Assembly: GCA_009746045.1 (NCBI GenBank)
Contig: RPFO01000114.1
Coordinates: 64,001-128,000, forward strand
DNA from: Mesostigma viride
Lineage: Eukaryota; Streptophyta; Mesostigmatophyceae; Mesostigmatales; Mesostigmataceae
Reading direction: 5' to 3'
Length of the DNA stretch: 64,000 nucleotides
Below, piece after piece: positions 1 to 64,000 of this stretch; within the stretch, counting starts at the first letter, position 1, and every line of letters begins with the position of its first letter. The position numbers and the translations under genes were made by a program. The notes beneath the pieces are model-generated. The model was given only the letters and a program-made list of their open reading frames with translations. It searched no databases and was not told where the DNA came from.

Positions 1-707
1 TTGTACTCTGAGGCCGTATTCCGGAAACGTACGAGATCATTTTCCCCCTCTTGCCTTCCCTCTTAAGCCCGTGGTCGAGTCCAAGGTTTCCGAGTGTTGT
101 ATTTACTTTTCCAGCCTTTAGTCGTACCTTGTGGGCGTGCCAACACACATTCATCGTGGAATTCCTGGGTTACACCAAACCCGACCCCCCTGCCACGGTC
201 CATCTCATTTTGTTGTAACGCTTGTGAGTGTAAATTAGGTATGCACGTGATCCCTGGCGGGTGGCAAGTATGGTGTGGCACAATCTTGAACCATGCGGCC
301 TATTTTTAGACGATACTGGTGTGTCTTTGATCTGTGGCTCTGTGCTCAAGTTCTTGATCTATTCTTGAGCCGATATATTTTCGCTGGGTGTTGCCACACT
401 GGGCATTCACAGCGCGCCATTTTTTTGGTTGTTCCTGTGGCATCTCACCCACTGTCCGACCATGCTATGTGCTAAGATAGTAGCATGAGATCAGTATGCA
501 GTGCTGCGCGCCCAGCTGTGCCTGGCCCAGCGCGCGTGCACGTACGTACACTTTCGTCCGCTCTTATGCTGCAAGTGCTAGTGTCCCCCCCCCCGGTCAC
601 TAGCCTTTGTCGAAAATGCGTTGAAAACAAATTCCTTGCGCACGTCACCGGTCTTGTGCATAATGGGCGCCCGGATGACATAGCTCGCGTCCGTGACAAC
701 AGGTCTT
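1..707. other. No gene recognised
   Basis: Only short overlapping open frames on both strands, none with a recognisable motif, splice context or codon pattern. I see no RNA gene. Unannotated flank. Confidence 0.4.
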
Positions 708-779
708 AGTTAGGTGAAGTAGTGCCGGAACCTTTTTGCCACTGAGGCAAATCGGGCCGGAACACTATTTCACCTAACT
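708..779. repeat. Imperfect foldback, ~72 nt
   Basis: The left arm AGTTAGGTGAAGTAGTG and the right arm at 757-779 are inverse complements with one mismatch and a 2-nt bulge. Nested inside is a second perfect stem, TTTGCC (735-740) with GGCAAA (746-751), around a 5-nt loop. It could be a tiny MITE or a structured RNA; no flanking duplication is obvious. Confidence 0.6.
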
Positions 780-832
780 GCGTGTTTGCAAACGAGGGAG
801 GCATGCCAGCCAAGACCCCTAGGGTCGCGAGC

Positions 833-924
833 ATCATAGATAGAACATCTATAGGACTGTTTTTGTAGATTAGATAGAATAGGATTGTTTTGTAGATAGC
901 TTAGACCGGTAGGATTGCGTGCTC
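833..924 (+). mobile_element. LINE 3'-end remnant
   Basis: The stretch ending TTAGACCGGTAGGATTG just before the CCAT array matches the 3' untranslated end of the LINE at 48,680-48,710 (TTAGACCGGTAGGACTG, also followed by CCATCC units). I read it as a severely 5'-truncated LINE copy whose short CCAT tract has expanded into the array. There is no coding sequence. Confidence 0.5.
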
Positions 925-1433
925 CCATCCATCCATCCATCCATCCATCCATCCATCCATCCATCCATCCATCCATCCATCCATCCATCCATCCATCCAT
1001 CCATCCATCCATCCATCCATCCATCCATCCATCCATCCATCCATCCATCCATCCATCCATCCATCCATCCATCCATCCATCCATCCATCCATCCATCCAT
1101 CCATCCATCCATCCATCCATCCATCCATCCATCCATCCATCCATCCATCCATCCATCCATCCATCCATCCATCCATCCATCCATCCATCCATCCATCCAT
1201 CCATCCATCCATCCATCCATCCATCCATCCATCCATCCATCCATCCATCCATCCATCCATCCATCCATCCATCCATCCATCCATCCATCCATCCATCCAT
1301 CCATCCATCCATCCATCCATCCATCCATCCATCCATCCATCCATCCATCCATCCATCCATCCATCCATCCATCCATCCATCCATCCATCCATCCATCCAT
1401 CCATCCATCCATCCATCCATCCATCCATCCATC
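925..1433. repeat. (CCAT)n microsatellite, ~127 units
   Basis: Uninterrupted CCAT repeats over about 509 bp. Open frames through it (IHPS or WMDG repeats) are artefacts of the 4-bp period. The right flank CACATCACCTAAAA also borders the second array at 38.46 kb, but there in inverted relation to the array. Confidence 0.97.
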
Positions 1434-1776
1434 ACATCACCTAAAAATGGCCTTTTTGGTTACATGGGGTCATATCTCCCACGCATATAGTCAGATCGGG
1501 GTGCCTTCCCGGACTTAAGGTCCCCCTAGGACCCTGTTCACATCACATAAATTGGGGGGCCGACTGACCTATTTTTAGCATCAAACCGTGACGTGGAAAA
1601 GTGCAAAAAACGATGTTTTCCAGGCATATGGAGGCATAGCAGCCACACCCAAGTAGTAAATGTAGTCCAATTCAGCTGGAAATGTTTATGCTTATTAATT
1701 TACATCCAAAGACAAAAACCGCCCTTAATTATGCAATGTAGGACCAAGCTATGTGCTATAATTCTGGCATACATGA
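1434..1776. other. Left flank of the giant element; no gene
   Basis: Unique-looking non-coding sequence. Its last four bases ATGA (1,773-1,776) repeat directly at 32,054-32,057 and form the proposed target-site duplication. Confidence 0.5.
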
Positions 1777-1801
1777 GGCCGGGCCCACTTCGAATGTTCC
1801 G
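1777..1801 (+). repeat. Left terminal inverted repeat of giant element
   Basis: 25-bp end, perfect inverse complement of 32,029-32,053, preceded by ATGA (1,773-1,776). It contains internal palindromes GGGCCC and TTCGAA. Confidence 0.8.
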
Positions 1802-1805
1802 AAAA

Positions 1806-1928
1806 GTGTGACACTTTTCGTCGTTTTTTTAACTTCGTAACAAACTACTCTTTCCCGCCGGGCCGCGTGTGACACTTTTTGTCGTTTTTTTAATTTCGTG
1901 ACTAACTACTCTTTCCCGTCGGTCCGCG
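1806..1928 (+). repeat. Two 61-bp subterminal direct repeats
   Basis: Two tandem copies (about 1,806-1,866 and 1,867-1,928), each GTGTGACACTTTT.GTCG, a T-run, AA.TTCGT, then AACTACTCTTTCCCG. They lie directly inside the left inverted repeat, where transposase-binding repeats are usually found. The right end has one related GTGTGACACTTTTC at about 31,998-32,012. Confidence 0.7.
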
Positions 1929-2177
1929 TGCGCTTTTTGATTGCCTGCAGGTGGCACGAAATTTTCGACCGGAGTGTTTCGGCATTACAAGTTTCTCGAT
2001 ACCCTGATGGATTGGTACATTCCTAGTCGACTAGAGGACCATGTTGAGAAGAGTTAATCGACGAAGCTAGTAGTACTTTCAACCATCAAATGGTGGGTAT
2101 ACCCACCCCCATAATTTTATTGAATCGATTAATAATGCAAATTTACACATTTGACCAACGCAAAATGTTGCATGGAA

Positions 2178-2687
2178 TTAATCATCGATTATATTTGCCA
2201 AATGGGACCGGCATTCACTTTTCCTGGAGAAATGACCCCCATCCATCGATCTCAATGTCACGAAACTTGTACGCTCCCTTGTACAAGTCCCCCACGAAAT
2301 TTGGAGGCTCGTTGGAAAATTGTTTGGGGCCCATACGGCCCCACCTATTTCCGCCGCATTCAAGAACTCATGCTGGGCCTCAGCCCGGAGGCGCACAGCC
2401 GAGACATTGGGCGAAATTTCCGTGCCCTCCTTCTGGAGGCATTGCACCACCCTGGCCTTACCCGGAACACGGGGGGCAGGCGCCAAATCCGAATCTGGGG
2501 GCATCAGGTCGATCATCCCGTTTCCGAACGCAATGACACCTGAACCCCAACCTCCAAACGGTCCCCGCAGGGAGCGTGGGAAGTCGTGGGGGGGGGAGTC
2601 GATTTCAACAAACATGTTGGCCGCATGCTCCTTTTTATCGACATGCACATATGTATGCTGCGAACCAAAAACATCGGCACGCTCCAT
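2178..2687 (-). CDS. Possible small ORF of the giant element, 169 aa
   Basis: A 169-codon minus-strand frame between the transposase gene and the left terminus, in the same orientation as the transposase. Its ATG context (ACGATGG) is acceptable. The protein has no motif I recognise. Overlapping plus-strand frames of 136 and 148 codons weaken the case. A palindrome of the intronic type lies about 75 bp upstream (2,762-2,784), so this might instead be a further 3' exon; a TTCGCAG acceptor-like site lies at its 5' end. Treat as hypothetical. Confidence 0.3.
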   Translation of the reverse strand: MERADVFGSQHTYVHVDKKEHAANMFVEIDSPPHDFPRSLRGPFGGWGSGVIAFGNGMIDLMPPDSDLAPAPRVPGKARVVQCLQKEGTEISPNVSAVRLRAEAQHEFLNAAEIGGAVWAPNNFPTSLQISWGTCTRERTSFVTLRSMDGGHFSRKSECRSHLANIIDD

Positions 2688-2761
2688 CGTAAAAGTGAGT
2701 TTGATGGCTAAGTTGCGTGTGAGAAAATGATTTCAGCAAAGCCCGGTCCGGACTGTCGTAT

Positions 2762-2784
2762 GGGTGGCGCTGCGGAGCGTCCCC
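2762..2784. repeat. GGGTGGC..GCGTCCCC palindrome
   Basis: A copy of the element-wide hairpin motif (GGGTGGCGCTGCGGAGCGTC); a second copy is at 3,263-3,286, just after the transposase stop codon. Confidence 0.7.
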
Positions 2785-3292
2785 TCTATTCCTTGTGGTT
2801 GAAGGGGACAACCTTCCAATCACAATTCGTAACTAGTCCGGTTACAAGCAAGGTACTTTGGCACTTTCGGAGCGAATTTGTGTTTTAAGACATCTACCAA
2901 AGAGGCCTTAGTACAGTAACATTGTTGTGACATTCGAAATTAGTACGAACCAATTTGCAGAAAACAAGGGACGGAAAGTCCTACCGAGCAACTACATATT
3001 TGAGTGACGACATGATTTTTAGGTCAAACCAAATTATAAATTTGTCATTCGAAAAAATTATTGTACAAGTTAAATAAAATACTCGCCATTTCGACACGGA
3101 AATATACTGAAATTTGTCACTACCGATGCTAACAATGTTCCCAGCCACTTGTCATCTATTCTAATATATGAAAAAACAGTTCTCCAAAAATATATAAACA
3201 CGAATAAACACTGTCCAAACCGTAGGCGAATAAAGCCCAGGCTTAAAGATCCCGGATCGGTAGGGGTGGCGCTGCGGAGCGTCCCCGAAAGT

Positions 3293-6200
3293 TTAAGCCG
3301 GTGGCAGCCCCTCCGGGGCTTGCTGGTTGCGTACAAGAGCGGTTAGCCACGCGTCAAGCTCCTTGCTCATATTAACGTAGGCTTGCCTTTGGTTGCCAAG
3401 GACCATGCACTGGAGCGGAAGCCGAGCAGCGGAGATGCACAGATAGCAATCGACCAGGTCGGCTGGGCGGGACTCCGGCCAATCAGCCAAATCCAGAGTA
3501 AAATGCAGGGGGTCATGCATATCTCGCTTCCACAGCCGAACCGCAAGAACTGCGTGGCCGGGCAAGAAAATCTCCTTCTGCCGTCCGTTTTGTCCCTCAA
3601 CCCACCTAACCTCGATCCTCCTTCTCCAGCACTGAGGCCTCCCTCACCACCTGCATCACCCAGAAAGGGTGGGCGGAATTGTGGTTCACGTCCTCTCTGT
3701 CTGAAGGAACTGCGATGTAATCATACATGCGCATCTGCCTGCCAATGGCATCCCTTTGATCCTTCAGCAGTTCCGCCCGCGTCAGCTGGCGAACCGGAGG
3801 GATGGGCTGCGTTGGCGGCATTAGGCGGAAAGTTTTCATTGTTTGGCCCTCATCGTTAAATTCCTCGATATGTGTCCACTCGGTCCGGCACTCCTCCCAC
3901 CTGTTAGCTAGGCAGGCTGGGCAGTAGCACGAAAAACGCCTCATCATCAGGAGCCCCGGGTCAGACTTGTCCAGGCGCCACCAGTGCGCTTGCTTGATGG
4001 CCTCGACACGCGTCGGTATCATACGGGCGCCGGAGTCGAGGTCCTGCAATAAGGTAGAATGTCAGAAACGGAAAGTTCGTATGTGTCAATAGATCAAGTA
4101 CACATCAAGGGTCACTCTGCAGAGATACCCCTTTAAAAGTGCTTTGCATGCATTTTTCCCTATATAAGACGCTAATTCAGTTAACGTAAAGGATTTACGT
4201 TAGATGGATAGAGATTGTTACGCTCTTTCCAGCGGCACCTTGAACGCCTCATTTGGTTAAGGAACGTAAAAGATATGACGTTTCCTAGGCTGTGCCGACA
4301 GTACCCGGCGCGCCACTGTGGGCGCGTACGGACACAGGATGTACAAGTGTCACTTTGATAGTCCGCAGGACGTTGACAGGACTTGTACAGGACTTGATGG
4401 TCAATTGATAGGTAGGCGCACTGTAGCGCGCCAGGACCTATGAGACAATTGATGCTGACTAGTGTACGGATAGGTCCACAGGACTAGCCGTATGGACAAT
4501 TGATAGATCTGCGCGCCAAAGGCGTGCCAGAGTCTGTGTAATCAATTGATTGACAGTTCAGCTGTGACAGTGCAGCTGAATACTTGGACGCGTCCCTAGT
4601 AAGCTATATGAGTGACTTGGTCACACCGGGACGCTAGTTCTTGCGTGCACGTTCTCTTGGCACTGCGACCCTGTCGTCTGTGCTGCGTGCAGTCTTGGAA
4701 GTGACGTGACTTACGTCTGTGTTTCCTGATTGTTAATAAAGGCAACTTCCTGCAAGAACCATGGCGGAATTCGTGGCATTCTTACCCTCACAACTCGTAT
4801 TACACGCTCTGTCAAAAAGATGCCAAATTCGGAAGAATTTCGGATTCCGGACGATGAGGAAATAGCCGCTCCGCCGGCTGGTTCTTCGTCAAGACCGACG
4901 GTGCCGTCGTGGCAGCAATTGCTCGACGAAGTAACGGTCTCGCTCGACGAGCTTCATCGTCAGCAGCGTGCAGCTCACGCATTGCTCGGGGATAACCCCG
5001 AGGACCCCGATTTGCCAGCACTGGTGCCGGCAATCCGCAACCTGTTGGACCAGATTCGAAACATTTTATCGACATTTACGGTCCAGGTGCGGGGAGGTTT
5101 GCGGTCGGTGACCGAAGTCACGACTGCCATTGAGGAGTTGGACAACGTCCTCTCTTCACTCACCGGTTACCAGAGAAACCTGCAAAACTGGGCATCGCTA
5201 CGCACGGGGGGCGCGCCGGCGGTGTCGACAAATTTGTTTCAGGATCTCGCGCTGTTATCGCTGCTCACTCGCGGCGTACGCAGTCGCGAGCGCCAGGTTT
5301 TAATTAACCTGGTGGCATTTCTCGCCTCTGTGCGAGAGTGGATTCCCGCGGGGTGGGAATTATTGACGATCTTTACACATCCTCTGCGCCTCGTCGCGCG
5401 TCGGCGCGTCGCAACTTACGCGGCGGGGAGCACGCCGGTTTTAATTCATACCGGTGCAGGTCCGGAGCTGGATATGGAGGATCGTGAGTTCGTATACACG
5501 TACTGCGACTTCAGGGGCCTTGACTACTAGTCGGCCTAATTTTCTTCTGCAGTACTCGTCGACATTTTTTTGTCGAATTTTCAGCGGCAATTCGCGGGGC
5601 GGCAGCGACACCGGCGCAGGCGGCAGTGGCGACACAAAAATTTTGTACATATTTTCTGCTGCTTTGTTAAGGTGTTCTTTGAATAGCTGGTAGTGCAGGA
5701 TGGCTGAGGGACGCCGTAGCAAGGGTCCAGCCAGTGGGAATAATAATGGGGGTGCTGGTAGTGGAACCGCTCACGTAGATGACGTGGGGCTTACCGGAGA
5801 GATTACCAACCTTCCTCACAATAATAATAATGCACAAGCTATTCATGGCTTTGATCTTACCACACAGGGTCTTTTAATTGTCAATCAGTTGCAGCCTGTA
5901 ACCTCAGACTCCAAGCCTAAGCAGGCTGAAGAGTTTGTGGAGGGATTGGAAGGGTTCCCTAGCTTGTACGGTGGTACAAATTACTATCAAATCTGGATAG
6001 GCAGTAGCACTTTTGGCAAGTGTACTGACCAGATTAAGGACCTAACCAGGGAGTGCAAAAAGGCCAATAAGGCCTGGGCACTGTACGTGGCTGAGCTGAA
6101 GGAGCTGCTGGAGGACCAAGAAGAAGTGGCATCCATTGGCAGGACAAATACCAAGGGTGGGAGGTCAAGGGGGACCTGATCCAGAACTTTCTCAACTATT

Positions 6201-9200
6201 GTAAGATGGTTGAGGAGGGCAGGGCTCACGGCTTTAATGTCGCTGATAACATAGCCCTAACCAACTGGCTCAAGGTTTCTGGGCTGGATAAGGCGACACG
6301 TGGCTCCTTAAAAGTCATGTGTGCCCCACACTCTACCCTGAAGGCCTACAAGGTCATCATTAAACAAGCACTCGAGGCAGAGGAGCTGTTTGAGGGTGGA
6401 GTGCCAGCAGTGAAGGCTACCCAGGCAGGCGGGCGTACCCAGGGTGGCTCCAAGACGTCTGAGGCTGACCGAAGCCAAGGAGGGCGTAGGGGCAACCATC
6501 ACAAGCGCAAGGGAGATCATTCACCTGATTCTGACAGGAGGTCACACTCCAAGTCGGTGTTCAGGCGGGTGGGTGGTCAGCCCAAGCAGGGCAACGCGTC
6601 TGACAATGGGGGCAGTGGCCAGGGCAAGTCCAAGATACAATGCTACCTGTGCAAGGGGTGGGGGCACATCAAGAAGGAGTGTCCCAGCTTCAAGAAGTCC
6701 CAGGGCCAGGGCAGCAACAAGAATAACAACAACAACAAGAAGAACAACAACAAGTCCCAGGCAGGCCAGCCTTCAAAGGGCAGTCAGCAAGAAGACAACA
6801 AGGAGCAGTGACTGTCTGAGGCAACCCCTACACACCTTAATTCACCCAAGGGGGAGGCCAGGTGCTCCAATGCAGATTTTATATCTGGGCAACAAGAGGG
6901 TGATCTCCAGGTTCAGTGTGGCCCCAGGTCACCTGGAGAGGTACAGGTTCCTATGAAGACGTCCTTGACAGCTGATGCAGCTGTAAGTATGTCTGACCCT
7001 ATGCATCCTCGTGCTGGGCACGAGGGTGGACCTCTCATTTTGAGAGAAACCAATGTACAACCACAGAGGGGTGTGAAGGCCTCTGGTGGTATGCATGTGG
7101 TCCCTGCTGGCGGTCCAGGTGTTGGGCATGAGCAGGGTGACTCAGGCTCTGAGTCAGAACAGGATGGAAGTCAGCATGGTGATGCTGGACAACCTGACAG
7201 CACAGTCCTGACTGTGCCAGGGACTGCTTCCTCTGTGTACCAGGAGTTGGGTGCCCGAATCCACAACATGTTTGGGCATGCCACTTCTCTGTCAAACAAC
7301 TTTGCCTTCCGTATGGGCAGGGCACCCCTTCTTAAGGCGTGTCAGCAAGCTGCCTCACGGTGTAAGTGCCAGTTGTCCTCCAACAAGCCCAGGAAATCAC
7401 ATGCCAAAGCTCTACCTCAGAGCATTGGTGATCTGCAGTGTGATATCCAACACATCAGGGGCATGCAACTGTTGGTGTGCGTGGACAGGTACACGAAATA
7501 CAAGGTGCTGGAGCATTTACCTTCTATGAAGAACAGGTACTTGCTGGCTGCCCTGCAGAATGTAAGAGCCAAGTTTCCTACCACAAGGATCCAGGTGGAC
7601 ATGCAGTTTCAGCATCTCAAGGGTGATCCTACCCTTCCTGAGTTGCTGGTTACACCTAGGGAGGCTCATGGGCAGCAGGGTGCTATCGAGAGGGCAATCC
7701 AGGAGGTCAAGAAATTGATCATCTCTGAAGACTGGGTACCCTTGTCTGCACCTGCACTTGTCAGGAGTGCATGGCTGAGGAACGTGGAGCAGCAGCTGAA
7801 CAGCAGGGTTAACTTCTACTATGATGGAGTTGCTGTCAGCCCAATGGGTCTATATCATGGCCTGTGCCCACCACATGTGCTGGAGGGCTGGAAACATGCT
7901 GCACATGTCACCTTTGCCAAGCTGAGGGAGAAGGACCGGGGTTGGAAGATGCTGGAGCCACAAGTGGGTCAGAAGGTCCTAGCTTGGAAGGAACCTAGCC
8001 TTTATGGCAAACGTGGTAGCTGGAGTCCTGGGGTGGTTACCCAGGTTGATGAAGCTAGCCACGCATGCTTGGTCAGCATGGAGGACGAACCAAAGCATGT
8101 ACACCGGCTGAGTTGGTCATATGTCAAGCCTAACCTGATGAATGAGGGCAGTCAGGCACAAGGCTCACAGGATCTGCAGGATTTTCAGGTCCCAGGTGAC
8201 ATCACTGACGCAACGACCACATCTGTTGCAGGGGAATCTGTCAGCCCTGGCCAGGTTGCAGAGGTACTTGTTGAACAGGCTGCAAGGTCAACAGCTGGGG
8301 AGTCAACTGTCAAGCCCAAGGCACTAACCAAGCCCAGGGGGACAAGTTTGGCTGGATTGATTGGGGCTCTACAAAGGGCCAAGAAGCAGCCCAAGGTAGC
8401 CAAGCTCAGGTGGCATGGCAATCTGGGGCTGGACACTGCCTTAGAGGTAGACACTAATTCTCAGGTCTCCATTATTGGGACCAGGGCTGCAGCAGGGTAC
8501 AGCATGTCTGAACCCAGCTATCAGTTTGTGTCTGACTTCAGTGGCGGGGTACACGTGAAGGTACTGGGTGAGGTATTCATTCCTATCCTTGGACAGGACA
8601 CTGCTTTTTGTGTCTTGGAGGGCTATCAAGGACCTGCTCTTCTGGGGCAGAATTTCCTATGCCAGGATGGGGTAGTGATCACGTCCTCTCTCCTGACTAA
8701 GGAAGGGGCTGGTCAGGTCCCACTGATTAATTTCAGGACCACTCACCTATCACGTGCAGTAACCAGGACGGTTAAGCGTGTGCAAGTGTGCCAGGGGCAG
8801 GAGCCCTTGGTTGATGACCTCATACTGCCAGCTGCTAGTCATCCAAGCAGTTTGGGCATTGGTCCTCACTCACTTGCTGGACACAGCCCTATCAACTACC
8901 AAGGCCTGGTGAAGCTCATGTCCTCTCCCATTATGTGTCCCCAGGTCACACTGGGTCTGATTAAATCTGGGGAGGACTGGATCTCCAAGAAATGCGTGGA
9001 ACCTGTCAATGACCTGCCTCCTGCACGACGTCTACTCAAGCTCAAGTTTGTCATCAAGATGAAGGAGGTGGACGGGGTCAAGGTACCACATGTCAGGCCA
9101 GTGCTGAATGAGTTCAAGGGTACTGGTGAGTGCACTGCTGAGGAGTTGTATACCCCTGGCATGCTGCATGATACTTGGAGGCTGCTGCTGTGTGTCTTTC

Positions 9201-12200
9201 TAGGCCTTCTCAACAAGGGCTTGGACTATGGCTCAGTGGTGATAGACTTCAAGAGGGCATTTCTGGAGGGTGATGCAGATGTGGCACAGGAAAAGTGGGA
9301 GGGCAAGACGCCTTTCTATGTTAGGGTGCCTGCTGTATGGAAAAGGGACATCCACACGGAGTTCCTTAAAATCCTCAAGGGCCTGGAGGGCCTGAGGTCA
9401 AGTCCAATAATCTGGAGGGAGACTCTCAACCGTTTCCTGAAGGAGCATTGCAACTTGAAGGTCTCTCCTGTAGACCCCTGTCTGTTTCTGGGGCAATGGG
9501 AAGGCCTGCCAGTGTATGCTTCGCTGCACGGGGATGACCTACATCTGATAGCTCCCACGTCGTGGCTTAAGGAGCTGATCTCCATCATTAAGTCCAAGTT
9601 TCCTCTGGGTAGGGAGCAATGGCAGGTGGAGAATGAGCCTCTGCTGTTTGTGGGCATGGAGGCCACACTGGTGAAGAAGGGAGGGGAGTGGCGTATGCTG
9701 CTGGTGGGGGGCAATGACTATCAAGAGACCCTCATTAGCAAGCTTCCTCCAACCATCACACAGGCACTGTGTCCCATGGTGAGGGGCATGGTTGCTTGGG
9801 TGGCAGGCATTTCCAGGCCAGACCTTATGGTCATAGCCAGGTTGCCTGATGACATGCTGGTGGAGCTAGGGTCTGCCAAGGTGGCTGATCAGGTCAGGGC
9901 TTCATCTGGCATTCTGTTGTCTGCAGTGGATTTATCACAACCCATTTGCATGGAGCTGTATGTGGATAGCTCAATGGACAGCAGGCAGGTCTCCAAGGTC
10001 AGGGGCAGGGCTGCAGGGCTCTTTGTGCTCAGACAGGAAGGCCTGGGGAGTTTGGTGAGCTGGTTTAGTCGCCTGCACAAACGGGTGGCTGTCAGCAGTG
10101 ATGTGGCAGAATGCAGGGCTATTTGTGAAGGCATTCACACAAGCCTTTATCTGAAGGAGTTGCTTCATCAGATGACTTCTAACACTCCTTGGCCACTTCA
10201 GGTTACCACTCTTCTAAAAACAGACTCCATGGGGATGGTGCAGTTTGTGCACAGGCAGATGGCCAGAAGTAGGGACTTGGATTATCTCCTTCTTAAGGAG
10301 TTGTCCTCCTTGGCCAATATTGAGCATATCCCTGGGGTTGACAATCCTGCTGATGCTTTGACCAAGCTAGTGCAGAAGGCAGCAGTGCAATACAAGGTTC
10401 TTCAGTCTCTGATGGACCCATCTCAGCAAGCTGTCTAAGCTGGTGCATGGTTATAGGGCATTGGAGAGCAGATTGTGTGGTAGTGTCAGCATTGTGACTG
10501 GCATAATACCTGTATTTTAGTCTGTACTAAGGCTCATGGACCATGGTACACTCACTCTGATTTTAATCAGGATACAGCCAGGTTTTGGCTGGGGTTCATG
10601 CTGTTGACTACACAAGGTTGACAGGTCCATTACAGACCATGTATTCTATTTTAAAAGAAATGTATATTTGTACATACCTCTCACAATGGTCTGGGAACCT
10701 TTATTCTGGGGTTTATAGGGCGGGGTTCGATTCCCTGGTATTATGTTTCTACAAGCTGGCCTGTTCAGGTGTTTGCCTGTTCAGACTTCCCTAGTTCCCC
10801 AGGGCAGGATTTAATTGTTGCCTATGTGTTTCATTTTGTCATTTGTTTGCTGTGGCAGTTTACCATCTGGCAAGTAGACGGGCGCCGTAAGACGGGCGCC
10901 AATAGACCCCTGTTGAGAGAATGACAGGCAAACTATTGTAATACGCCTTACTTTGTCAAGTGGTATTTTAATTGTCATGGATTTATTGTACTTATATTGA
11001 ATATGTACTGGGTTTTATGGGATTAGTATCTGGGATTAATGTAACTCACCGCCAGAAGGTCATTGTACTGGAGGCTCTACCGAGGTGATGGGATTAATTC
11101 CTGGAGAAGACCTCATAGAATTAACCTGTATGTATTTAATTTTGTGTGCTTCTAATATCTGGTGGTACTCTGTAATGCCACTTCCATAGGTTTTTATCCA
11201 TTTCTCATGGAATGGTTTTCCCTGTGGCAGATCTGTTTCTTTTCCAGTTCCTTAAAAGAAAGGGCTGGGGGAATGGCAATGGCCATTAAAGACATCTGTT
11301 CAAGCTTCAAGCTGGAGTGAAGGACATTTCAAGCTACTTCAAGGGTCCCTGGCAGGGGATGTGATCCCTAAAGAAAAGAAGGGATTGGAGTTAACGTAAA
11401 GGATTTACGTTAGATGGATAGAGATTGTTACGCTCTTTCCAACGGCACCTTGAACGCCTCATTTGGTTAAGGAACGTAAAAGTTATGACGTTTCCTAGGC
11501 TGTGCCGACAGTACCCGGCGCGCCACTGTGGGCGCGTACGGACACAGGATGTACAAGTGTCACTTTGATAGTCCGCAGGACGTTGACAGGACTTGTACAG
11601 GACTTGATGGTCAATTGATAGGTAGGCGCACTGTAGCGCGCCAGGACCTATGAGACAATTGATGCTGAGCTAGTGTACGGATAGGTCCACAGGACTAGCC
11701 GTATGGACAATTGATAGATCTGCGCGCCAAAGGCGTGCCAGAGTCTGTGTAATCAATTGATTGACAGTTCAGCTGTGACAGTGCAGCTGAATACTTGGAC
11801 GCGTCCCTAGTAAGCTATATGAGTGACTTGGTCACACCGGGACGCTAGTTCTTGCGTGCACGTTCTCTTGGCACTGCGACCCTGTCGTCTGTGCTGCGTG
11901 CAGTCTTGGAAGTGACGTGACTTACGTCTGTGTTTCCTGATTGTTAATAAAGGCAACTTCCTGCAAGAACCATGGCGGAATTCGTGGCATTCTTACCCTC
12001 ACAACTAATTCATACCAGTTCTTTTAGCATTATCATATAATAAAATGCAAATGGGCAAAAGGTCACTCTGCAGAGATACCTTAATCAAGTTCAAGAAAAA
12101 TTGAGTTTCGCACCTCAGGAAAATGAAAGAAATGACGGTGGACGCCCTCTGCCCGAGCGCGGGCCGACTCCCTGCTCGTGGTTTTGCCTCCTTCCCAGCT

Positions 12201-14813
12201 GTCCCGCACGTACTTGACGATCTGGCGCCCTGTAACGATGCCCTGGTTCTCAGGAATGCATTGCATGTTCCTCACAATGCACTTGAACTTCGCTCCCTGA
12301 CCATCCACCTCCCCCTTCCCGTGCTGCTCACCCAAGTAGTGGTACTCGAAGGATTCCAAGTCGGGATCCTGCATGAGGAGGCGGAAGACGGCGTTAACCA
12401 CGTACTTGGACTTGAACTGGGATGAGCAGTTGTCAGAGCACATGAACATCCTCTTCACCCCCACACCAAGTCCGCGCAGGGTTTCCATGATTGTCCTCAG
12501 CGCGTAGACGAGCGCCCGCTCTCCCCGCTTCATCTTGGCTTCCCCGAGAAAAAAGAACGTTCGCTTTGCCATCGCACCATTGTGCAAATATCGCACGATC
12601 ATGGGCATGAGGACAAAGCTCGTCTTGTGAAAGTACTGCGACTGCAGTTGGACGTAGTTGTTGTTCTCGTAATTCTCGGCCCAATCTCCATGCACGAGCA
12701 CATCCCCCTCAGTCATGTTCCTCTCCCGGTCCTTGATCGTTGCCGACTGCCACCATGACGTAAAGCAGTGGTTGGTAAAGTCCTCCCAACTCTCGATTAT
12801 CGCCAGCCTCAGCTGCGCGGGCGTTGACCTCATCGTTTCCTGTACGGGCCGCTTGACCTTCTCCGGGACCCGCCGATCGGTCGCGTCCTGTTTTAACCAA
12901 GGGATGAAGTAAATTTGCAAGTAACATATTCATAAAGCCTCAGAAAAGCCTTTAATTAACATCGCGCTGCAGAATGACGTTGCGAAATAATTGCGTCACA
13001 AAATCCAAACACGCTTACCTCCCCTGCCGGTCGGGAAACCACTACCTCCTTCTTCACGTATCTGAACCAATTTAGTAGTTCTGTTGAATTCTTGTCCCGG
13101 TCACACAACACCCAGTCTTTGATGCCACACCGGGACTCGGGACACGAGTTCTCCATACATGCCCTCTTCAGAATGCGAAAGACAGACCCCTCCTCCATGG
13201 ATGGGTCCCCTACCCTTGGCACCCCTTCCTCATCCTCCACGATCCTCTCATTTATTTCAAGATCGTCAAGGTCTTGCCCCTGCCATTCATCTTCCGTCAC
13301 ATTATTGTCCCCTCCCTCCTCTTCGTTTCTCGCCGAGTTTGCCCCACCCCCAGCTCACTACCCCCATCCGCCTCCGCCACACGGCAATGGAAGTGCTTCA
13401 CCCATTCGGTAGTGTGCAGGCTTTCGAACAACCCGCACGTGCCGTCAGGCAATCTCGCCCTTGAACATCCCTCACACTCGTCGCCGCACTTGCAGTTCTT
13501 GCCGTGCTTCGCCTTGCAGTACCTAGTCCATGCCGCTACCTTCGACTGCATGACCGTATGCGTCTCACAGGCGCACACGTTTCTCTCCTTCCACTTCCCC
13601 TTGACGGTTTTGGGGGCGTACTTGCAGAAAGTCGTATATCCGACATGGATGCCGACATCCTTCTCATACTGCGGACTTTTCTTGTCCCAGTACGTGTGCT
13701 CCGCTAAAAACTTGAGATATATGTCCTCCTTCGACGTGAGGTAGAAGTAGGCCCCTTGGACACCAACCAAAATCGCACGATTGCCAACTCGTTCGTGCGT
13801 CTTTATGGTATCCCTCTCTTGGGGCGAAGCGCGCGAGTTCTCCTCATCAGTCCAAGCCTGCGCGATCGACTCGATTACAAATTGGGGCAACTTCCTCTTC
13901 TTTCGCGCCAGCGCACGCGTCAGGAACTCCATCTTCTGTTGCTTCCTGATCGCCCGAACTTTGAGAATGGTCTTCGCGGGGACACCCGTCATTCTCTCCA
14001 ACTCTGCCGCCGAAAACTCCTTCTCGATGTCGTCCCCACAAAAAAGAGTTGACACCAAAATGATCTTGACGTCTCTGTCATGGTCGGATTTCGACAGGTC
14101 GTCAAAAAGGGCGATCAGCCGAGCCACCCAAGACCTCGACAGTTGTGCAAGCCGCTGCTCATCAAAGAGCTTGGCCACCGGAATGTCAAAATGCTCCGCC
14201 TTGAGCTCGTCAGCCCTCTTATTGAAGCCATCAACAATCTCCTCAAAAGAGGCCCGCTTGGTAGATTCATTCCTCATGTGATGAACTACGTTGTACGCCT
14301 CATCAGCAAGATGAGTCCCCACAACAGACTTCTTCTCGGCGTACTGGCCAGGCCTTTTCGCTGGCTTCCTGACGGCGGGCGAGGTGCTGCGGTTCTCATT
14401 CCCGAAATTTCTTTTCGAGCTGTTTTTCAGATCCGCTGCAAGGGGCGTCGGTGTCCCGATGCTCAAGTTGTGGGCATTGAGTCGATTAGCAAAGCCGCCA
14501 CGCAAGGAGGAGGAGGTTGGCGAAAGAAACACCCGTTCCCGTGCTGCAGAAACAAAAAGAAATTCACGGAAAATTAACATATAAGCAGGGTCACTCCGCG
14601 AAATGACCCCACCTTCTTCGCAGATACAAAAGAATCTCATTTGCGAAGCAAATAAAGAGAAAGTCAAACTTCATGAAATTTTGGGTAGCTCTGCGGAGCG
14701 ACCCTTGCGAAGTTACACATAAGTTTTAAGGCCTTTTCGTATGGAACTGAGAAGAGGTCGCGCTGCAGCGCGACCAAGATTTGCATCATTGGAAACACAC
14801 CTTCCCGGCTCAT
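3293..14813 (-). CDS. DDE-like transposase gene of giant element (4 exons, two frame breaks)
   Basis: Exons, 5' to 3' on the minus strand: tentative 13-nt start exon 14,813-14,801; 14,543-13,019; 12,887-12,114; 4,043-3,293. The last three are phase-0 joins with GT..AG borders. The product is about 1,000 aa. The N-terminal half has a Cys cluster (NVCACETH, CKCGDECEGC). The core has HGDWAENY, then MCSDNCSSQFKSKY, then GEQHGKGEVDGQG, which I read as the three acidic catalytic positions of an RNase H-like DDE/D transposase. The tail has a CYCPACL cluster. From memory, uncharacterised metazoan proteins share the D-[FW]-[SA]-E-N-Y, S-D-G/N and H-G-K-G motifs; I do not know a family name. Frame changes occur near 13,300-13,340 and near 3,600: either tiny introns, decay or indel errors. 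Intron 3 (12,113-4,044) is only about 237 nt without the inserted Copia element. Confidence 0.7.
4108..4133. repeat. Intronic palindrome, transposase intron 3
   Basis: GGGTCACTCTGCAGAGATACC type copy. A sister copy, GGTCACTCTGCAGAGATACC, lies at 12,061-12,080 on the other side of the Copia insertion in the same intron. Confidence 0.75.
4180..4794 (+). repeat. Copia 5' LTR
   Basis: 615 bp starting GTTAACGTAAAGG and ending CCCTCACAAC. It holds four spaced CAATTGAT motifs (enhancer-like), a CTATATGAG TATA-like site near 4,606 and AATAAA at 4,735-4,740. Confidence 0.93.
4820..5530 (+). CDS. Extra ORF between 5' LTR and gag, ~236 aa
   Basis: Open frame beginning MPNSEEFRIPDDEE just after the 5' LTR; an upstream in-frame start inside the LTR is less likely. 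The protein is acidic at the N-terminus, then mostly alpha-helical with Leu-rich stretches (for example LFQDLALLSLLTRGV) and an ARRRVA basic patch. There is no zinc knuckle or enzyme motif, and I do not recognise it. Copia elements normally start directly with gag, so this is an additional or captured ORF, or a divergent capsid-like segment. It ends about 170 bp before the gag ATG. Confidence 0.5.
   Translation: MPNSEEFRIPDDEEIAAPPAGSSSRPTVPSWQQLLDEVTVSLDELHRQQRAAHALLGDNPEDPDLPALVPAIRNLLDQIRNILSTFTVQVRGGLRSVTEVTTAIEELDNVLSSLTGYQRNLQNWASLRTGGAPAVSTNLFQDLALLSLLTRGVRSRERQVLINLVAFLASVREWIPAGWELLTIFTHPLRLVARRRVATYAAGSTPVLIHTGAGPELDMEDREFVYTYCDFRGLDY
5700..6811 (+). CDS. Copia gag, with one frameshift
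   Basis: ATG at 5,700; the frame runs to about 6,115 and then continues in another frame (HWQDKYQGWEVKGDLIQNF then NYCKMVEEGRAHGF) to a TGA at 6,809-6,811. The break is near 6,110-6,120 and leaves two open pieces (160 and 201 codons). The C-terminal part has the nucleocapsid CCHC knuckle CYLCKGWGHIKKECP at about 6,640-6,685, followed by an Asn/Lys/Gln-rich tail. The frameshift could inactivate this copy or be an indel error, since the LTRs are almost identical. The stop is in the same frame as pol (see pol). Confidence 0.85.
6812..10438 (+). CDS. Copia pol polyprotein: integrase, protease-like, RT, RNase H
   Basis: First ATG at 6,953 (1,161 codons), but the frame is open back to the gag TGA, in the same frame, so pol could be made by readthrough. 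Counting from that ATG: integrase zinc site HNMFGH..CQQAASRCKC (~101-140), then candidate D, D and E at ~163, ~215 and ~245 (CDIQH, VDMQF, GAIERAIQ). A retropepsin-like stretch LEVDTNSQVSII (~500) follows. RT spans ~685-980 with VIDFKRAFL and HGDD (~858) where Copia usually has YVDD. RNase H follows with YVDSSMD, ECRAICEG, KTDS and the Copia-typical HIPGVDNPADALTK. Integrase before RT places it with Ty1/copia. The protease after the integrase is unusual. Confidence 0.9.
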   Translation: MSEATPTHLNSPKGEARCSNADFISGQQEGDLQVQCGPRSPGEVQVPMKTSLTADAAVSMSDPMHPRAGHEGGPLILRETNVQPQRGVKASGGMHVVPAGGPGVGHEQGDSGSESEQDGSQHGDAGQPDSTVLTVPGTASSVYQELGARIHNMFGHATSLSNNFAFRMGRAPLLKACQQAASRCKCQLSSNKPRKSHAKALPQSIGDLQCDIQHIRGMQLLVCVDRYTKYKVLEHLPSMKNRYLLAALQNVRAKFPTTRIQVDMQFQHLKGDPTLPELLVTPREAHGQQGAIERAIQEVKKLIISEDWVPLSAPALVRSAWLRNVEQQLNSRVNFYYDGVAVSPMGLYHGLCPPHVLEGWKHAAHVTFAKLREKDRGWKMLEPQVGQKVLAWKEPSLYGKRGSWSPGVVTQVDEASHACLVSMEDEPKHVHRLSWSYVKPNLMNEGSQAQGSQDLQDFQVPGDITDATTTSVAGESVSPGQVAEVLVEQAARSTAGESTVKPKALTKPRGTSLAGLIGALQRAKKQPKVAKLRWHGNLGLDTALEVDTNSQVSIIGTRAAAGYSMSEPSYQFVSDFSGGVHVKVLGEVFIPILGQDTAFCVLEGYQGPALLGQNFLCQDGVVITSSLLTKEGAGQVPLINFRTTHLSRAVTRTVKRVQVCQGQEPLVDDLILPAASHPSSLGIGPHSLAGHSPINYQGLVKLMSSPIMCPQVTLGLIKSGEDWISKKCVEPVNDLPPARRLLKLKFVIKMKEVDGVKVPHVRPVLNEFKGTGECTAEELYTPGMLHDTWRLLLCVFLGLLNKGLDYGSVVIDFKRAFLEGDADVAQEKWEGKTPFYVRVPAVWKRDIHTEFLKILKGLEGLRSSPIIWRETLNRFLKEHCNLKVSPVDPCLFLGQWEGLPVYASLHGDDLHLIAPTSWLKELISIIKSKFPLGREQWQVENEPLLFVGMEATLVKKGGEWRMLLVGGNDYQETLISKLPPTITQALCPMVRGMVAWVAGISRPDLMVIARLPDDMLVELGSAKVADQVRASSGILLSAVDLSQPICMELYVDSSMDSRQVSKVRGRAAGLFVLRQEGLGSLVSWFSRLHKRVAVSSDVAECRAICEGIHTSLYLKELLHQMTSNTPWPLQVTTLLKTDSMGMVQFVHRQMARSRDLDYLLLKELSSLANIEHIPGVDNPADALTKLVQKAAVQYKVLQSLMDPSQQAV
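10439..11389 (+). other. Copia 3' non-coding region with polypurine tract
   Basis: About 950 bp without a credible ORF between the pol stop and the 3' LTR. It ends in the purine run AAAGAAAAGAAGGGATTGGA (11,370-11,389) directly before the LTR, the expected plus-strand primer. GGGTTCGATTCCC near 10,724-10,740 resembles a tRNA T-arm, but no tRNA fold surrounds it. Confidence 0.75.
11390..12005 (+). repeat. Copia 3' LTR
   Basis: 616 bp, near-identical to 4,180-4,794 (differences seen: AGCGG versus AACGG, AAAGATATG versus AAAGTTATG, one extra base in GCTGAGCTAG). AATAAA at 11,946-11,951. Confidence 0.93.
14588..14775. repeat. Three palindromes in transposase intron 1
   Basis: Copies at 14,588-14,610, 14,683-14,704 and 14,756-14,775. 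The last, GGTCGCGCTGCAGCGCGACC, is a perfect 20-bp palindrome. Confidence 0.8.
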
Positions 14814-16189
14814 TTTTCAGGCGTGTCGTGTCGTTGCCGAGGTACCTGGATGATCACACCAAGACAGGACAACACGAAAGAAGTATTCATGGAATTATTT
14901 AAGATTCTAATAAATAAAATTGAATATTGTACATAATTTTTATATTTATTAATGTTTAATTATGTAGCAGAAATATGGAAAGTATTTATTGGTATTTATA
15001 TAGTTTTGATTAGTATTTAGTACTATTTCTATTTCAATCATTATTGTTTAGATAGAAGAAATATGAACTGGACAGACTAGTAGCTATCTCTAATACTAAA
15101 TATTTTCTACTTATTGTATGTAAAAAAGAGTGATGTCCATAATTATATGTAATATTGTCATAGAATTTTATCTATATTTTAAATTTGTATGGCATTAATT
15201 TATCTAGTACTAGAAATATATATAAAAAACTAGTACAGTAAGTTAGCAGTAAAAAGGAAAATATATTTAATAAATATTAGAAAGAACATATATCATATTC
15301 ATAACAATAATCATAATAATAAGCATATGGACAGCAGAAAGTTTAAATATATTGGCTAGAATGTTAGTATATATGCCCATACATTTACTATACACGATTT
15401 ATTATTATATTTATTAGTATACCCCAAAAGTTCTGCATTCGAAATTTTTGCCATACCACGTGGCAGTAGGCACGTCGCTTTGCAGAGTGACGACTGGTGG
15501 TAATATGACAGGTGATCTCTCAGCAGACGACGTGCAAAAAAGCACCGGGCTCACGCTAGAATCGAACCGAGGACGTAGTTATACACAGCAGCATGGTGAC
15601 GCCCGAATCCAAACATCCCGATTGCCGCGTCAAATTTTGTGCGTGTTGTTCCTTTTTATACCTGCGGGACCGTGAAGACCGACGCTTGGATTACGTCACA
15701 TTGTGAGTCGTCCAATCCGCATGCGCGGTTTGTCAATAAGAATAATCTAGACCCGCGTTTCGCCTCGTTGGCCGAATGGCGAGCATGCCACGTTTTCCGT
15801 CCTGAACGCCGGTTACGCTGGGCCGTTGACAGGGGTCGCTCCACGGACGATCGGTCACAACAGCTGTTGGGTTTCGAAAACCGCACCACCACTGCTGCCG
15901 CCATAGCTGTTTTCTGTAATAATCATCGCTGCCTGAAGATGGTGAGACAAATGACGCCTCAACTCGCCGCCCTGATAAAGAAGGTGCATCAACAGCGCAG
16001 TCTTTTTCTATGTCGAGCTTGATGTTTGTTGCTATGCCTTCAAATGGTCAGGTTAGTTTATAGCTAGCCCAATTCTAATCGTGGTCCTGTTCAATGCCGT
16101 TTTTCCCCCTTCCTGATTTATGCGTGCAGGTAAATGTGCAACGAACCCCTATTACTCGCGCGAGCAGGGTGGCGTCTATGATGCCCTTT
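14814..16189. other. Centre of giant element between divergent genes; AT-rich
   Basis: 14,880-15,430 is extremely AT-rich with no ORF and is a plausible shared promoter or spacer. One degenerate palindrome lies at 15,473-15,492. The plus-strand frame around 15,939-16,010 (MVRQMTPQLAALIKKVHQQ) sits in a good start context and could be the first exon of the plus-strand gene, but I cannot connect it by a convincing splice pair. Confidence 0.4.
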
Positions 16190-16483
16190 TGTAGTCCTCA
16201 GCCAGCGATATGGCTTGTTTTTTCGTGTTGGTCCTCAGCCAGCGACATGACTTCTTTTTTCTGGTTGGTTCTCGGCCAGCGATATGCCTTCTTTTTAAGG
16301 GTTGGTCCTTAGCCAGCGACATGGCATCTGTTTTCGTGTTGGTCCTCAGCCAGCGATATGCCTTCTTTTTTAGGGTTGGTCCTCAGCCAGCAATATATTT
16401 TCTTTTTTCGCGTTGGTCCTCAGCCAGCGACACGGCTTCTTTTTTCTGGTTGGTTCTCGGCCAGCGCTATGCCTTCTTTTTAA
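16190..16483 (+). repeat. 37-bp minisatellite, part 1
   Basis: About eight 37-bp units with core GGTCCTCAGCCAGCGA followed by a T-run. The array resumes at 18,375, so the two parts were one array before the insertion at 16,484. Confidence 0.9.
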
Positions 16484-18370
16484 GGGGAGGTGGCACCCCA
16501 AAAACCTTAAAACTTGACCCATGCTAATATCACTTGAATTTCAGTTGCACCATGCTAAATTATGATTGGGGGCACTAAATAACATCTCTAGTGAGTTGTC
16601 CATGCACTTGTTGGGGGTGCTACCCCCACATATACGCCAATATAGCGCTATAAATAGAAAAAGACGCTAATTAGGGCTATGTATGCCCCAGCCCATGCAC
16701 TCATTTGTTGGCAAAAAAAAATGTAGCGTCTATAGTTCCCTGAGTTTGTAGCTTGCTGAGCTATTTACATCATGAAAATGACAAAACCTTGAACAGTTAT
16801 TAATTTCCCCGCAAAAGTACCCTTTTTTTACCGGACATTGGGAATAAACATGTCATAAACACTTCAGATTAGGCAACAAAATGTAGCGAAAATCCGGCTA
16901 ACAGGGGGACAGTAGTGGTCCAAGTCCCAGGTCATTCCGACAAGTCTAGCTCAAGTTATTGCGTTTGGCGTGCTAAAACCTGAACATACGCTAAATGAGG
17001 TTTTTCTGTGTATAAGGCCACCTAGGCATCATGTTTTCCATCCAAGAAGCCAAAAAACATGCCCAACTCGATCACACAACATAAGAAAAGGCTAGGCACC
17101 TCATCTGCCCTCCCCTGCCCTCAGCATGCAGCCAGCCTTGCCAGCGTGCGCATAGCAACACCATCGCTAGGCATACACGCACCAAGAGAGCATACACTAA
17201 GCTCAGCCCAAGGTTACCATGTAAATTTATGCCAAGAACTCAGCAAGTATACGTGTAAAAACCTTAGAAAGACTGCCCAAGCAATAGAGGCAACTGCAGC
17301 CTGCAAACTTGGCAGCAAATCATACATGTTGTATGCCAAGCATTCACATCCTATCCAGCTTGCCTTGCTGCACACATAGCAGGGAAGTCTTAATGGTTAT
17401 AGCTCAAGGAAAGCAATGGAAACACCTATCTAATGCAATGCCACTCATGCAGTATGGCCAGCAAAAGAACCACTCTCACCTTCCTTTCCAATAGGGCAAT
17501 TTGCTAAGAAGCTGATGCCAGCTTGTTAGCCTCTAGGCACATGCCGGATGTCGTTCTAAAACAGGCGTGTCAGATCCGGCACATAACAAAGCGTCTGAGC
17601 AAGGTCACGTCCAAAGGATTATGGAAAACAAATGTCAACACATTACCAACAACTTGACCTCGGCGCATTTAGCATGCCAGCCACAAACTACACGAAATTG
17701 TACGAAATAGCTAGGAATCTGACGATGCAACCGAAAGAAATGGAGCGCTTCCTGCAGGGAAACTGCCCGAAAAAAAGGCGAAAGGCCGACGTTAATGCAC
17801 CTGCCTGCGTGGAAATGTTTCATGCATAAACTGGCACGCAAGCTCGAACAATAAAAGACATCATCCATTGATCAGGCGAACAAGGAAGGTGCGCCTTCCG
17901 TGAATACGTCGAAGGCGACATGCGCAGGCCTGCGTAGGTTCTTACCTTGAATGCCGGAAATGTAAAAGAAACCGGGAAGCTTCGGCACAAACTCGACAAC
18001 ACCATTAAGTTAGCTTCATAATCGCTCTTTAGAGCCTACGTTGCCTCACAATAGCTGCCGTAAACCTGCATTAAATTTCATGATCCGCAAGAGAAATTAT
18101 ATCCTGGACCCCCGCGCCCGTAGCCGTTCGAGAAATTAGCGATATTGCAAACCGTAAACTTTCCGCCACGCAATGAGGTCATCGACTAATCTTCTGCGAA
18201 ATTCAAGCATTTTTTCTAGCTGTTTACGTGCCATATCGATTAATATTGCATAAAGGCATGCCGCCATGGCCACTTCCGCGAGGGTTGAGCGGTCCGGGCA
18301 CACATTATACACCGTACGGACGGTACCGCGAATTTTTTGGCGCGGAAAATATTCGGCGCGCCACGTCCCC
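16484..18370. mobile_element. 1.9-kb TTAA-flanked insertion, non-autonomous
   Basis: It splits the 37-bp minisatellite. TTAA occurs on both sides (16,480-16,483 and 18,371-18,374). The ends are inverse complements over about 11 bp: GGGGAGGTGGC on the left, GCCACGTCCCC on the right (one mismatch). TTAA specificity suggests piggyBac-type mobilisation, although the ends differ from the piggyBac at 32.9 kb. No ORF inside is convincing. Confidence 0.65.
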
Positions 18371-18374
18371 TTAA

Positions 18375-18657
18375 GGGTTGGTCCTCAGCCAGCGACATGG
18401 CTTCTGTTTTCGTGTTGGTCCTCAGCCAGCGATATGCCTTCTTTTTTAGGGTTGGTCCTCAGCCAGCAATATATTTTCTTTTTTCGTGTTGGTCCTCAGC
18501 CAGCGACACGGCTTCTTTTTTCTGGTTGGTTCTCGGCGAGCGACCAGAGTATTTTTTCGTATTGGTCCTCAGCCAGCTAAATGTTTTCTTTTTTCGTGTT
18601 GGTCCTCAGCCAGCCATATGGCTTCTTTTTTCGTGTTGGTCCTCAGCCAGCGATATG
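18375..18657 (+). repeat. 37-bp minisatellite, part 2
   Basis: Seven to eight further units of the array at 16,190-16,483, running directly into the 30-bp satellite. Confidence 0.9.
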
Positions 18658-21467
18658 TCCACCATCCATGCATGCCAGCCACCCACCACCATCATCCATG
18701 CATGCCAGCACCCCACCACCATCATCCATGCATGCCAGCCACCCACCACCATCATCCATGCATGCCAGCCACCCACCACCACCATCCGTGCATGCCAGCA
18801 CCCCACCGCCACCATCCATGCATGCCAGCACCCCACCACCACCATCCATGCATGCCAGCACCCCACCACCATCATCCATGCATGCCAGCACCCCACCACC
18901 ATCATCCATGCGTGCCAGCCACCCACCACCACCATCCATGCATGCCAGCACCCCACCGCCACCATCCATGCATGCCAGCACCCCACCACCACCATCCATG
19001 CGTGCCAGCCACCCACCACCACCATCCGTGCATGCCAGCACCCCACCACCACCATCCATGCACATGCCAGCACCCCACCACCATCATCCATGCATGCCAG
19101 CACCCCACCACCATCATCCATGCGTGCCAGCCACCCACCACCACCATCCATGCATGCCAGCACCCCACCGCCACCATCCATGCATGCCAGCACCCCACCA
19201 CCACCATCCATGCATGCCAGCACCCCACCACCATCATCCATGCATGCCAGCACCCCACCACCATCATCCATGCGTGCCAGCCACCCACCACCACCATCCA
19301 TGCATGCCAGCACCCCATGCACCGCCACCATCCATGCATGCCAGCACCCCACCGCCACCATCCATGCATGCCAGCCACCCACCACCATCATCCATGCATG
19401 CCAGCCACCCACCACCATCATCCATGCATGCCAGCCACCCACCACCACCATCCGTGCATGCCAGCACCCCACCGCCACCATCCATGCATGCCAGCACCCC
19501 ACCACCACCATCCATGCATGCCAGCCACCCACCACCATCATCCATGCATGCCAGCACCCCACCACCACCATCCATGCGTGCCAGCCACCCACCACCACCA
19601 TCCATGCATGCCAGCACCCACCACCACCATCCATGCATGCCAGCACCCCACCACCATCATCCATGCATGCCAGCACCCCACCACCATCATCCATGCGTGC
19701 CAGCCACCCACCACCACCATCCATGCATGCCAGCACCCCACCGCCACCATCCATGCATGCCAGCACCCCACCACCACCATCCATGCGTGCCAGCCACCCA
19801 CCACCACCATCCGTGCATGCCAGCACCCCACCACCACCATCCATGCATGCCAGCACCCCACCACCATCATCCATGCATGCCAGCACCCCACCACCATCAT
19901 CCATGCGTGCCAGCCACCCGCCACCACCATCCATGCATGCCAGCACCCCACCGCCACCATCCATGCATGCCAGCACCCCACCACCACCATCCATGCATGC
20001 CAGCACCCCACCACCATCATCCATGCATGCCAGCACCCCACCACCATCATCCATGCGTGCCAGCCAGAATTTAAAATGGCTTGTGTGAAGAGGGATTGGG
20101 ATTTAGCCGGTGGATATCCTACTTATTACACCGCCACCATCCATGCATGCCAGCACCCCACCACCATCATCCATGCATGCCAGCCACCCACCACCATCAT
20201 CCATGCATGCCAGCCACCCACCACCATCATCCATGCATGCCAGCCACCCACCACCACCATCCGTGCATGCCAGCACCCCACCGCCACCATCCATGCATGC
20301 CAGCACCCCACCACCATCATCCATGCGTGCCAGCCACCCACCACCACCATCCATGCATGCCAGCACCCCACCGCCACCATCCATGCATGCCAGCACCCCA
20401 CCACCATCATCCATGCATCCCAGCCACCCACCACCATCATCCATGCATGCCAGCCACCCACCACCATCATCCATGCATGCCAGCACCCCACCACCATCAT
20501 CCATGCATGCCAGCCACCCACCACCATCATCCATGCATGCCAGCCACCCACCACCATCATCCATGCGTGCCAGCCCACCACCACCACCATCCATGCATGC
20601 CAGCACCCCACCACCACCATCCATGCGTGCCAGCACCCCACCACCACCATCCATGCATGCCAGCACCCCACCACCACCATCCATGCATGCCAGCACCCCA
20701 CCACCATCATCCATGCGTGCCAGCCACCCACCACCACCATCCATGCATGCCAGCACCCCACCGCCACCATCCATGCATGCCAGCCACCCACCACCACCAT
20801 CCGTGCATGCCAGCACCCCACCACCACCATCCATGCATGCCAGCACCCCACCACCATCATCCATGCGTGCCAGCACCCCACCACCACCATCCATGCGTGC
20901 CAGCACCCCACCACCACCATCCATGCATGCCAGCACCCCACCACCACCATCCATGCATGCCAGCACCCCACCACCATCATCCATGCGTGCCAGCACCCCA
21001 CCGCCATCATCCATGCATGCCAGCACCCCACCACCACCATCCATGCGTGCCAGCACCCCACCACCACCATCCATGCATGCCAGCACCCCACCACCACCAT
21101 CCGTGCATGCCAGCACCCCACCACCATCATCCATGCGTGCCAGCCACCCACCACCACCATCCATGCGTGCCAGCACCCCACCACCACCATCCATGCATGC
21201 CAGCACCCCACCACCACCATCCATGCGTGCCAGCACCCCACCACCACCATCCATGCGTGCCAGCACCCCACCACCATCATCCATGCGTGCCAGCCACCCA
21301 CCACCACCATCCATGCATGCCAGCACCCCACCACCACCATCCATGCATGCCAGCACCCCACCACCATCATCCATGCGTGCCAGCCACCCACCACCACCAT
21401 CCATGCATGCCAGCACCCCACCGCCACCATCCATGCATGCCAGCACCCCACCACCACCATCCATGCG
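18658..21467 (+). repeat. 30-bp satellite array, ~90 units
   Basis: Units of 30 bp with core CATCCATGCATGCCAGC followed by ACCCCACC or CACCCACC variants. It is interrupted once at about 20,067-20,130 by a 64-bp unrelated stretch. Variants (CGTGCC, ACCGCC, ACCATC) recur in blocks, suggesting higher-order units. Long His/Pro/Cys frames on both strands follow from the 30-bp period being a multiple of three; I do not call them genes. Confidence 0.95.
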
Positions 21468-21500
21468 TGATTTTTTTGGGGAGTGGTCAGTATTGTTTTT

Positions 21501-22262
21501 GGGTAGGGTCGCTCTGCAGAGTGACCCCTACCCTTGCGCAATGTCGCAGTCTTTGTTTGTAGGGCCGCGCTGCAGAGTGACCCCCTCACAATGCAAATTT
21601 CCATTCATTGTTTGTAGGGTCGCGCTGCAGAGTCACCTTTCCAAGATACGTTATTCAATCACAATTTGTTTGTACGGTCGCGCTGCAGAGTCACCGTTCC
21701 ATGAAATATTTTTATATCATATTTCGTTGGTAGGGTCGCGCTGCAGAGTCACCTTTCCAAGATATGTTATTCAATAACATTTTGTTTGTAGGGTCGCGCT
21801 GCAGAGTCACCTTTCCAAGATACGTTATTCCAGAACATTTTGGTTGTACGGTCGCGCTGCCGAGTCACCATTTCAAGATACGTTATTCAATCACATTTTG
21901 TTTGTAGGGTCGCGCTGCAGAGTCACCTTTCCAAGATACGTTATTCCATAACATTTTGGTTGTACGGTCGCGCTGCCGAGTCACCATTTCAAGATACGTT
22001 ATTCAATCACATTTTGTTTGTAGGGTCGCGCTTCCGAGTCACCCTTTCATGAAATATTATTATACTATATTTTTTTGGTAGGGTCGCGCTGCAGAGTCAC
22101 CCTTCCCCTAACAAGTGGTTCTTATGTCTTATTTTACGGAAGGGTCTCGCTACAGAATAACCCCTTCCCTGACATATGTTACATCTTCGATTTTTTTTTT
22201 CCCCAAACCTGAAACGGATTTCATCCTATTTTCTTCTTAGGGTAGCGCTGCAGAGCCACCCC
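21501..22262 (+). repeat. Tandem array of the GGTCGCGCTGCAGAGTCACC hairpin, ~12 copies
   Basis: About a dozen ~59-bp units of GTAGGGTCGCGCTGCAGAGT plus a TTTCCAAGATACGTTATTC spacer. The first copy (21,501-21,533) is the longest palindrome: GGGTAGGGTCGC on the left and ACCCCTACCC on the right of CTCTGCAGAG. The same motif occurs singly in introns of both genes of the element. Confidence 0.9.
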
Positions 22263-22331
22263 TCACGCTAATGCGAATTTACACTTTCTTCATCCGACAT
22301 TGGTCTATTTGTTTTTCCTTATTTTCCGTAG

Positions 22332-25300
22332 AGGGAAGAACAACAGAAGGAGAGGGAAGTTCAGCTTCAGAAGGAAAAGGAGGAGCTGGAGAAGGCCTCC
22401 TTGCTTCAGAAGGAAAAGGAGGAGCAGGAGAGGGCCTCTTTGCTGCAGAAGGGTAAAGAGGTGGAGAGGGCCACCTATGTCGACAAGCTCAAGTCGACGA
22501 GCGAGTCTCCTAAGTATAGTACGCCTCCCGCCTCTCCGCCCAAGGGCGTAGAGGAGTTTCCTCCTCTGTGCGCTGGGGCTGCGCCAAGCTCCGTGGAGGC
22601 GTCGGCCTCCAAATCTCCCCAGCGGCCCGCACCTGAGGCACAGGCTGCCGGCGCTGGGTCCAGCTCCGTTGAGCGTTCTCCACAGTCTCCCCAGCGGCCC
22701 GCCATCCACAAGGAGTCCGCCGTCCACGGGGCGTCGACCTCAAACTCGCCAAGGTCCGCCCCCGCCGAGGTGGTTACCTCGAAGCCCAGCTCGCCGCCCA
22801 AGTCTCCTCCAAGGGCCCACCACGAGGCGTCGACCTCGAAGCCAAGCTCGCCGCCCAAGTCTCCTCCAAGGGCCCACCACGAGGCGTCGACCTCGAAGGT
22901 CAGCACGTCGCCCAGGTCTCCTCCAAGGGCCCACCACGAGGCGTCGACCTCGAAGGTCAGCACGTCGCCCAGGTCTCCTCCAAGGTCCCACCACGAGGCG
23001 TCGACCTCACAGCCAAGCTCGAAGCCCGCGTCTCCCCAAAGCTCCCCTCCAAAGAAGGGAGCGACCTCCAAGTCCCGATCACCGCCCAAGTCGCCTTCAA
23101 ATCTCCAGGTCGGAAGTCGCCCCCCAAGCGCCGATCGCCACCAAAGTCAACAAACTCATCTCCTGCGAGGAGCCGCTCCCCACAGGCAAGGAAGAAAGCA
23201 AGAGCGGAATGGGAGGAGAAGGAGGATGACCATGAGCGGTTCCTGCGTGATCTGCAGAAGAACATTGACCTCCTGATGAGCATGGAGGACAGGGACAAGG
23301 CAGACCCAAGGCCACTGGAGGATCTTCCGGAGGAGGAAAGAAAGAGAAGGAATGACCGCATGGCACTTCTGACTTCTTATCTGGATCAGGCAACGCAGCA
23401 CGCCGAAGATCTGGTGAATCTGGAGAAAAAGGACAAGGAACGGAAGGCCGCCCAGGAGCTCCTGGAAAGGGAGCGGAGGGAATGGGTGAAGAAGGAAAGG
23501 GCAGGCAGAGGCGAAGCAGGCAGAGATGGAAGCTGCGAAGTTGGAGGAGGCGGAGCGCAGGAAGAAGAGGGCGTCGTGGGAGCGGGACGAAAAGGAGAGA
23601 AAGGCGAATGAGGAAAGGAAAAAGAAGGACGAGGAGGCAAAGGCGAAGAGGAAGGTGCAGGAGGAGGGGAAGAGGATGATGGAGGCGGGTGTGGCGGCAC
23701 GCCTGAAATACCAAGCCAAACTTGAGGAGGAGCGCAGGAAGGCGCAGGCTGCAGAAAAGTCGGCGGGGGACTCGGAGAAGGAGGGTACGGAGCCGTCTCA
23801 GGTGAGAAACAGTTTTTACCCCCATTAGTGTGCGTGTTTTTTTCATCGGTTTCGTTATTCCTTATCTCTGCTAAGCTCGTTCGACCATGAATGGGTCATT
23901 TCGCAGAGTGACCCTAACCTGAACCAACAAGTATGCTTTTCCCTGTTGTTTTAATTTCAGAGGAAGCGGGGGGCAGACGAAAAGAAAACAGAGGATCCCA
24001 AGAAGAGCGGGACAACAACGGAGGTGAGCGATAAGTGATCCTGTGTTTTTCGCCTTTGTTCTTCAATTCTGACTTGCCGTTTCCTTCGCATGTGTGATTA
24101 ATTTATGGAGGGTCATTTCGCAGAGTGACCCTAAACTTTTTCAACGAGTATGCTTTTCTCTGTCTTGCTGCATCCAGAGGAAGAAAGGGGGAGATGAGCC
24201 AGAGTCTCAGGGGAACGCCGAGGTTGGGAGTGGGGAGGAGAAATTGCGGGTGAGCTAAGATTTTTTCGCCGCTTAATAGTGCATGTCAGTTAGTCCTTCG
24301 TTCTGTTTGAGATTTTTTTATGAAGGGTCACTTCGCAGAGTGACCCTAAACTTTTTTTCCGATTATGCTTTTTTTTTCGTTTTGTGGACCTGTGTGCAGC
24401 CGATCCAGTTGAGGGGCTTGGAAACTTGGAAGTCATGGTTGACGACTTACGAAAAACATCTGAACGATGACGCCAAGTCGTTCTTGAGCACCTTTGTGTC
24501 GAAGGAGATCGAAGTTGCGATCGATGACGGTGTCTGGCATGAGAGGATGGAAGTAATACATGATATGGCCAGGCCTGATGAGATAATGAACCCTTGGAGT
24601 GATCCAACACTTCGTGATCTTTTGTTCGAAGTCATGGGGCGGAGCCTTAGAGGCAAAAGGTTGAAGGGGGAAGAAATGGCATCTCTCTTCGACACCTTCG
24701 AGTTGCTTGTTACCGAGTGCGGGTCGAATATACCCGACGCAGCGGATGTTACAGCTTATGTTCCTCGAAGCCTGCTCGTCTGGATCAAGCTGTCTTGTGC
24801 GACCAAACAGTACTGCAAGGACACGAGACAGCACCCATTGTCACACGAGTATTTTGACATCATCATATCTGTCTGCAGGTGGGAAATGTACCAGGTCCTA
24901 GAGCAGGGGAAGACAGGTGAGGATTGGGACACCTCCCCGCTGACGGAAATGGATGTCAATCTGCTCTTGAAGAAAGGGTTCAAGGCTGCACAGTTCGACT
25001 GGGATGTCTTCGGCGACTTTCTGGTCGCCATGGACCACTCGGTATCTCCCGAGTTGTTCAGGGCTGGTTCGGAAGTGATTGAAGATTTGGATGGGGTTAG
25101 ATCGCACTTCCTTTCGTCGTATTCAGTGTGGATGGCGCAGTTTAGGGTGAACCCAGACCCTATTCTTCCGAGTCGAGCTGTTGAATTGTTTCTTCAGTTG
25201 TGCGAGGATGAGATCCTGCGTTTTCGTCAGAGTGGGGAGTTCGACATGGCCGGACAGTATGAGCCCCCACGAAAGGAGGTTGTCGCATGGCTTGAGTACA

Positions 25301-28300
25301 AGGGGATCGACGACTGCCTGTCGTTAGTGACGGCGAACATAAACGAGAAATCATGGAGTCAGGACATGCTATCTCACTTGTTCTTCGGACGTTTTTCGAA
25401 AACGAACTGAGCCACACAACTCCATCTGAGATGTGGCCGATCGGACAAGTGTTGCGGGAGTGGAGATTTGACATTGAGGTAATTATTGACATTTGTGTAC
25501 ATTTTTATTCAGTCCGTTTAGATTAGTGTTGTGTATTTCTTTTGTTGAAAATTGTTACTAACGATGAACGCATTTCTTGCTCTCCTTCCCGCCAGGAGGG
25601 TGACATTCCACGTTTTGAGGGACAAAGTCCTTCAGCGTGGAAACCGGAGGTAAGCAAATGCCGCTAAAGGTTCGGGGTCGATTTGTGAAGATAGGATATT
25701 CAAGAAATAGTTCCTGTTTTGACTGACTTTGTATATTTATCTGAACGCACGTTTCGTCTTGCAGGATGACGATCAACCTTTTGAAGAGGTCGAAGGGATG
25801 GGGACGGAGAACGTAGAGGTAGGAAATTTGTTTCATTTTACTGTTAAAGCTTAGGGTTGGGGTCGTCGCAGAGCCACGTTAAAACAAAACTAATGCTCGT
25901 TTTTTTTATGTCATCGTCTGAATTATTATTATTTTTTTTTCATGCAGGAGGTGGACGAGGAGGAAGAGGAGGAGAAGGAGCAGGAGGTGGACGAGGAGGA
26001 AGAGGAGGAGGAGCACGAGGAGGAAGAGGAGGAGGAGGAAGAAAATGAGCCCGAGCCAACTCCGAAGGGGAAGGGGAAGGCAAAGGTTTGTACAATGATT
26101 TTTAAGTTTTTAACGCTGAAGGTCGCGCTGCAGAGCTAGGATGCCAGAGTTCAGATTACTCTTCTTAATACATTTCGCTTCATGTGTATGTTGTGTGTTG
26201 TTGGTATACCTTCCAGCAGGCTAAAAAAAAGGCGACGACGACACTCGAAGCAGCTCATCAGAAGCTTATTGCGAGAAAGAATAAGGTGCAGACTATCTGT
26301 GATATTGGCGACCTCATCCTAGGCAATCCCCCTAAGGATGTTACGATGGGTGCCGGGGAGTTTCGCAAGTATCTCACCCAACTGCGCGTTGAGGCGGCGG
26401 CCGATTTCGCAATGCAATCTGACACCTTCAACGGTGACCTGGCCTATGATTTTGTCAACCAAGTCAAGTCCAAGGGCACCGAAAAGTTCAAGTGGAAACC
26501 AAAGGCGTACACGGAGGCGAAGGTGGACAAGGTCATCAAGTTCATGAAGTTGGATCTCAAGAGAAGGGATCGTGAACGGGCGAAGCTGCTTGAGGGTCAG
26601 GCAAAAGCGTCCAAAAAGAAGAGGGATGCGGATAAAAAGGAGAAGGGGAAGGATAAGGGGGTGGAAATGGAGGATGACGCGGCCGGGGGGAGAAGGGCGG
26701 GAAGGGAAAGAAGGGGAAGAAGGCGGGAGAAAAGGAAGAGGTGCGTTTTTTGCGGAATTTAGATTTAGAGGGGTAGCTCTGTGGAGTGAACCTTTTTACC
26801 TTCTCCGTGCTTTGCACCCTATTCGGTATTTTTTGTCTGCACGCCGACTATTTGCAAACGTTAAACTATTTATTGTTTTCCTGTCTCATCTTCGTCAATG
26901 CCTTCCTCCAGGGTGGCGAGGGGGAGAAAGGCGGAAAAGGAAAGAAGGGGAAGAAGGCGGGAGAAAAGGAAGCGGTGCGTTTTTGGTGATTTAGATTCAG
27001 AGGGGTAGCTCCGTGGAGTGACCCTTTTTACCTTCTGTGTTCTTAGCACCCTACTCTGAGATTTTCCTACGCTCGCGGACTATATGCATACGTTAAACTA
27101 TTTATTGCTTTCTTGTCTCATGTTCGTCAATGCCTTCGTTCAGGGTGCCGAGGGGGAAGGAGACGGTGACGGAAGGTTGGCCGGCAATGATGCCGTTTTT
27201 GCACTCGTCAAGGAGATGCTTAACTACGTCGAAGCCAGGGGCAAGGCGCCGGCGTCGGATATATTAAAGTGGCCTACCTTCTCCCCTTTTCTTGAGCTTC
27301 TGAAAGCACTTTCAAAGCTCTTCAAGGAGGGGATCCTGACGAGTAGTGGAAAGGTGGACAAGGAGCCGATCATCAAAGAGTGGAAGATGGCAACGACCGT
27401 GGACTCCGAGAAGGAGATCAGGGACAAAGCCATTCGGGACGCGAATGCTGTGCGGGAATCCCGTTGGATTCGACCGAGTGACTTCATCGATACCGGTTGC
27501 AATAGCATGCGCATTCACACCGTCAACGGGCTGATTTTGCCTGACAACATGAGGCAGCGGTTGCTAAGCGATGAGGTGTTCAGGGAGAACGGGCGCATCT
27601 TGCTGAATGCAAAGACAAACAGTTTGCATTTTAAGGTGTGCATCCCTGTGTGGCAGTTCGCCTTTCAAGCGCTTGCGGAAACCAAGCCAAGCCTCTTCGC
27701 CAAACACATCACGTCCTCTGGCCCTTACCGGGATTGGCTGAAAAAATGCCATGGCGCTAGGACTGACGCGGAGTTCGTGGGCTCGCGTTACTTTCGCCCC
27801 TTGTCCGACAAGGAGATTGAGAAGTATCTTGGAACCAAGTCCACCGCTTCTTTCCTCAAGAGAGGTGTTGAGTTCCGGACCTATGCACGAGTCGGGGAAC
27901 AAGACGACGTTCTGCCCTTTGATTTTCAACCAAGGGAGGTCTTCAGCCTAATAAGCCAGGCCTCCTTAAAGGCATTCGACCCAAGATTTCACGAGGAACA
28001 TCCTGATGGCGAATATCTCGTTCTTCGATATGCGGTGGTCGACGGAAACCACTATTTCAAGGGTTTAAAGTCTTTCAAGCAATTGGAGGGGGAATGGACG
28101 CCCGGTGTGACACATGTTAAGAAACTAATGTGTGAAGGGGGGGCAGCGTCTGAGAACGCGAAGGACAGTGCCGCGGCGGCTAAACTTTTCTCATCCCTCA
28201 TGGAACAATTCCATACTGGGTACGGGGGAACGAACGTCATTCTGCTTCGGGGGGCCGACCTTCTTCCAAATTGGGACGAGTGTAAAAAGTTCCCGGAAAT

Positions 28301-31300
28301 ATCTGTAAGTGGTAGTTCTATCTATGGCAATGGTGACGCTGCAGTTCCACCACTTCGTCGTGTTATGTCGAGTAAGGGTCGCACTGTGGAGTGACCATGT
28401 CAAAAGTCTTCCTTTATCATGCATTATAAATGCGGGAAGTCGCACACAGAAACGACATTGGCAGTCAAACTCTCATCCCGACATATTTCTGGGGTGGTTT
28501 CGCAGAGTGACCCTAACTTACCGATTTCGGCGCTGAAGACCATTTTTCGCGCTCCCGTGCGTTCATAACGTCACGCTGCAAGTCGACCCTTGAATTGTTC
28601 TTGTGTGTCAATTTTTCGTTCCTCTGTTCGTGACAGGAGGTTGGGAAGAAGAAGCTGGATCGCCTATTCGAAATCTCCAAGGGCGCCAATGCCGAAGATC
28701 AGGCGGTAGCGGATCGGACGCTTGGGCAGGCGCTTCTGGATGTTTGGAATTACAACAGGCTGTACTTGCACGGCGTCGTGAAGCAGGGCAAAGGGCATTT
28801 TATTCCCGATGGCCATTACACGAACCTGCTGGCGTACATCCTGCCGGCCACCAAACAATCAGTCGGGAGGGAAGGGAGTTTGGAGGGGAGTAAGGAGGAT
28901 AAGGGGGAGTTGAGGGAGGAAGAAGGCGAGCGGAAAAAAAACAAGGCCCAACCTTCCCAAATTTCAAATTACAATCGAGTTCTGGCGAACACCTTCCTGC
29001 GCCTCACAAAGGCCAGGCCGGATGATGAGAATTCAGTCACACCAGCTTCTGAGGAGACTATGACTCTCAGATGCCGGTTCGCTAACGCCGAGGGCACCAA
29101 GAAGGGGCAAAAGGTGTCCTGGACGTCTGTAAGGAACCTGGCGTCGTTTCCGATGATGGACGCTGTGTGTGAATGCATCATGAGTGGGGAGGTTGGGCCC
29201 GAAAAGCTGTCAAAGTTGGTGGAGTTGGCCAAGGACGTACTTGAGTGCGTTCGCCAATTCATCCTTATTAAGTTTCAGGAAAAGCCCGACTTGGATGGCG
29301 AATGTAAGGGGGGGGCTGATATGGAGTACAAGGCTTCTCGCTTATTTGAAGAGGTGTTCGGCTTACGACTACTTGGGCGGATGCCAAGGAACAAGGACGT
29401 CGTCGATCGATTCCTTGCATTTTGGGAGAAGGCCGTCATCATCACGCGCAATGTCGCCTACCTCTTAAAGTCCGAAGGTCTTGCCAATCACCTAAGGATT
29501 CCGAGAAAGGATCTGATGGATAGCAAAATCGATCTAGTGGATCTCCTCGACAAAACCGCTCCGAACTTCAGCATGAAGGGTTCGCACGGCCTTCTGGACA
29601 AGGACTTGTATCTCCACTATCAAAAAAAGATGGAAGGAGGGGAAGGGAAGAAGGAGGCGGTGGTTGAGGCGAAGGAGAAAGTTGCAGGGAAAGGGGGGGA
29701 GAAGGTGGAAGAGAAAAGTGCTGAGCCGATTGAGTATAACTGGCGCAGCATTTCCTGGGATCAGATGACCGTCTGGTATTCTTCTCATAGTCTCCCTAAA
29801 GGCGGCCCTGACAGGAAGAAGGCATTTGTGAGGAGGGTGGCGGCGGAGGTGGCGGTGGGCGACGGTGAGGGCTTCCCATCCACTTTCGCGAGGCAAGACG
29901 ATGGCCTGACGCCATTACCGTGCTGTAGAATCCTGAATTTGGATGGTGAGTTCGGCCGCAAGTGGACGTCCTTCAAGGACTTCTGGTGGGGTGACCATGA
30001 CCTCTTTATGGTTCCTCCAAAAAAGACAACTGTCGAACGCAATTCCGGTTACCACAGGAAGCTTATCGAGCTAGCGACGCAGTTTTTCGAGGAGTTGCGT
30101 CCCATCGTGGTCGTTTTTGGCGGAAAGAAGTCATTGGATGGCTTCGAAGACTTACTGGTTCGGATGGGGAAGATGCCTGACGTCTCGTGGACGTCATTGG
30201 CGAAGAAGAGGAAGGCTGAGGATGACGCGGAAGGAGATTCGGATGGGGACGAGGGAGGCGAGGGACAGGGTGGAAAGGAAGGAGGGTCGACTCGCAGAGC
30301 GACGTCTACGGGGGGAGAGAAGTCGTCACCGCAGAAGACGTCTAAGGGGGGAGAGAAGTCGTCCCGCAGAAGACGTCTAAGGGGGGAGAGAAGTCGTCCC
30401 CGCAGAAGACGTCTAAGGGGGGAGAGAAGTCGTCACCGCAGAAGACGTCTAAGGGGGGAGAGAAGTCGTCACCGCAGAAGACGCGGGACAAAGGGAAGGG
30501 TGGGCAGCGGCCGTCTGTCCAGCCGCAGCCGGAGTCACACCCTTCCAAAAAGCTTCGAAAGGCAGTTGTTCAAATCTCGGACGACGAAGATGAAGCTGAG
30601 CCTGGCGCTTCTGCCCGGCCTGTCGCTCCTTCCGCGCCTACGCGCGTTTCAAAGTATCCCAAGAAAGAGCTTCGAAGGCAGCCAGTCGAGTCATCATCAT
30701 CCTCCTCCTCCGAGGAGGAGGAGGAGGAGGAGGGGGAGGAGGGGGAGGAGGGGGAGGAGGGGACGAGAGTGATGATGATGATGAGAGGAGGAGGAGGAGG
30801 AGGAGGAGGAGGAGGAGGAGGAGGAGGAGGAGGAGGAGGAGGAGGAGGAGGAGGAGGAGGAGGAGGAGGAGGGAGGAGGGGAGGAGGAGGAGGAGGGGGA
30901 TGACGACGAGGACGACGAGGAGGGGGATGACGACGAGGAGGAGGAAGATGGAGGGAGGCGAAGGGGTGATGGAAGGGCAAGGGGTGGAGGGGCAGGAGGG
31001 TCAACTCGCAGAGCGACGTCTGAGGGGAGGAAGAAGCCTGCCGCGCCCTCCAAGGCTTCCGGCTCGTCTCGACCCAAGACAGCTGCTACTCGAGCTCAGA
31101 AAGGAATAACAAAGGGTGAGGAAATCGCTGTTTTGGTCGTGGCATGTATCCTGAATTTTTTTTTTTATTCGTTTGCAATCTATCTACGTTGACTTTAGCC
31201 CGTCGTTGATGTGCCGATTGGTTACGCGCAGGTAATGAAGTGGTGCGGGCGAACGCTGCGGTGGGCTTCGGTCCTGCAGCTAAACTTGCTGCTCAGTCTG

Positions 31301-31761
31301 AAGGGGTGGAAGCGAATGCGCAGAGCCAAGAGCCTTATGAGAAGCCTACGCTGTGGATGAGACTTATGGACGGGGAACAGAAACACGGAGCACCGGAGTG
31401 CTTCTGGATTGATGGGTGGGCCGAGAACACCATGAGAAGGGCCAATGCGAGTAGGGAAAAGCAAAAGTATACCAAGTTACAGGAGGTGAAGTTGTACGGG
31501 CAGGTAGGTGGATACGATCGGAAATGGAGGGACGTTTGCATGAAGTTTTTTCCAGAAGAGACAGAGGGCGGAAAGTTGCATAGGGGCAAGTTCTGGATGC
31601 CTTTGGACTATGTGAAGAGGGTGGTGACTCTGATGGACGGAAAGAGTTGGAATGATGTGGCAAAGTGGGCACCTGCGATGTCCATCGATCCAAAGAGGAA
31701 GAAGTCCAAAACAGACCAGCAGAAATTGGAAGCAGAAGCAAGGAGCAAGAATAAGAAGTGA
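22332..31761 (+). CDS. Large multi-exon gene of giant element, function unknown
   Basis: Inferred exons with GT..AG borders: 22,332-23,801; 23,961-24,023; 24,178-24,249; 24,400-25,478; 25,596-25,649; 25,765-25,818; 25,948-26,085; 26,220-26,740; 26,912-26,974; 27,144-28,304; 28,637-31,115; 31,232-31,761. The product is about 2,500 aa. It begins (visible part) with a coiled coil (QLQKEKEEL type), then Ser/Pro repeats (SPPKSPPRAHHEAST), a second coiled coil, several acidic or Lys-rich short exons and three globular parts (24.4-25.5, 27.1-28.3, 28.6-30.2 kb). It ends with a Glu-rich low-complexity tract and a final domain with Lys-rich end. I recognise no enzyme motif. Frame slips near 23,100, 23,510, 25,385, 26,690 and 30,365, mostly at homopolymers, suggest decay or read errors. 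It may encode the element's second mobility protein. The true start exon is not located. Confidence 0.6.
23893..24346. repeat. Three intronic palindromes in successive introns
   Basis: GGGTCATTTCGCAGAGTGAC at about 23,893-23,914 and 24,110-24,131, and GGGTCACTTCGCAGAGTGAC at 24,325-24,346, one per intron. Others in this gene: 26,121-26,140, 26,771-26,792, 27,003-27,023, 28,375-28,395 and 28,493-28,513. Confidence 0.85.
26741..27143 (+). repeat. Tandem duplication of an intron-exon unit
   Basis: Intron 26,741-26,911 and intron 26,975-27,143 are closely similar along their length (GTGCGTTTTT start, GGGGTAGCT palindrome, shared GTTAAACTATTTATTG). The exon between them (26,912-26,974) resembles the end of the preceding exon (GGKGKKGKKAGEKE). 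One intron plus a Lys-rich exon was duplicated in tandem. Confidence 0.8.
30705..30960 (+). repeat. (GAG/GGA)n low-complexity tract within exon
   Basis: Purine-only GAG/GGA repeat within the 28,637-31,115 exon, encoding poly-Glu or poly-Gly depending on frame. Length is prone to slippage and to assembly error. Confidence 0.9.
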
Positions 31762-32028
31762 CGTTCGAAGACTTTATTTTATGTTGGACGAGTCTAAATA
31801 GTAAATTCAGTCGACTCCGTCTCAAGTGCGACGAATGTATCCATGATATTCTTCAATGAAACAATGCAATTTCACGCTAATGTAAAGTTTTTATGTCACA
31901 CGAGACTTACAATGAGATAAATACCCACAAATTGTAATATTTACGTGAAATTTATACGTTCGCAAGCCAAAATTCAAGATTTTTGCCTCAAAATTGAAGG
32001 AAAAGTGTCACACACTTGGCTTGGACCG
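31762..32028. other. 3' flank of the large gene, non-coding
   Basis: AT-rich sequence between the stop at 31,759-31,761 and the right inverted repeat. No ORF. It includes a GTGTCACAC subterminal motif resembling the left-end repeats. Confidence 0.5.
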
Positions 32029-32053
32029 CGGAACATTCGAAGTGGGCCCGGCC
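32029..32053 (-). repeat. Right terminal inverted repeat of giant element
   Basis: Exact inverse complement of 1,777-1,801, followed by the target duplication ATGA (32,054-32,057). Confidence 0.8.
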
Positions 32054-32057
32054 ATGA

Positions 32058-32873
32058 GCCAAAACACCGTTTTAGTGCATTATTTTCAAACTTATGAAGC
32101 CCTTGCCAGCACATATGTGGCCCAATCATGCCAGAATTCGTCACATTAATAGCACAATACTTAAATTTACACTAGAATGTTCACAAGTTGGACATATTAG
32201 GACCACTGCCGGCCCACTAAAAGTGACGGATGAAAGCAGAAATAGAGCAATTTTTGCCAAAATACTCCATATTCTGTGCCATTGTCTTGGAAAACTTTGC
32301 ATTCTTCACTCAATTATCGTCATGGTTGTCATGGGATTCATATACATGCCACTGGGGCTGGATACATTAACCAACACAGACTACTAAAATAGCGATCATC
32401 AAGGGACAAAATCACCATCAATCACAGTACTTACTGGCATTCGGAACAAGCACCATAGTGCCTACAAGCCTCAAGAAGGGGAGCTTGGCTGACCAGTCGT
32501 GCCTGTCGGCTGACCAGTCTCTTTTCTAAAGGGGCCCCGCTCGGCAGCACACACAATCTCCTTTGCAGTACTTTGCCCACTCTGCTGGGCACCCTTGCTG
32601 TGCGTGTCTTATAGCAGCTAATCCAAATATATATCTGCCAGGTGCCTCTCTGTTACATGGAAATACAAAGCGCAATCAAGGACAGCAGCGGCTTGGGCTC
32701 AGCACCTAGCTGCCTACCATTCAATTGAGCTCAGCACCTAGCTGCTGTACAACATGATTCTGCATCAGTGCCTGTCCTAATTGCGCCCCCACGCCCCCTT
32801 GCCATGATCGTCATGCTCATCATAGTCTTTAGAACGTGCACTGAACTCCAACCCTTGGACAGTCCATAGGTCA
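32058..32873. other. Unannotated stretch between two transposons
   Basis: No credible ORF or RNA gene. A GTGCTAT..AATTCTGGCAT motif near 32,122-32,155 (minus strand) also lies just outside the left end of the giant element (1,753-1,770), so the target site may itself have been a repeat. Confidence 0.4.
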
Positions 32874-33188
32874 TTAACCCTTAAATGGTACTGAGTCCGT
32901 TTTCGTGGTACCAGTCGAAGTCCTACCACTCTAACGGACTGAGTTTGTGGCAGAACCAGGCGCCGCGCCAAAAATAATTTAACGGTCAAACCTGGCCAGA
33001 TCGATAGATCTAGACGTACTCTATGCCTGGCACTATTCAGACCGTACTTTGGACAATTGGCCAGGGAGTTATGATCTGGCAAACCCAGGGGGGTACCCTG
33101 GTCCTGGGGTACTTTCGGCGGGAAAAAAATGCGCGTTTTTTGCAAAAAGACGTGCACGACGACGAAACGACGTTTGACCTCGACAGAC

Positions 33189-35564
33189 ATGGCGTCGCCT
33201 ACTGGCCAGCTGCTGGCCACATTTCGACTGAAACTTGGATTCAAGGTGGCAGTGCCTCCGGCCTTCTTCGGAGAACCGTGGGCAGTGCAAGAATATGGTG
33301 AGAATCATGCGCATTATCGCCTAGACGGCCATGTAGCGGAGGTGACACGCGATAAAAAGCACGGGTGGTGCAAATTTGTCGACGATCCATGCAAATATAA
33401 GTTGACAAAAGAGCAGATTTTTCAGTTCAGGAAGGTAGGAGAGACCTCTAGGCCTGCGGAGGACGAGGTAGAGGAGGAAGGGGATGCAGGCAGCGATGGG
33501 CAGGAAGGTGGGAGCGCAGGTGACGGTTCAGATGCCTCGGAGCCGGCATCGGAGCCCGAGGCGGATGACGAGGGGGATAGCGAGGATATCTCCACTTCCC
33601 CGGTCAAGAAACGTGCCAAGCGTCGTGCAGGCAACCCGAGGAGGACGCCTGCAACCGGCAGAGTGCCAAAAAGGCGTCTGCAGCGGCTGCCCCCTCCGGA
33701 TCAGCCCGACTCCGAGCCCAGCGACTCTTCTGATGATGACGACATCGTTCCCGAGCTCGTTGACAGCGATGCTGAGGCGGATGAGGCGGGGGACGATGCT
33801 CCCGATGGTGGCGACGATGGCGACGATGGGTGGGTGTTCGGCACTGGCACGCCGGATCCTGCAACACTTCCCCGGCCGCGGCATTCTGAGCCGGTTGACG
33901 GTGAGCGCAAGGCGATGTATCAGAACATGCCGGGGATTCCTTACAGGTTTTCTCCTCTCGAGCTATTCTTGCTGTTTTGGCAGCCTGGCCCCGTGCTGGA
34001 GCGGATTGTCACCGAGACAAACCGCTATGCCGAGGAGAAGCAGCGCTCGGCATCTGCTGGGGCACGGGAGTGGTCGCCTCTTTCCATGAACGAGCTGGGC
34101 AGGTGGCTGGGCCTCCTCTTGACCATGTCACTCGTGGCCATGCCTGCCCGGTCTGATTATTTTTCTGGCCAGCCACTTGGTGCTGCTCATGCTGCCAACC
34201 TGCAGCACGTGATGCCCTGGCAGCGCTTTCAGCAAATTACACGCTTCCTACACTTTCGGGACTCTGCCCAGCGCCCCGCCAACACGCAGACACGCGAGTG
34301 GCGACTGTGGCAGTTCTTGTGGCTGGAGGACATCTTGAACGTGGCCTACAAGAAGTACTTCATCCCAGGCAGCGCGGCCGCCATCGACGAGAGGAGCATC
34401 GCATCCAGGCACAAGCTGTGCCCGATAAGGTGCTTCAACCCGAGCAAGCCTGCCCCCTTCCACGTGAAGCAGTATTGCCTGAACGACTGGCCCACCGGCT
34501 ACCTCTACCATGCCAACACGTACGACAAGCTGCCCCAGGTCAACCATACCTTTCACGTGGTGAGTGAGCTCGCCGGCACGCTGCCACACGGGGTCAACAT
34601 GGCCATGGACCGGTTCTACACCGGGCGCGAGGTGATTGAGACGTGCCACCGCATGGGCCACCGTGTGGTGGGCACGGTGCTCCCCAACCGCCGTGGCATC
34701 CCCGTCGCCGAGGTCAAGCGCCGCATGCCCCGCAGGCCAGTCCAGGGGGACTACGCATGGGCTGTCAACCGTGATGGGCTGACCCTGTGCGCGTGGCAGG
34801 ACCGCAAGCTCGTGTGGGTGCTGGCCAAGGGCATCCCCCTTGAGGAGGAGATGGTCAGCCGCCATGGCGGCCGCGACGAGCGCGTCATGGTCACTGCCCC
34901 CTCACTCATTCCCGCGTACTGGAGCTGCTACAAGGCAGTGGACAAGTTTGACCAGCTCGCCAGCAACTACGACCTGCAGAAGGCCCTTGTCTCGCGGGTG
35001 TGGTGGCACCGGGTCGCCACGGGGCACCTGGCCAACGCGGTCGGCAACGCCTACATCCTGCAGACTCTCACCCGCGCCAACCGCCCTGACTGCCTCTCCC
35101 ACGTGGGGTTCATCAGCTTGCTCTCACAGCAGCTGGTGAACAATCAGTGGCATGGCGCCCGGCTGGACATCGACCGCATCGCGGAGGCCCACCAGCCTGG
35201 GCTGGACGGGCGGTTCAGCGGCACCCACCTCAGGCCCGAGCGCATCCCGTGGACGGAGGCGGCGCAGTGTGTGGTGTGCGCCACGATCCCCGAGCGCAAG
35301 CGCACCAACTTCTGGTGCAAGGACTGCGACCAGGCACTGTGCACGGGCGCGTGCTGGAACGTGTTCCACGCAGGGCCAGTGGCTGGCCTCGACGGCGACG
35401 ACCGCCGCCAGCGTGCCATGCAGCCCCTGTCAGCCCGCAGCCCGGCTGGCCGCGCGTGGGCTGAGGCCAATGGCCGCACGACCCGTGCGCTGGCAGCTGG
35501 CACCCAGCTGACAGGGCCTCGTAGGAGGCAGTTTCTGCGCACCCAGAGGCACAATCTGACTTAG
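33189..35564 (+). CDS. piggyBac transposase
   Basis: Uninterrupted ORF; ATG 33,189 (MASPTGQLL) has the better context (GACATGG), and an in-frame ATG at 33,129 would add 20 residues. The length is 791 or 811 aa, a little longer than typical. Order: short N-terminal domain, a long acidic Ser/Asp/Glu linker with a KKRAKRR basic patch (~residues 85-235), DDE_Tnp_1_7-type core, C-terminal Cys-rich zinc-binding region (CVVCATIPERKRTNFWCKDC). The three catalytic Asp are visible in AIDERSIASRHK, NMAMDRFYTGREV and YKAVDKFDQLASNY. It cuts and joins at TTAA in the nucleus. No stop or frameshift and intact ends suggest possible activity. Confidence 0.93.
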   Translation: MASPTGQLLATFRLKLGFKVAVPPAFFGEPWAVQEYGENHAHYRLDGHVAEVTRDKKHGWCKFVDDPCKYKLTKEQIFQFRKVGETSRPAEDEVEEEGDAGSDGQEGGSAGDGSDASEPASEPEADDEGDSEDISTSPVKKRAKRRAGNPRRTPATGRVPKRRLQRLPPPDQPDSEPSDSSDDDDIVPELVDSDAEADEAGDDAPDGGDDGDDGWVFGTGTPDPATLPRPRHSEPVDGERKAMYQNMPGIPYRFSPLELFLLFWQPGPVLERIVTETNRYAEEKQRSASAGAREWSPLSMNELGRWLGLLLTMSLVAMPARSDYFSGQPLGAAHAANLQHVMPWQRFQQITRFLHFRDSAQRPANTQTREWRLWQFLWLEDILNVAYKKYFIPGSAAAIDERSIASRHKLCPIRCFNPSKPAPFHVKQYCLNDWPTGYLYHANTYDKLPQVNHTFHVVSELAGTLPHGVNMAMDRFYTGREVIETCHRMGHRVVGTVLPNRRGIPVAEVKRRMPRRPVQGDYAWAVNRDGLTLCAWQDRKLVWVLAKGIPLEEEMVSRHGGRDERVMVTAPSLIPAYWSCYKAVDKFDQLASNYDLQKALVSRVWWHRVATGHLANAVGNAYILQTLTRANRPDCLSHVGFISLLSQQLVNNQWHGARLDIDRIAEAHQPGLDGRFSGTHLRPERIPWTEAAQCVVCATIPERKRTNFWCKDCDQALCTGACWNVFHAGPVAGLDGDDRRQRAMQPLSARSPAGRAWAEANGRTTRALAAGTQLTGPRRRQFLRTQRHNLT

Positions 35565-35800
35565 TTTGGCACATAGCCAGGTAGCCTTGACAGTTAGCTA
35601 CACCCTTGGGTAGTCATGCGCTACCACGCGTGCGCTAGTGACATTTTGGCCCCTTGCGGCATGTTGGCATGTGTTATATGGCATGGTCTCTTGTTTTATT
35701 GCATGATTATGGTGTTTTATGCCCATTTGGGCATCCCTTGCTATTTTATGCCATTTGGCATCCTGTTTTGTGTTGTTATGCTACCATATTAACCCCTGTC

Positions 35801-35828
35801 AGCTGGCACCGTTATAACGGTGCCAGCT
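35801..35828. repeat. Perfect 28-bp palindrome in piggyBac 3' region
   Basis: AGCTGGCACCGTTA followed at once by its exact inverse complement, about 240 bp after the transposase stop. It would form a perfect stem with no loop, or act as a dimer binding site. Confidence 0.9.
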
Positions 35829-36205
35829 GCCTTGGGCCATTTGGTTAGTAGCGTTCACAGTTTTGTGACATTTCATGTTTTGAATGCATTGATGGCATGC
35901 CTGTGAATAATTTTAACTCCCTTCAAAGGGCCAGGGCCAGCAGATTTGAATAAATGGTCCATAATGCATTATATGTGTCTCGAACCCCATGTGCGCTGTA
36001 CCCCCCTGAGGGGGGTGCTATTTATAGCAGGTGTAGGGCATAGATATGTGACCAACCAAATTTCCCAAACATTATTTGATATAAAAGCATGCTTGGTTCC
36101 AAGGGTGGGCCAGAAAATGTTATTTGGCTAGTTACCGCCACTGCCACAAAGATACCCAAACTCAGTCCGTTTCGGTGGTTCCAGTTGACACCATTTAAGG
36201 GTTAA

Positions 36206-38460
36206 GAATCTGTGCATGTAATGCTATCTCTTCTCAGTTGAACTCATCTACCACCCTCTCATGGTCGTGTCATCTCTCATGTAATCCACCTAGGTTTATC
36301 GTGGCCACTGATCTTTCAGCCCCTCCTGACATCAAAATCTGGGCAAACACACTGGTGACATCACCCGTCCTTTTTAGCCTACATGGCTCTTCATGTTTAT
36401 CCTTATCCCATCCCTCAACATACCAAGAATTGTCTATTCATCCCCCTTGCATAGGTGGTGCATAACTGCGGCGTGATGGTGTCCATGGGGGATTGCCAAA
36501 AATAGGTGTAAAATGCATGGGATGGCACGGGGAGGCTCACACTCATCTGTTTACAATCACACTCATGAGCTAACAATGTCCCTCTCTGCTTTTGACACTG
36601 CATGCACATGCATTTCCTACCGGCTAATAATATCAAGCCTTTAGTGTGGTTTGGTGCATCAAGAGAAATGGCAGGTCAGCTGCGTGCAGTCAGACCACAT
36701 TTGTGTTAAGTGTACGCTTGCAACGCTGTTTGCCCACCGCATGGAGCTCCCCTTTCGGACAGTGGCACAAGTAGCACTTACACCTTACTCCCAGCCGCTC
36801 ACCCTGCCCATGCTAGCAACAAGAACAAATGCATGGTCCCCATCCCAACGTAAGGTGCATCACATTGATGGCCCTGCCATCACCTAGAATTGTGCCACCC
36901 CTCTCCACCTCAACCTACTCTGAAAGGCCAGGGCCCCAACAAACCTTTCAAGACATAGCACTCCTCAAAGAAGGCCACCCCTCAAAGAAGGCGAGGCAGT
37001 TTCAAGGTCTAGGGGGGCTTTGGGTAAGCTAAAAGATGATAGAGTTCACTAACACAGGCCACGGCAACGACAACCTGCTTCACCCGCTGCATCCATACAT
37101 CACAAGCCATAAACTGCACAGCCTGGCATGATTGCCTAAGGGGCACGTGATCCAAGATGCCCTTCAGGCTCACCCCAGCACACCGGCCCATCCTCACCAC
37201 CCCACTGGTCATAGTCATCTACAGTGGCATCAAACTCCTCTAAGACAGAGTGCAGTGAAGGCAACATAGACGTCCTGACACAATTCAATAAGAACGTGGC
37301 TGCTACCCACTGCCCTTAAAAAACAATGTCGATTGCTTGCACACATACGCATTCAATTCTTCAAACAAGCATGCTAACACCTTCACAGCACATCCCAAGG
37401 TTGACATCCATCGAGCTTTGTCAACAAGCATGACTTCCTGATGCAAACTTAGCTGTCAAGCTAGGAGGAGGAAAGCTAGGTAAAGAGGTGAGGTAGACCA
37501 CCCCACAGCACCTTCCTGCACCAAAACCACGACAATATCATCCAGAGCTTGCTAAATACGTACAGCTAACCGGTAGCGGGCGACCTTGCAGTCCAGGTTC
37601 AGCGCGAACATCTCGTATCAGCACCCGGTGGAGATGGCGGACGCGAACCCACAATGCTATAAAAGCGAGTCATAAGACTATTTCGGGGAGCGGTGAACGG
37701 CTTGGAACACCGAAGGTATGCCGCGACAAAAGCCTGAAGTTTTTCTCGGAAATACACGCCTGGATGTGGATTAGGGCACCGTTGTCGTGCTTGTGCTTGC
37801 GTTGCGAGCAGGCAACCAGTGTTTCTTGCAGTGTCGAGCAGTAACAGATGGTGGCGCGAGAGCAATATGTGACTTTTAAATCATGGCTACACAGCTTACA
37901 CCTCCGCAGGCATGTTGGAACAAGCCCCGCCATGCCGTGAGCCGAAAAAAAGGAAGAAACGCATCAAGCAAGGACGGTCGTAAACGTCACTGAAAACAGC
38001 AAAATCTGACCTGCCGGCAGGTAATGCGACAGCCTGGAAAATGTGATTCGTTTCTCGAAAAACTGATTAGCGCTCGTGAAAGTAGACTTGAAGCCCATTC
38101 GGATTCGACCTTTTGGGAATTGTGAGCTTCCAACAAAAAAGTTTCCCCCACAAACATGCATTTTCGCTGCCAATTCCAGATCTGGCCGACACAAAAAATC
38201 AGCGTCTCAGTTTGCGAATTATTTTGACGCATGAACATACGCGAGTAATATCTACCATGCATCATCGCGCAGCAGGAGAGTTTACGCGTCGTTTGCATCC
38301 ATCGCAGCGACTTAACATGCATAATTGACTTTGGACTGATATTCCGGCGGACATAGGGTCGACAGCCATGCGAGGTGGAATTTTTCTGGTCCCGTCGTCC
38401 TCAACGCGACGCGTTCGCGCCAAAATTCCCAGGATCTCATGTAACCGGACGGACCAATTT
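36206..38460. other. No gene recognised
   Basis: About 2.2 kb with only short frames on both strands, no domain motif, no splice-linked exon series and no RNA gene seen. The last ~35 bases (CATGTAACC..TTTTAGGTGATGTGAT) match, inverted, the right flank of the first CCAT array. Confidence 0.4.
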
Positions 38461-38471
38461 TAGGTGATGTG

Positions 38472-39120
38472 ATCCATCCATCCATCCATCCATCCATCCA
38501 TCCATCCATCCATCCATCCATCCATCCATCCATCCATCCATCCATCCATCCATCCATCCATCCATCCATCCATCCATCCATCCATCCATCCATCCATCCA
38601 TCCATCCATCCATCCATCCATCCATCCATCCATCCATCCATCCATCCATCCATCCATCCATCCATCCATCCATCCATCCATCCATCCATCCATCCATCCA
38701 TCCATCCATCCATCCATCCATCCATCCATCCATCCATCCATCCATCCATCCATCCATCCATCCATCCATCCATCCATCCATCCATCCATCCATCCATCCA
38801 TCCATCCATCCATCCATCCATCCATCCATCCATCCATCCAATTCCATCCATCCATCCATCCATCCATCCATCCATCCATCCATCCATCCATCCATCCATC
38901 CATCCATCCATCCATCCATCCATCCATCCATCCATCCATCCATCCATCCATCCATCCATCCATCCATCCATCCATCCATCCATCCATCCATCCATCCATC
39001 CATCCATCCATCCATCCATCCATCCATCCATCCATCCATCCATCCATCCATCCATCCATCCATCCATCCATCCATCCATCCATCCATCCATCCATCCATC
39101 CATCCATCCATCCATCCATC
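38472..39120. repeat. (CCAT)n microsatellite, ~160 units
   Basis: CCAT repeats over about 650 bp with a single interruption (CCAATTCCATCC near 38,837-38,848). It is followed by the LINE 3'-terminal motif GGGGTTAATGCTCCGTGAC. Confidence 0.97.
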
Positions 39121-39173
39121 GGGGTTAATGCTCCGTGACTCCCCAACAGGAGCACGAGTTTAATTAATTAATG
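39121..39173 (+). mobile_element. LINE 3' terminus with hairpin and AATT tail
   Basis: GGGGTTAATGCTCCGTGACT, then GGAGCACGAGT and TAATTAATTAAT. The same arrangement ends the LINE at 48,726-48,812, so this is the tail of a second, 5'-truncated copy that includes the CCAT array. Confidence 0.6.
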
Positions 39174-40629
39174 GAGGGGGACATTATGGGCGTACATCCA
39201 GCTGGTATACTGGAGGGCAGGCTGAGAAGGCAGATGCTCAGCAGATCAATGATGGTCAAGGACCTGCGCAGCTGCCAGCAGAAGCACGACGGCAAGGGGG
39301 CCTGGTTCTGGTACAAGCGCCTCGGGCACCCGGACGGCCTCGGCCGGCCCCACCGCCACGACGTCCCCGGCGCCCCAGCCAAGCGGCTTCGTACCTGGGC
39401 CACGGCCACGGCCGAGGTCGTGGGGACAGCTGCGCCGCCCCCACCCCTGCTCCCAGCCGCCGCCGCCCGCCCGGCCGCCCTAGCCGGCCCCGCTGGGCCC
39501 CCGGCCCCGCCTAGGTCAGCGGCGGACTACCTAGTCCCCCCGCTGGTCGGCCCACTTGGCGACCCGTCTGACATGCCTCCTTTCACCTCTCGCGAGGTCA
39601 CGGAGGCGGTCCAGCGCCTGCGTTACGACGCAGCCACCGGCTCTGACGAGATTCCGGCTGCCGCAGTTGTAAAACTTGCAGCCGAATTCGAGGACACAGG
39701 TGTTATGCTGCTCTTCCGAGCGAGACATCTGCAACCGCCTTCTGCTGTCGTCGCAACCACCTCCAGCGGCCTGGCAACACAGTTTTCGCACGATGTTGTA
39801 CAAGAACAAGGGGTCGCCTGCCGACCCCGGCAACTACAGAGGGGTGTGCATTCAAAGTGCCCCCCTCAAGCTTCTTATGCGGCTCAGTCCTGCATGAACC
39901 GCCTGCGCACGGCCCTGGACGGTCACCTCAGCGAGACTCAGCACGGCTTCCGTTCAGGTCGCAACACAGTACAGGCGCTCTTCGCTACTCGCCGACTGGT
40001 GGAGGAACTGCAACGCCTTCAGCCTGGTGAGTCCCCTTTGCACCTTGTGCTGGTGGATTTCATCAAAGCCTTCGATTCGGTTTTCTGGCCTGCGCTTTGG
40101 GACATCCTCGAGTTGTTCCGGATCCCCCGCCCCCTGATTGCTGTCATCCGCAACCTGTGTGAAGGGTCCACCACTTCGGTGCGCACTTCTTACGGGACCA
40201 CGCCCCCATGCCCTTTACAGAAGGGTGTGTGGCAGGGCTGCGTGCTGTCGCCCTACCTGTTCATTATTCTGGTCGAATACGTAATGATTCAGGCACGCAA
40301 GCGATTTGCCCGCATCGTGGGCAGGGAACCAGGAGTGCAGGTTGCTAACAAATTCTGGCATGGCGGTGCGGACACGGAGATTCGGCTGGCAGACATCATC
40401 TATGCAGACGACACCACCCTCTTCGAGGACACTGGGCACGTGCAGACATGGCTTGACTGCCTGGCTATCGAGGCCCGTGCAGTGGGGCTTGATCGAGGTC
40501 AGCAAGAAGACAGAGGCCCTGGCGGTTGGGCTCACCCACTCACGTACCACCGCCCCTCTATCTCCTCGACGGCTCTCAAGTCCTGTATCGGGACCGCGTC
40601 AAGCTGCTGGGCAGCCTGCTCCCCAGCTG
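39174..40629 (+). pseudogene. LINE reverse transcriptase, 5' part, broken
   Basis: Non-LTR (L1-like) reverse transcriptase. Motifs in order: RLRYDAATGSDEIP, GFRSGRNTVQALFATRRLVE, LVDFIKAFDSVFW, LQKGVWQGCVLSPYLFIILV and the catalytic IIYADDTTLFED (~40,397-40,432), then TWLDCLAIEARAVGL. Between about 39,740 and 39,900 the true sequence (LYKNKGSPADPGNYRG) is in another frame, and another slip follows ~40,490. No endonuclease domain precedes it, so it is 5'-truncated. The gene is cut at 40,629 by the TIR element and resumes at 47,983. Confidence 0.9.
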
Positions 40630-41579
40630 CGGGTGTTGACAAAGTGTGACAATGCTTGACATGTCAGGTTGATAAAGTGTGACAAAGTGTGACAAAGTGT
40701 GACATGTGGTGTGACAAAGTGTGACAAAAGCTATACAAATGTTGACAAAACCATGACATATCAGGTCGATTTTACAAGACAATTCTTGACAAATTATCAA
40801 GGTGAAAGTGTCAAAAAATGTCACACATTGTCAACGTCACGCATTGTCAACATGAGAGTGAGATTTTATCACATTTTATCACACCACAATTAGTGACATT
40901 TGTGCACATTTATCACAACACAAACGTTGATATATCACAGACAATCCTGAAAATTTATCAGGACTATAAAACAGACAAAAAGTGACAAAAAGTGACAAAA
41001 AGTGACAAAAACCAGTGAAATTTTTCTTTTTATTACAAAATAAGCATTACTTAATGCTGACAGCAACAACGATTGTCTCGTAGGCAAAGTTCGGACGGCA
41101 GCCCATTGCGTTGCGTGCAGCCCGTTGTGAGCATGACTTCCACGGAAAGCTCTAAATGCTTGCAAAGAATTTGCAGGCAGCCGCCCGTTGGGTATATTGT
41201 GTGCAGCCGTCATTTGCGGATGTCATTTTGATTAAAAGCTCTCGACTCTCCTGTAAAACACAGAAAAAAGATGCAGAGGTGGAAATAACATCAATGTATA
41301 CATGGTTGTTGTCAGTTGTGCAACATTAAAGAGGCAGATTACGTTAAAAAACCTGTACAAAAACTTCCCTCTCTTGCTGCAAATGCAAAGAAGAAAGCAC
41401 TGATCTATTTGGAACAAAAAAGGTAGCTGCAGGCAAACATACACTGCGCAAAGAAAACACCTCATCACACAGATTCAAAGACAAACCTGAGCAACCCGTG
41501 CATGGACCCTAGACGAGTCCGCCGGCTACGTCGATGACGACGATGGTGAGGATGCATATGGCACCAGAACAGCCGAGAC

Positions 41580-43660
41580 TTCCTGCAGAAGAAAAACAAA
41601 AATTATGAATGTTTATTCGTAGTCAATAACAAATTTATTACGGTATCCATTGTGTACGAAATTTGGAGCATATGTTATGTTAATCGATTAGCTGCGCAAG
41701 CACACTTCCTTAAGAGGGCATAACGATTGCAAGGTGCTTAAAACCCACCACAAGGAATTATAAAGCTGCCCCACCTGCCCCCCATGACAAGGAAAAACTA
41801 ACCCATTTGCCTACCCCCATGACGCGGAATAATCTCCCCCCATACCTGTCCCCCATGACAAGGAACAAGCCCCCCTGCCTGCCCCCCATGACAAGGATTA
41901 AACCCCCCTGCCTGCCCCCCATGACAACGATTAACGCCCCCCGCCTGGCCCCCAATACAAGGAATAATTACGCCCCCTACCTGCCCCGGGCATGACAAGG
42001 AATCATTGACCCCCCCTGCCTGCCCCCCACGACAAGGAACAACTAACCCCCGCTACCTGCCCCCCACGACAAGGAATCATTGCCCCCCCCTGTCTGCCCC
42101 CCGTGACAAGGAATAATTAACACTCCCTGCCTGCCCCCCACGACAAGAATCATCCCCTCCCCTGCCTGCCCCCCACGACAAGAATCATCCCCCCCCTGCC
42201 TGCCCCACATAACAAGGAACACTTGACGCCCCCTACATGCCCCCCACGACAAGGAATCATTGCCCCCCCCTGCATGTCCCCCATGACAAGGATCAACTAC
42301 CCCCCCTGCCTGCCTAATTACAAGGAAAAATTACCCACGCAGCCTGCCCCCCATGTGACAAGGATTAGCCCCCTCTGCCTGAACCCCCATGACAAGGGAT
42401 AATTACCCCCCCCCCGCCTGCCCCCCATGACAAGGAGTTACCCCCCCCCTGCCTGCCCCCCATGACAATGAATCATTACCCCCCCTGCCTGCACCACATT
42501 ACAAGGAATAATTAAGCCCCGGCCCCTGCCTGCCCCCCATGAAAAGGCAATCAACCCCCCCTGCCTGCCCCCCATGACAAGGAGTAACCCCCACCCCTGC
42601 CTGCCCCCCATGAAAAGGCAATCAACCCTCCCTGTCCGCAACAAGACAAATGTAAAAGAAAAACAAAAATGATGAATGTTTGAAAGTAGTCGCCAACAGA
42701 AATATAACGCGGTCCATTGCTACAAGATTTAGAGCATATGCTCTGTTAATCATGTAGCTACAAAATCGCCATTTCGTAAGGGAGGACAACTGACTGTGAG
42801 GTGCTTTCAATCCCATGACAAGAAATTTTTAAGCTTTTCTGCATGCCCCCATGACAAGGAATAATTAACCTGTCCTGCCTGCCCCCATGGCAAGGAAAAA
42901 TTATTACCCCCGCCTTCTCCCACCCCACGACAGGAAATCATTTACCTCCCCTGCCTTCCCCTCATGACAAGGAATAAGAAACCCGTCCTGCCTGCCCCCC
43001 ATGGACACAAGGAATCGTTAACCCCCCCTGCCTTCCCCCACCCCATGACAGGGAATCATTAACCCCCCCTGCCTTCGCCCACCCCACTACAGGGTATCAT
43101 GAGCCCCCCCTGCCGTCCCCTCATGACAAGAACAATTAACCCGTCCTGCCTGCCCCCCATGACAAGGAATAAATGTATATGCAATGCGCCTGCCCCCCAT
43201 GACAAGGAATAAGTAACCCGTCCTGCCTGCCTCCCATGACAAGGAGTGATTAACCCGTTCTGCCTGTCACCATAAAAAGGAATAATTCACCCGCCCTGCC
43301 TGCCCCCAAGACAAGGAATTACTAACCCGTCCCGCCTGCCCCCATGACAAGGAATAATTAACAGGTCCAGCCTGCCCCCCATGACACGGAATAATTGACC
43401 CGTCCTGCCTGCCCCCATGACAAGGAATAAGTGACCCGTCCTGCCTGCCCCCATGACAAGGAATTATTAACCCGTCCTGCCTGCCCCTAATGACAAGGAA
43501 TAATTAACCCGCCCTGCCTGCCCCCATGAAAAGGAACAATTAACCCGTCCTGCCTGCCCCCCATGACAAGGAATAATTAACTTGTCCTGCCTGCCCCCAT
43601 GACAAGGAATAAGTAACCCGTCCTGTATGCCCCCATGACAAGGAATAATCCTCACCCCTC
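41580..43660 (+). repeat. Degenerate ~33-39-bp tandem repeat, two blocks
   Basis: Blocks at about 41,760-42,650 and 42,840-43,660 built from CCTGCCCCCCATGACAAGGA plus an AT-rich stretch (ATAATTAACCC). Each block is preceded by a related ~170-bp spacer (AGAAAAACAAAAAT.ATGAATG at 41,586 and 42,655), so the whole spacer-plus-array unit was duplicated. Confidence 0.85.
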
Positions 43661-47062
<3,402 letters not shown>

Positions 47063-47982
47063 CGCTATCTCACTTTCTCGGTCCTAAAATCAAGCCATTA
47101 CTCACAAACAGCCACGCGACTGCTGTGCTCTCACGACGTCTCATTACACACAGCTGATTTCGGGTATTCATCTCACTTAAGATCTTTGTGTGTTCCCTTT
47201 GCTGCTTTGCCGGATAACGCATGTATCCCTTGCATGCAGGCGATCTACCTAACACAACCATGGCGGACACATTGGCCAGCATGGCGGGGAGGGCACCTGC
47301 GGACACAGATTTTGTAGGCTCTGAGCCCTCGTCACATCGCTGTAGCACTGGACATTGTCATGCGATAAATTTCTAGAGAGTCCATTTTTTTCAGCAATGA
47401 TCGCTGGGACAGCCCTATGACGGATGTTATACTGCATTTGTGAGATGCTTGCGGTTGTACATCTTGCACGCCACCCTCGGACTGTGATTGAGTGCACTCT
47501 TCATTCATGTGTTTTGTCAGTAAAGTTTGTCATGCTAATGTAATGCAGAAAACCGCAATTCAGGCAGCAAGGCAGCAGCCATATTGATTTTAATGAAGTA
47601 AGTTTACCTGTGCGTGGTGTCGATTTGTCAGTTTGCTATGCCTTTGTTTATCGTGTTGACATTTTGTCATGTTGACATTTGTTGACATTTTTCTTGCGTT
47701 TGGCCTGCGTTTGTAAACGTCTTGACATTTGTTGACAAATCACCTTGGCTTGTCAGTGTTTTGACATTTGTTGACATCAACATAAAGTTGACATGTCAAC
47801 GATTGTCAACGTTTTGTCAACATTGTCAACATTCTGTCAAGTTTTGTCAAGCTGTTGACATTTTTTTGTCTAGTTTTGTCACACTTTGTCACACTTTGTC
47901 AACAATTTGTCAACAAGTTGTCACACTTTGTCAACAAGTTGACAATTGTTGACAAAAATTTGTCACACTTTGTCAACACCCG

Positions 47983-48630
47983 GCTGACCATCGCATCTCC
48001 CTCGCCTGGCACGCTTTACGCCAGTACCGGGCCCTGTGGCGCAAGCCCCTGGGCAAGATCGAGAAACAGGACCTGTTCAAGGTCCTCGTCCTCCCTGTTC
48101 TCACGTATGTATGGGGCCGAGACGTGGACCCTCACCGCCGACCTGGCCCGCAAGCTGGACGGCGCGGTCACCAACATGCTGCGTTCCATTTTCAGAGTAG
48201 GATATGCTGCTCATGTCCGCAATGAGGACCTGTACCAGGGCATGCCATATATCACCAGCACCATTAAGCAGCGACGCCTGCAGCTAGTAGGGCACCTAGC
48301 TCGCACCAACCAAGTAGACACCTCACATGGCCCCCCCGCAGGACTGCGACCAGCCCAGCCTGGCCGGCACCTCCTGACGTGGGCCGGGCCCAGTGATGTT
48401 AGACGCCGCAAGGCCCGCACCTTCATGCAAAGAACAGCTAGTAGAGGACATGGGGGGCCTAGGCCTCTCCGTGATTTGGAAGAAGATGATGGACAAGGCC
48501 AAGTGGGCCCAGGTCATAGAGGACAACGAGCCGGTCGAGCCCCCCCCAGTGGGGAAGCGCCCGCGTGTGCAATCCCGTGGGACTCAGGCACGCCAGACAG
48601 CTCCCCTAGGGCAGCGGCTGTCTAGATAGA
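47983..48630 (+). pseudogene. LINE ORF2 C-terminal part, broken
   Basis: Continuation of the reverse transcriptase gene cut at 40,629: HRISLAWHALRQYRALWRKP, then DLFKVLVLPVLTY, GAETWTLTADLARKLDGAV, HLARTNQVDTSHG, the conserved C-terminal region also present in the minus-strand LINE at 50 kb. A 4-nt duplication (GTATGTAT near 48,105) shifts the frame in the middle of TYGAETW, so the copy is dead. Confidence 0.88.
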
Positions 48631-48812
48631 TGTTGTAGTTAGAATGCTGTTAGATAGTGGTTGTATGTAGCTGATGTAGATAGATTAGACCGGTAGGACT
48701 GTTTGCACCCATCCACCCATCCATCGGGGTTAATGCTCCGTGACTCCCCAGTTGACGGGAGCACGAGTCTAATTAATTAATTAATTAATTGATTTTAATT
48801 AATTAATTATTA
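48631..48812 (+). mobile_element. LINE 3' UTR and tail
   Basis: GATAG-rich UTR, TTAGACCGGTAGGACTG, a short CCATCC tract, the hairpin motif GGGGTTAATGCTCCGTGAC / GGGAGCACGAG and an (AATT)n tail at 48,770-48,812. It shows that the long CCAT arrays elsewhere sit at LINE 3' ends. Confidence 0.7.
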
Positions 48813-49377
48813 CTGCATGGAGGGGGGCGGTCATCCACATTGACCACAAGCCCTGGCAGGCCCCTCCTGCCACCGCAGACTAGTAGGGAATATACCAGTA
48901 GTGTAGATTAGATAGGCTTAGCCTTTGCAAGTGGCCCACGCGCATGTGCGCCCATAATGGCCCCCATGGATGATGCTTTCAGTATTTAGCCGCGCCCAGC
49001 CTACAATGGGACCTCCCATGGATGATGCATTAAGAATTTAGCCATGCTATGCCTATGCAGGGAGTTACTCTCTGCTGAGATGCCATGTGTACACCAGCTA
49101 TAGCCTAGCCACATACCCTCCACCCCATATGTCATGCAGGCCTTCTAGGCCCTCTCCTCAAGCCCCCCCTGGGTGCCTGTGAGCACTTGTTTTAAGGAGG
49201 CATGAACCATCATGGCGGTGCAGGTGCACCTTGTGCACCCAGAGCAGGTGATAGTTGTACATCCTCCACCTGCAGGTTGTAGCCCTGATTGTATTACAAA
49301 CCCAAAGATGCCCCTTTCTCAGGGCTATGTGTTACATATGCTCCTAACGGAGCTATGATTTAAATTAATTAATTAAT
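48813..49377 (+). mobile_element. LINE ORF1 end plus 3' UTR remnant
   Basis: Starts in frame as WRGAVIHIDHKPWQAPPATAD then a stop, which matches the ORF1-type motif of the minus-strand copies (YWRRGNVIHVDHKPW, YWKGATIY). It continues as a ~450-bp non-coding 3' UTR and ends GTTACATATGCTCCTAACGG plus an (AATT)n tail at about 49,350-49,377. No ORF2 lies between: an ORF1-only or deleted copy. Confidence 0.6.
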
Positions 49378-49960
49378 GGGCGTACATGCGCGTAGGCCTG
49401 TGCCACGTGCTGAGCTAAGCCTGATCGACTCATCTACACTACTGCTTAAGACTGGGGTTGCTGGGGTGGCAGGGGGCGCCCGCCAGGGCTTGTGGTCGAC
49501 GTGGATGACGTTCCCCCGCCTCCAGTATATACCGGTTTCCCCCCTGCGCTCTGCCAGAGCTGGAGGTAGGCCGGTCGGCCATAGAGCTCTCCCGTCTCCG
49601 AGCTGTTGCTGAATTGAATTGAATAATTGAATTGTAACACAACTCCGTTGGGAGTAAATGTAGCACATATCCCTGAGAACCTTGGGGAATATGGCTTTTA
49701 ATACACTATGGGCTACTTCCTGCAAGGGTAGAGTGTACACTACACTTGCTCTGGGTGCACAGAGTGCACCTGCCCACCACTATGTATTCCAGCACCTAGG
49801 GGCGCAGACATAGGGGGGAAGATCATCATGGCTAAACAATGGCTAGAGCATGGCTTCTCAGCAGAGAGTAGCTCTCTGCATGGGCACAGCATAACGAAAT
49901 AAGGCTAGGCATCATCTGGGGTGTGGCACATCATAGGCACACATTAATTAATTAATTAAT
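49378..49960 (-). pseudogene. LINE ORF1 fragment preceded by another LINE tail, minus strand
   Basis: On the minus strand 49,600-49,378 encodes LAERRGETGIYWRRG and NVIHVDHKPWRAPP, the ORF1 C-terminal motif. Just upstream (49,670-49,612) is a LINE 3' end (CTACATTTACTCCCAACGGA and an AATT-type tail), and 49,740-49,900 mirrors the 3' UTR at 49,040-49,260. Two LINE 3' regions therefore face each other tail to tail, nested with an older ORF1. Confidence 0.6.
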
Positions 49961-50037
49961 AGACACGTGACTGCGTCACGTGAGCATAAGTCCTCAGTGG
50001 GAGGGGAACATGGGATGGAATGGATGGTATAAGCTAT

Positions 50038-50955
50038 CTAGGTCCTAGTTACAGGGGTGTGGGCACCGCGGCCCGAATCGCTATGAATGCCATACTTGGT
50101 CACACGCGGAGCCCCCACAGGCTTGGGGGTGGTCTCCTTCATCACTACTTGCCATCTATCCTTGCGCACCATCTGCCTCCATATTACAGACAAACCAGGA
50201 GGCTGCCCGGGGGTGAGCCCGTCACGTCTAGTGTAGCACATGTCCATGCCGAGTCTATCACGAAAAGTCCACGGGTGGCGGCCCTGCCGCGCGCGGCCGG
50301 GGGCACGCCAGGTGAGGACATATCGCCCAGGCTGGGCGGGCTTGGTGCCAGCTAGTCTATCTGATGTATCTACCTGATCTGTGCGGGCCAGGTGCCCGGC
50401 TAGGCCCAGGCGCCTGTGCCTAATAATGTGGGAAACATAGGGCAAATCAGCGTACAAATCCTCATTACTAATGTGCAAACCAAAGGGGATGTTAAGGGCC
50501 TTGCGCAGCATCTTGGTGACGGCGCCGTCGAGTCGTTGCTCCAGCTCCTGCATCAGTGTCCACGTCTCGGCGCCGTAGGTCAGGATCGTCAGAATGACGA
50601 CCTTGAAGAGGTCACGCTTGACGATCCGGGGTAGGGCGGGGTTGCTCCACCAGCGGCGGTGGTCATGGAGGTGCGCCCACGCCATGCCGATCCGTGTCGT
50701 CATGTCGTCCTCGCAGTCAGGAAGCCAACTGCCGAGCAGCTTGAAGCGGCCTGAAGTAGGGTAGTTGACCTCGGCATCGTCTAAGAGGCGGAGTGTGGGT
50801 GGGGGCCCTGCCATGCCGAGGGCCAGGGCCTCCGTTTTGGGGCTGATTTCTAGACCAACCGCCCGAGCCTCGAGCGCCAGGCAGTCCAGCCAAAGTTGGG
50901 CAGACTCCGGCTTCTCGATGAGCGTGATGTACATGGCACACATGTACATGGCCAA
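50038..50955 (-). pseudogene. LINE ORF2 C-terminal part, minus strand
   Basis: Open frame of 305 codons: LWLDCLALEARAVGLEI, FKLLGSWLPDCEDDMTTRIG, KRDLFKVVILTILTYGAETW, GLAGHLARTDQVDTSD, LSVIWRQMVRKDRWQVV. It corresponds to the region after the YADD box of the plus-strand LINE. At its start YADD is lost (MYITLIEKPE), and just upstream is ORF1 sequence rather than the rest of the polymerase, so an internal deletion has fused ORF1 to the ORF2 end near 51,000. Confidence 0.85.
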
Positions 50956-51000
50956 ATAGTGCTAAGTCATCAGCTGGTAGGGAGCCCATAATAGGCGTAC

Positions 51001-51770
51001 ATGTACAAGGCCACGGTGGCTCGGCCTGACTATTCTACACTACTACTGCTGTATTCCCCTAAGCTGGGTTGTCTGGAGGTGCTGGGGCCGTGGGGGTCGC
51101 TTGCCAGGGCTTGTGGCCGACGTAGATGGTCGCCCCCTTCCAGTACACCGGCTTACCCGCCGCGGTCTGCCGGAGCTGGAGGTAGGTCGGCCATAGCCGT
51201 CCCGTCGCTGTTGTTGCTGCGCGAGGGTCAAGTCGTCGTCCAAGGTGTTCAAAGTGAGTCTTCTCGAGCCGCTTGCGGCGTCTGAGAAACGGAATCTTGT
51301 CCGCCGGGTTCTCAAAGATGAGAAGAAGCGGAGGCGACCCGCCTTACTCCGCGAGCGGGGAAGTCGGCGGGCCTCCAGCTTGATCTCACCAGTGAGGCCC
51401 ATGCGGTCAAGGATTTTGCTCTCAAACGCCTGGGCAAGCTTCGAGGAGTTCTCACCTTCCACCATGTCGAAGTTCTTGACAATGACGTTATGGCTGCGCT
51501 TGGCGAGCTCGGCCTCCTCGCGGAGGTCGAGCGTCTGATGCTGGAGCTGTGCTGCGACGGCGGAGGTGGTGGAGGTTGCTGGGCCAGGGTCAAGTCGTCG
51601 TCCAGCGTGTAGGAAGTCCCCGAATTAAAGCTTCTTCCGGAAACGACAGCTTATCCGCCAAGTACTTAAAGGCGAGGAGCAGGGGAGCCGGGCCAGCCTT
51701 ACTCCGCGCGCGGGGAAGGCGGACAGCCGACATCCGCAGCTCACCAGATAGTTGCATAGGGGTAAGAATG
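51001..51770 (-). pseudogene. LINE ORF1-like (coiled coil plus RRM-like), minus strand
   Basis: Reading the minus strand: a short coiled coil (LDLREEAELAKRSHN), then VIVKNFDMVEGENSSKLAQ and FESKILDRMGLTGEIKLEAR, which resembles the RRM-like nucleic-acid-binding domain of L1 ORF1 proteins (inference from pattern), then LTLAQQQQRRDG and, in shifted frames, the YWKGATIYV..HKPW tail. The segment around 51,590-51,770 partly repeats 51,240-51,350 (LTLAQ, LDDD, LPRARSKAG), so the copy is internally duplicated. Several frameshifts. Confidence 0.6.
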
Positions 51771-51782
51771 TCGCGCAGTAGT

Positions 51783-52300
<518 letters not shown>

Positions 52301-52393
52301 CTTGCGTGTCATGTGCATGGGCATGCCACGGCGTACTATGCTAATCTCATTAGAAACAATAATTACACGAAAGTTACAAATATCGTCTGCATC
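52301..52393 (-). repeat. ~95-bp repeat, left copy of inverted pair
   Basis: Inverse complement (roughly 85-90% by eye) of 58,372-58,470: shared GGGCATGCCACGG, GCTAATCTCATTAGAAA, GTTACAAATATCGTCTGCATC. Both copies carry an (AAGT)/(ACTT) tract on their outer side, so it is probably the 3' end of a retroposon with a tetranucleotide tail. Confidence 0.8.
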
Positions 52394-53450
52394 ATGCCCC
52401 AACCATATAGTCACTAGAGGGGGATATAATAAGCCTCATCTGAGCTGTCCTCTACTATAATGGCATGCGAGGCGGTATTATACATAGCAGGAAGGAGGGC
52501 AGATCGAGACACCGGCCCATCCATATCTCTCACTGCCAAGAAGCTAGGCTGGCCACAGGTGCAATCAAAGACTACTTGCACGAGGAGAGCCCGGCATCCA
52601 CTGTGGGCGCTGAGGTCAGTGGACTCGTGGCGGATGCGAGGCTAAAAAGGTTGGCATCCTGAGCCTTGCAAACACATAATCACTAGCGTGGAGTAGGGCT
52701 GGAAAGACAGAGGGGTGAGAAGAATTTACAACGTTGTGTACAGGGCTTTGTGATGGTTGTCTCCCGTCGCAAGCAAATCCTTGTGTAACCTGAGCTACAG
52801 ATACAGCCTTACAGGGCATAGGTACCCTTTTGCTTCCCATGGCCCCAGTGGTGAGGCTTAGTCCATGCTGATGCTGATTGCCTGCACCTGCATGCATATG
52901 CATGGTGGCCATTAGCAATAGCTTCGAAACTTGCAACCTAGCGATACAACAAGTGGTCAGATTTCAGCTGAGTACTTGATGTTGCTCATATTGCAGATGT
53001 AATTAGTGGCAATACACCATCAGCTCATACATGACTCCCATACGGGTCCATGAGCCCAGTTCCCTGGGGCATACATGGGAGTGATTCGTGCACGACAGAT
53101 GGAACTCTGCGGAATGCCAACTGCAGCTTTGTGAGCACCCAGCGGGGGCATGTATACAGCTTGCGCCACACGTGTGCCCAGTCACAGCTTCCCAAGGCAA
53201 CTGGTCATCCCAAGGTGATCGATTATAACCACGAGCAACATCGCGTTATTTTTATTAACTAGTTTACATGGAGTCGGCAGTCCCCAAGGCAACATATGGA
53301 GGCCCATAGCTAGCCAGCTTCATCAGCACAGTTTGGGCCAAACGCACGTGACTCTTCAACATGGCGAGCCATTACAGGCTAACTATAGTACAGTGACCGA
53401 TGAGTACAGCTTGCGCCACATGCACAAAAAAGTGACGGATCGTAAAGCAG
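52394..53450. other. No gene recognised; contains short direct repeat
   Basis: Non-coding by inspection. CAGCTTGCGCCACA recurs at about 53,159, 53,408 and 53,457, the last inside the 3' end of the methyltransferase gene. Confidence 0.5.
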
Positions 53451-54716
53451 CTAGTACAGCTTGCGCCACACGCGCAGGTGCACCATGGCTAGCAGGTGCT
53501 GATACTGGGGGTTGCGCCCGAGCGGGGGCAGACGCTCGTCCACAGCGAGCGACACCTCCGCAAGCCCCGCCCACCACGACGAGTGCATCCTCAAGAAGCT
53601 CGCGCTGTCGTCGATGAGCAGCAACCCACCCGGTCTCAACCGCGGGGTGTACTTCTCGATATCGCTCGCCGCGACCTCGTACCGATGCCCCCCATCAATG
53701 TACAATATGTCGAACAAGGGGAGCGACCGGGCGGCCGCCAGGACGTGGGCATCGGTGGACAGTCCCTGGATGATGTGGAGGGACGACGGGTCCATCCCAA
53801 AGCTACTGTATAAATCGGTGATGCCCGCCAGGTACTCCCCGCGCGTGAGCAGCGCCGCAGCATCGGTCGTGTGGGCGGGGCCGCTGGTGCTGGAGTCCAA
53901 GGGGCAGATGCCATAGATCGTCGCCGACTTGCGCTGGAGGTTTGACAGGAGTTGGACGAGGGAGGTGGACTGCCCCTTGAAGACACCGATCTCGAGCATC
54001 GAAAAGGAGGAGGGCATGGCATCGACGACCAGCTTCCAGAGCCAGGAGAAGGCGTCCTCGCCGAACCCGTAGCGGCGCTCGGCGACGAGCCGGCGGTGCG
54101 TGGCCAGCAACGGGTGGCTGTGCACACGGTTGGTGAACGCGACCCGGAGCCCGGTGTGGACGCTCTCGTCGTTGGCGTAGTGCTGGGAGACCTTGGACAG
54201 CGAGCTGGACACGTGCCACCAAAAGTTATCATCACGGGGCGCGCGGGGGTGGAGTGCCTGGAACTCGAGGATGCCCTCCAGGTAGGAGAAAGGGTTGTCG
54301 ACAAAGTCCGCCAGGGTGGTCTTGGCGAGGGACTCGCAGATCGCGTGGGTGGTCGGCAGCCCGGGCAGCTCGATCTTGATGCCAGGTGTCACGTCGACGG
54401 CCATGGTCCAGTCGCCGCCCTCGCCGGTAGACAGCGTCACGCTCATGTTAAGGCTGCTAGGAGGGGACGCGTCATGGGACGTCGAGGCGGCTTGACAGGC
54501 CTCGCGGACTCGCTCGTGGAACCGGGTGCACGTGGCCCATGGCAGGTTATATTTGAGACACAACCGCGACGCAAATGTCGAGGACTCGGACGCACATGAA
54601 GACGGTAACCAGACAGAGATGGACCTGGCACCGGCATAGGTCGCAGTCAAGATTAATAGGGCGACAAGAAGCCTCCAATGAGAACTTTTCATCGAGACAG
54701 CTGTCACGGCGCCCAT
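53451..54716 (-). CDS. Class I SAM-dependent methyltransferase, membrane-anchored or secreted
   Basis: Single-exon ORF of 421 codons. Residues ~13-31 (WRLLVALLILTATYAGA) form a signal peptide or anchor, so the enzyme probably acts in the secretory pathway. The catalytic half has the SAM-binding glycine motif MLEIGVFKGQSTSLVQLL (~245-262), then FDILYIDGGHRYEVAASDIE and LRPGGLLLIDD (~345-380), the pattern of the Methyltransf_24 group. An NMSV glycosylation site lies near residue 90. Substrate unknown; such enzymes often methylate sugars or small polysaccharide units (family knowledge, not shown here). The last residues RVWRKLY come from a short repeat that also occurs downstream. Divergent from the FkbM gene 1.3 kb away. 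Confidence 0.85.
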   Translation of the reverse strand: MGAVTAVSMKSSHWRLLVALLILTATYAGARSISVWLPSSCASESSTFASRLCLKYNLPWATCTRFHERVREACQAASTSHDASPPSSLNMSVTLSTGEGGDWTMAVDVTPGIKIELPGLPTTHAICESLAKTTLADFVDNPFSYLEGILEFQALHPRAPRDDNFWWHVSSSLSKVSQHYANDESVHTGLRVAFTNRVHSHPLLATHRRLVAERRYGFGEDAFSWLWKLVVDAMPSSFSMLEIGVFKGQSTSLVQLLSNLQRKSATIYGICPLDSSTSGPAHTTDAAALLTRGEYLAGITDLYSSFGMDPSSLHIIQGLSTDAHVLAAARSLPLFDILYIDGGHRYEVAASDIEKYTPRLRPGGLLLIDDSASFLRMHSSWWAGLAEVSLAVDERLPPLGRNPQYQHLLAMVHLRVWRKLY

Positions 54717-56059
54717 TTTTTCTCAAGCAAAGAAAACTACAATTTTAACTCATATCGATGGCGGCGCTGCGTATGGATGCCGTGGGCAAAACCCGTCACG
54801 GCCTTAATGTGGCTTAATCGCTGAATGGGCAGAGTCTTCCGGATTCCCGCCCTACCTGGACTGCTGAACCTTTGATGGTAAACAATGTGCGCGACCCCTA
54901 AAAAATTCACCACCTACTAGTTCATTCACTTCCCCAGATGTCAATCAGTCAGTCAGTTGATTCCCACGCCGTTCATAGCCAGACAGAGATAATAAAACAG
55001 GCCGAGGGCCGGACGTACAGTCCGCAGCCGGCTAGGAAAACTAATCCCGAGCGTGGCTGAACGGTCTGCATTCTCGACTGTACCATGCATTTGCCGCTGG
55101 TGACTCCATTACCTAGTCCAGTAGTTGTGCTCGGGGACTAATTTGGCAGCGCACTGCGCACAACAACGAATTATTTTCCACCAACTTCACACAAGTGGAC
55201 AGGACGGTACTCATCAATCCCTAGGACCAAGAGAAGAGATACCAGCAGTTACTATGGTATGAGGTTAGTACATGCCATAGTAACTGCAGGTATCTCTTCT
55301 TGGTCCTACAGGGCAAAAGATAAGCACTACGCACCGCACGGCTACAGTAACATGGCCTCATGACATTTGACTGATTCGAGGGTTAATTCCCAGTCCCAGC
55401 AAGGCAGCAACTAGCCATTAGCAGACGAGCACTACTGTACTGACTACTGACTACTGACTACAGTACTGAGTACTGACTACAACCTGGGAACAGTTGTGAC
55501 TTCTTAAGGCCGCTAACTTATCAATACGTGTAATCAACAACAACAACAAGCTGCAATACAGTATTTCAAAGATAGTTAAAGTAATGAAGTGGACTCTTCC
55601 ATTTTTATTAGAGACAGTACTTACAAGGCACAAGCTACAGCTGTACCTTGATGCGTTTCCCGAGTGTTGCCGCTTATAGCCGCGTAGGCTGTAGAAAGTG
55701 GAGTCGAAGCTTTACAAAATCCAGGCAGTGGTGTGAATATTTGAGTTTTCCAAAGGTCGTTAAGATATGTTGACTCGGATTAAGGTGCGAAAGTGCGCTT
55801 GCTACGAGGCAGAAGAAAGGCAATGAGGTGCGAAAAGCGCACTATCGTGGTGCCCAACTGCTGAATGCTCCAGCACTGAGGGCAGTATTTGCAGCGCTAA
55901 TTCCACGTTAGGGCACGTCCGCAGGCATATTCGACTGTAAAGATAATTTGCACGCAAATACCTTAAATTGTGAGTGGCTATCAGATAAGCGCAACAAGCT
56001 ACAGGGACAGGGCGCCATCGGTTCATTTTACCTACTAGCAGTAGGGTCTGGGCTTGGCG
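54717..56059. other. Shared intergenic region of divergent methyltransferase genes
   Basis: 1.3 kb upstream of both genes, presumably holding both promoters. It contains the strong foldback at 55,223-55,307 and short ACTGACTACTG repeats near 55,440-55,480. No ORF of note. Confidence 0.5.
55223..55307. repeat. miRNA-precursor-like foldback, 85 nt
   Basis: The left arm AGGACCAAGAGAAGAGATAC..GCAGTTACTATGG pairs with the right arm CCATAGTAACTGC..GTATCTCTTCTTGG and TCCT. The stem is about 35 bp with only a few mismatches or bulges around a ~12-nt loop (GAGGTTAGTACA). Size and pairing fit a pre-miRNA or a very small MITE; transcription is not shown. Confidence 0.7.
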
Positions 56060-58354
56060 ATGCCTGCACCGCGCACCCGTCACGGGATGTCCAGCGTATT
56101 CATCCATGTCATCACGTATCCAACTTACATATTGTGGACATTGGCAGCGTTGATCACCGTTGCACGATGTGGGCAGACCCAAGACGTATGCGACCGCAGT
56201 GTCGCAGGCTTGAACGAGGGCACTGCCTGTATATTTCGCGACGTACATGACCTGAATGCTGGCGTGTGCTCGAAGTCCCGGCAAGAGGCGCGACGCTTGG
56301 ATCCGTCAGGGGAGATTGTGAGTCACGATGAGCCCATTCGGGCGAAGACGGACCCTGCCTTCACGATCCACGTACATCCGCCATCCTATGATAGTGAGCG
56401 CGCGTTGTGGGGCATTGTGGATACCGGCCTCTACCACGACGCCATGCTGACGCTGGCAGCCAAGGTACGCTTTGCGTCTTGAAGGGATAATTGGATGGGT
56501 AGCGACTGTCTTCCAACTATACAATTTCTAGTAACCTGTGGTTTGTAAGTGTGTTATTAGCTACGATGAGTTAGAGCTAGGCAGAAGTTTCAACTGCGCG
56601 ATCTGCCATCCCGCAGGGGGGGGTTGTGCGTTTCCGCGTGGTCCAACATTAAGTAATTGTGAACAGCAAATCTATTAGTTGAGGCCGTTGTACTCTATGC
56701 CTACGTGAGGTCGTAGAAGCATTCCTTATTTATTTTGGGGAAGCTATGTAACCATTCCAAGGGCATTCCATTACGTAGTCCTCAAAAGCACTTAACTCAG
56801 TCTTCCGTTTGTAGGTTCGGCTTTGATGGTTCCAGAGACACGAACCTTCTCTATACAGCAAAAATAACCATTATTTCCCGCTTGATGAAGTACACTGCCC
56901 GCATTGGAAGTTCGTAAGTCATTTTTTCCCCTGTGTGCATGTATTAATTACCCTGGATCGATGGATCGGAGCTAAGTAGTGTCCCCGGCTTTGTGTTAGG
57001 CCAGCTGCCAACATGCGGCGCGCAGTCACCTCTTCATACTCCACCCCCTCACCGTCGCCCCTTTGGGACTTTCTTATGCTTATTGCGGTCGATAGCACTG
57101 CCTGTGGATTGACGTCTGGGGGGGTCCAACGTATGGATGTCTAATCAACGTCACGAGGACTGCCCCTATCAAGCCCTACTCGCTCCCGCAGACGCCCTAC
57201 TTGCTCGCTCAGACTTTTCTCTCTCTCTCTCCCCCACCCCCACCCGCTCAATCTGCCATGGCATATTTCTGCTCCCTACGCTGTGATATTGGAAGCTTAC
57301 GGTTCCATGACAAATTCTCCTCCGTGCCTGCCTGGCTTTCGGACAAGGGAAACAGTATTGAAATCTCACACATGCACGGAATCTCATACATGCACGGAAT
57401 CTCACACATGCACGGAATCTCACACATGCACGGAATCTCACACATGCACGGAATCTCACACATGCTCGGAATCTCACACATGCACGGAATCTCACACATG
57501 CACGGAATCTCACACATGCACGGAATCTCACACATGCATGTACTGTCATATTCACCCTTCCACATGCATGGTGCCTTACCGGTGCGGAACTTGCCCCCTC
57601 CCCCCCCGGCTGGGATCTTGCCCCCGCCGGCTGGGATTTTGCCCCTCAGACATACCTCCACAACAAGCCACGCAGCATCGTCGTCGATGTGGGATCCAAC
57701 ATCGGTTGGCTCTCTCTCTACGCCGCTGCCATGGGCCACGAGGTGTTCTCCTTCGAGCCCAACTCCTTCAACGTGGTCCGCCAGTGCCAGTCCCTGTCAG
57801 CCAACACGTTCGCCGCGCCCTACCACATCATAGACATGGCGGTGGGGCACGAGGAGGCATCCGGGCTGACGATGACCTGGGCTGTGAACCCTGTGACTGC
57901 CACTCTGGTGCCGGCAGAAAACATGCCGGGCCAGGAACCGAGGGAAATGGCTTCTAATAATGTCACCGTGACCTCGATGGACGCTTTCTTTGCGAGGGAG
58001 GAGGCAGCCCGGGGCCACCCCCTGCCGATCTCGTTTCTCAAGATTGACGTGGAGGGGTTTGAACCGATGGTTATCAAAGGGGCCCTGGGCATCCTGCAGC
58101 GCCGGCTGGTACAGGTTATCTATATGGAGGTCTCGGTGCTAGTGCTGTCGCCCGTCTCGTGGCGTGCTTGCATCGAGGCGCTCATCAAGCTGGGCTATCG
58201 ACTCGTGTCGGTGTCATATGGCACGGAGGCGCGGCAGCCCGACTTTGTGGCACAGTTTAACAAGGACCATGACATAGGGCTTTTGCTGTTCAAGTGCGCA
58301 TCCAAGGCCTATCGACAGTGTGACCTTTTGTGGGAGTTAAAATCGGGAGTGTAG
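56060..58354 (+). CDS. FkbM-family methyltransferase, two exons
   Basis: Exon 1 56,060-56,464 ends AAG|GTACGC; exon 2 57,650-58,354 follows CCCCTCAG; phase 0, about 369 aa. ATG 56,060 or 56,087 is possible; the second starts a signal-anchor (YPTYILWTLAALITVA), suggesting a Golgi or secreted enzyme. Exon 1 ends with ALWGIVDTGLYHDAMLTLAAK, the usual FkbM lead-in. Exon 2 has the SAM motif IVVDVGSNIGWLSLYAA, the acidic FEPN, then SFLKIDVEGFEPMVIKGA and a C-terminal LLLFK strand. FkbM enzymes O-methylate sugar or polyketide hydroxyls (family knowledge). The 1.2-kb intron carries an 18-bp minisatellite. A ~95-bp repeat begins 18 bp after the stop. Confidence 0.85.
57362..57541 (+). repeat. 18-bp minisatellite in FkbM intron
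   Basis: About ten units of AATCTCACACATGCACGG with a few substitutions, shortly upstream of the 3' splice site. Confidence 0.93.
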
Positions 58355-58371
58355 TAAGCACTAGCTTGCAG

Positions 58372-58470
58372 ATGCAGACGATATTTGTAACTTTAGTGTA
58401 ATTATTTTCTAATGAGATTAGCATTGTACTCCGTGGCTCCGTGGCATGCCCATGCGCACGACACACAAGT
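58372..58470 (+). repeat. ~95-bp repeat, right copy of inverted pair
   Basis: Inverse complement of 52,301-52,393, followed by a short ACTT tract (58,469-58,483). It lies in the presumed 3' UTR of the FkbM gene. Confidence 0.8.
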
Positions 58471-58694
58471 ACTTACTTACTTTTTACACTAGCTAGAGAA
58501 TCTATTATAAACTGAATTTTTCATGTGCGGGATCGACCACCTGCACGCTCAGTGGGATTCGAGGCTTAGCTCCGTCAGTCCTGAGGCAGGTACCTAGCTT
58601 GTGTTGTGAGTTGTGACACAGACACATTTGACAGAACAGCTTGATGGTCAAAGGGCCTATACAAGTGCTCAGCCAATGGAGACATAAGACACCT

Positions 58695-59809
58695 TTAGAT
58701 GAAAATTAAATTTAAATTAAAATCAATTGAATAACATGACTCCGTTGGGAGATCATGTAGCACGTATTCCAGGCTTGCTGATGGGTGGGGGTGAGCAAAG
58801 TCGCGAAGCCTAACTAAGCTAAATCTAAATATAAATCTACGAATATCCTACTGAGCTACTGGACGTCAGCAAAGCGCCCCTTCCTCCAAGGGGGGGGGGG
58901 GGGCTTGCCCATCGGGGCTTGCGTGTGGGCCTGGACAATGGTCTGCCATGTACCTCCTCTTGTACGTCCTGCATAGCAGTCGGCCAAGCAAGAGAGAGGG
59001 AGGAAATGCGGTGTTCAAACTGGGCTGGGACCACTAGGTCGGCCAGCAACTGATCTGTATAGTTCATGGCAGGTCTACCGCCACGTCTGGGTTTGTCCAA
59101 GGGGCCAGGCCAGGTCAGGCCGGATATGCCGCCCTGGCTCAGTGGCTAAGCCGCTGGGGGCCGGCCAGACGTACCGAGGGCGGTGTCTAAAAGTGACTGG
59201 TGCGCGCAAGATGTCCTACAAATGCTATCCTACGCTGCCTAATCTCATCCGTAATATGGGGCATACCCTTATATAATTCAAAGACTCTAACGACCTATGT
59301 GTGGAAAACCCTACATTCAGGACCTGTCGGAGCATCCTGTAGACCGTGCCGTTCAGCTGGGTGACCAGCTTGTCCCTGAGCGTCCATGCCTCGGCGCCAT
59401 AGGTGAGCACCGTGAGGACCAGGACCTTGAAGAGCACGCGCTTGTGCACAGTCCTCGCCCAGGTCATTCGAGTGCCAGTAGGTGTTGAGCAAATCACTGA
59501 ACGGGACCTCCGTCCCGTCTAGCAGTCGCAGCAGCCGGCAGCGGGCGACTGGTAGCCCCAATCACCATCGCCTCGGTTTTGACGCTAATCTCCAACCCCA
59601 CCGCCCGCGCCTCCAAGCCCAGACAGTCCAGCCAGTTCTGAATGTGCTCGGGGCGCTCGATGAGGGTGGTATCATGCATCCGCATAAATCAGGTCGGACA
59701 GGCGGTAACGGCAGCTAGGGCCACCGCCGCCCTTTTCGCGATCGTTAAGGATGTCCAAGCCAGGCTGGAACCAGGTGGTAAAGCGCACTCGTGCATGGCG
59801 CATGACGTC
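58695..59809 (-). pseudogene. LINE remnant, minus strand
   Basis: From right to left: reverse transcriptase sequence with LIYAD and DTTLIERPEHIQNWLDC (the second Asp of YADD disrupted near 59,680), LEARAVGLEISVKTEA, then KRVLFKVLVLTVLTYGAEAW and a decayed 3' UTR. It ends near 58,760-58,695 with CTACATGATCTCCCAACGGA and an AATT-rich tail like the other LINE copies. Multiple frameshifts. Its 5' side is cut at 59,810 by the Gypsy element. Confidence 0.85.
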
Positions 59810-60507
59810 TGTAACGACTAAAAATGTTGTGTTTGCAACAGCCTCAGTTTCAACATTGATGTGAAAAGATCTTTATACCTGGGTTGGAGTCGCGACAGAT
59901 AACTTCACGTCCAGAGAAGCAATGAAGATGGATCTTCAACAGTTAAGGGAATGAGTCCCCACCCTTGTTAGACACAACAGACAATGTTATATCCAAGTCG
60001 ACTATCTGTTGAAGTTATAGTTGACTTTTAGCGAGGGTTGTTTGATTGATGAAACAAGGAAACCCTTGAATTACACCATAGCTTTAGCTTTCTTACACGC
60101 ACACGTCTCAGCCGCCACAAACAGGATAAAAGTCATCGTGCACGCAGGTCGGCTCAGCCCTAACCCGGAAGGACCAATCAAAAGTGAGGATCACTCAAGA
60201 TAAGATCTTAGCTTCCGAATCCTCAACACAACACAAAGCCAGCACATACGAAATCTCCATGACCTGGAACCAGATCCACCAGGTACAACGGTATTAAAGA
60301 GAATCTATGACTGACTGAACAAAACCATGCAAAGTACCCTACGTGGATCAGGCCACGACCAATGAGGGTAGAACAATAATTCGCAGATCTCAGCAGGCCC
60401 AATATCCATCAGACGTCGAAGCCTCCTAACTTCCAAATAATTGTCCTAAAGAACTCATAATAAGATCAACAGTAGGAAAACTTTGGATGTAACATTTGGT
60501 TGTTACA
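59810..60507 (-). repeat. Gypsy 3' LTR
   Basis: 698 bp; on the minus strand it begins TGTAACAACC and ends GTCGTTACA (TG..CA ends with TGTAAC/GTTACA inverted). Only one LTR is in view, so the boundary relies on the adjacent polypurine tract and terminal motifs. Confidence 0.75.
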
Positions 60508-60522
60508 TATCTCCCCCTCAAG
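60508..60522 (-). promoter_or_regulatory. Gypsy polypurine tract
   Basis: On the minus strand CTTGAGGGGGAGATA immediately precedes the LTR start; expected plus-strand primer site. Confidence 0.75.
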
Positions 60523-61036
60523 ACAGGAACTCCCAGTTCCTAGAAGCCAAGAAGAATAAAACAACAACCTCCACAAAACAACACAACAATAAACAGGAAG
60601 TCCACCACCTCTTGGGACAAGCAAGTGGGTTTTTACATCCCCAAAGGGCCTCCTATCTCATATCATCTGATCATGTCAACCCTGAATAAGACAAATTCAC
60701 CCACAGATGAAATGTCATCAAGTGACTAACACACAGGCAACCATGCCTGGATAATACAACTGCAAGACTGTCATGAACTCAGAACTGTCATTACTGGAAA
60801 TCTGGACTGGACATCAGAACTGGCCTCCTCCATTCTGGATCCCCACCTCACTCCACAGCCCATCTCCAACCATCCTGGAAACCCTTCACAAAGTGAACCA
60901 ATCCCCCTTCTTCGTATCCTTCCCCCTCGTTCCAAACACTGGGAAATGCTCCACCATGGACACCAGATCTGGCCAGTTCCTGCTGACCTGAATATCCATG
61001 CAGGTCTCAGCAGCCTTGCCCAACTCAGCTGAAAAC

Positions 61037-62168
61037 CTACTGCACTGGGCAGGGTAGGACAGAGTAACCACAGCCTGTCGGAGGGGTCGAAGACCCAGCC
61101 ACTGGCAGTCTTATGGCGACATAGCCAGCTGCTATAGGCCCACCACAGCTGTAGAAAGGCCTTGATAGGCCCCCACCTGGCCCCAAGATGGGTACCAGCA
61201 CCCTCAAGGGCGTGAGCCTGGCCCTCAGCTCGTTAGGGAACTTTGGTAACTGCAGCCCCACGAAGACCGTGCTGTCCTTGTGTGGAAAACATGACATCAC
61301 AGAGCAGCTGGACGACGGAGTCATGTCAAACTCTCCCTGCTTGACAGCTTGCTCAAGTAGCTCAGTGTAGGTCTGGGAATAACCAACTGGCTTGAGCTCT
61401 GCAAAGGCGAGTCTCAGATCACTGGGCAGAGCTCCATCAAGTCCTGGCCCTCCACCGGCCTCATGTCAAACGAAGGCCACGGGTACACTGCAAAGACGGT
61501 GTGCATAATGTAAGCCACCATGGGTGAACCAATCTCACAAGACTGGGGGGCAGACAGTCCAGGGCCAACTCTACCATACCCTCAGGTACTAGTTCACCCT
61601 CCTCCACCACTGTCTGGTCGAGGGCCTGCATGGCTGTGTACAAGGATTTACACCACTCGCACTGTCAGGGCACATTTACGGTGGTCCAAGTACTGCTCCA
61701 CCTGTTTTGTTGGGACAACGGACCTGGGCAAGTGTACCACCACCTTAGGGGGTGGAGGAGCCTCCGTAGAGGAGGGAACTGAGGCCACCATGGTGGGGAT
61801 AGCCTCCTGAGCTACCTGGGCCTCAGGCTGCAGGCACAGCAGAACCCACAGTGGAAGGTGCCCAGCCCTCAAGTGTTCTGCCATCTGAGTAACCAAACCC
61901 TCCACATGAATCAACCTTGATATAAGGCCCCGTGACGCTGCTCGTGCCGTTGCTGATCATGTACCATACGCTGGAACAGGTTGAGAAAATGGGCTTCCAC
62001 GAACCCAGCGTCTTCCTGGAGCGAAGTACCTGGGGCTCTGGGGCCAGCGTAGTCGTGCTGAAAGACATACGTAGCCCTCACGTCCTCTTGGAGTTGGGCA
62101 GGTGGCCTGGGTGTCCCCTCAGGATGGGAGTCTGCCATGGCTGGCAACCACAGACACACAGCACCAAA
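61037..62168 (-). pseudogene. Gypsy 3' ORF remnant after chromodomain
   Basis: Several minus-strand frames read as parts of one protein: start MADSHPEGTPRPPAQLQED (62,135), HFLNLFQRMVHDQQRHE, then LVTQMAEHLRAGHL, KVVVHLPRSVVPTKQVEQYL and LQLPKFPNELRARLTPLRVL. At least two frameshifts. No enzyme motif; the helical character recalls Gag more than envelope. A coding region between integrase and 3' LTR is not standard: a captured 3' ORF, a displaced gag or a fused second element are possible. Confidence 0.45.
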
Positions 62169-62176
62169 AAGAGGCG

Positions 62177-62482
62177 TTAGCAGTGCTCACTGGGAGCTAT
62201 GAAGGGGAGCACACCGCTCAGAGCCCATGACATACCACTCAGGCAAGGTGATCCATGACGCTGACAATAATCTAGTACAGCAGAGTGACTGTTGGTGAGA
62301 TCAGACAACCACAGCCACGTAGCAGTCACCTCTAGCTCTCCCTTCCAGTGTACCTTAAACTGCAGCTGTTTAGTACGACCTTTCCCCTTCACCCTGTGAG
62401 CCAACAACCGCTCCACTTCATAGATCTTCTCCCCCTCAGAATCCAACTCATAAGGCAAAGGGGCAGACAATCTGCCTGGCAA
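62177..62482 (-). CDS. Gypsy chromodomain (end of pol)
   Basis: YEVERLLAHRVKGKGRTK, then LQFKVHWKG, TWLWLSDLTNSHSAVLDYC: the Y-E-V-E-x-I/L-L start, the Y/F-x-V-x-W-K-G strand and the W..L..A..L helix of a chromodomain, thought to steer integration to marked chromatin in chromoviruses. It follows the integrase frame (stop at 62,511) with a frame change, so it is probably the broken C-terminus of the same polyprotein. Confidence 0.8.
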   Translation of the reverse strand: MPGRLSAPLPYELDSEGEKIYEVERLLAHRVKGKGRTKQLQFKVHWKGELEVTATWLWLSDLTNSHSAVLDYCQRHGSPCLSGMSWALSGVLPFIAPSEHC

Positions 62483-62510
62483 GGTGTTACGCCTGTACAG
62501 CTTCAGCTGG

Positions 62511-63929
62511 CTAGGTGAAAAATATTATTCCTGAGCTTCCAGTGAGAAGGCACTGGACCTGGACCACGGTACCATAGTGAAAGGTGGCCAACACTGGGTA
62601 AGGACCCAACCAGAGTGGTTGCAGTTTCCTGCATTGCTCCTTCTCAGGCAGCACTCTGTTGGCTTCCAACAACACCAAGTCCCCAGGAGCTACAAAGGAA
62701 TGACTGGCCACCGTTTGCTGCCAGGCGTTAGTCAGGTACTTGTCCTGTGTCCTCAACAGCTGGGTAGCCACAATGCTGTGAGCCTCCTGGAAGGAAGCCA
62801 ACAACTGCTGGACTGAACCAAGACGTCGCTGGAAAGGGCCTTCAGCGTCTCTGTCAGGCAGTTCCAAGTCGAATGGTGTCAAGGGACACTGGCCATTGCA
62901 GATCACGAAGGGGGACATCTGGTGAGGAGCCAGAGGAGAGTTGTTGATTGCGAACTCTATGAAAGGTAGCTTCTTGTCCCAGTCCTTGTTGTCGTGTGTA
63001 CAATAGTGCTTTTGACACTCCCTGACAATTCTGTTCATCCTCTCCACCGCCCCAGTACTGGCACACCTGTATGCCACACCGAATGCCAGCTTAGTGTCTA
63101 GGATGTCAAAGAATGACTTCCAAAACCCTGACAGCCAAAGGGGGTCCTGATCAGTGATGATCACTCTAGGCATGCCGTGCAGACGGTAGATCTCCTTCAT
63201 AAACAAATCCACACACTGTGCAGCGGTGAGATGAGTATTGCAAGGAATCAGATGGCACATCCTGGACAGCCTGTCCATGACCACAAGGATCCTGTCATTG
63301 CCACCATCTGACATGGGAAGACCACAGATAAAATCCATAGTCACACTGATCCAAGGGCGCAGGGGAATGGGCATAGCCATGGGAAAGATGGGCGTGGCTT
63401 GGTTCCTGACCTTATTTCTCTGGCAGGAGTCACAGGAATCCACATAGGCCTTAACATCCTGATAAAGGCCAGGCCACCAAAACCTCTGCTGCACCTCATG
63501 AAGTAGCTTAGCATAACCAGGATGACACGCAGTCACATCGTCATGGAAACAATGTAACACTGTGGGAATGGCCATCTCAGGCACATACACTTTTCTAGTC
63601 ACCGTGTGCTCTGCATCATGAGTGTGAACATACAGAACGCCCTCCCAGTATTCTACAGGTCTATTGCCAAAGTTGCCCCTCTGGATAGCTGCAGTAGCCA
63701 TGTCCTCCGTCTTGGTGAAGGCCTTGATGACGTCCAGCAGGGAAATATTTAAAGGGTTAGGCAACACCAGGTCCTTGTCAGGTCCCAGGGGCTGCATCTG
63801 CATCTCCTCTTCCTGCCCAGGGCTAGCCACCAACTGCTTGGATGAGACAGTAGTAGCTATAGGCCCTTTTGACCTTGCCATCACCTGAGAGGCCAACACC
63901 TTGGACCGGCCTACCAACACAGGGTCCAT
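62511..63929 (-). CDS. Gypsy integrase region of pol (partial)
   Basis: 472 codons open. Zinc-binding HHCC: HCFHDDVTACHPGYAKLLHE with CDSCQRNK; a WWPGLYQDVKAYVDSC helix follows the His pair. Catalytic core: TMDFICGLP (D), VIITDQDPLW (D), STGAVERMNRIVRECQ (E; the usual ESDGQTER is altered but E remains). The C-terminal part has GDLVLLEANRVLP and KLQPLWLGPYPVL, the GPY/F module. Upstream sequence (63,930-64,000) has a stop near 63,978 in this frame, so pol is split or damaged there. Confidence 0.92.
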   Translation of the reverse strand: MDPVLVGRSKVLASQVMARSKGPIATTVSSKQLVASPGQEEEMQMQPLGPDKDLVLPNPLNISLLDVIKAFTKTEDMATAAIQRGNFGNRPVEYWEGVLYVHTHDAEHTVTRKVYVPEMAIPTVLHCFHDDVTACHPGYAKLLHEVQQRFWWPGLYQDVKAYVDSCDSCQRNKVRNQATPIFPMAMPIPLRPWISVTMDFICGLPMSDGGNDRILVVMDRLSRMCHLIPCNTHLTAAQCVDLFMKEIYRLHGMPRVIITDQDPLWLSGFWKSFFDILDTKLAFGVAYRCASTGAVERMNRIVRECQKHYCTHDNKDWDKKLPFIEFAINNSPLAPHQMSPFVICNGQCPLTPFDLELPDRDAEGPFQRRLGSVQQLLASFQEAHSIVATQLLRTQDKYLTNAWQQTVASHSFVAPGDLVLLEANRVLPEKEQCRKLQPLWLGPYPVLATFHYGTVVQVQCLLTGSSGIIFFT

Positions 63930-64000
63930 GACCCACTTCCTGGGCCTACCTCTGCTGCGCCTAGCAGGGCTCCCTCACCTGGCTGCTCTGTGGGAGTGGG

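Follow-up and report, generated by a model that had tools for sequence, protein, structure and literature searches.

The DNA between positions 1777 and 32053 of the window, a stretch of 64,000 nucleotides of the Mesostigma viride genome, is a single mobile element hosting two genes. The element most plausibly belongs to a multi-copy family of cut-and-paste DNA transposons whose core measures about 20 kb and carries two divergent genes. The terminal inverted repeats (TIRs; 1777..1801, forward, and 32029..32053, reverse), supported by arm complementarity and genome matches, are complementary at 25 of 25 positions and span 30,277 bp. Each adjoins an ATGA target-site duplication (TSD; 1773..1776 and 32054..32057), as stated in an earlier, sequence-only reading of this DNA. 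Next to the TIRs lie the subterminal sequences AAAAGTGTGACACTTTT (1802..1818), shared with the 7 other full copies at the corresponding end, and AAAAGTGTCACAC (32001..32013), read at the right end. The 440-Mb genome, for which the best protein match is a Mesostigma viride gene model, contains 758 matches to the TIR with at most 3 mismatches (374 forward, 384 reverse), and none to the reversed pattern used as a control. Counting two of the 758 ends per copy would give the family, hereafter family A, some 380 members. Among the 100 exact matches listed, 26 adjacent +/- pairs lie less than 100 kb apart, with distances from 19.6 to 84.5 kb; the other neighbours are two -/+ pairs, and no same-strand pair occurs. 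Exact 4-bp TSDs, differing between pairs, flank 23 of 25 family A TIR pairs, the exceptions being C1 (ATTA/ACTA) and C442 (CGGT/GTTT). In all 5 paralogous repeats examined at the junction the empty site consists of one ATGA, and nothing more. TIRs, TSDs and precise empty sites occur together, as expected of DDE/D cut-and-paste transposition, a mode which can be assigned to the family with high confidence.

Both genes reside at corresponding places in 7/7 other full copies. Together with the exact TSDs and the empty sites, this establishes the single-element reading, which had been advanced from the letters alone; neither were the ends confined to small unrelated repeats, nor were the genes found at separate allelic loci. 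The notion that two unrelated loci came to lie between two TIRs by chance or nested insertion could draw on the foreign elements which do sit inside the window copy. Yet, the other copies and the empty sites rule it out, and gene order is kept even in another family, the transposase of which is 60% identical.

The other full copies are 19.6-23.1 kb long. The element is a giant, as had been claimed, but only about 20 kb of the proposed 30 kb belong to it. The window copy reaches 30.3 kb because it hosts two inserts, both absent from the 7 other copies. One is a Copia-type LTR retroelement (approximately 4180..12004, forward) nested in transposase intron 3, the end repeats of which (4459-4795 and 11670-12006) are identical across 337 bp, and which has an RVT_2 match in Pfam, below cut-off. 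The limits of the second (16482..18370) are approximate. A 30-bp minisatellite (18564..21470) lies between the two genes.

The transposase gene is encoded on the reverse strand by four exons, as mapped in the spliced frame. Exon 1 (14801..14813) starts with MSRE, exon 2 (13019..14543) encodes the N-terminal region and a Cys-rich cluster, exon 3 (12114..12887) most of the catalytic core with the HGDWAENY, SDNC and HGKGEVDG motifs, and exon 4 (3293..4043) the C-terminal part. Six of 8 copies encode the 1,018-aa protein intact; in the window copy the frame is broken in exons 2 and 4, with 29 stops in the spliced frame. Structure prediction models the core as RNase-H-like, with acidic residues at the ends of strand 1, strand 4 and the following helix, as expected of DDE/D enzymes. 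D581, D665 and D708 are invariant in 6 sequences, as is E706, and either of the latter two may be the third catalytic residue. The model and the invariant positions support the earlier proposal of a DDE-like transposase. The best structural match (Z = 11.2) is to the PIWI domain of Argonaute rather than to a transposase, and the first Foldseek row for the core is NurA, with a probability of 0.38; the full-length model (mean pLDDT 35.8) was left out of the fold search.

Sequence relatives of the transposase are few. Profile searching against DDE families was carried out with Pfam, in which no family rose above cut-off, and neither PHROG nor PDB provided a sequence match. DUF7869 (E 0.12 for the full protein, 0.036 for exon 3, below cut-off) is a lead only, and PHROGs matches at E 0.078 and weaker are not believed. 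No relative was confirmed in the scanned viral, bacterial or archaeal contigs. The deepest profile search retrieved just 5 proteins at E <=10: two from Mesostigma, a metagenome fragment, a weak relative (1.6e-16) and a non-significant one (0.36). Such isolation would be expected of an undescribed DDE/D superfamily of giant elements, as envisaged in the sequence-only reading. The hypothesis looks doubtful. The search was word-based, hence limited in reach; SDNC and HGK[GA]E.D signatures are also carried by P0005 and P0006, and the lineage is therefore not isolated; and 4-bp TSDs and DDD-like positions are already known in Sola. Of the earlier proposal, giant size holds, and a new superfamily is not established. 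Among the literature matches listed, with thin coverage of subscription journals, none describes the element.

Gene 2 is encoded in the opposite direction, on the forward strand. The first mapped exon (22332..23801) encodes coiled-coil and low-complexity regions; any further 5' exons lie outside the mapped part. It is followed by exons 2 (23961..24023), 3 (24178..24249), 4 (24400..25478), 5 (25596..25649), 6 (25765..25818), 7, which is acidic (25948..26085), 8 (26220..26740), 9 (26912..26974), 10 (27144..28304; with an open frame of 387 aa and 57% identity to its family B counterpart), 11 (28637..31115; initial 574 codons open) and 12, including the stop (31232..31761). The size of about 2,500 aa previously assigned to the product is about right. 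However, with the splice model used, none of the 7 copies in which all exons were located has a single open frame. Indels are concentrated in its low-complexity exons, while the transposase frame is preserved, and the breaks may thus reflect assembly errors, a wrong splice model or decay. The protein matches no known domain in Pfam; exon 10 of both families has no Pfam match up to E 10, and exons 10 and 11 have no homologue at E <=10 in a large protein set. A ParB-like reading of exon 10, prompted by the string VVDGNHYFKGLK, was not supported: ParB_N (PF02195) matches only C2011 and C1532, neither at the listed gene 2 places. In exon 11, a RecQ zinc-binding match fell below cut-off (E 0.019) and is not believed. 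No Pfam methyltransferase was found in the scanned gene 2 exons, a set in which exons 2, 3, 5, 6, 7 and 9 were not scanned singly.

Family B has a transposase about 60% identical to that of family A and different TIRs, and maintains the layout, the gene order and the second gene. Its TSDs are 4 bp long as well, and exact in 9 of 10 pairs (the exception is C100). One copy of a third family (P0003) showed no gene 2 and no dyads within 20 kb, an absence which is not decisive, given the nested LTR element and the uncertain ends. Inverted repeats 7.4 kb apart in this copy are not proven as ends of the element; the 24-mer matches 904 + 907 places, and those listed close to other P0003 copies are arranged differently.

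Elements of families A and B carry about 30 imperfect 22-bp dyads each, mainly in introns and intergenic DNA. None occurs in the flanks in the window. Inside the element, a tandem array of dyads with a period of about 58 bp (21508..22100) lies upstream of the first mapped gene 2 exon. The consensus was derived from the very elements scanned with it. The dyad differs between the families, with a symmetrical shift in the two half-sites. The presence of dyads in 3/3 transposase and 8/11 gene 2 introns of copy C1106a could suggest a role in RNA, as intron hairpins aiding splicing or yielding small RNAs. This is rather unlikely: 13 of the 32 dyads of the same copy lie outside the mapped genes, and a derivative without a transposase match retains 23. 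Moreover, within-site Watson-Crick pairs do not rise above shuffled sets in family A (212/319; shuffle mean 208.7), family B (172/231; 168.6) or the derivative (103/132; 104.8), and the RNA-hairpin reading was rejected, since dyads without within-site covariation argue against an RNA stem. The pooled set does exceed shuffles (487/682; mean 453.2, maximum 476), an excess produced by the shift between families. Dyads are predicted to be protein-bound cis sites, an interpretation slightly favored by the data; that the binder is the gene 2 protein is a more tentative suggestion.

In the cut-and-paste scenario, the transposase would use its RNase-H-like core, with D581, D665 and either D708 or E706, to cut at the TIRs, and would join the cut ends to the target at positions staggered by 4 bp. 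With less certainty, dyads may be binding sites for an element-encoded protein, most likely the product of gene 2; by compacting or bridging the 20-kb element this protein could help the ends to pair, or it could instead mark the element against silencing. A bolder combination is a new class of giant transposons marked along their whole length, in which a DDD-type transposase acts at the ends and a large protein recognises the dyads, dyads and binder being family-specific as if co-evolved, and non-autonomous copies amplifying dyads and parasitising the system. Taken as a whole this is improbable; if true, a eukaryotic transposon would carry its own centromere-like or anti-silencing coating.

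How the ends of DNA transposons meet when at least 20 kb apart, and why giant transposons carry large genes without known domains, can now be tested on a family that has many nearly identical copies, transposase genes that are intact, a second gene that is conserved and a sister family to compare it with; the natural derivative shows which cis DNA is retained. Giant two-gene transposons may make up a considerable part of the genome in this early-branching streptophyte alga.

Among known systems, CACTA/EnSpm elements have CACTA ends and 2-3-bp TSDs; ends are here GGCCGG and GGGTGG in the two families, and TSDs 4 bp long. Ginger and retroviral-integrase-like transposons plausibly share an integrase-like core with the Mesostigma transposase, as judged from the model, and 4-bp TSDs occur in Ginger. 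In contrast to the Mesostigma TIRs, those of Ginger start with TGT, and the rve Pfam model does not match the transposase. Kyakuja-Dileera-Zisupton (KDZ) transposons have their own Pfam transposase model, which P0001-P0003 do not match even up to E 10, and 8-bp rather than 4-bp TSDs. They are likewise giants, reaching 30.3 kb in Ectocarpus and 31.7 kb in Chlamydomonas (PMC12477816). Polinton/Maverick and Teratorn share the size class, of at least 15 kb (PMC6431247). Unlike in Polinton/Maverick, no DNA polymerase B, protease or packaging gene is apparent, since no scanned exon has a Pfam match above cut-off, nested and neighbouring elements excepted.

Sola is a superfamily with 4-bp TSDs, which fits the length observed in families A and B, and its transposases are reportedly DDD according to Bao et al. 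in 2009, a triad compatible with the invariant D581, D665 and D708, E706 being invariant too. Chances are about even that the Mesostigma families are giant, Sola1-like members of this superfamily, with an accessory gene unlike the published one. TSDs of 4 bp are given as a trait of Sola2 (PMC3627910). Against the assignment, Pfam places the transposase in no family above cut-off, and the accessory gene differs. By description, the closest published kind is the giant Sola1-1_Ec32 of Ectocarpus, 21.5 kb long, in a family in which, as in other giants, nested inserts are common (PMC12477816). In both elements a second gene runs antiparallel to the transposase gene. In Sola1-1_Ec32 it encodes 1,104 aa with ParB-like and DNA-methyltransferase domains, neither of which was found in the gene 2 exons scanned, whereas the second Mesostigma protein has about 2,500 aa and no Pfam family; dispersed dyads, not mentioned for Sola1-1_Ec32 in the available part of its description (PMC12477816), are a trait of the Mesostigma element.

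The window's element (1777-32053) is bounded by perfect 25-bp inverted repeats at 1777-1801 and 32029-32053, each adjoined on its outer side by ATGA, as described in the sequence-only reading. In the assembly containing the window (439.9 Mb, 2,243 contigs) a search for this terminal inverted repeat (TIR), allowing up to 3 mismatches, yields 374 forward and 384 reverse matches, against 0 for the reversed control. Among 100 exact matches listed, 26 adjacent +/- pairs lie 19.6-84.5 kb apart, and the paired copies at other distances for which a search with 1777-1801 had been proposed are thus present; -/+ neighbours within 100 kb number two, same-strand neighbours none. Outer flanks were inspected for 25 of the 26 pairs of this family, called A. 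Identical 4-bp flanks, varying in sequence from locus to locus, were found in 23, the exceptions being on contigs C1 (ATTA/ACTA) and C442 (CGGT/GTTT).

The DNA flanking the window's element is itself a repeat. The flanks joined via one ATGA (400 bases) match end to end, at 96-97%, all 40 places scored out of 193 candidates at first look, and the five junctions fetched all carry a single ATGA and no residue, as expected of the empty sites that had been called for. Given these empty sites, the end-to-end matches and the 4-bp target-site duplications (TSDs), the 30,277 bp entered, or grew, as a single unit at one site. The single-element interpretation is further sustained by the tested exons of both genes, all covered in each of the seven other full family A copies. 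The size of about 30 kb initially assigned holds for the window copy, but not for those seven, which measure 19,619-23,061 bp and all lack both the LTR element (~4180-12004) and the insert at ~16482-18370. Their transposase segments differ from each other by 0-0.1% substitutions, and the window copy is ~1.1% distant from them. A separate piggyBac-type element lies at 32865-36214 (ORF 33075-35564; DDE_Tnp_1_7, E 4.7e-48), with short inverted arms on either side. By eye, frames of other retroelements, of reverse-transcriptase-like (YADD) and integrase-like type, were recognized at 39168-40649 and 62511-63974. Likewise by eye, two frames at 57362-58354 and 53451-54722 resemble methyltransferases, FkbM-type and other, and may be host genes.

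With the same four exons spliced, six of eight copies encode an uninterrupted transposase of 1,018 aa, differing by at most 1 aa; in the other two, the window copy and C1215b, the frame is broken. The splice model is supported by a Mesostigma viride gene model (EukProt, jgi/Mesvir1) of equal length, 100% identical across the part searched. Exon-2 matches from the genome search were stop-free in 45 of 45 scored, a figure biased by the best-first order of the list.

Gene 2 has twelve exons mapped in the window, totalling ~2,550 codons, in line with the ~2,500 aa first estimated. Gene 2 of family A was located at 41 places; for 30 of them an exact TIR in the list is no more than 12 kb away, mostly at 3.6-4.5 kb, and the remaining 11 are more distant or on contigs for which the list has no exact TIR. 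Its intactness is doubtful, since under the splice model used the frame is open throughout in none of the seven copies with all exons located, and indels without matching substitutions cluster in exon 8 and like stretches. Indels between near-identical copies concentrate in the low-complexity exons of gene 2, are rare in the transposase, and were also logged at 14690-14880 and elsewhere in introns. No Pfam family exceeded the cut-off in the exons scanned, the PDB sequence search gave no match (best E 0.24 and 0.39), and exons 10 and 11 found no homologue in a large protein set.

A second transposase family, B (P0002), bears different ends, GGGTGGTCCCACGCGGAATGGGG, which match at 237 + 233 sites when up to 2 mismatches are allowed (control 1 + 0), and has exact TSDs of 4 bp in nine of ten pairs, C100 lacking one. 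In the C1579 copy (23 kb read) transposase, minisatellite and gene 2 follow in this order, collinear with family A, and both genes sit within a TIR pair in C85, C100, C382, C446 and C1. Between the families, gene 2 identity is 57% in exon 10, 60% in the first 300 residues of exon 11, 54% in exon 12, 50% in exon 8 and 26-33% in exon 4; the low-complexity exons 1-3, 5-7 and 9 gave no match. Six of 27 family B pairs listed span 10.3-10.7 kb. The one of these that was read, on C280, is a non-autonomous derivative: nothing in it matches the transposase, and of gene 2 it retains just part of the final exon. A third family (P0003; C1468) has a transposase 40% identical. In the 20 kb read of one copy, part of it a nested LTR element, gene 2 gave no match at E < 0.1, and dyad-like matches, described below, number 3 vs 0.9 expected. 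A 24-mer belonging to the inverted repeats of this family has 1,811 occurrences genome-wide.

Imperfect 22-bp dyads, searched as degenerate GGGTCNCNCTGCAGNGNGACCC with no more than 5 mismatches over 18 fixed positions, are scattered along the elements: 35 in the window's element, 32 in family A copy C1106a (shuffles: mean 1.1, maximum 5) and 28 in a family B copy (mean 1.0, maximum 4). The shuffled control, in which base pairs of neighbours were permuted, is not a strict one; the 33.7 kb of the window outside the element, with 0 dyads, is the fairer control, since the motif was derived from the scanned elements. In C1106a, 17 of 32 dyads reside in introns (3/3 of the transposase, 8/11 of gene 2 occupied), 13 outside mapped genes and two in exon 11. 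Half-sites do not covary within a family, and shift jointly between families, clearest at positions 6 and 17; an RNA stem is for this reason disfavoured, and the dyad is read as a putative site for a symmetric DNA-binding protein. The derivative holds 23 dyads (shuffle mean 0.4), mostly grouped in a cluster of eleven sites and another of ten. Over its 10.3 kb (C280:165392-175752) a central minisatellite has a dyad cluster on either side. Retention and multiplication of sites in an element devoid of transposase argues for a cis role, which the dyads may play in transposition or upkeep.

In the parts examined, the Mesostigma genome papers (PMC6947507, PMC7027972) treat repeats generally, and such an element was not found there. 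Giant KDZ, EnSpm and Sola-1 elements are reported in Ectocarpus, among them Sola1-1_Ec32, 21.5 kb long, whose opposite strand carries a ParB-methyltransferase gene; proteins of this type, according to the sections seen, might bind the transposon that encodes them and modify it (PMC12477816). Gene 2 has no ParB_N match; in the assembly ParB_N occurs in just two places, C2011:422356-422625 (E 5e-33) and C1532:27302-27577 (E 2.5e-11), bacterial-type genes that are perhaps on contaminant or symbiont contigs. A new superfamily is the less likely reading. Sola2 elements are described with 4-bp TSDs (PMC3627910, in part), and on TSD length and published descriptions the Mesostigma element is likeliest a giant Sola-like transposon carrying an accessory gene different from that of its Ectocarpus counterpart.
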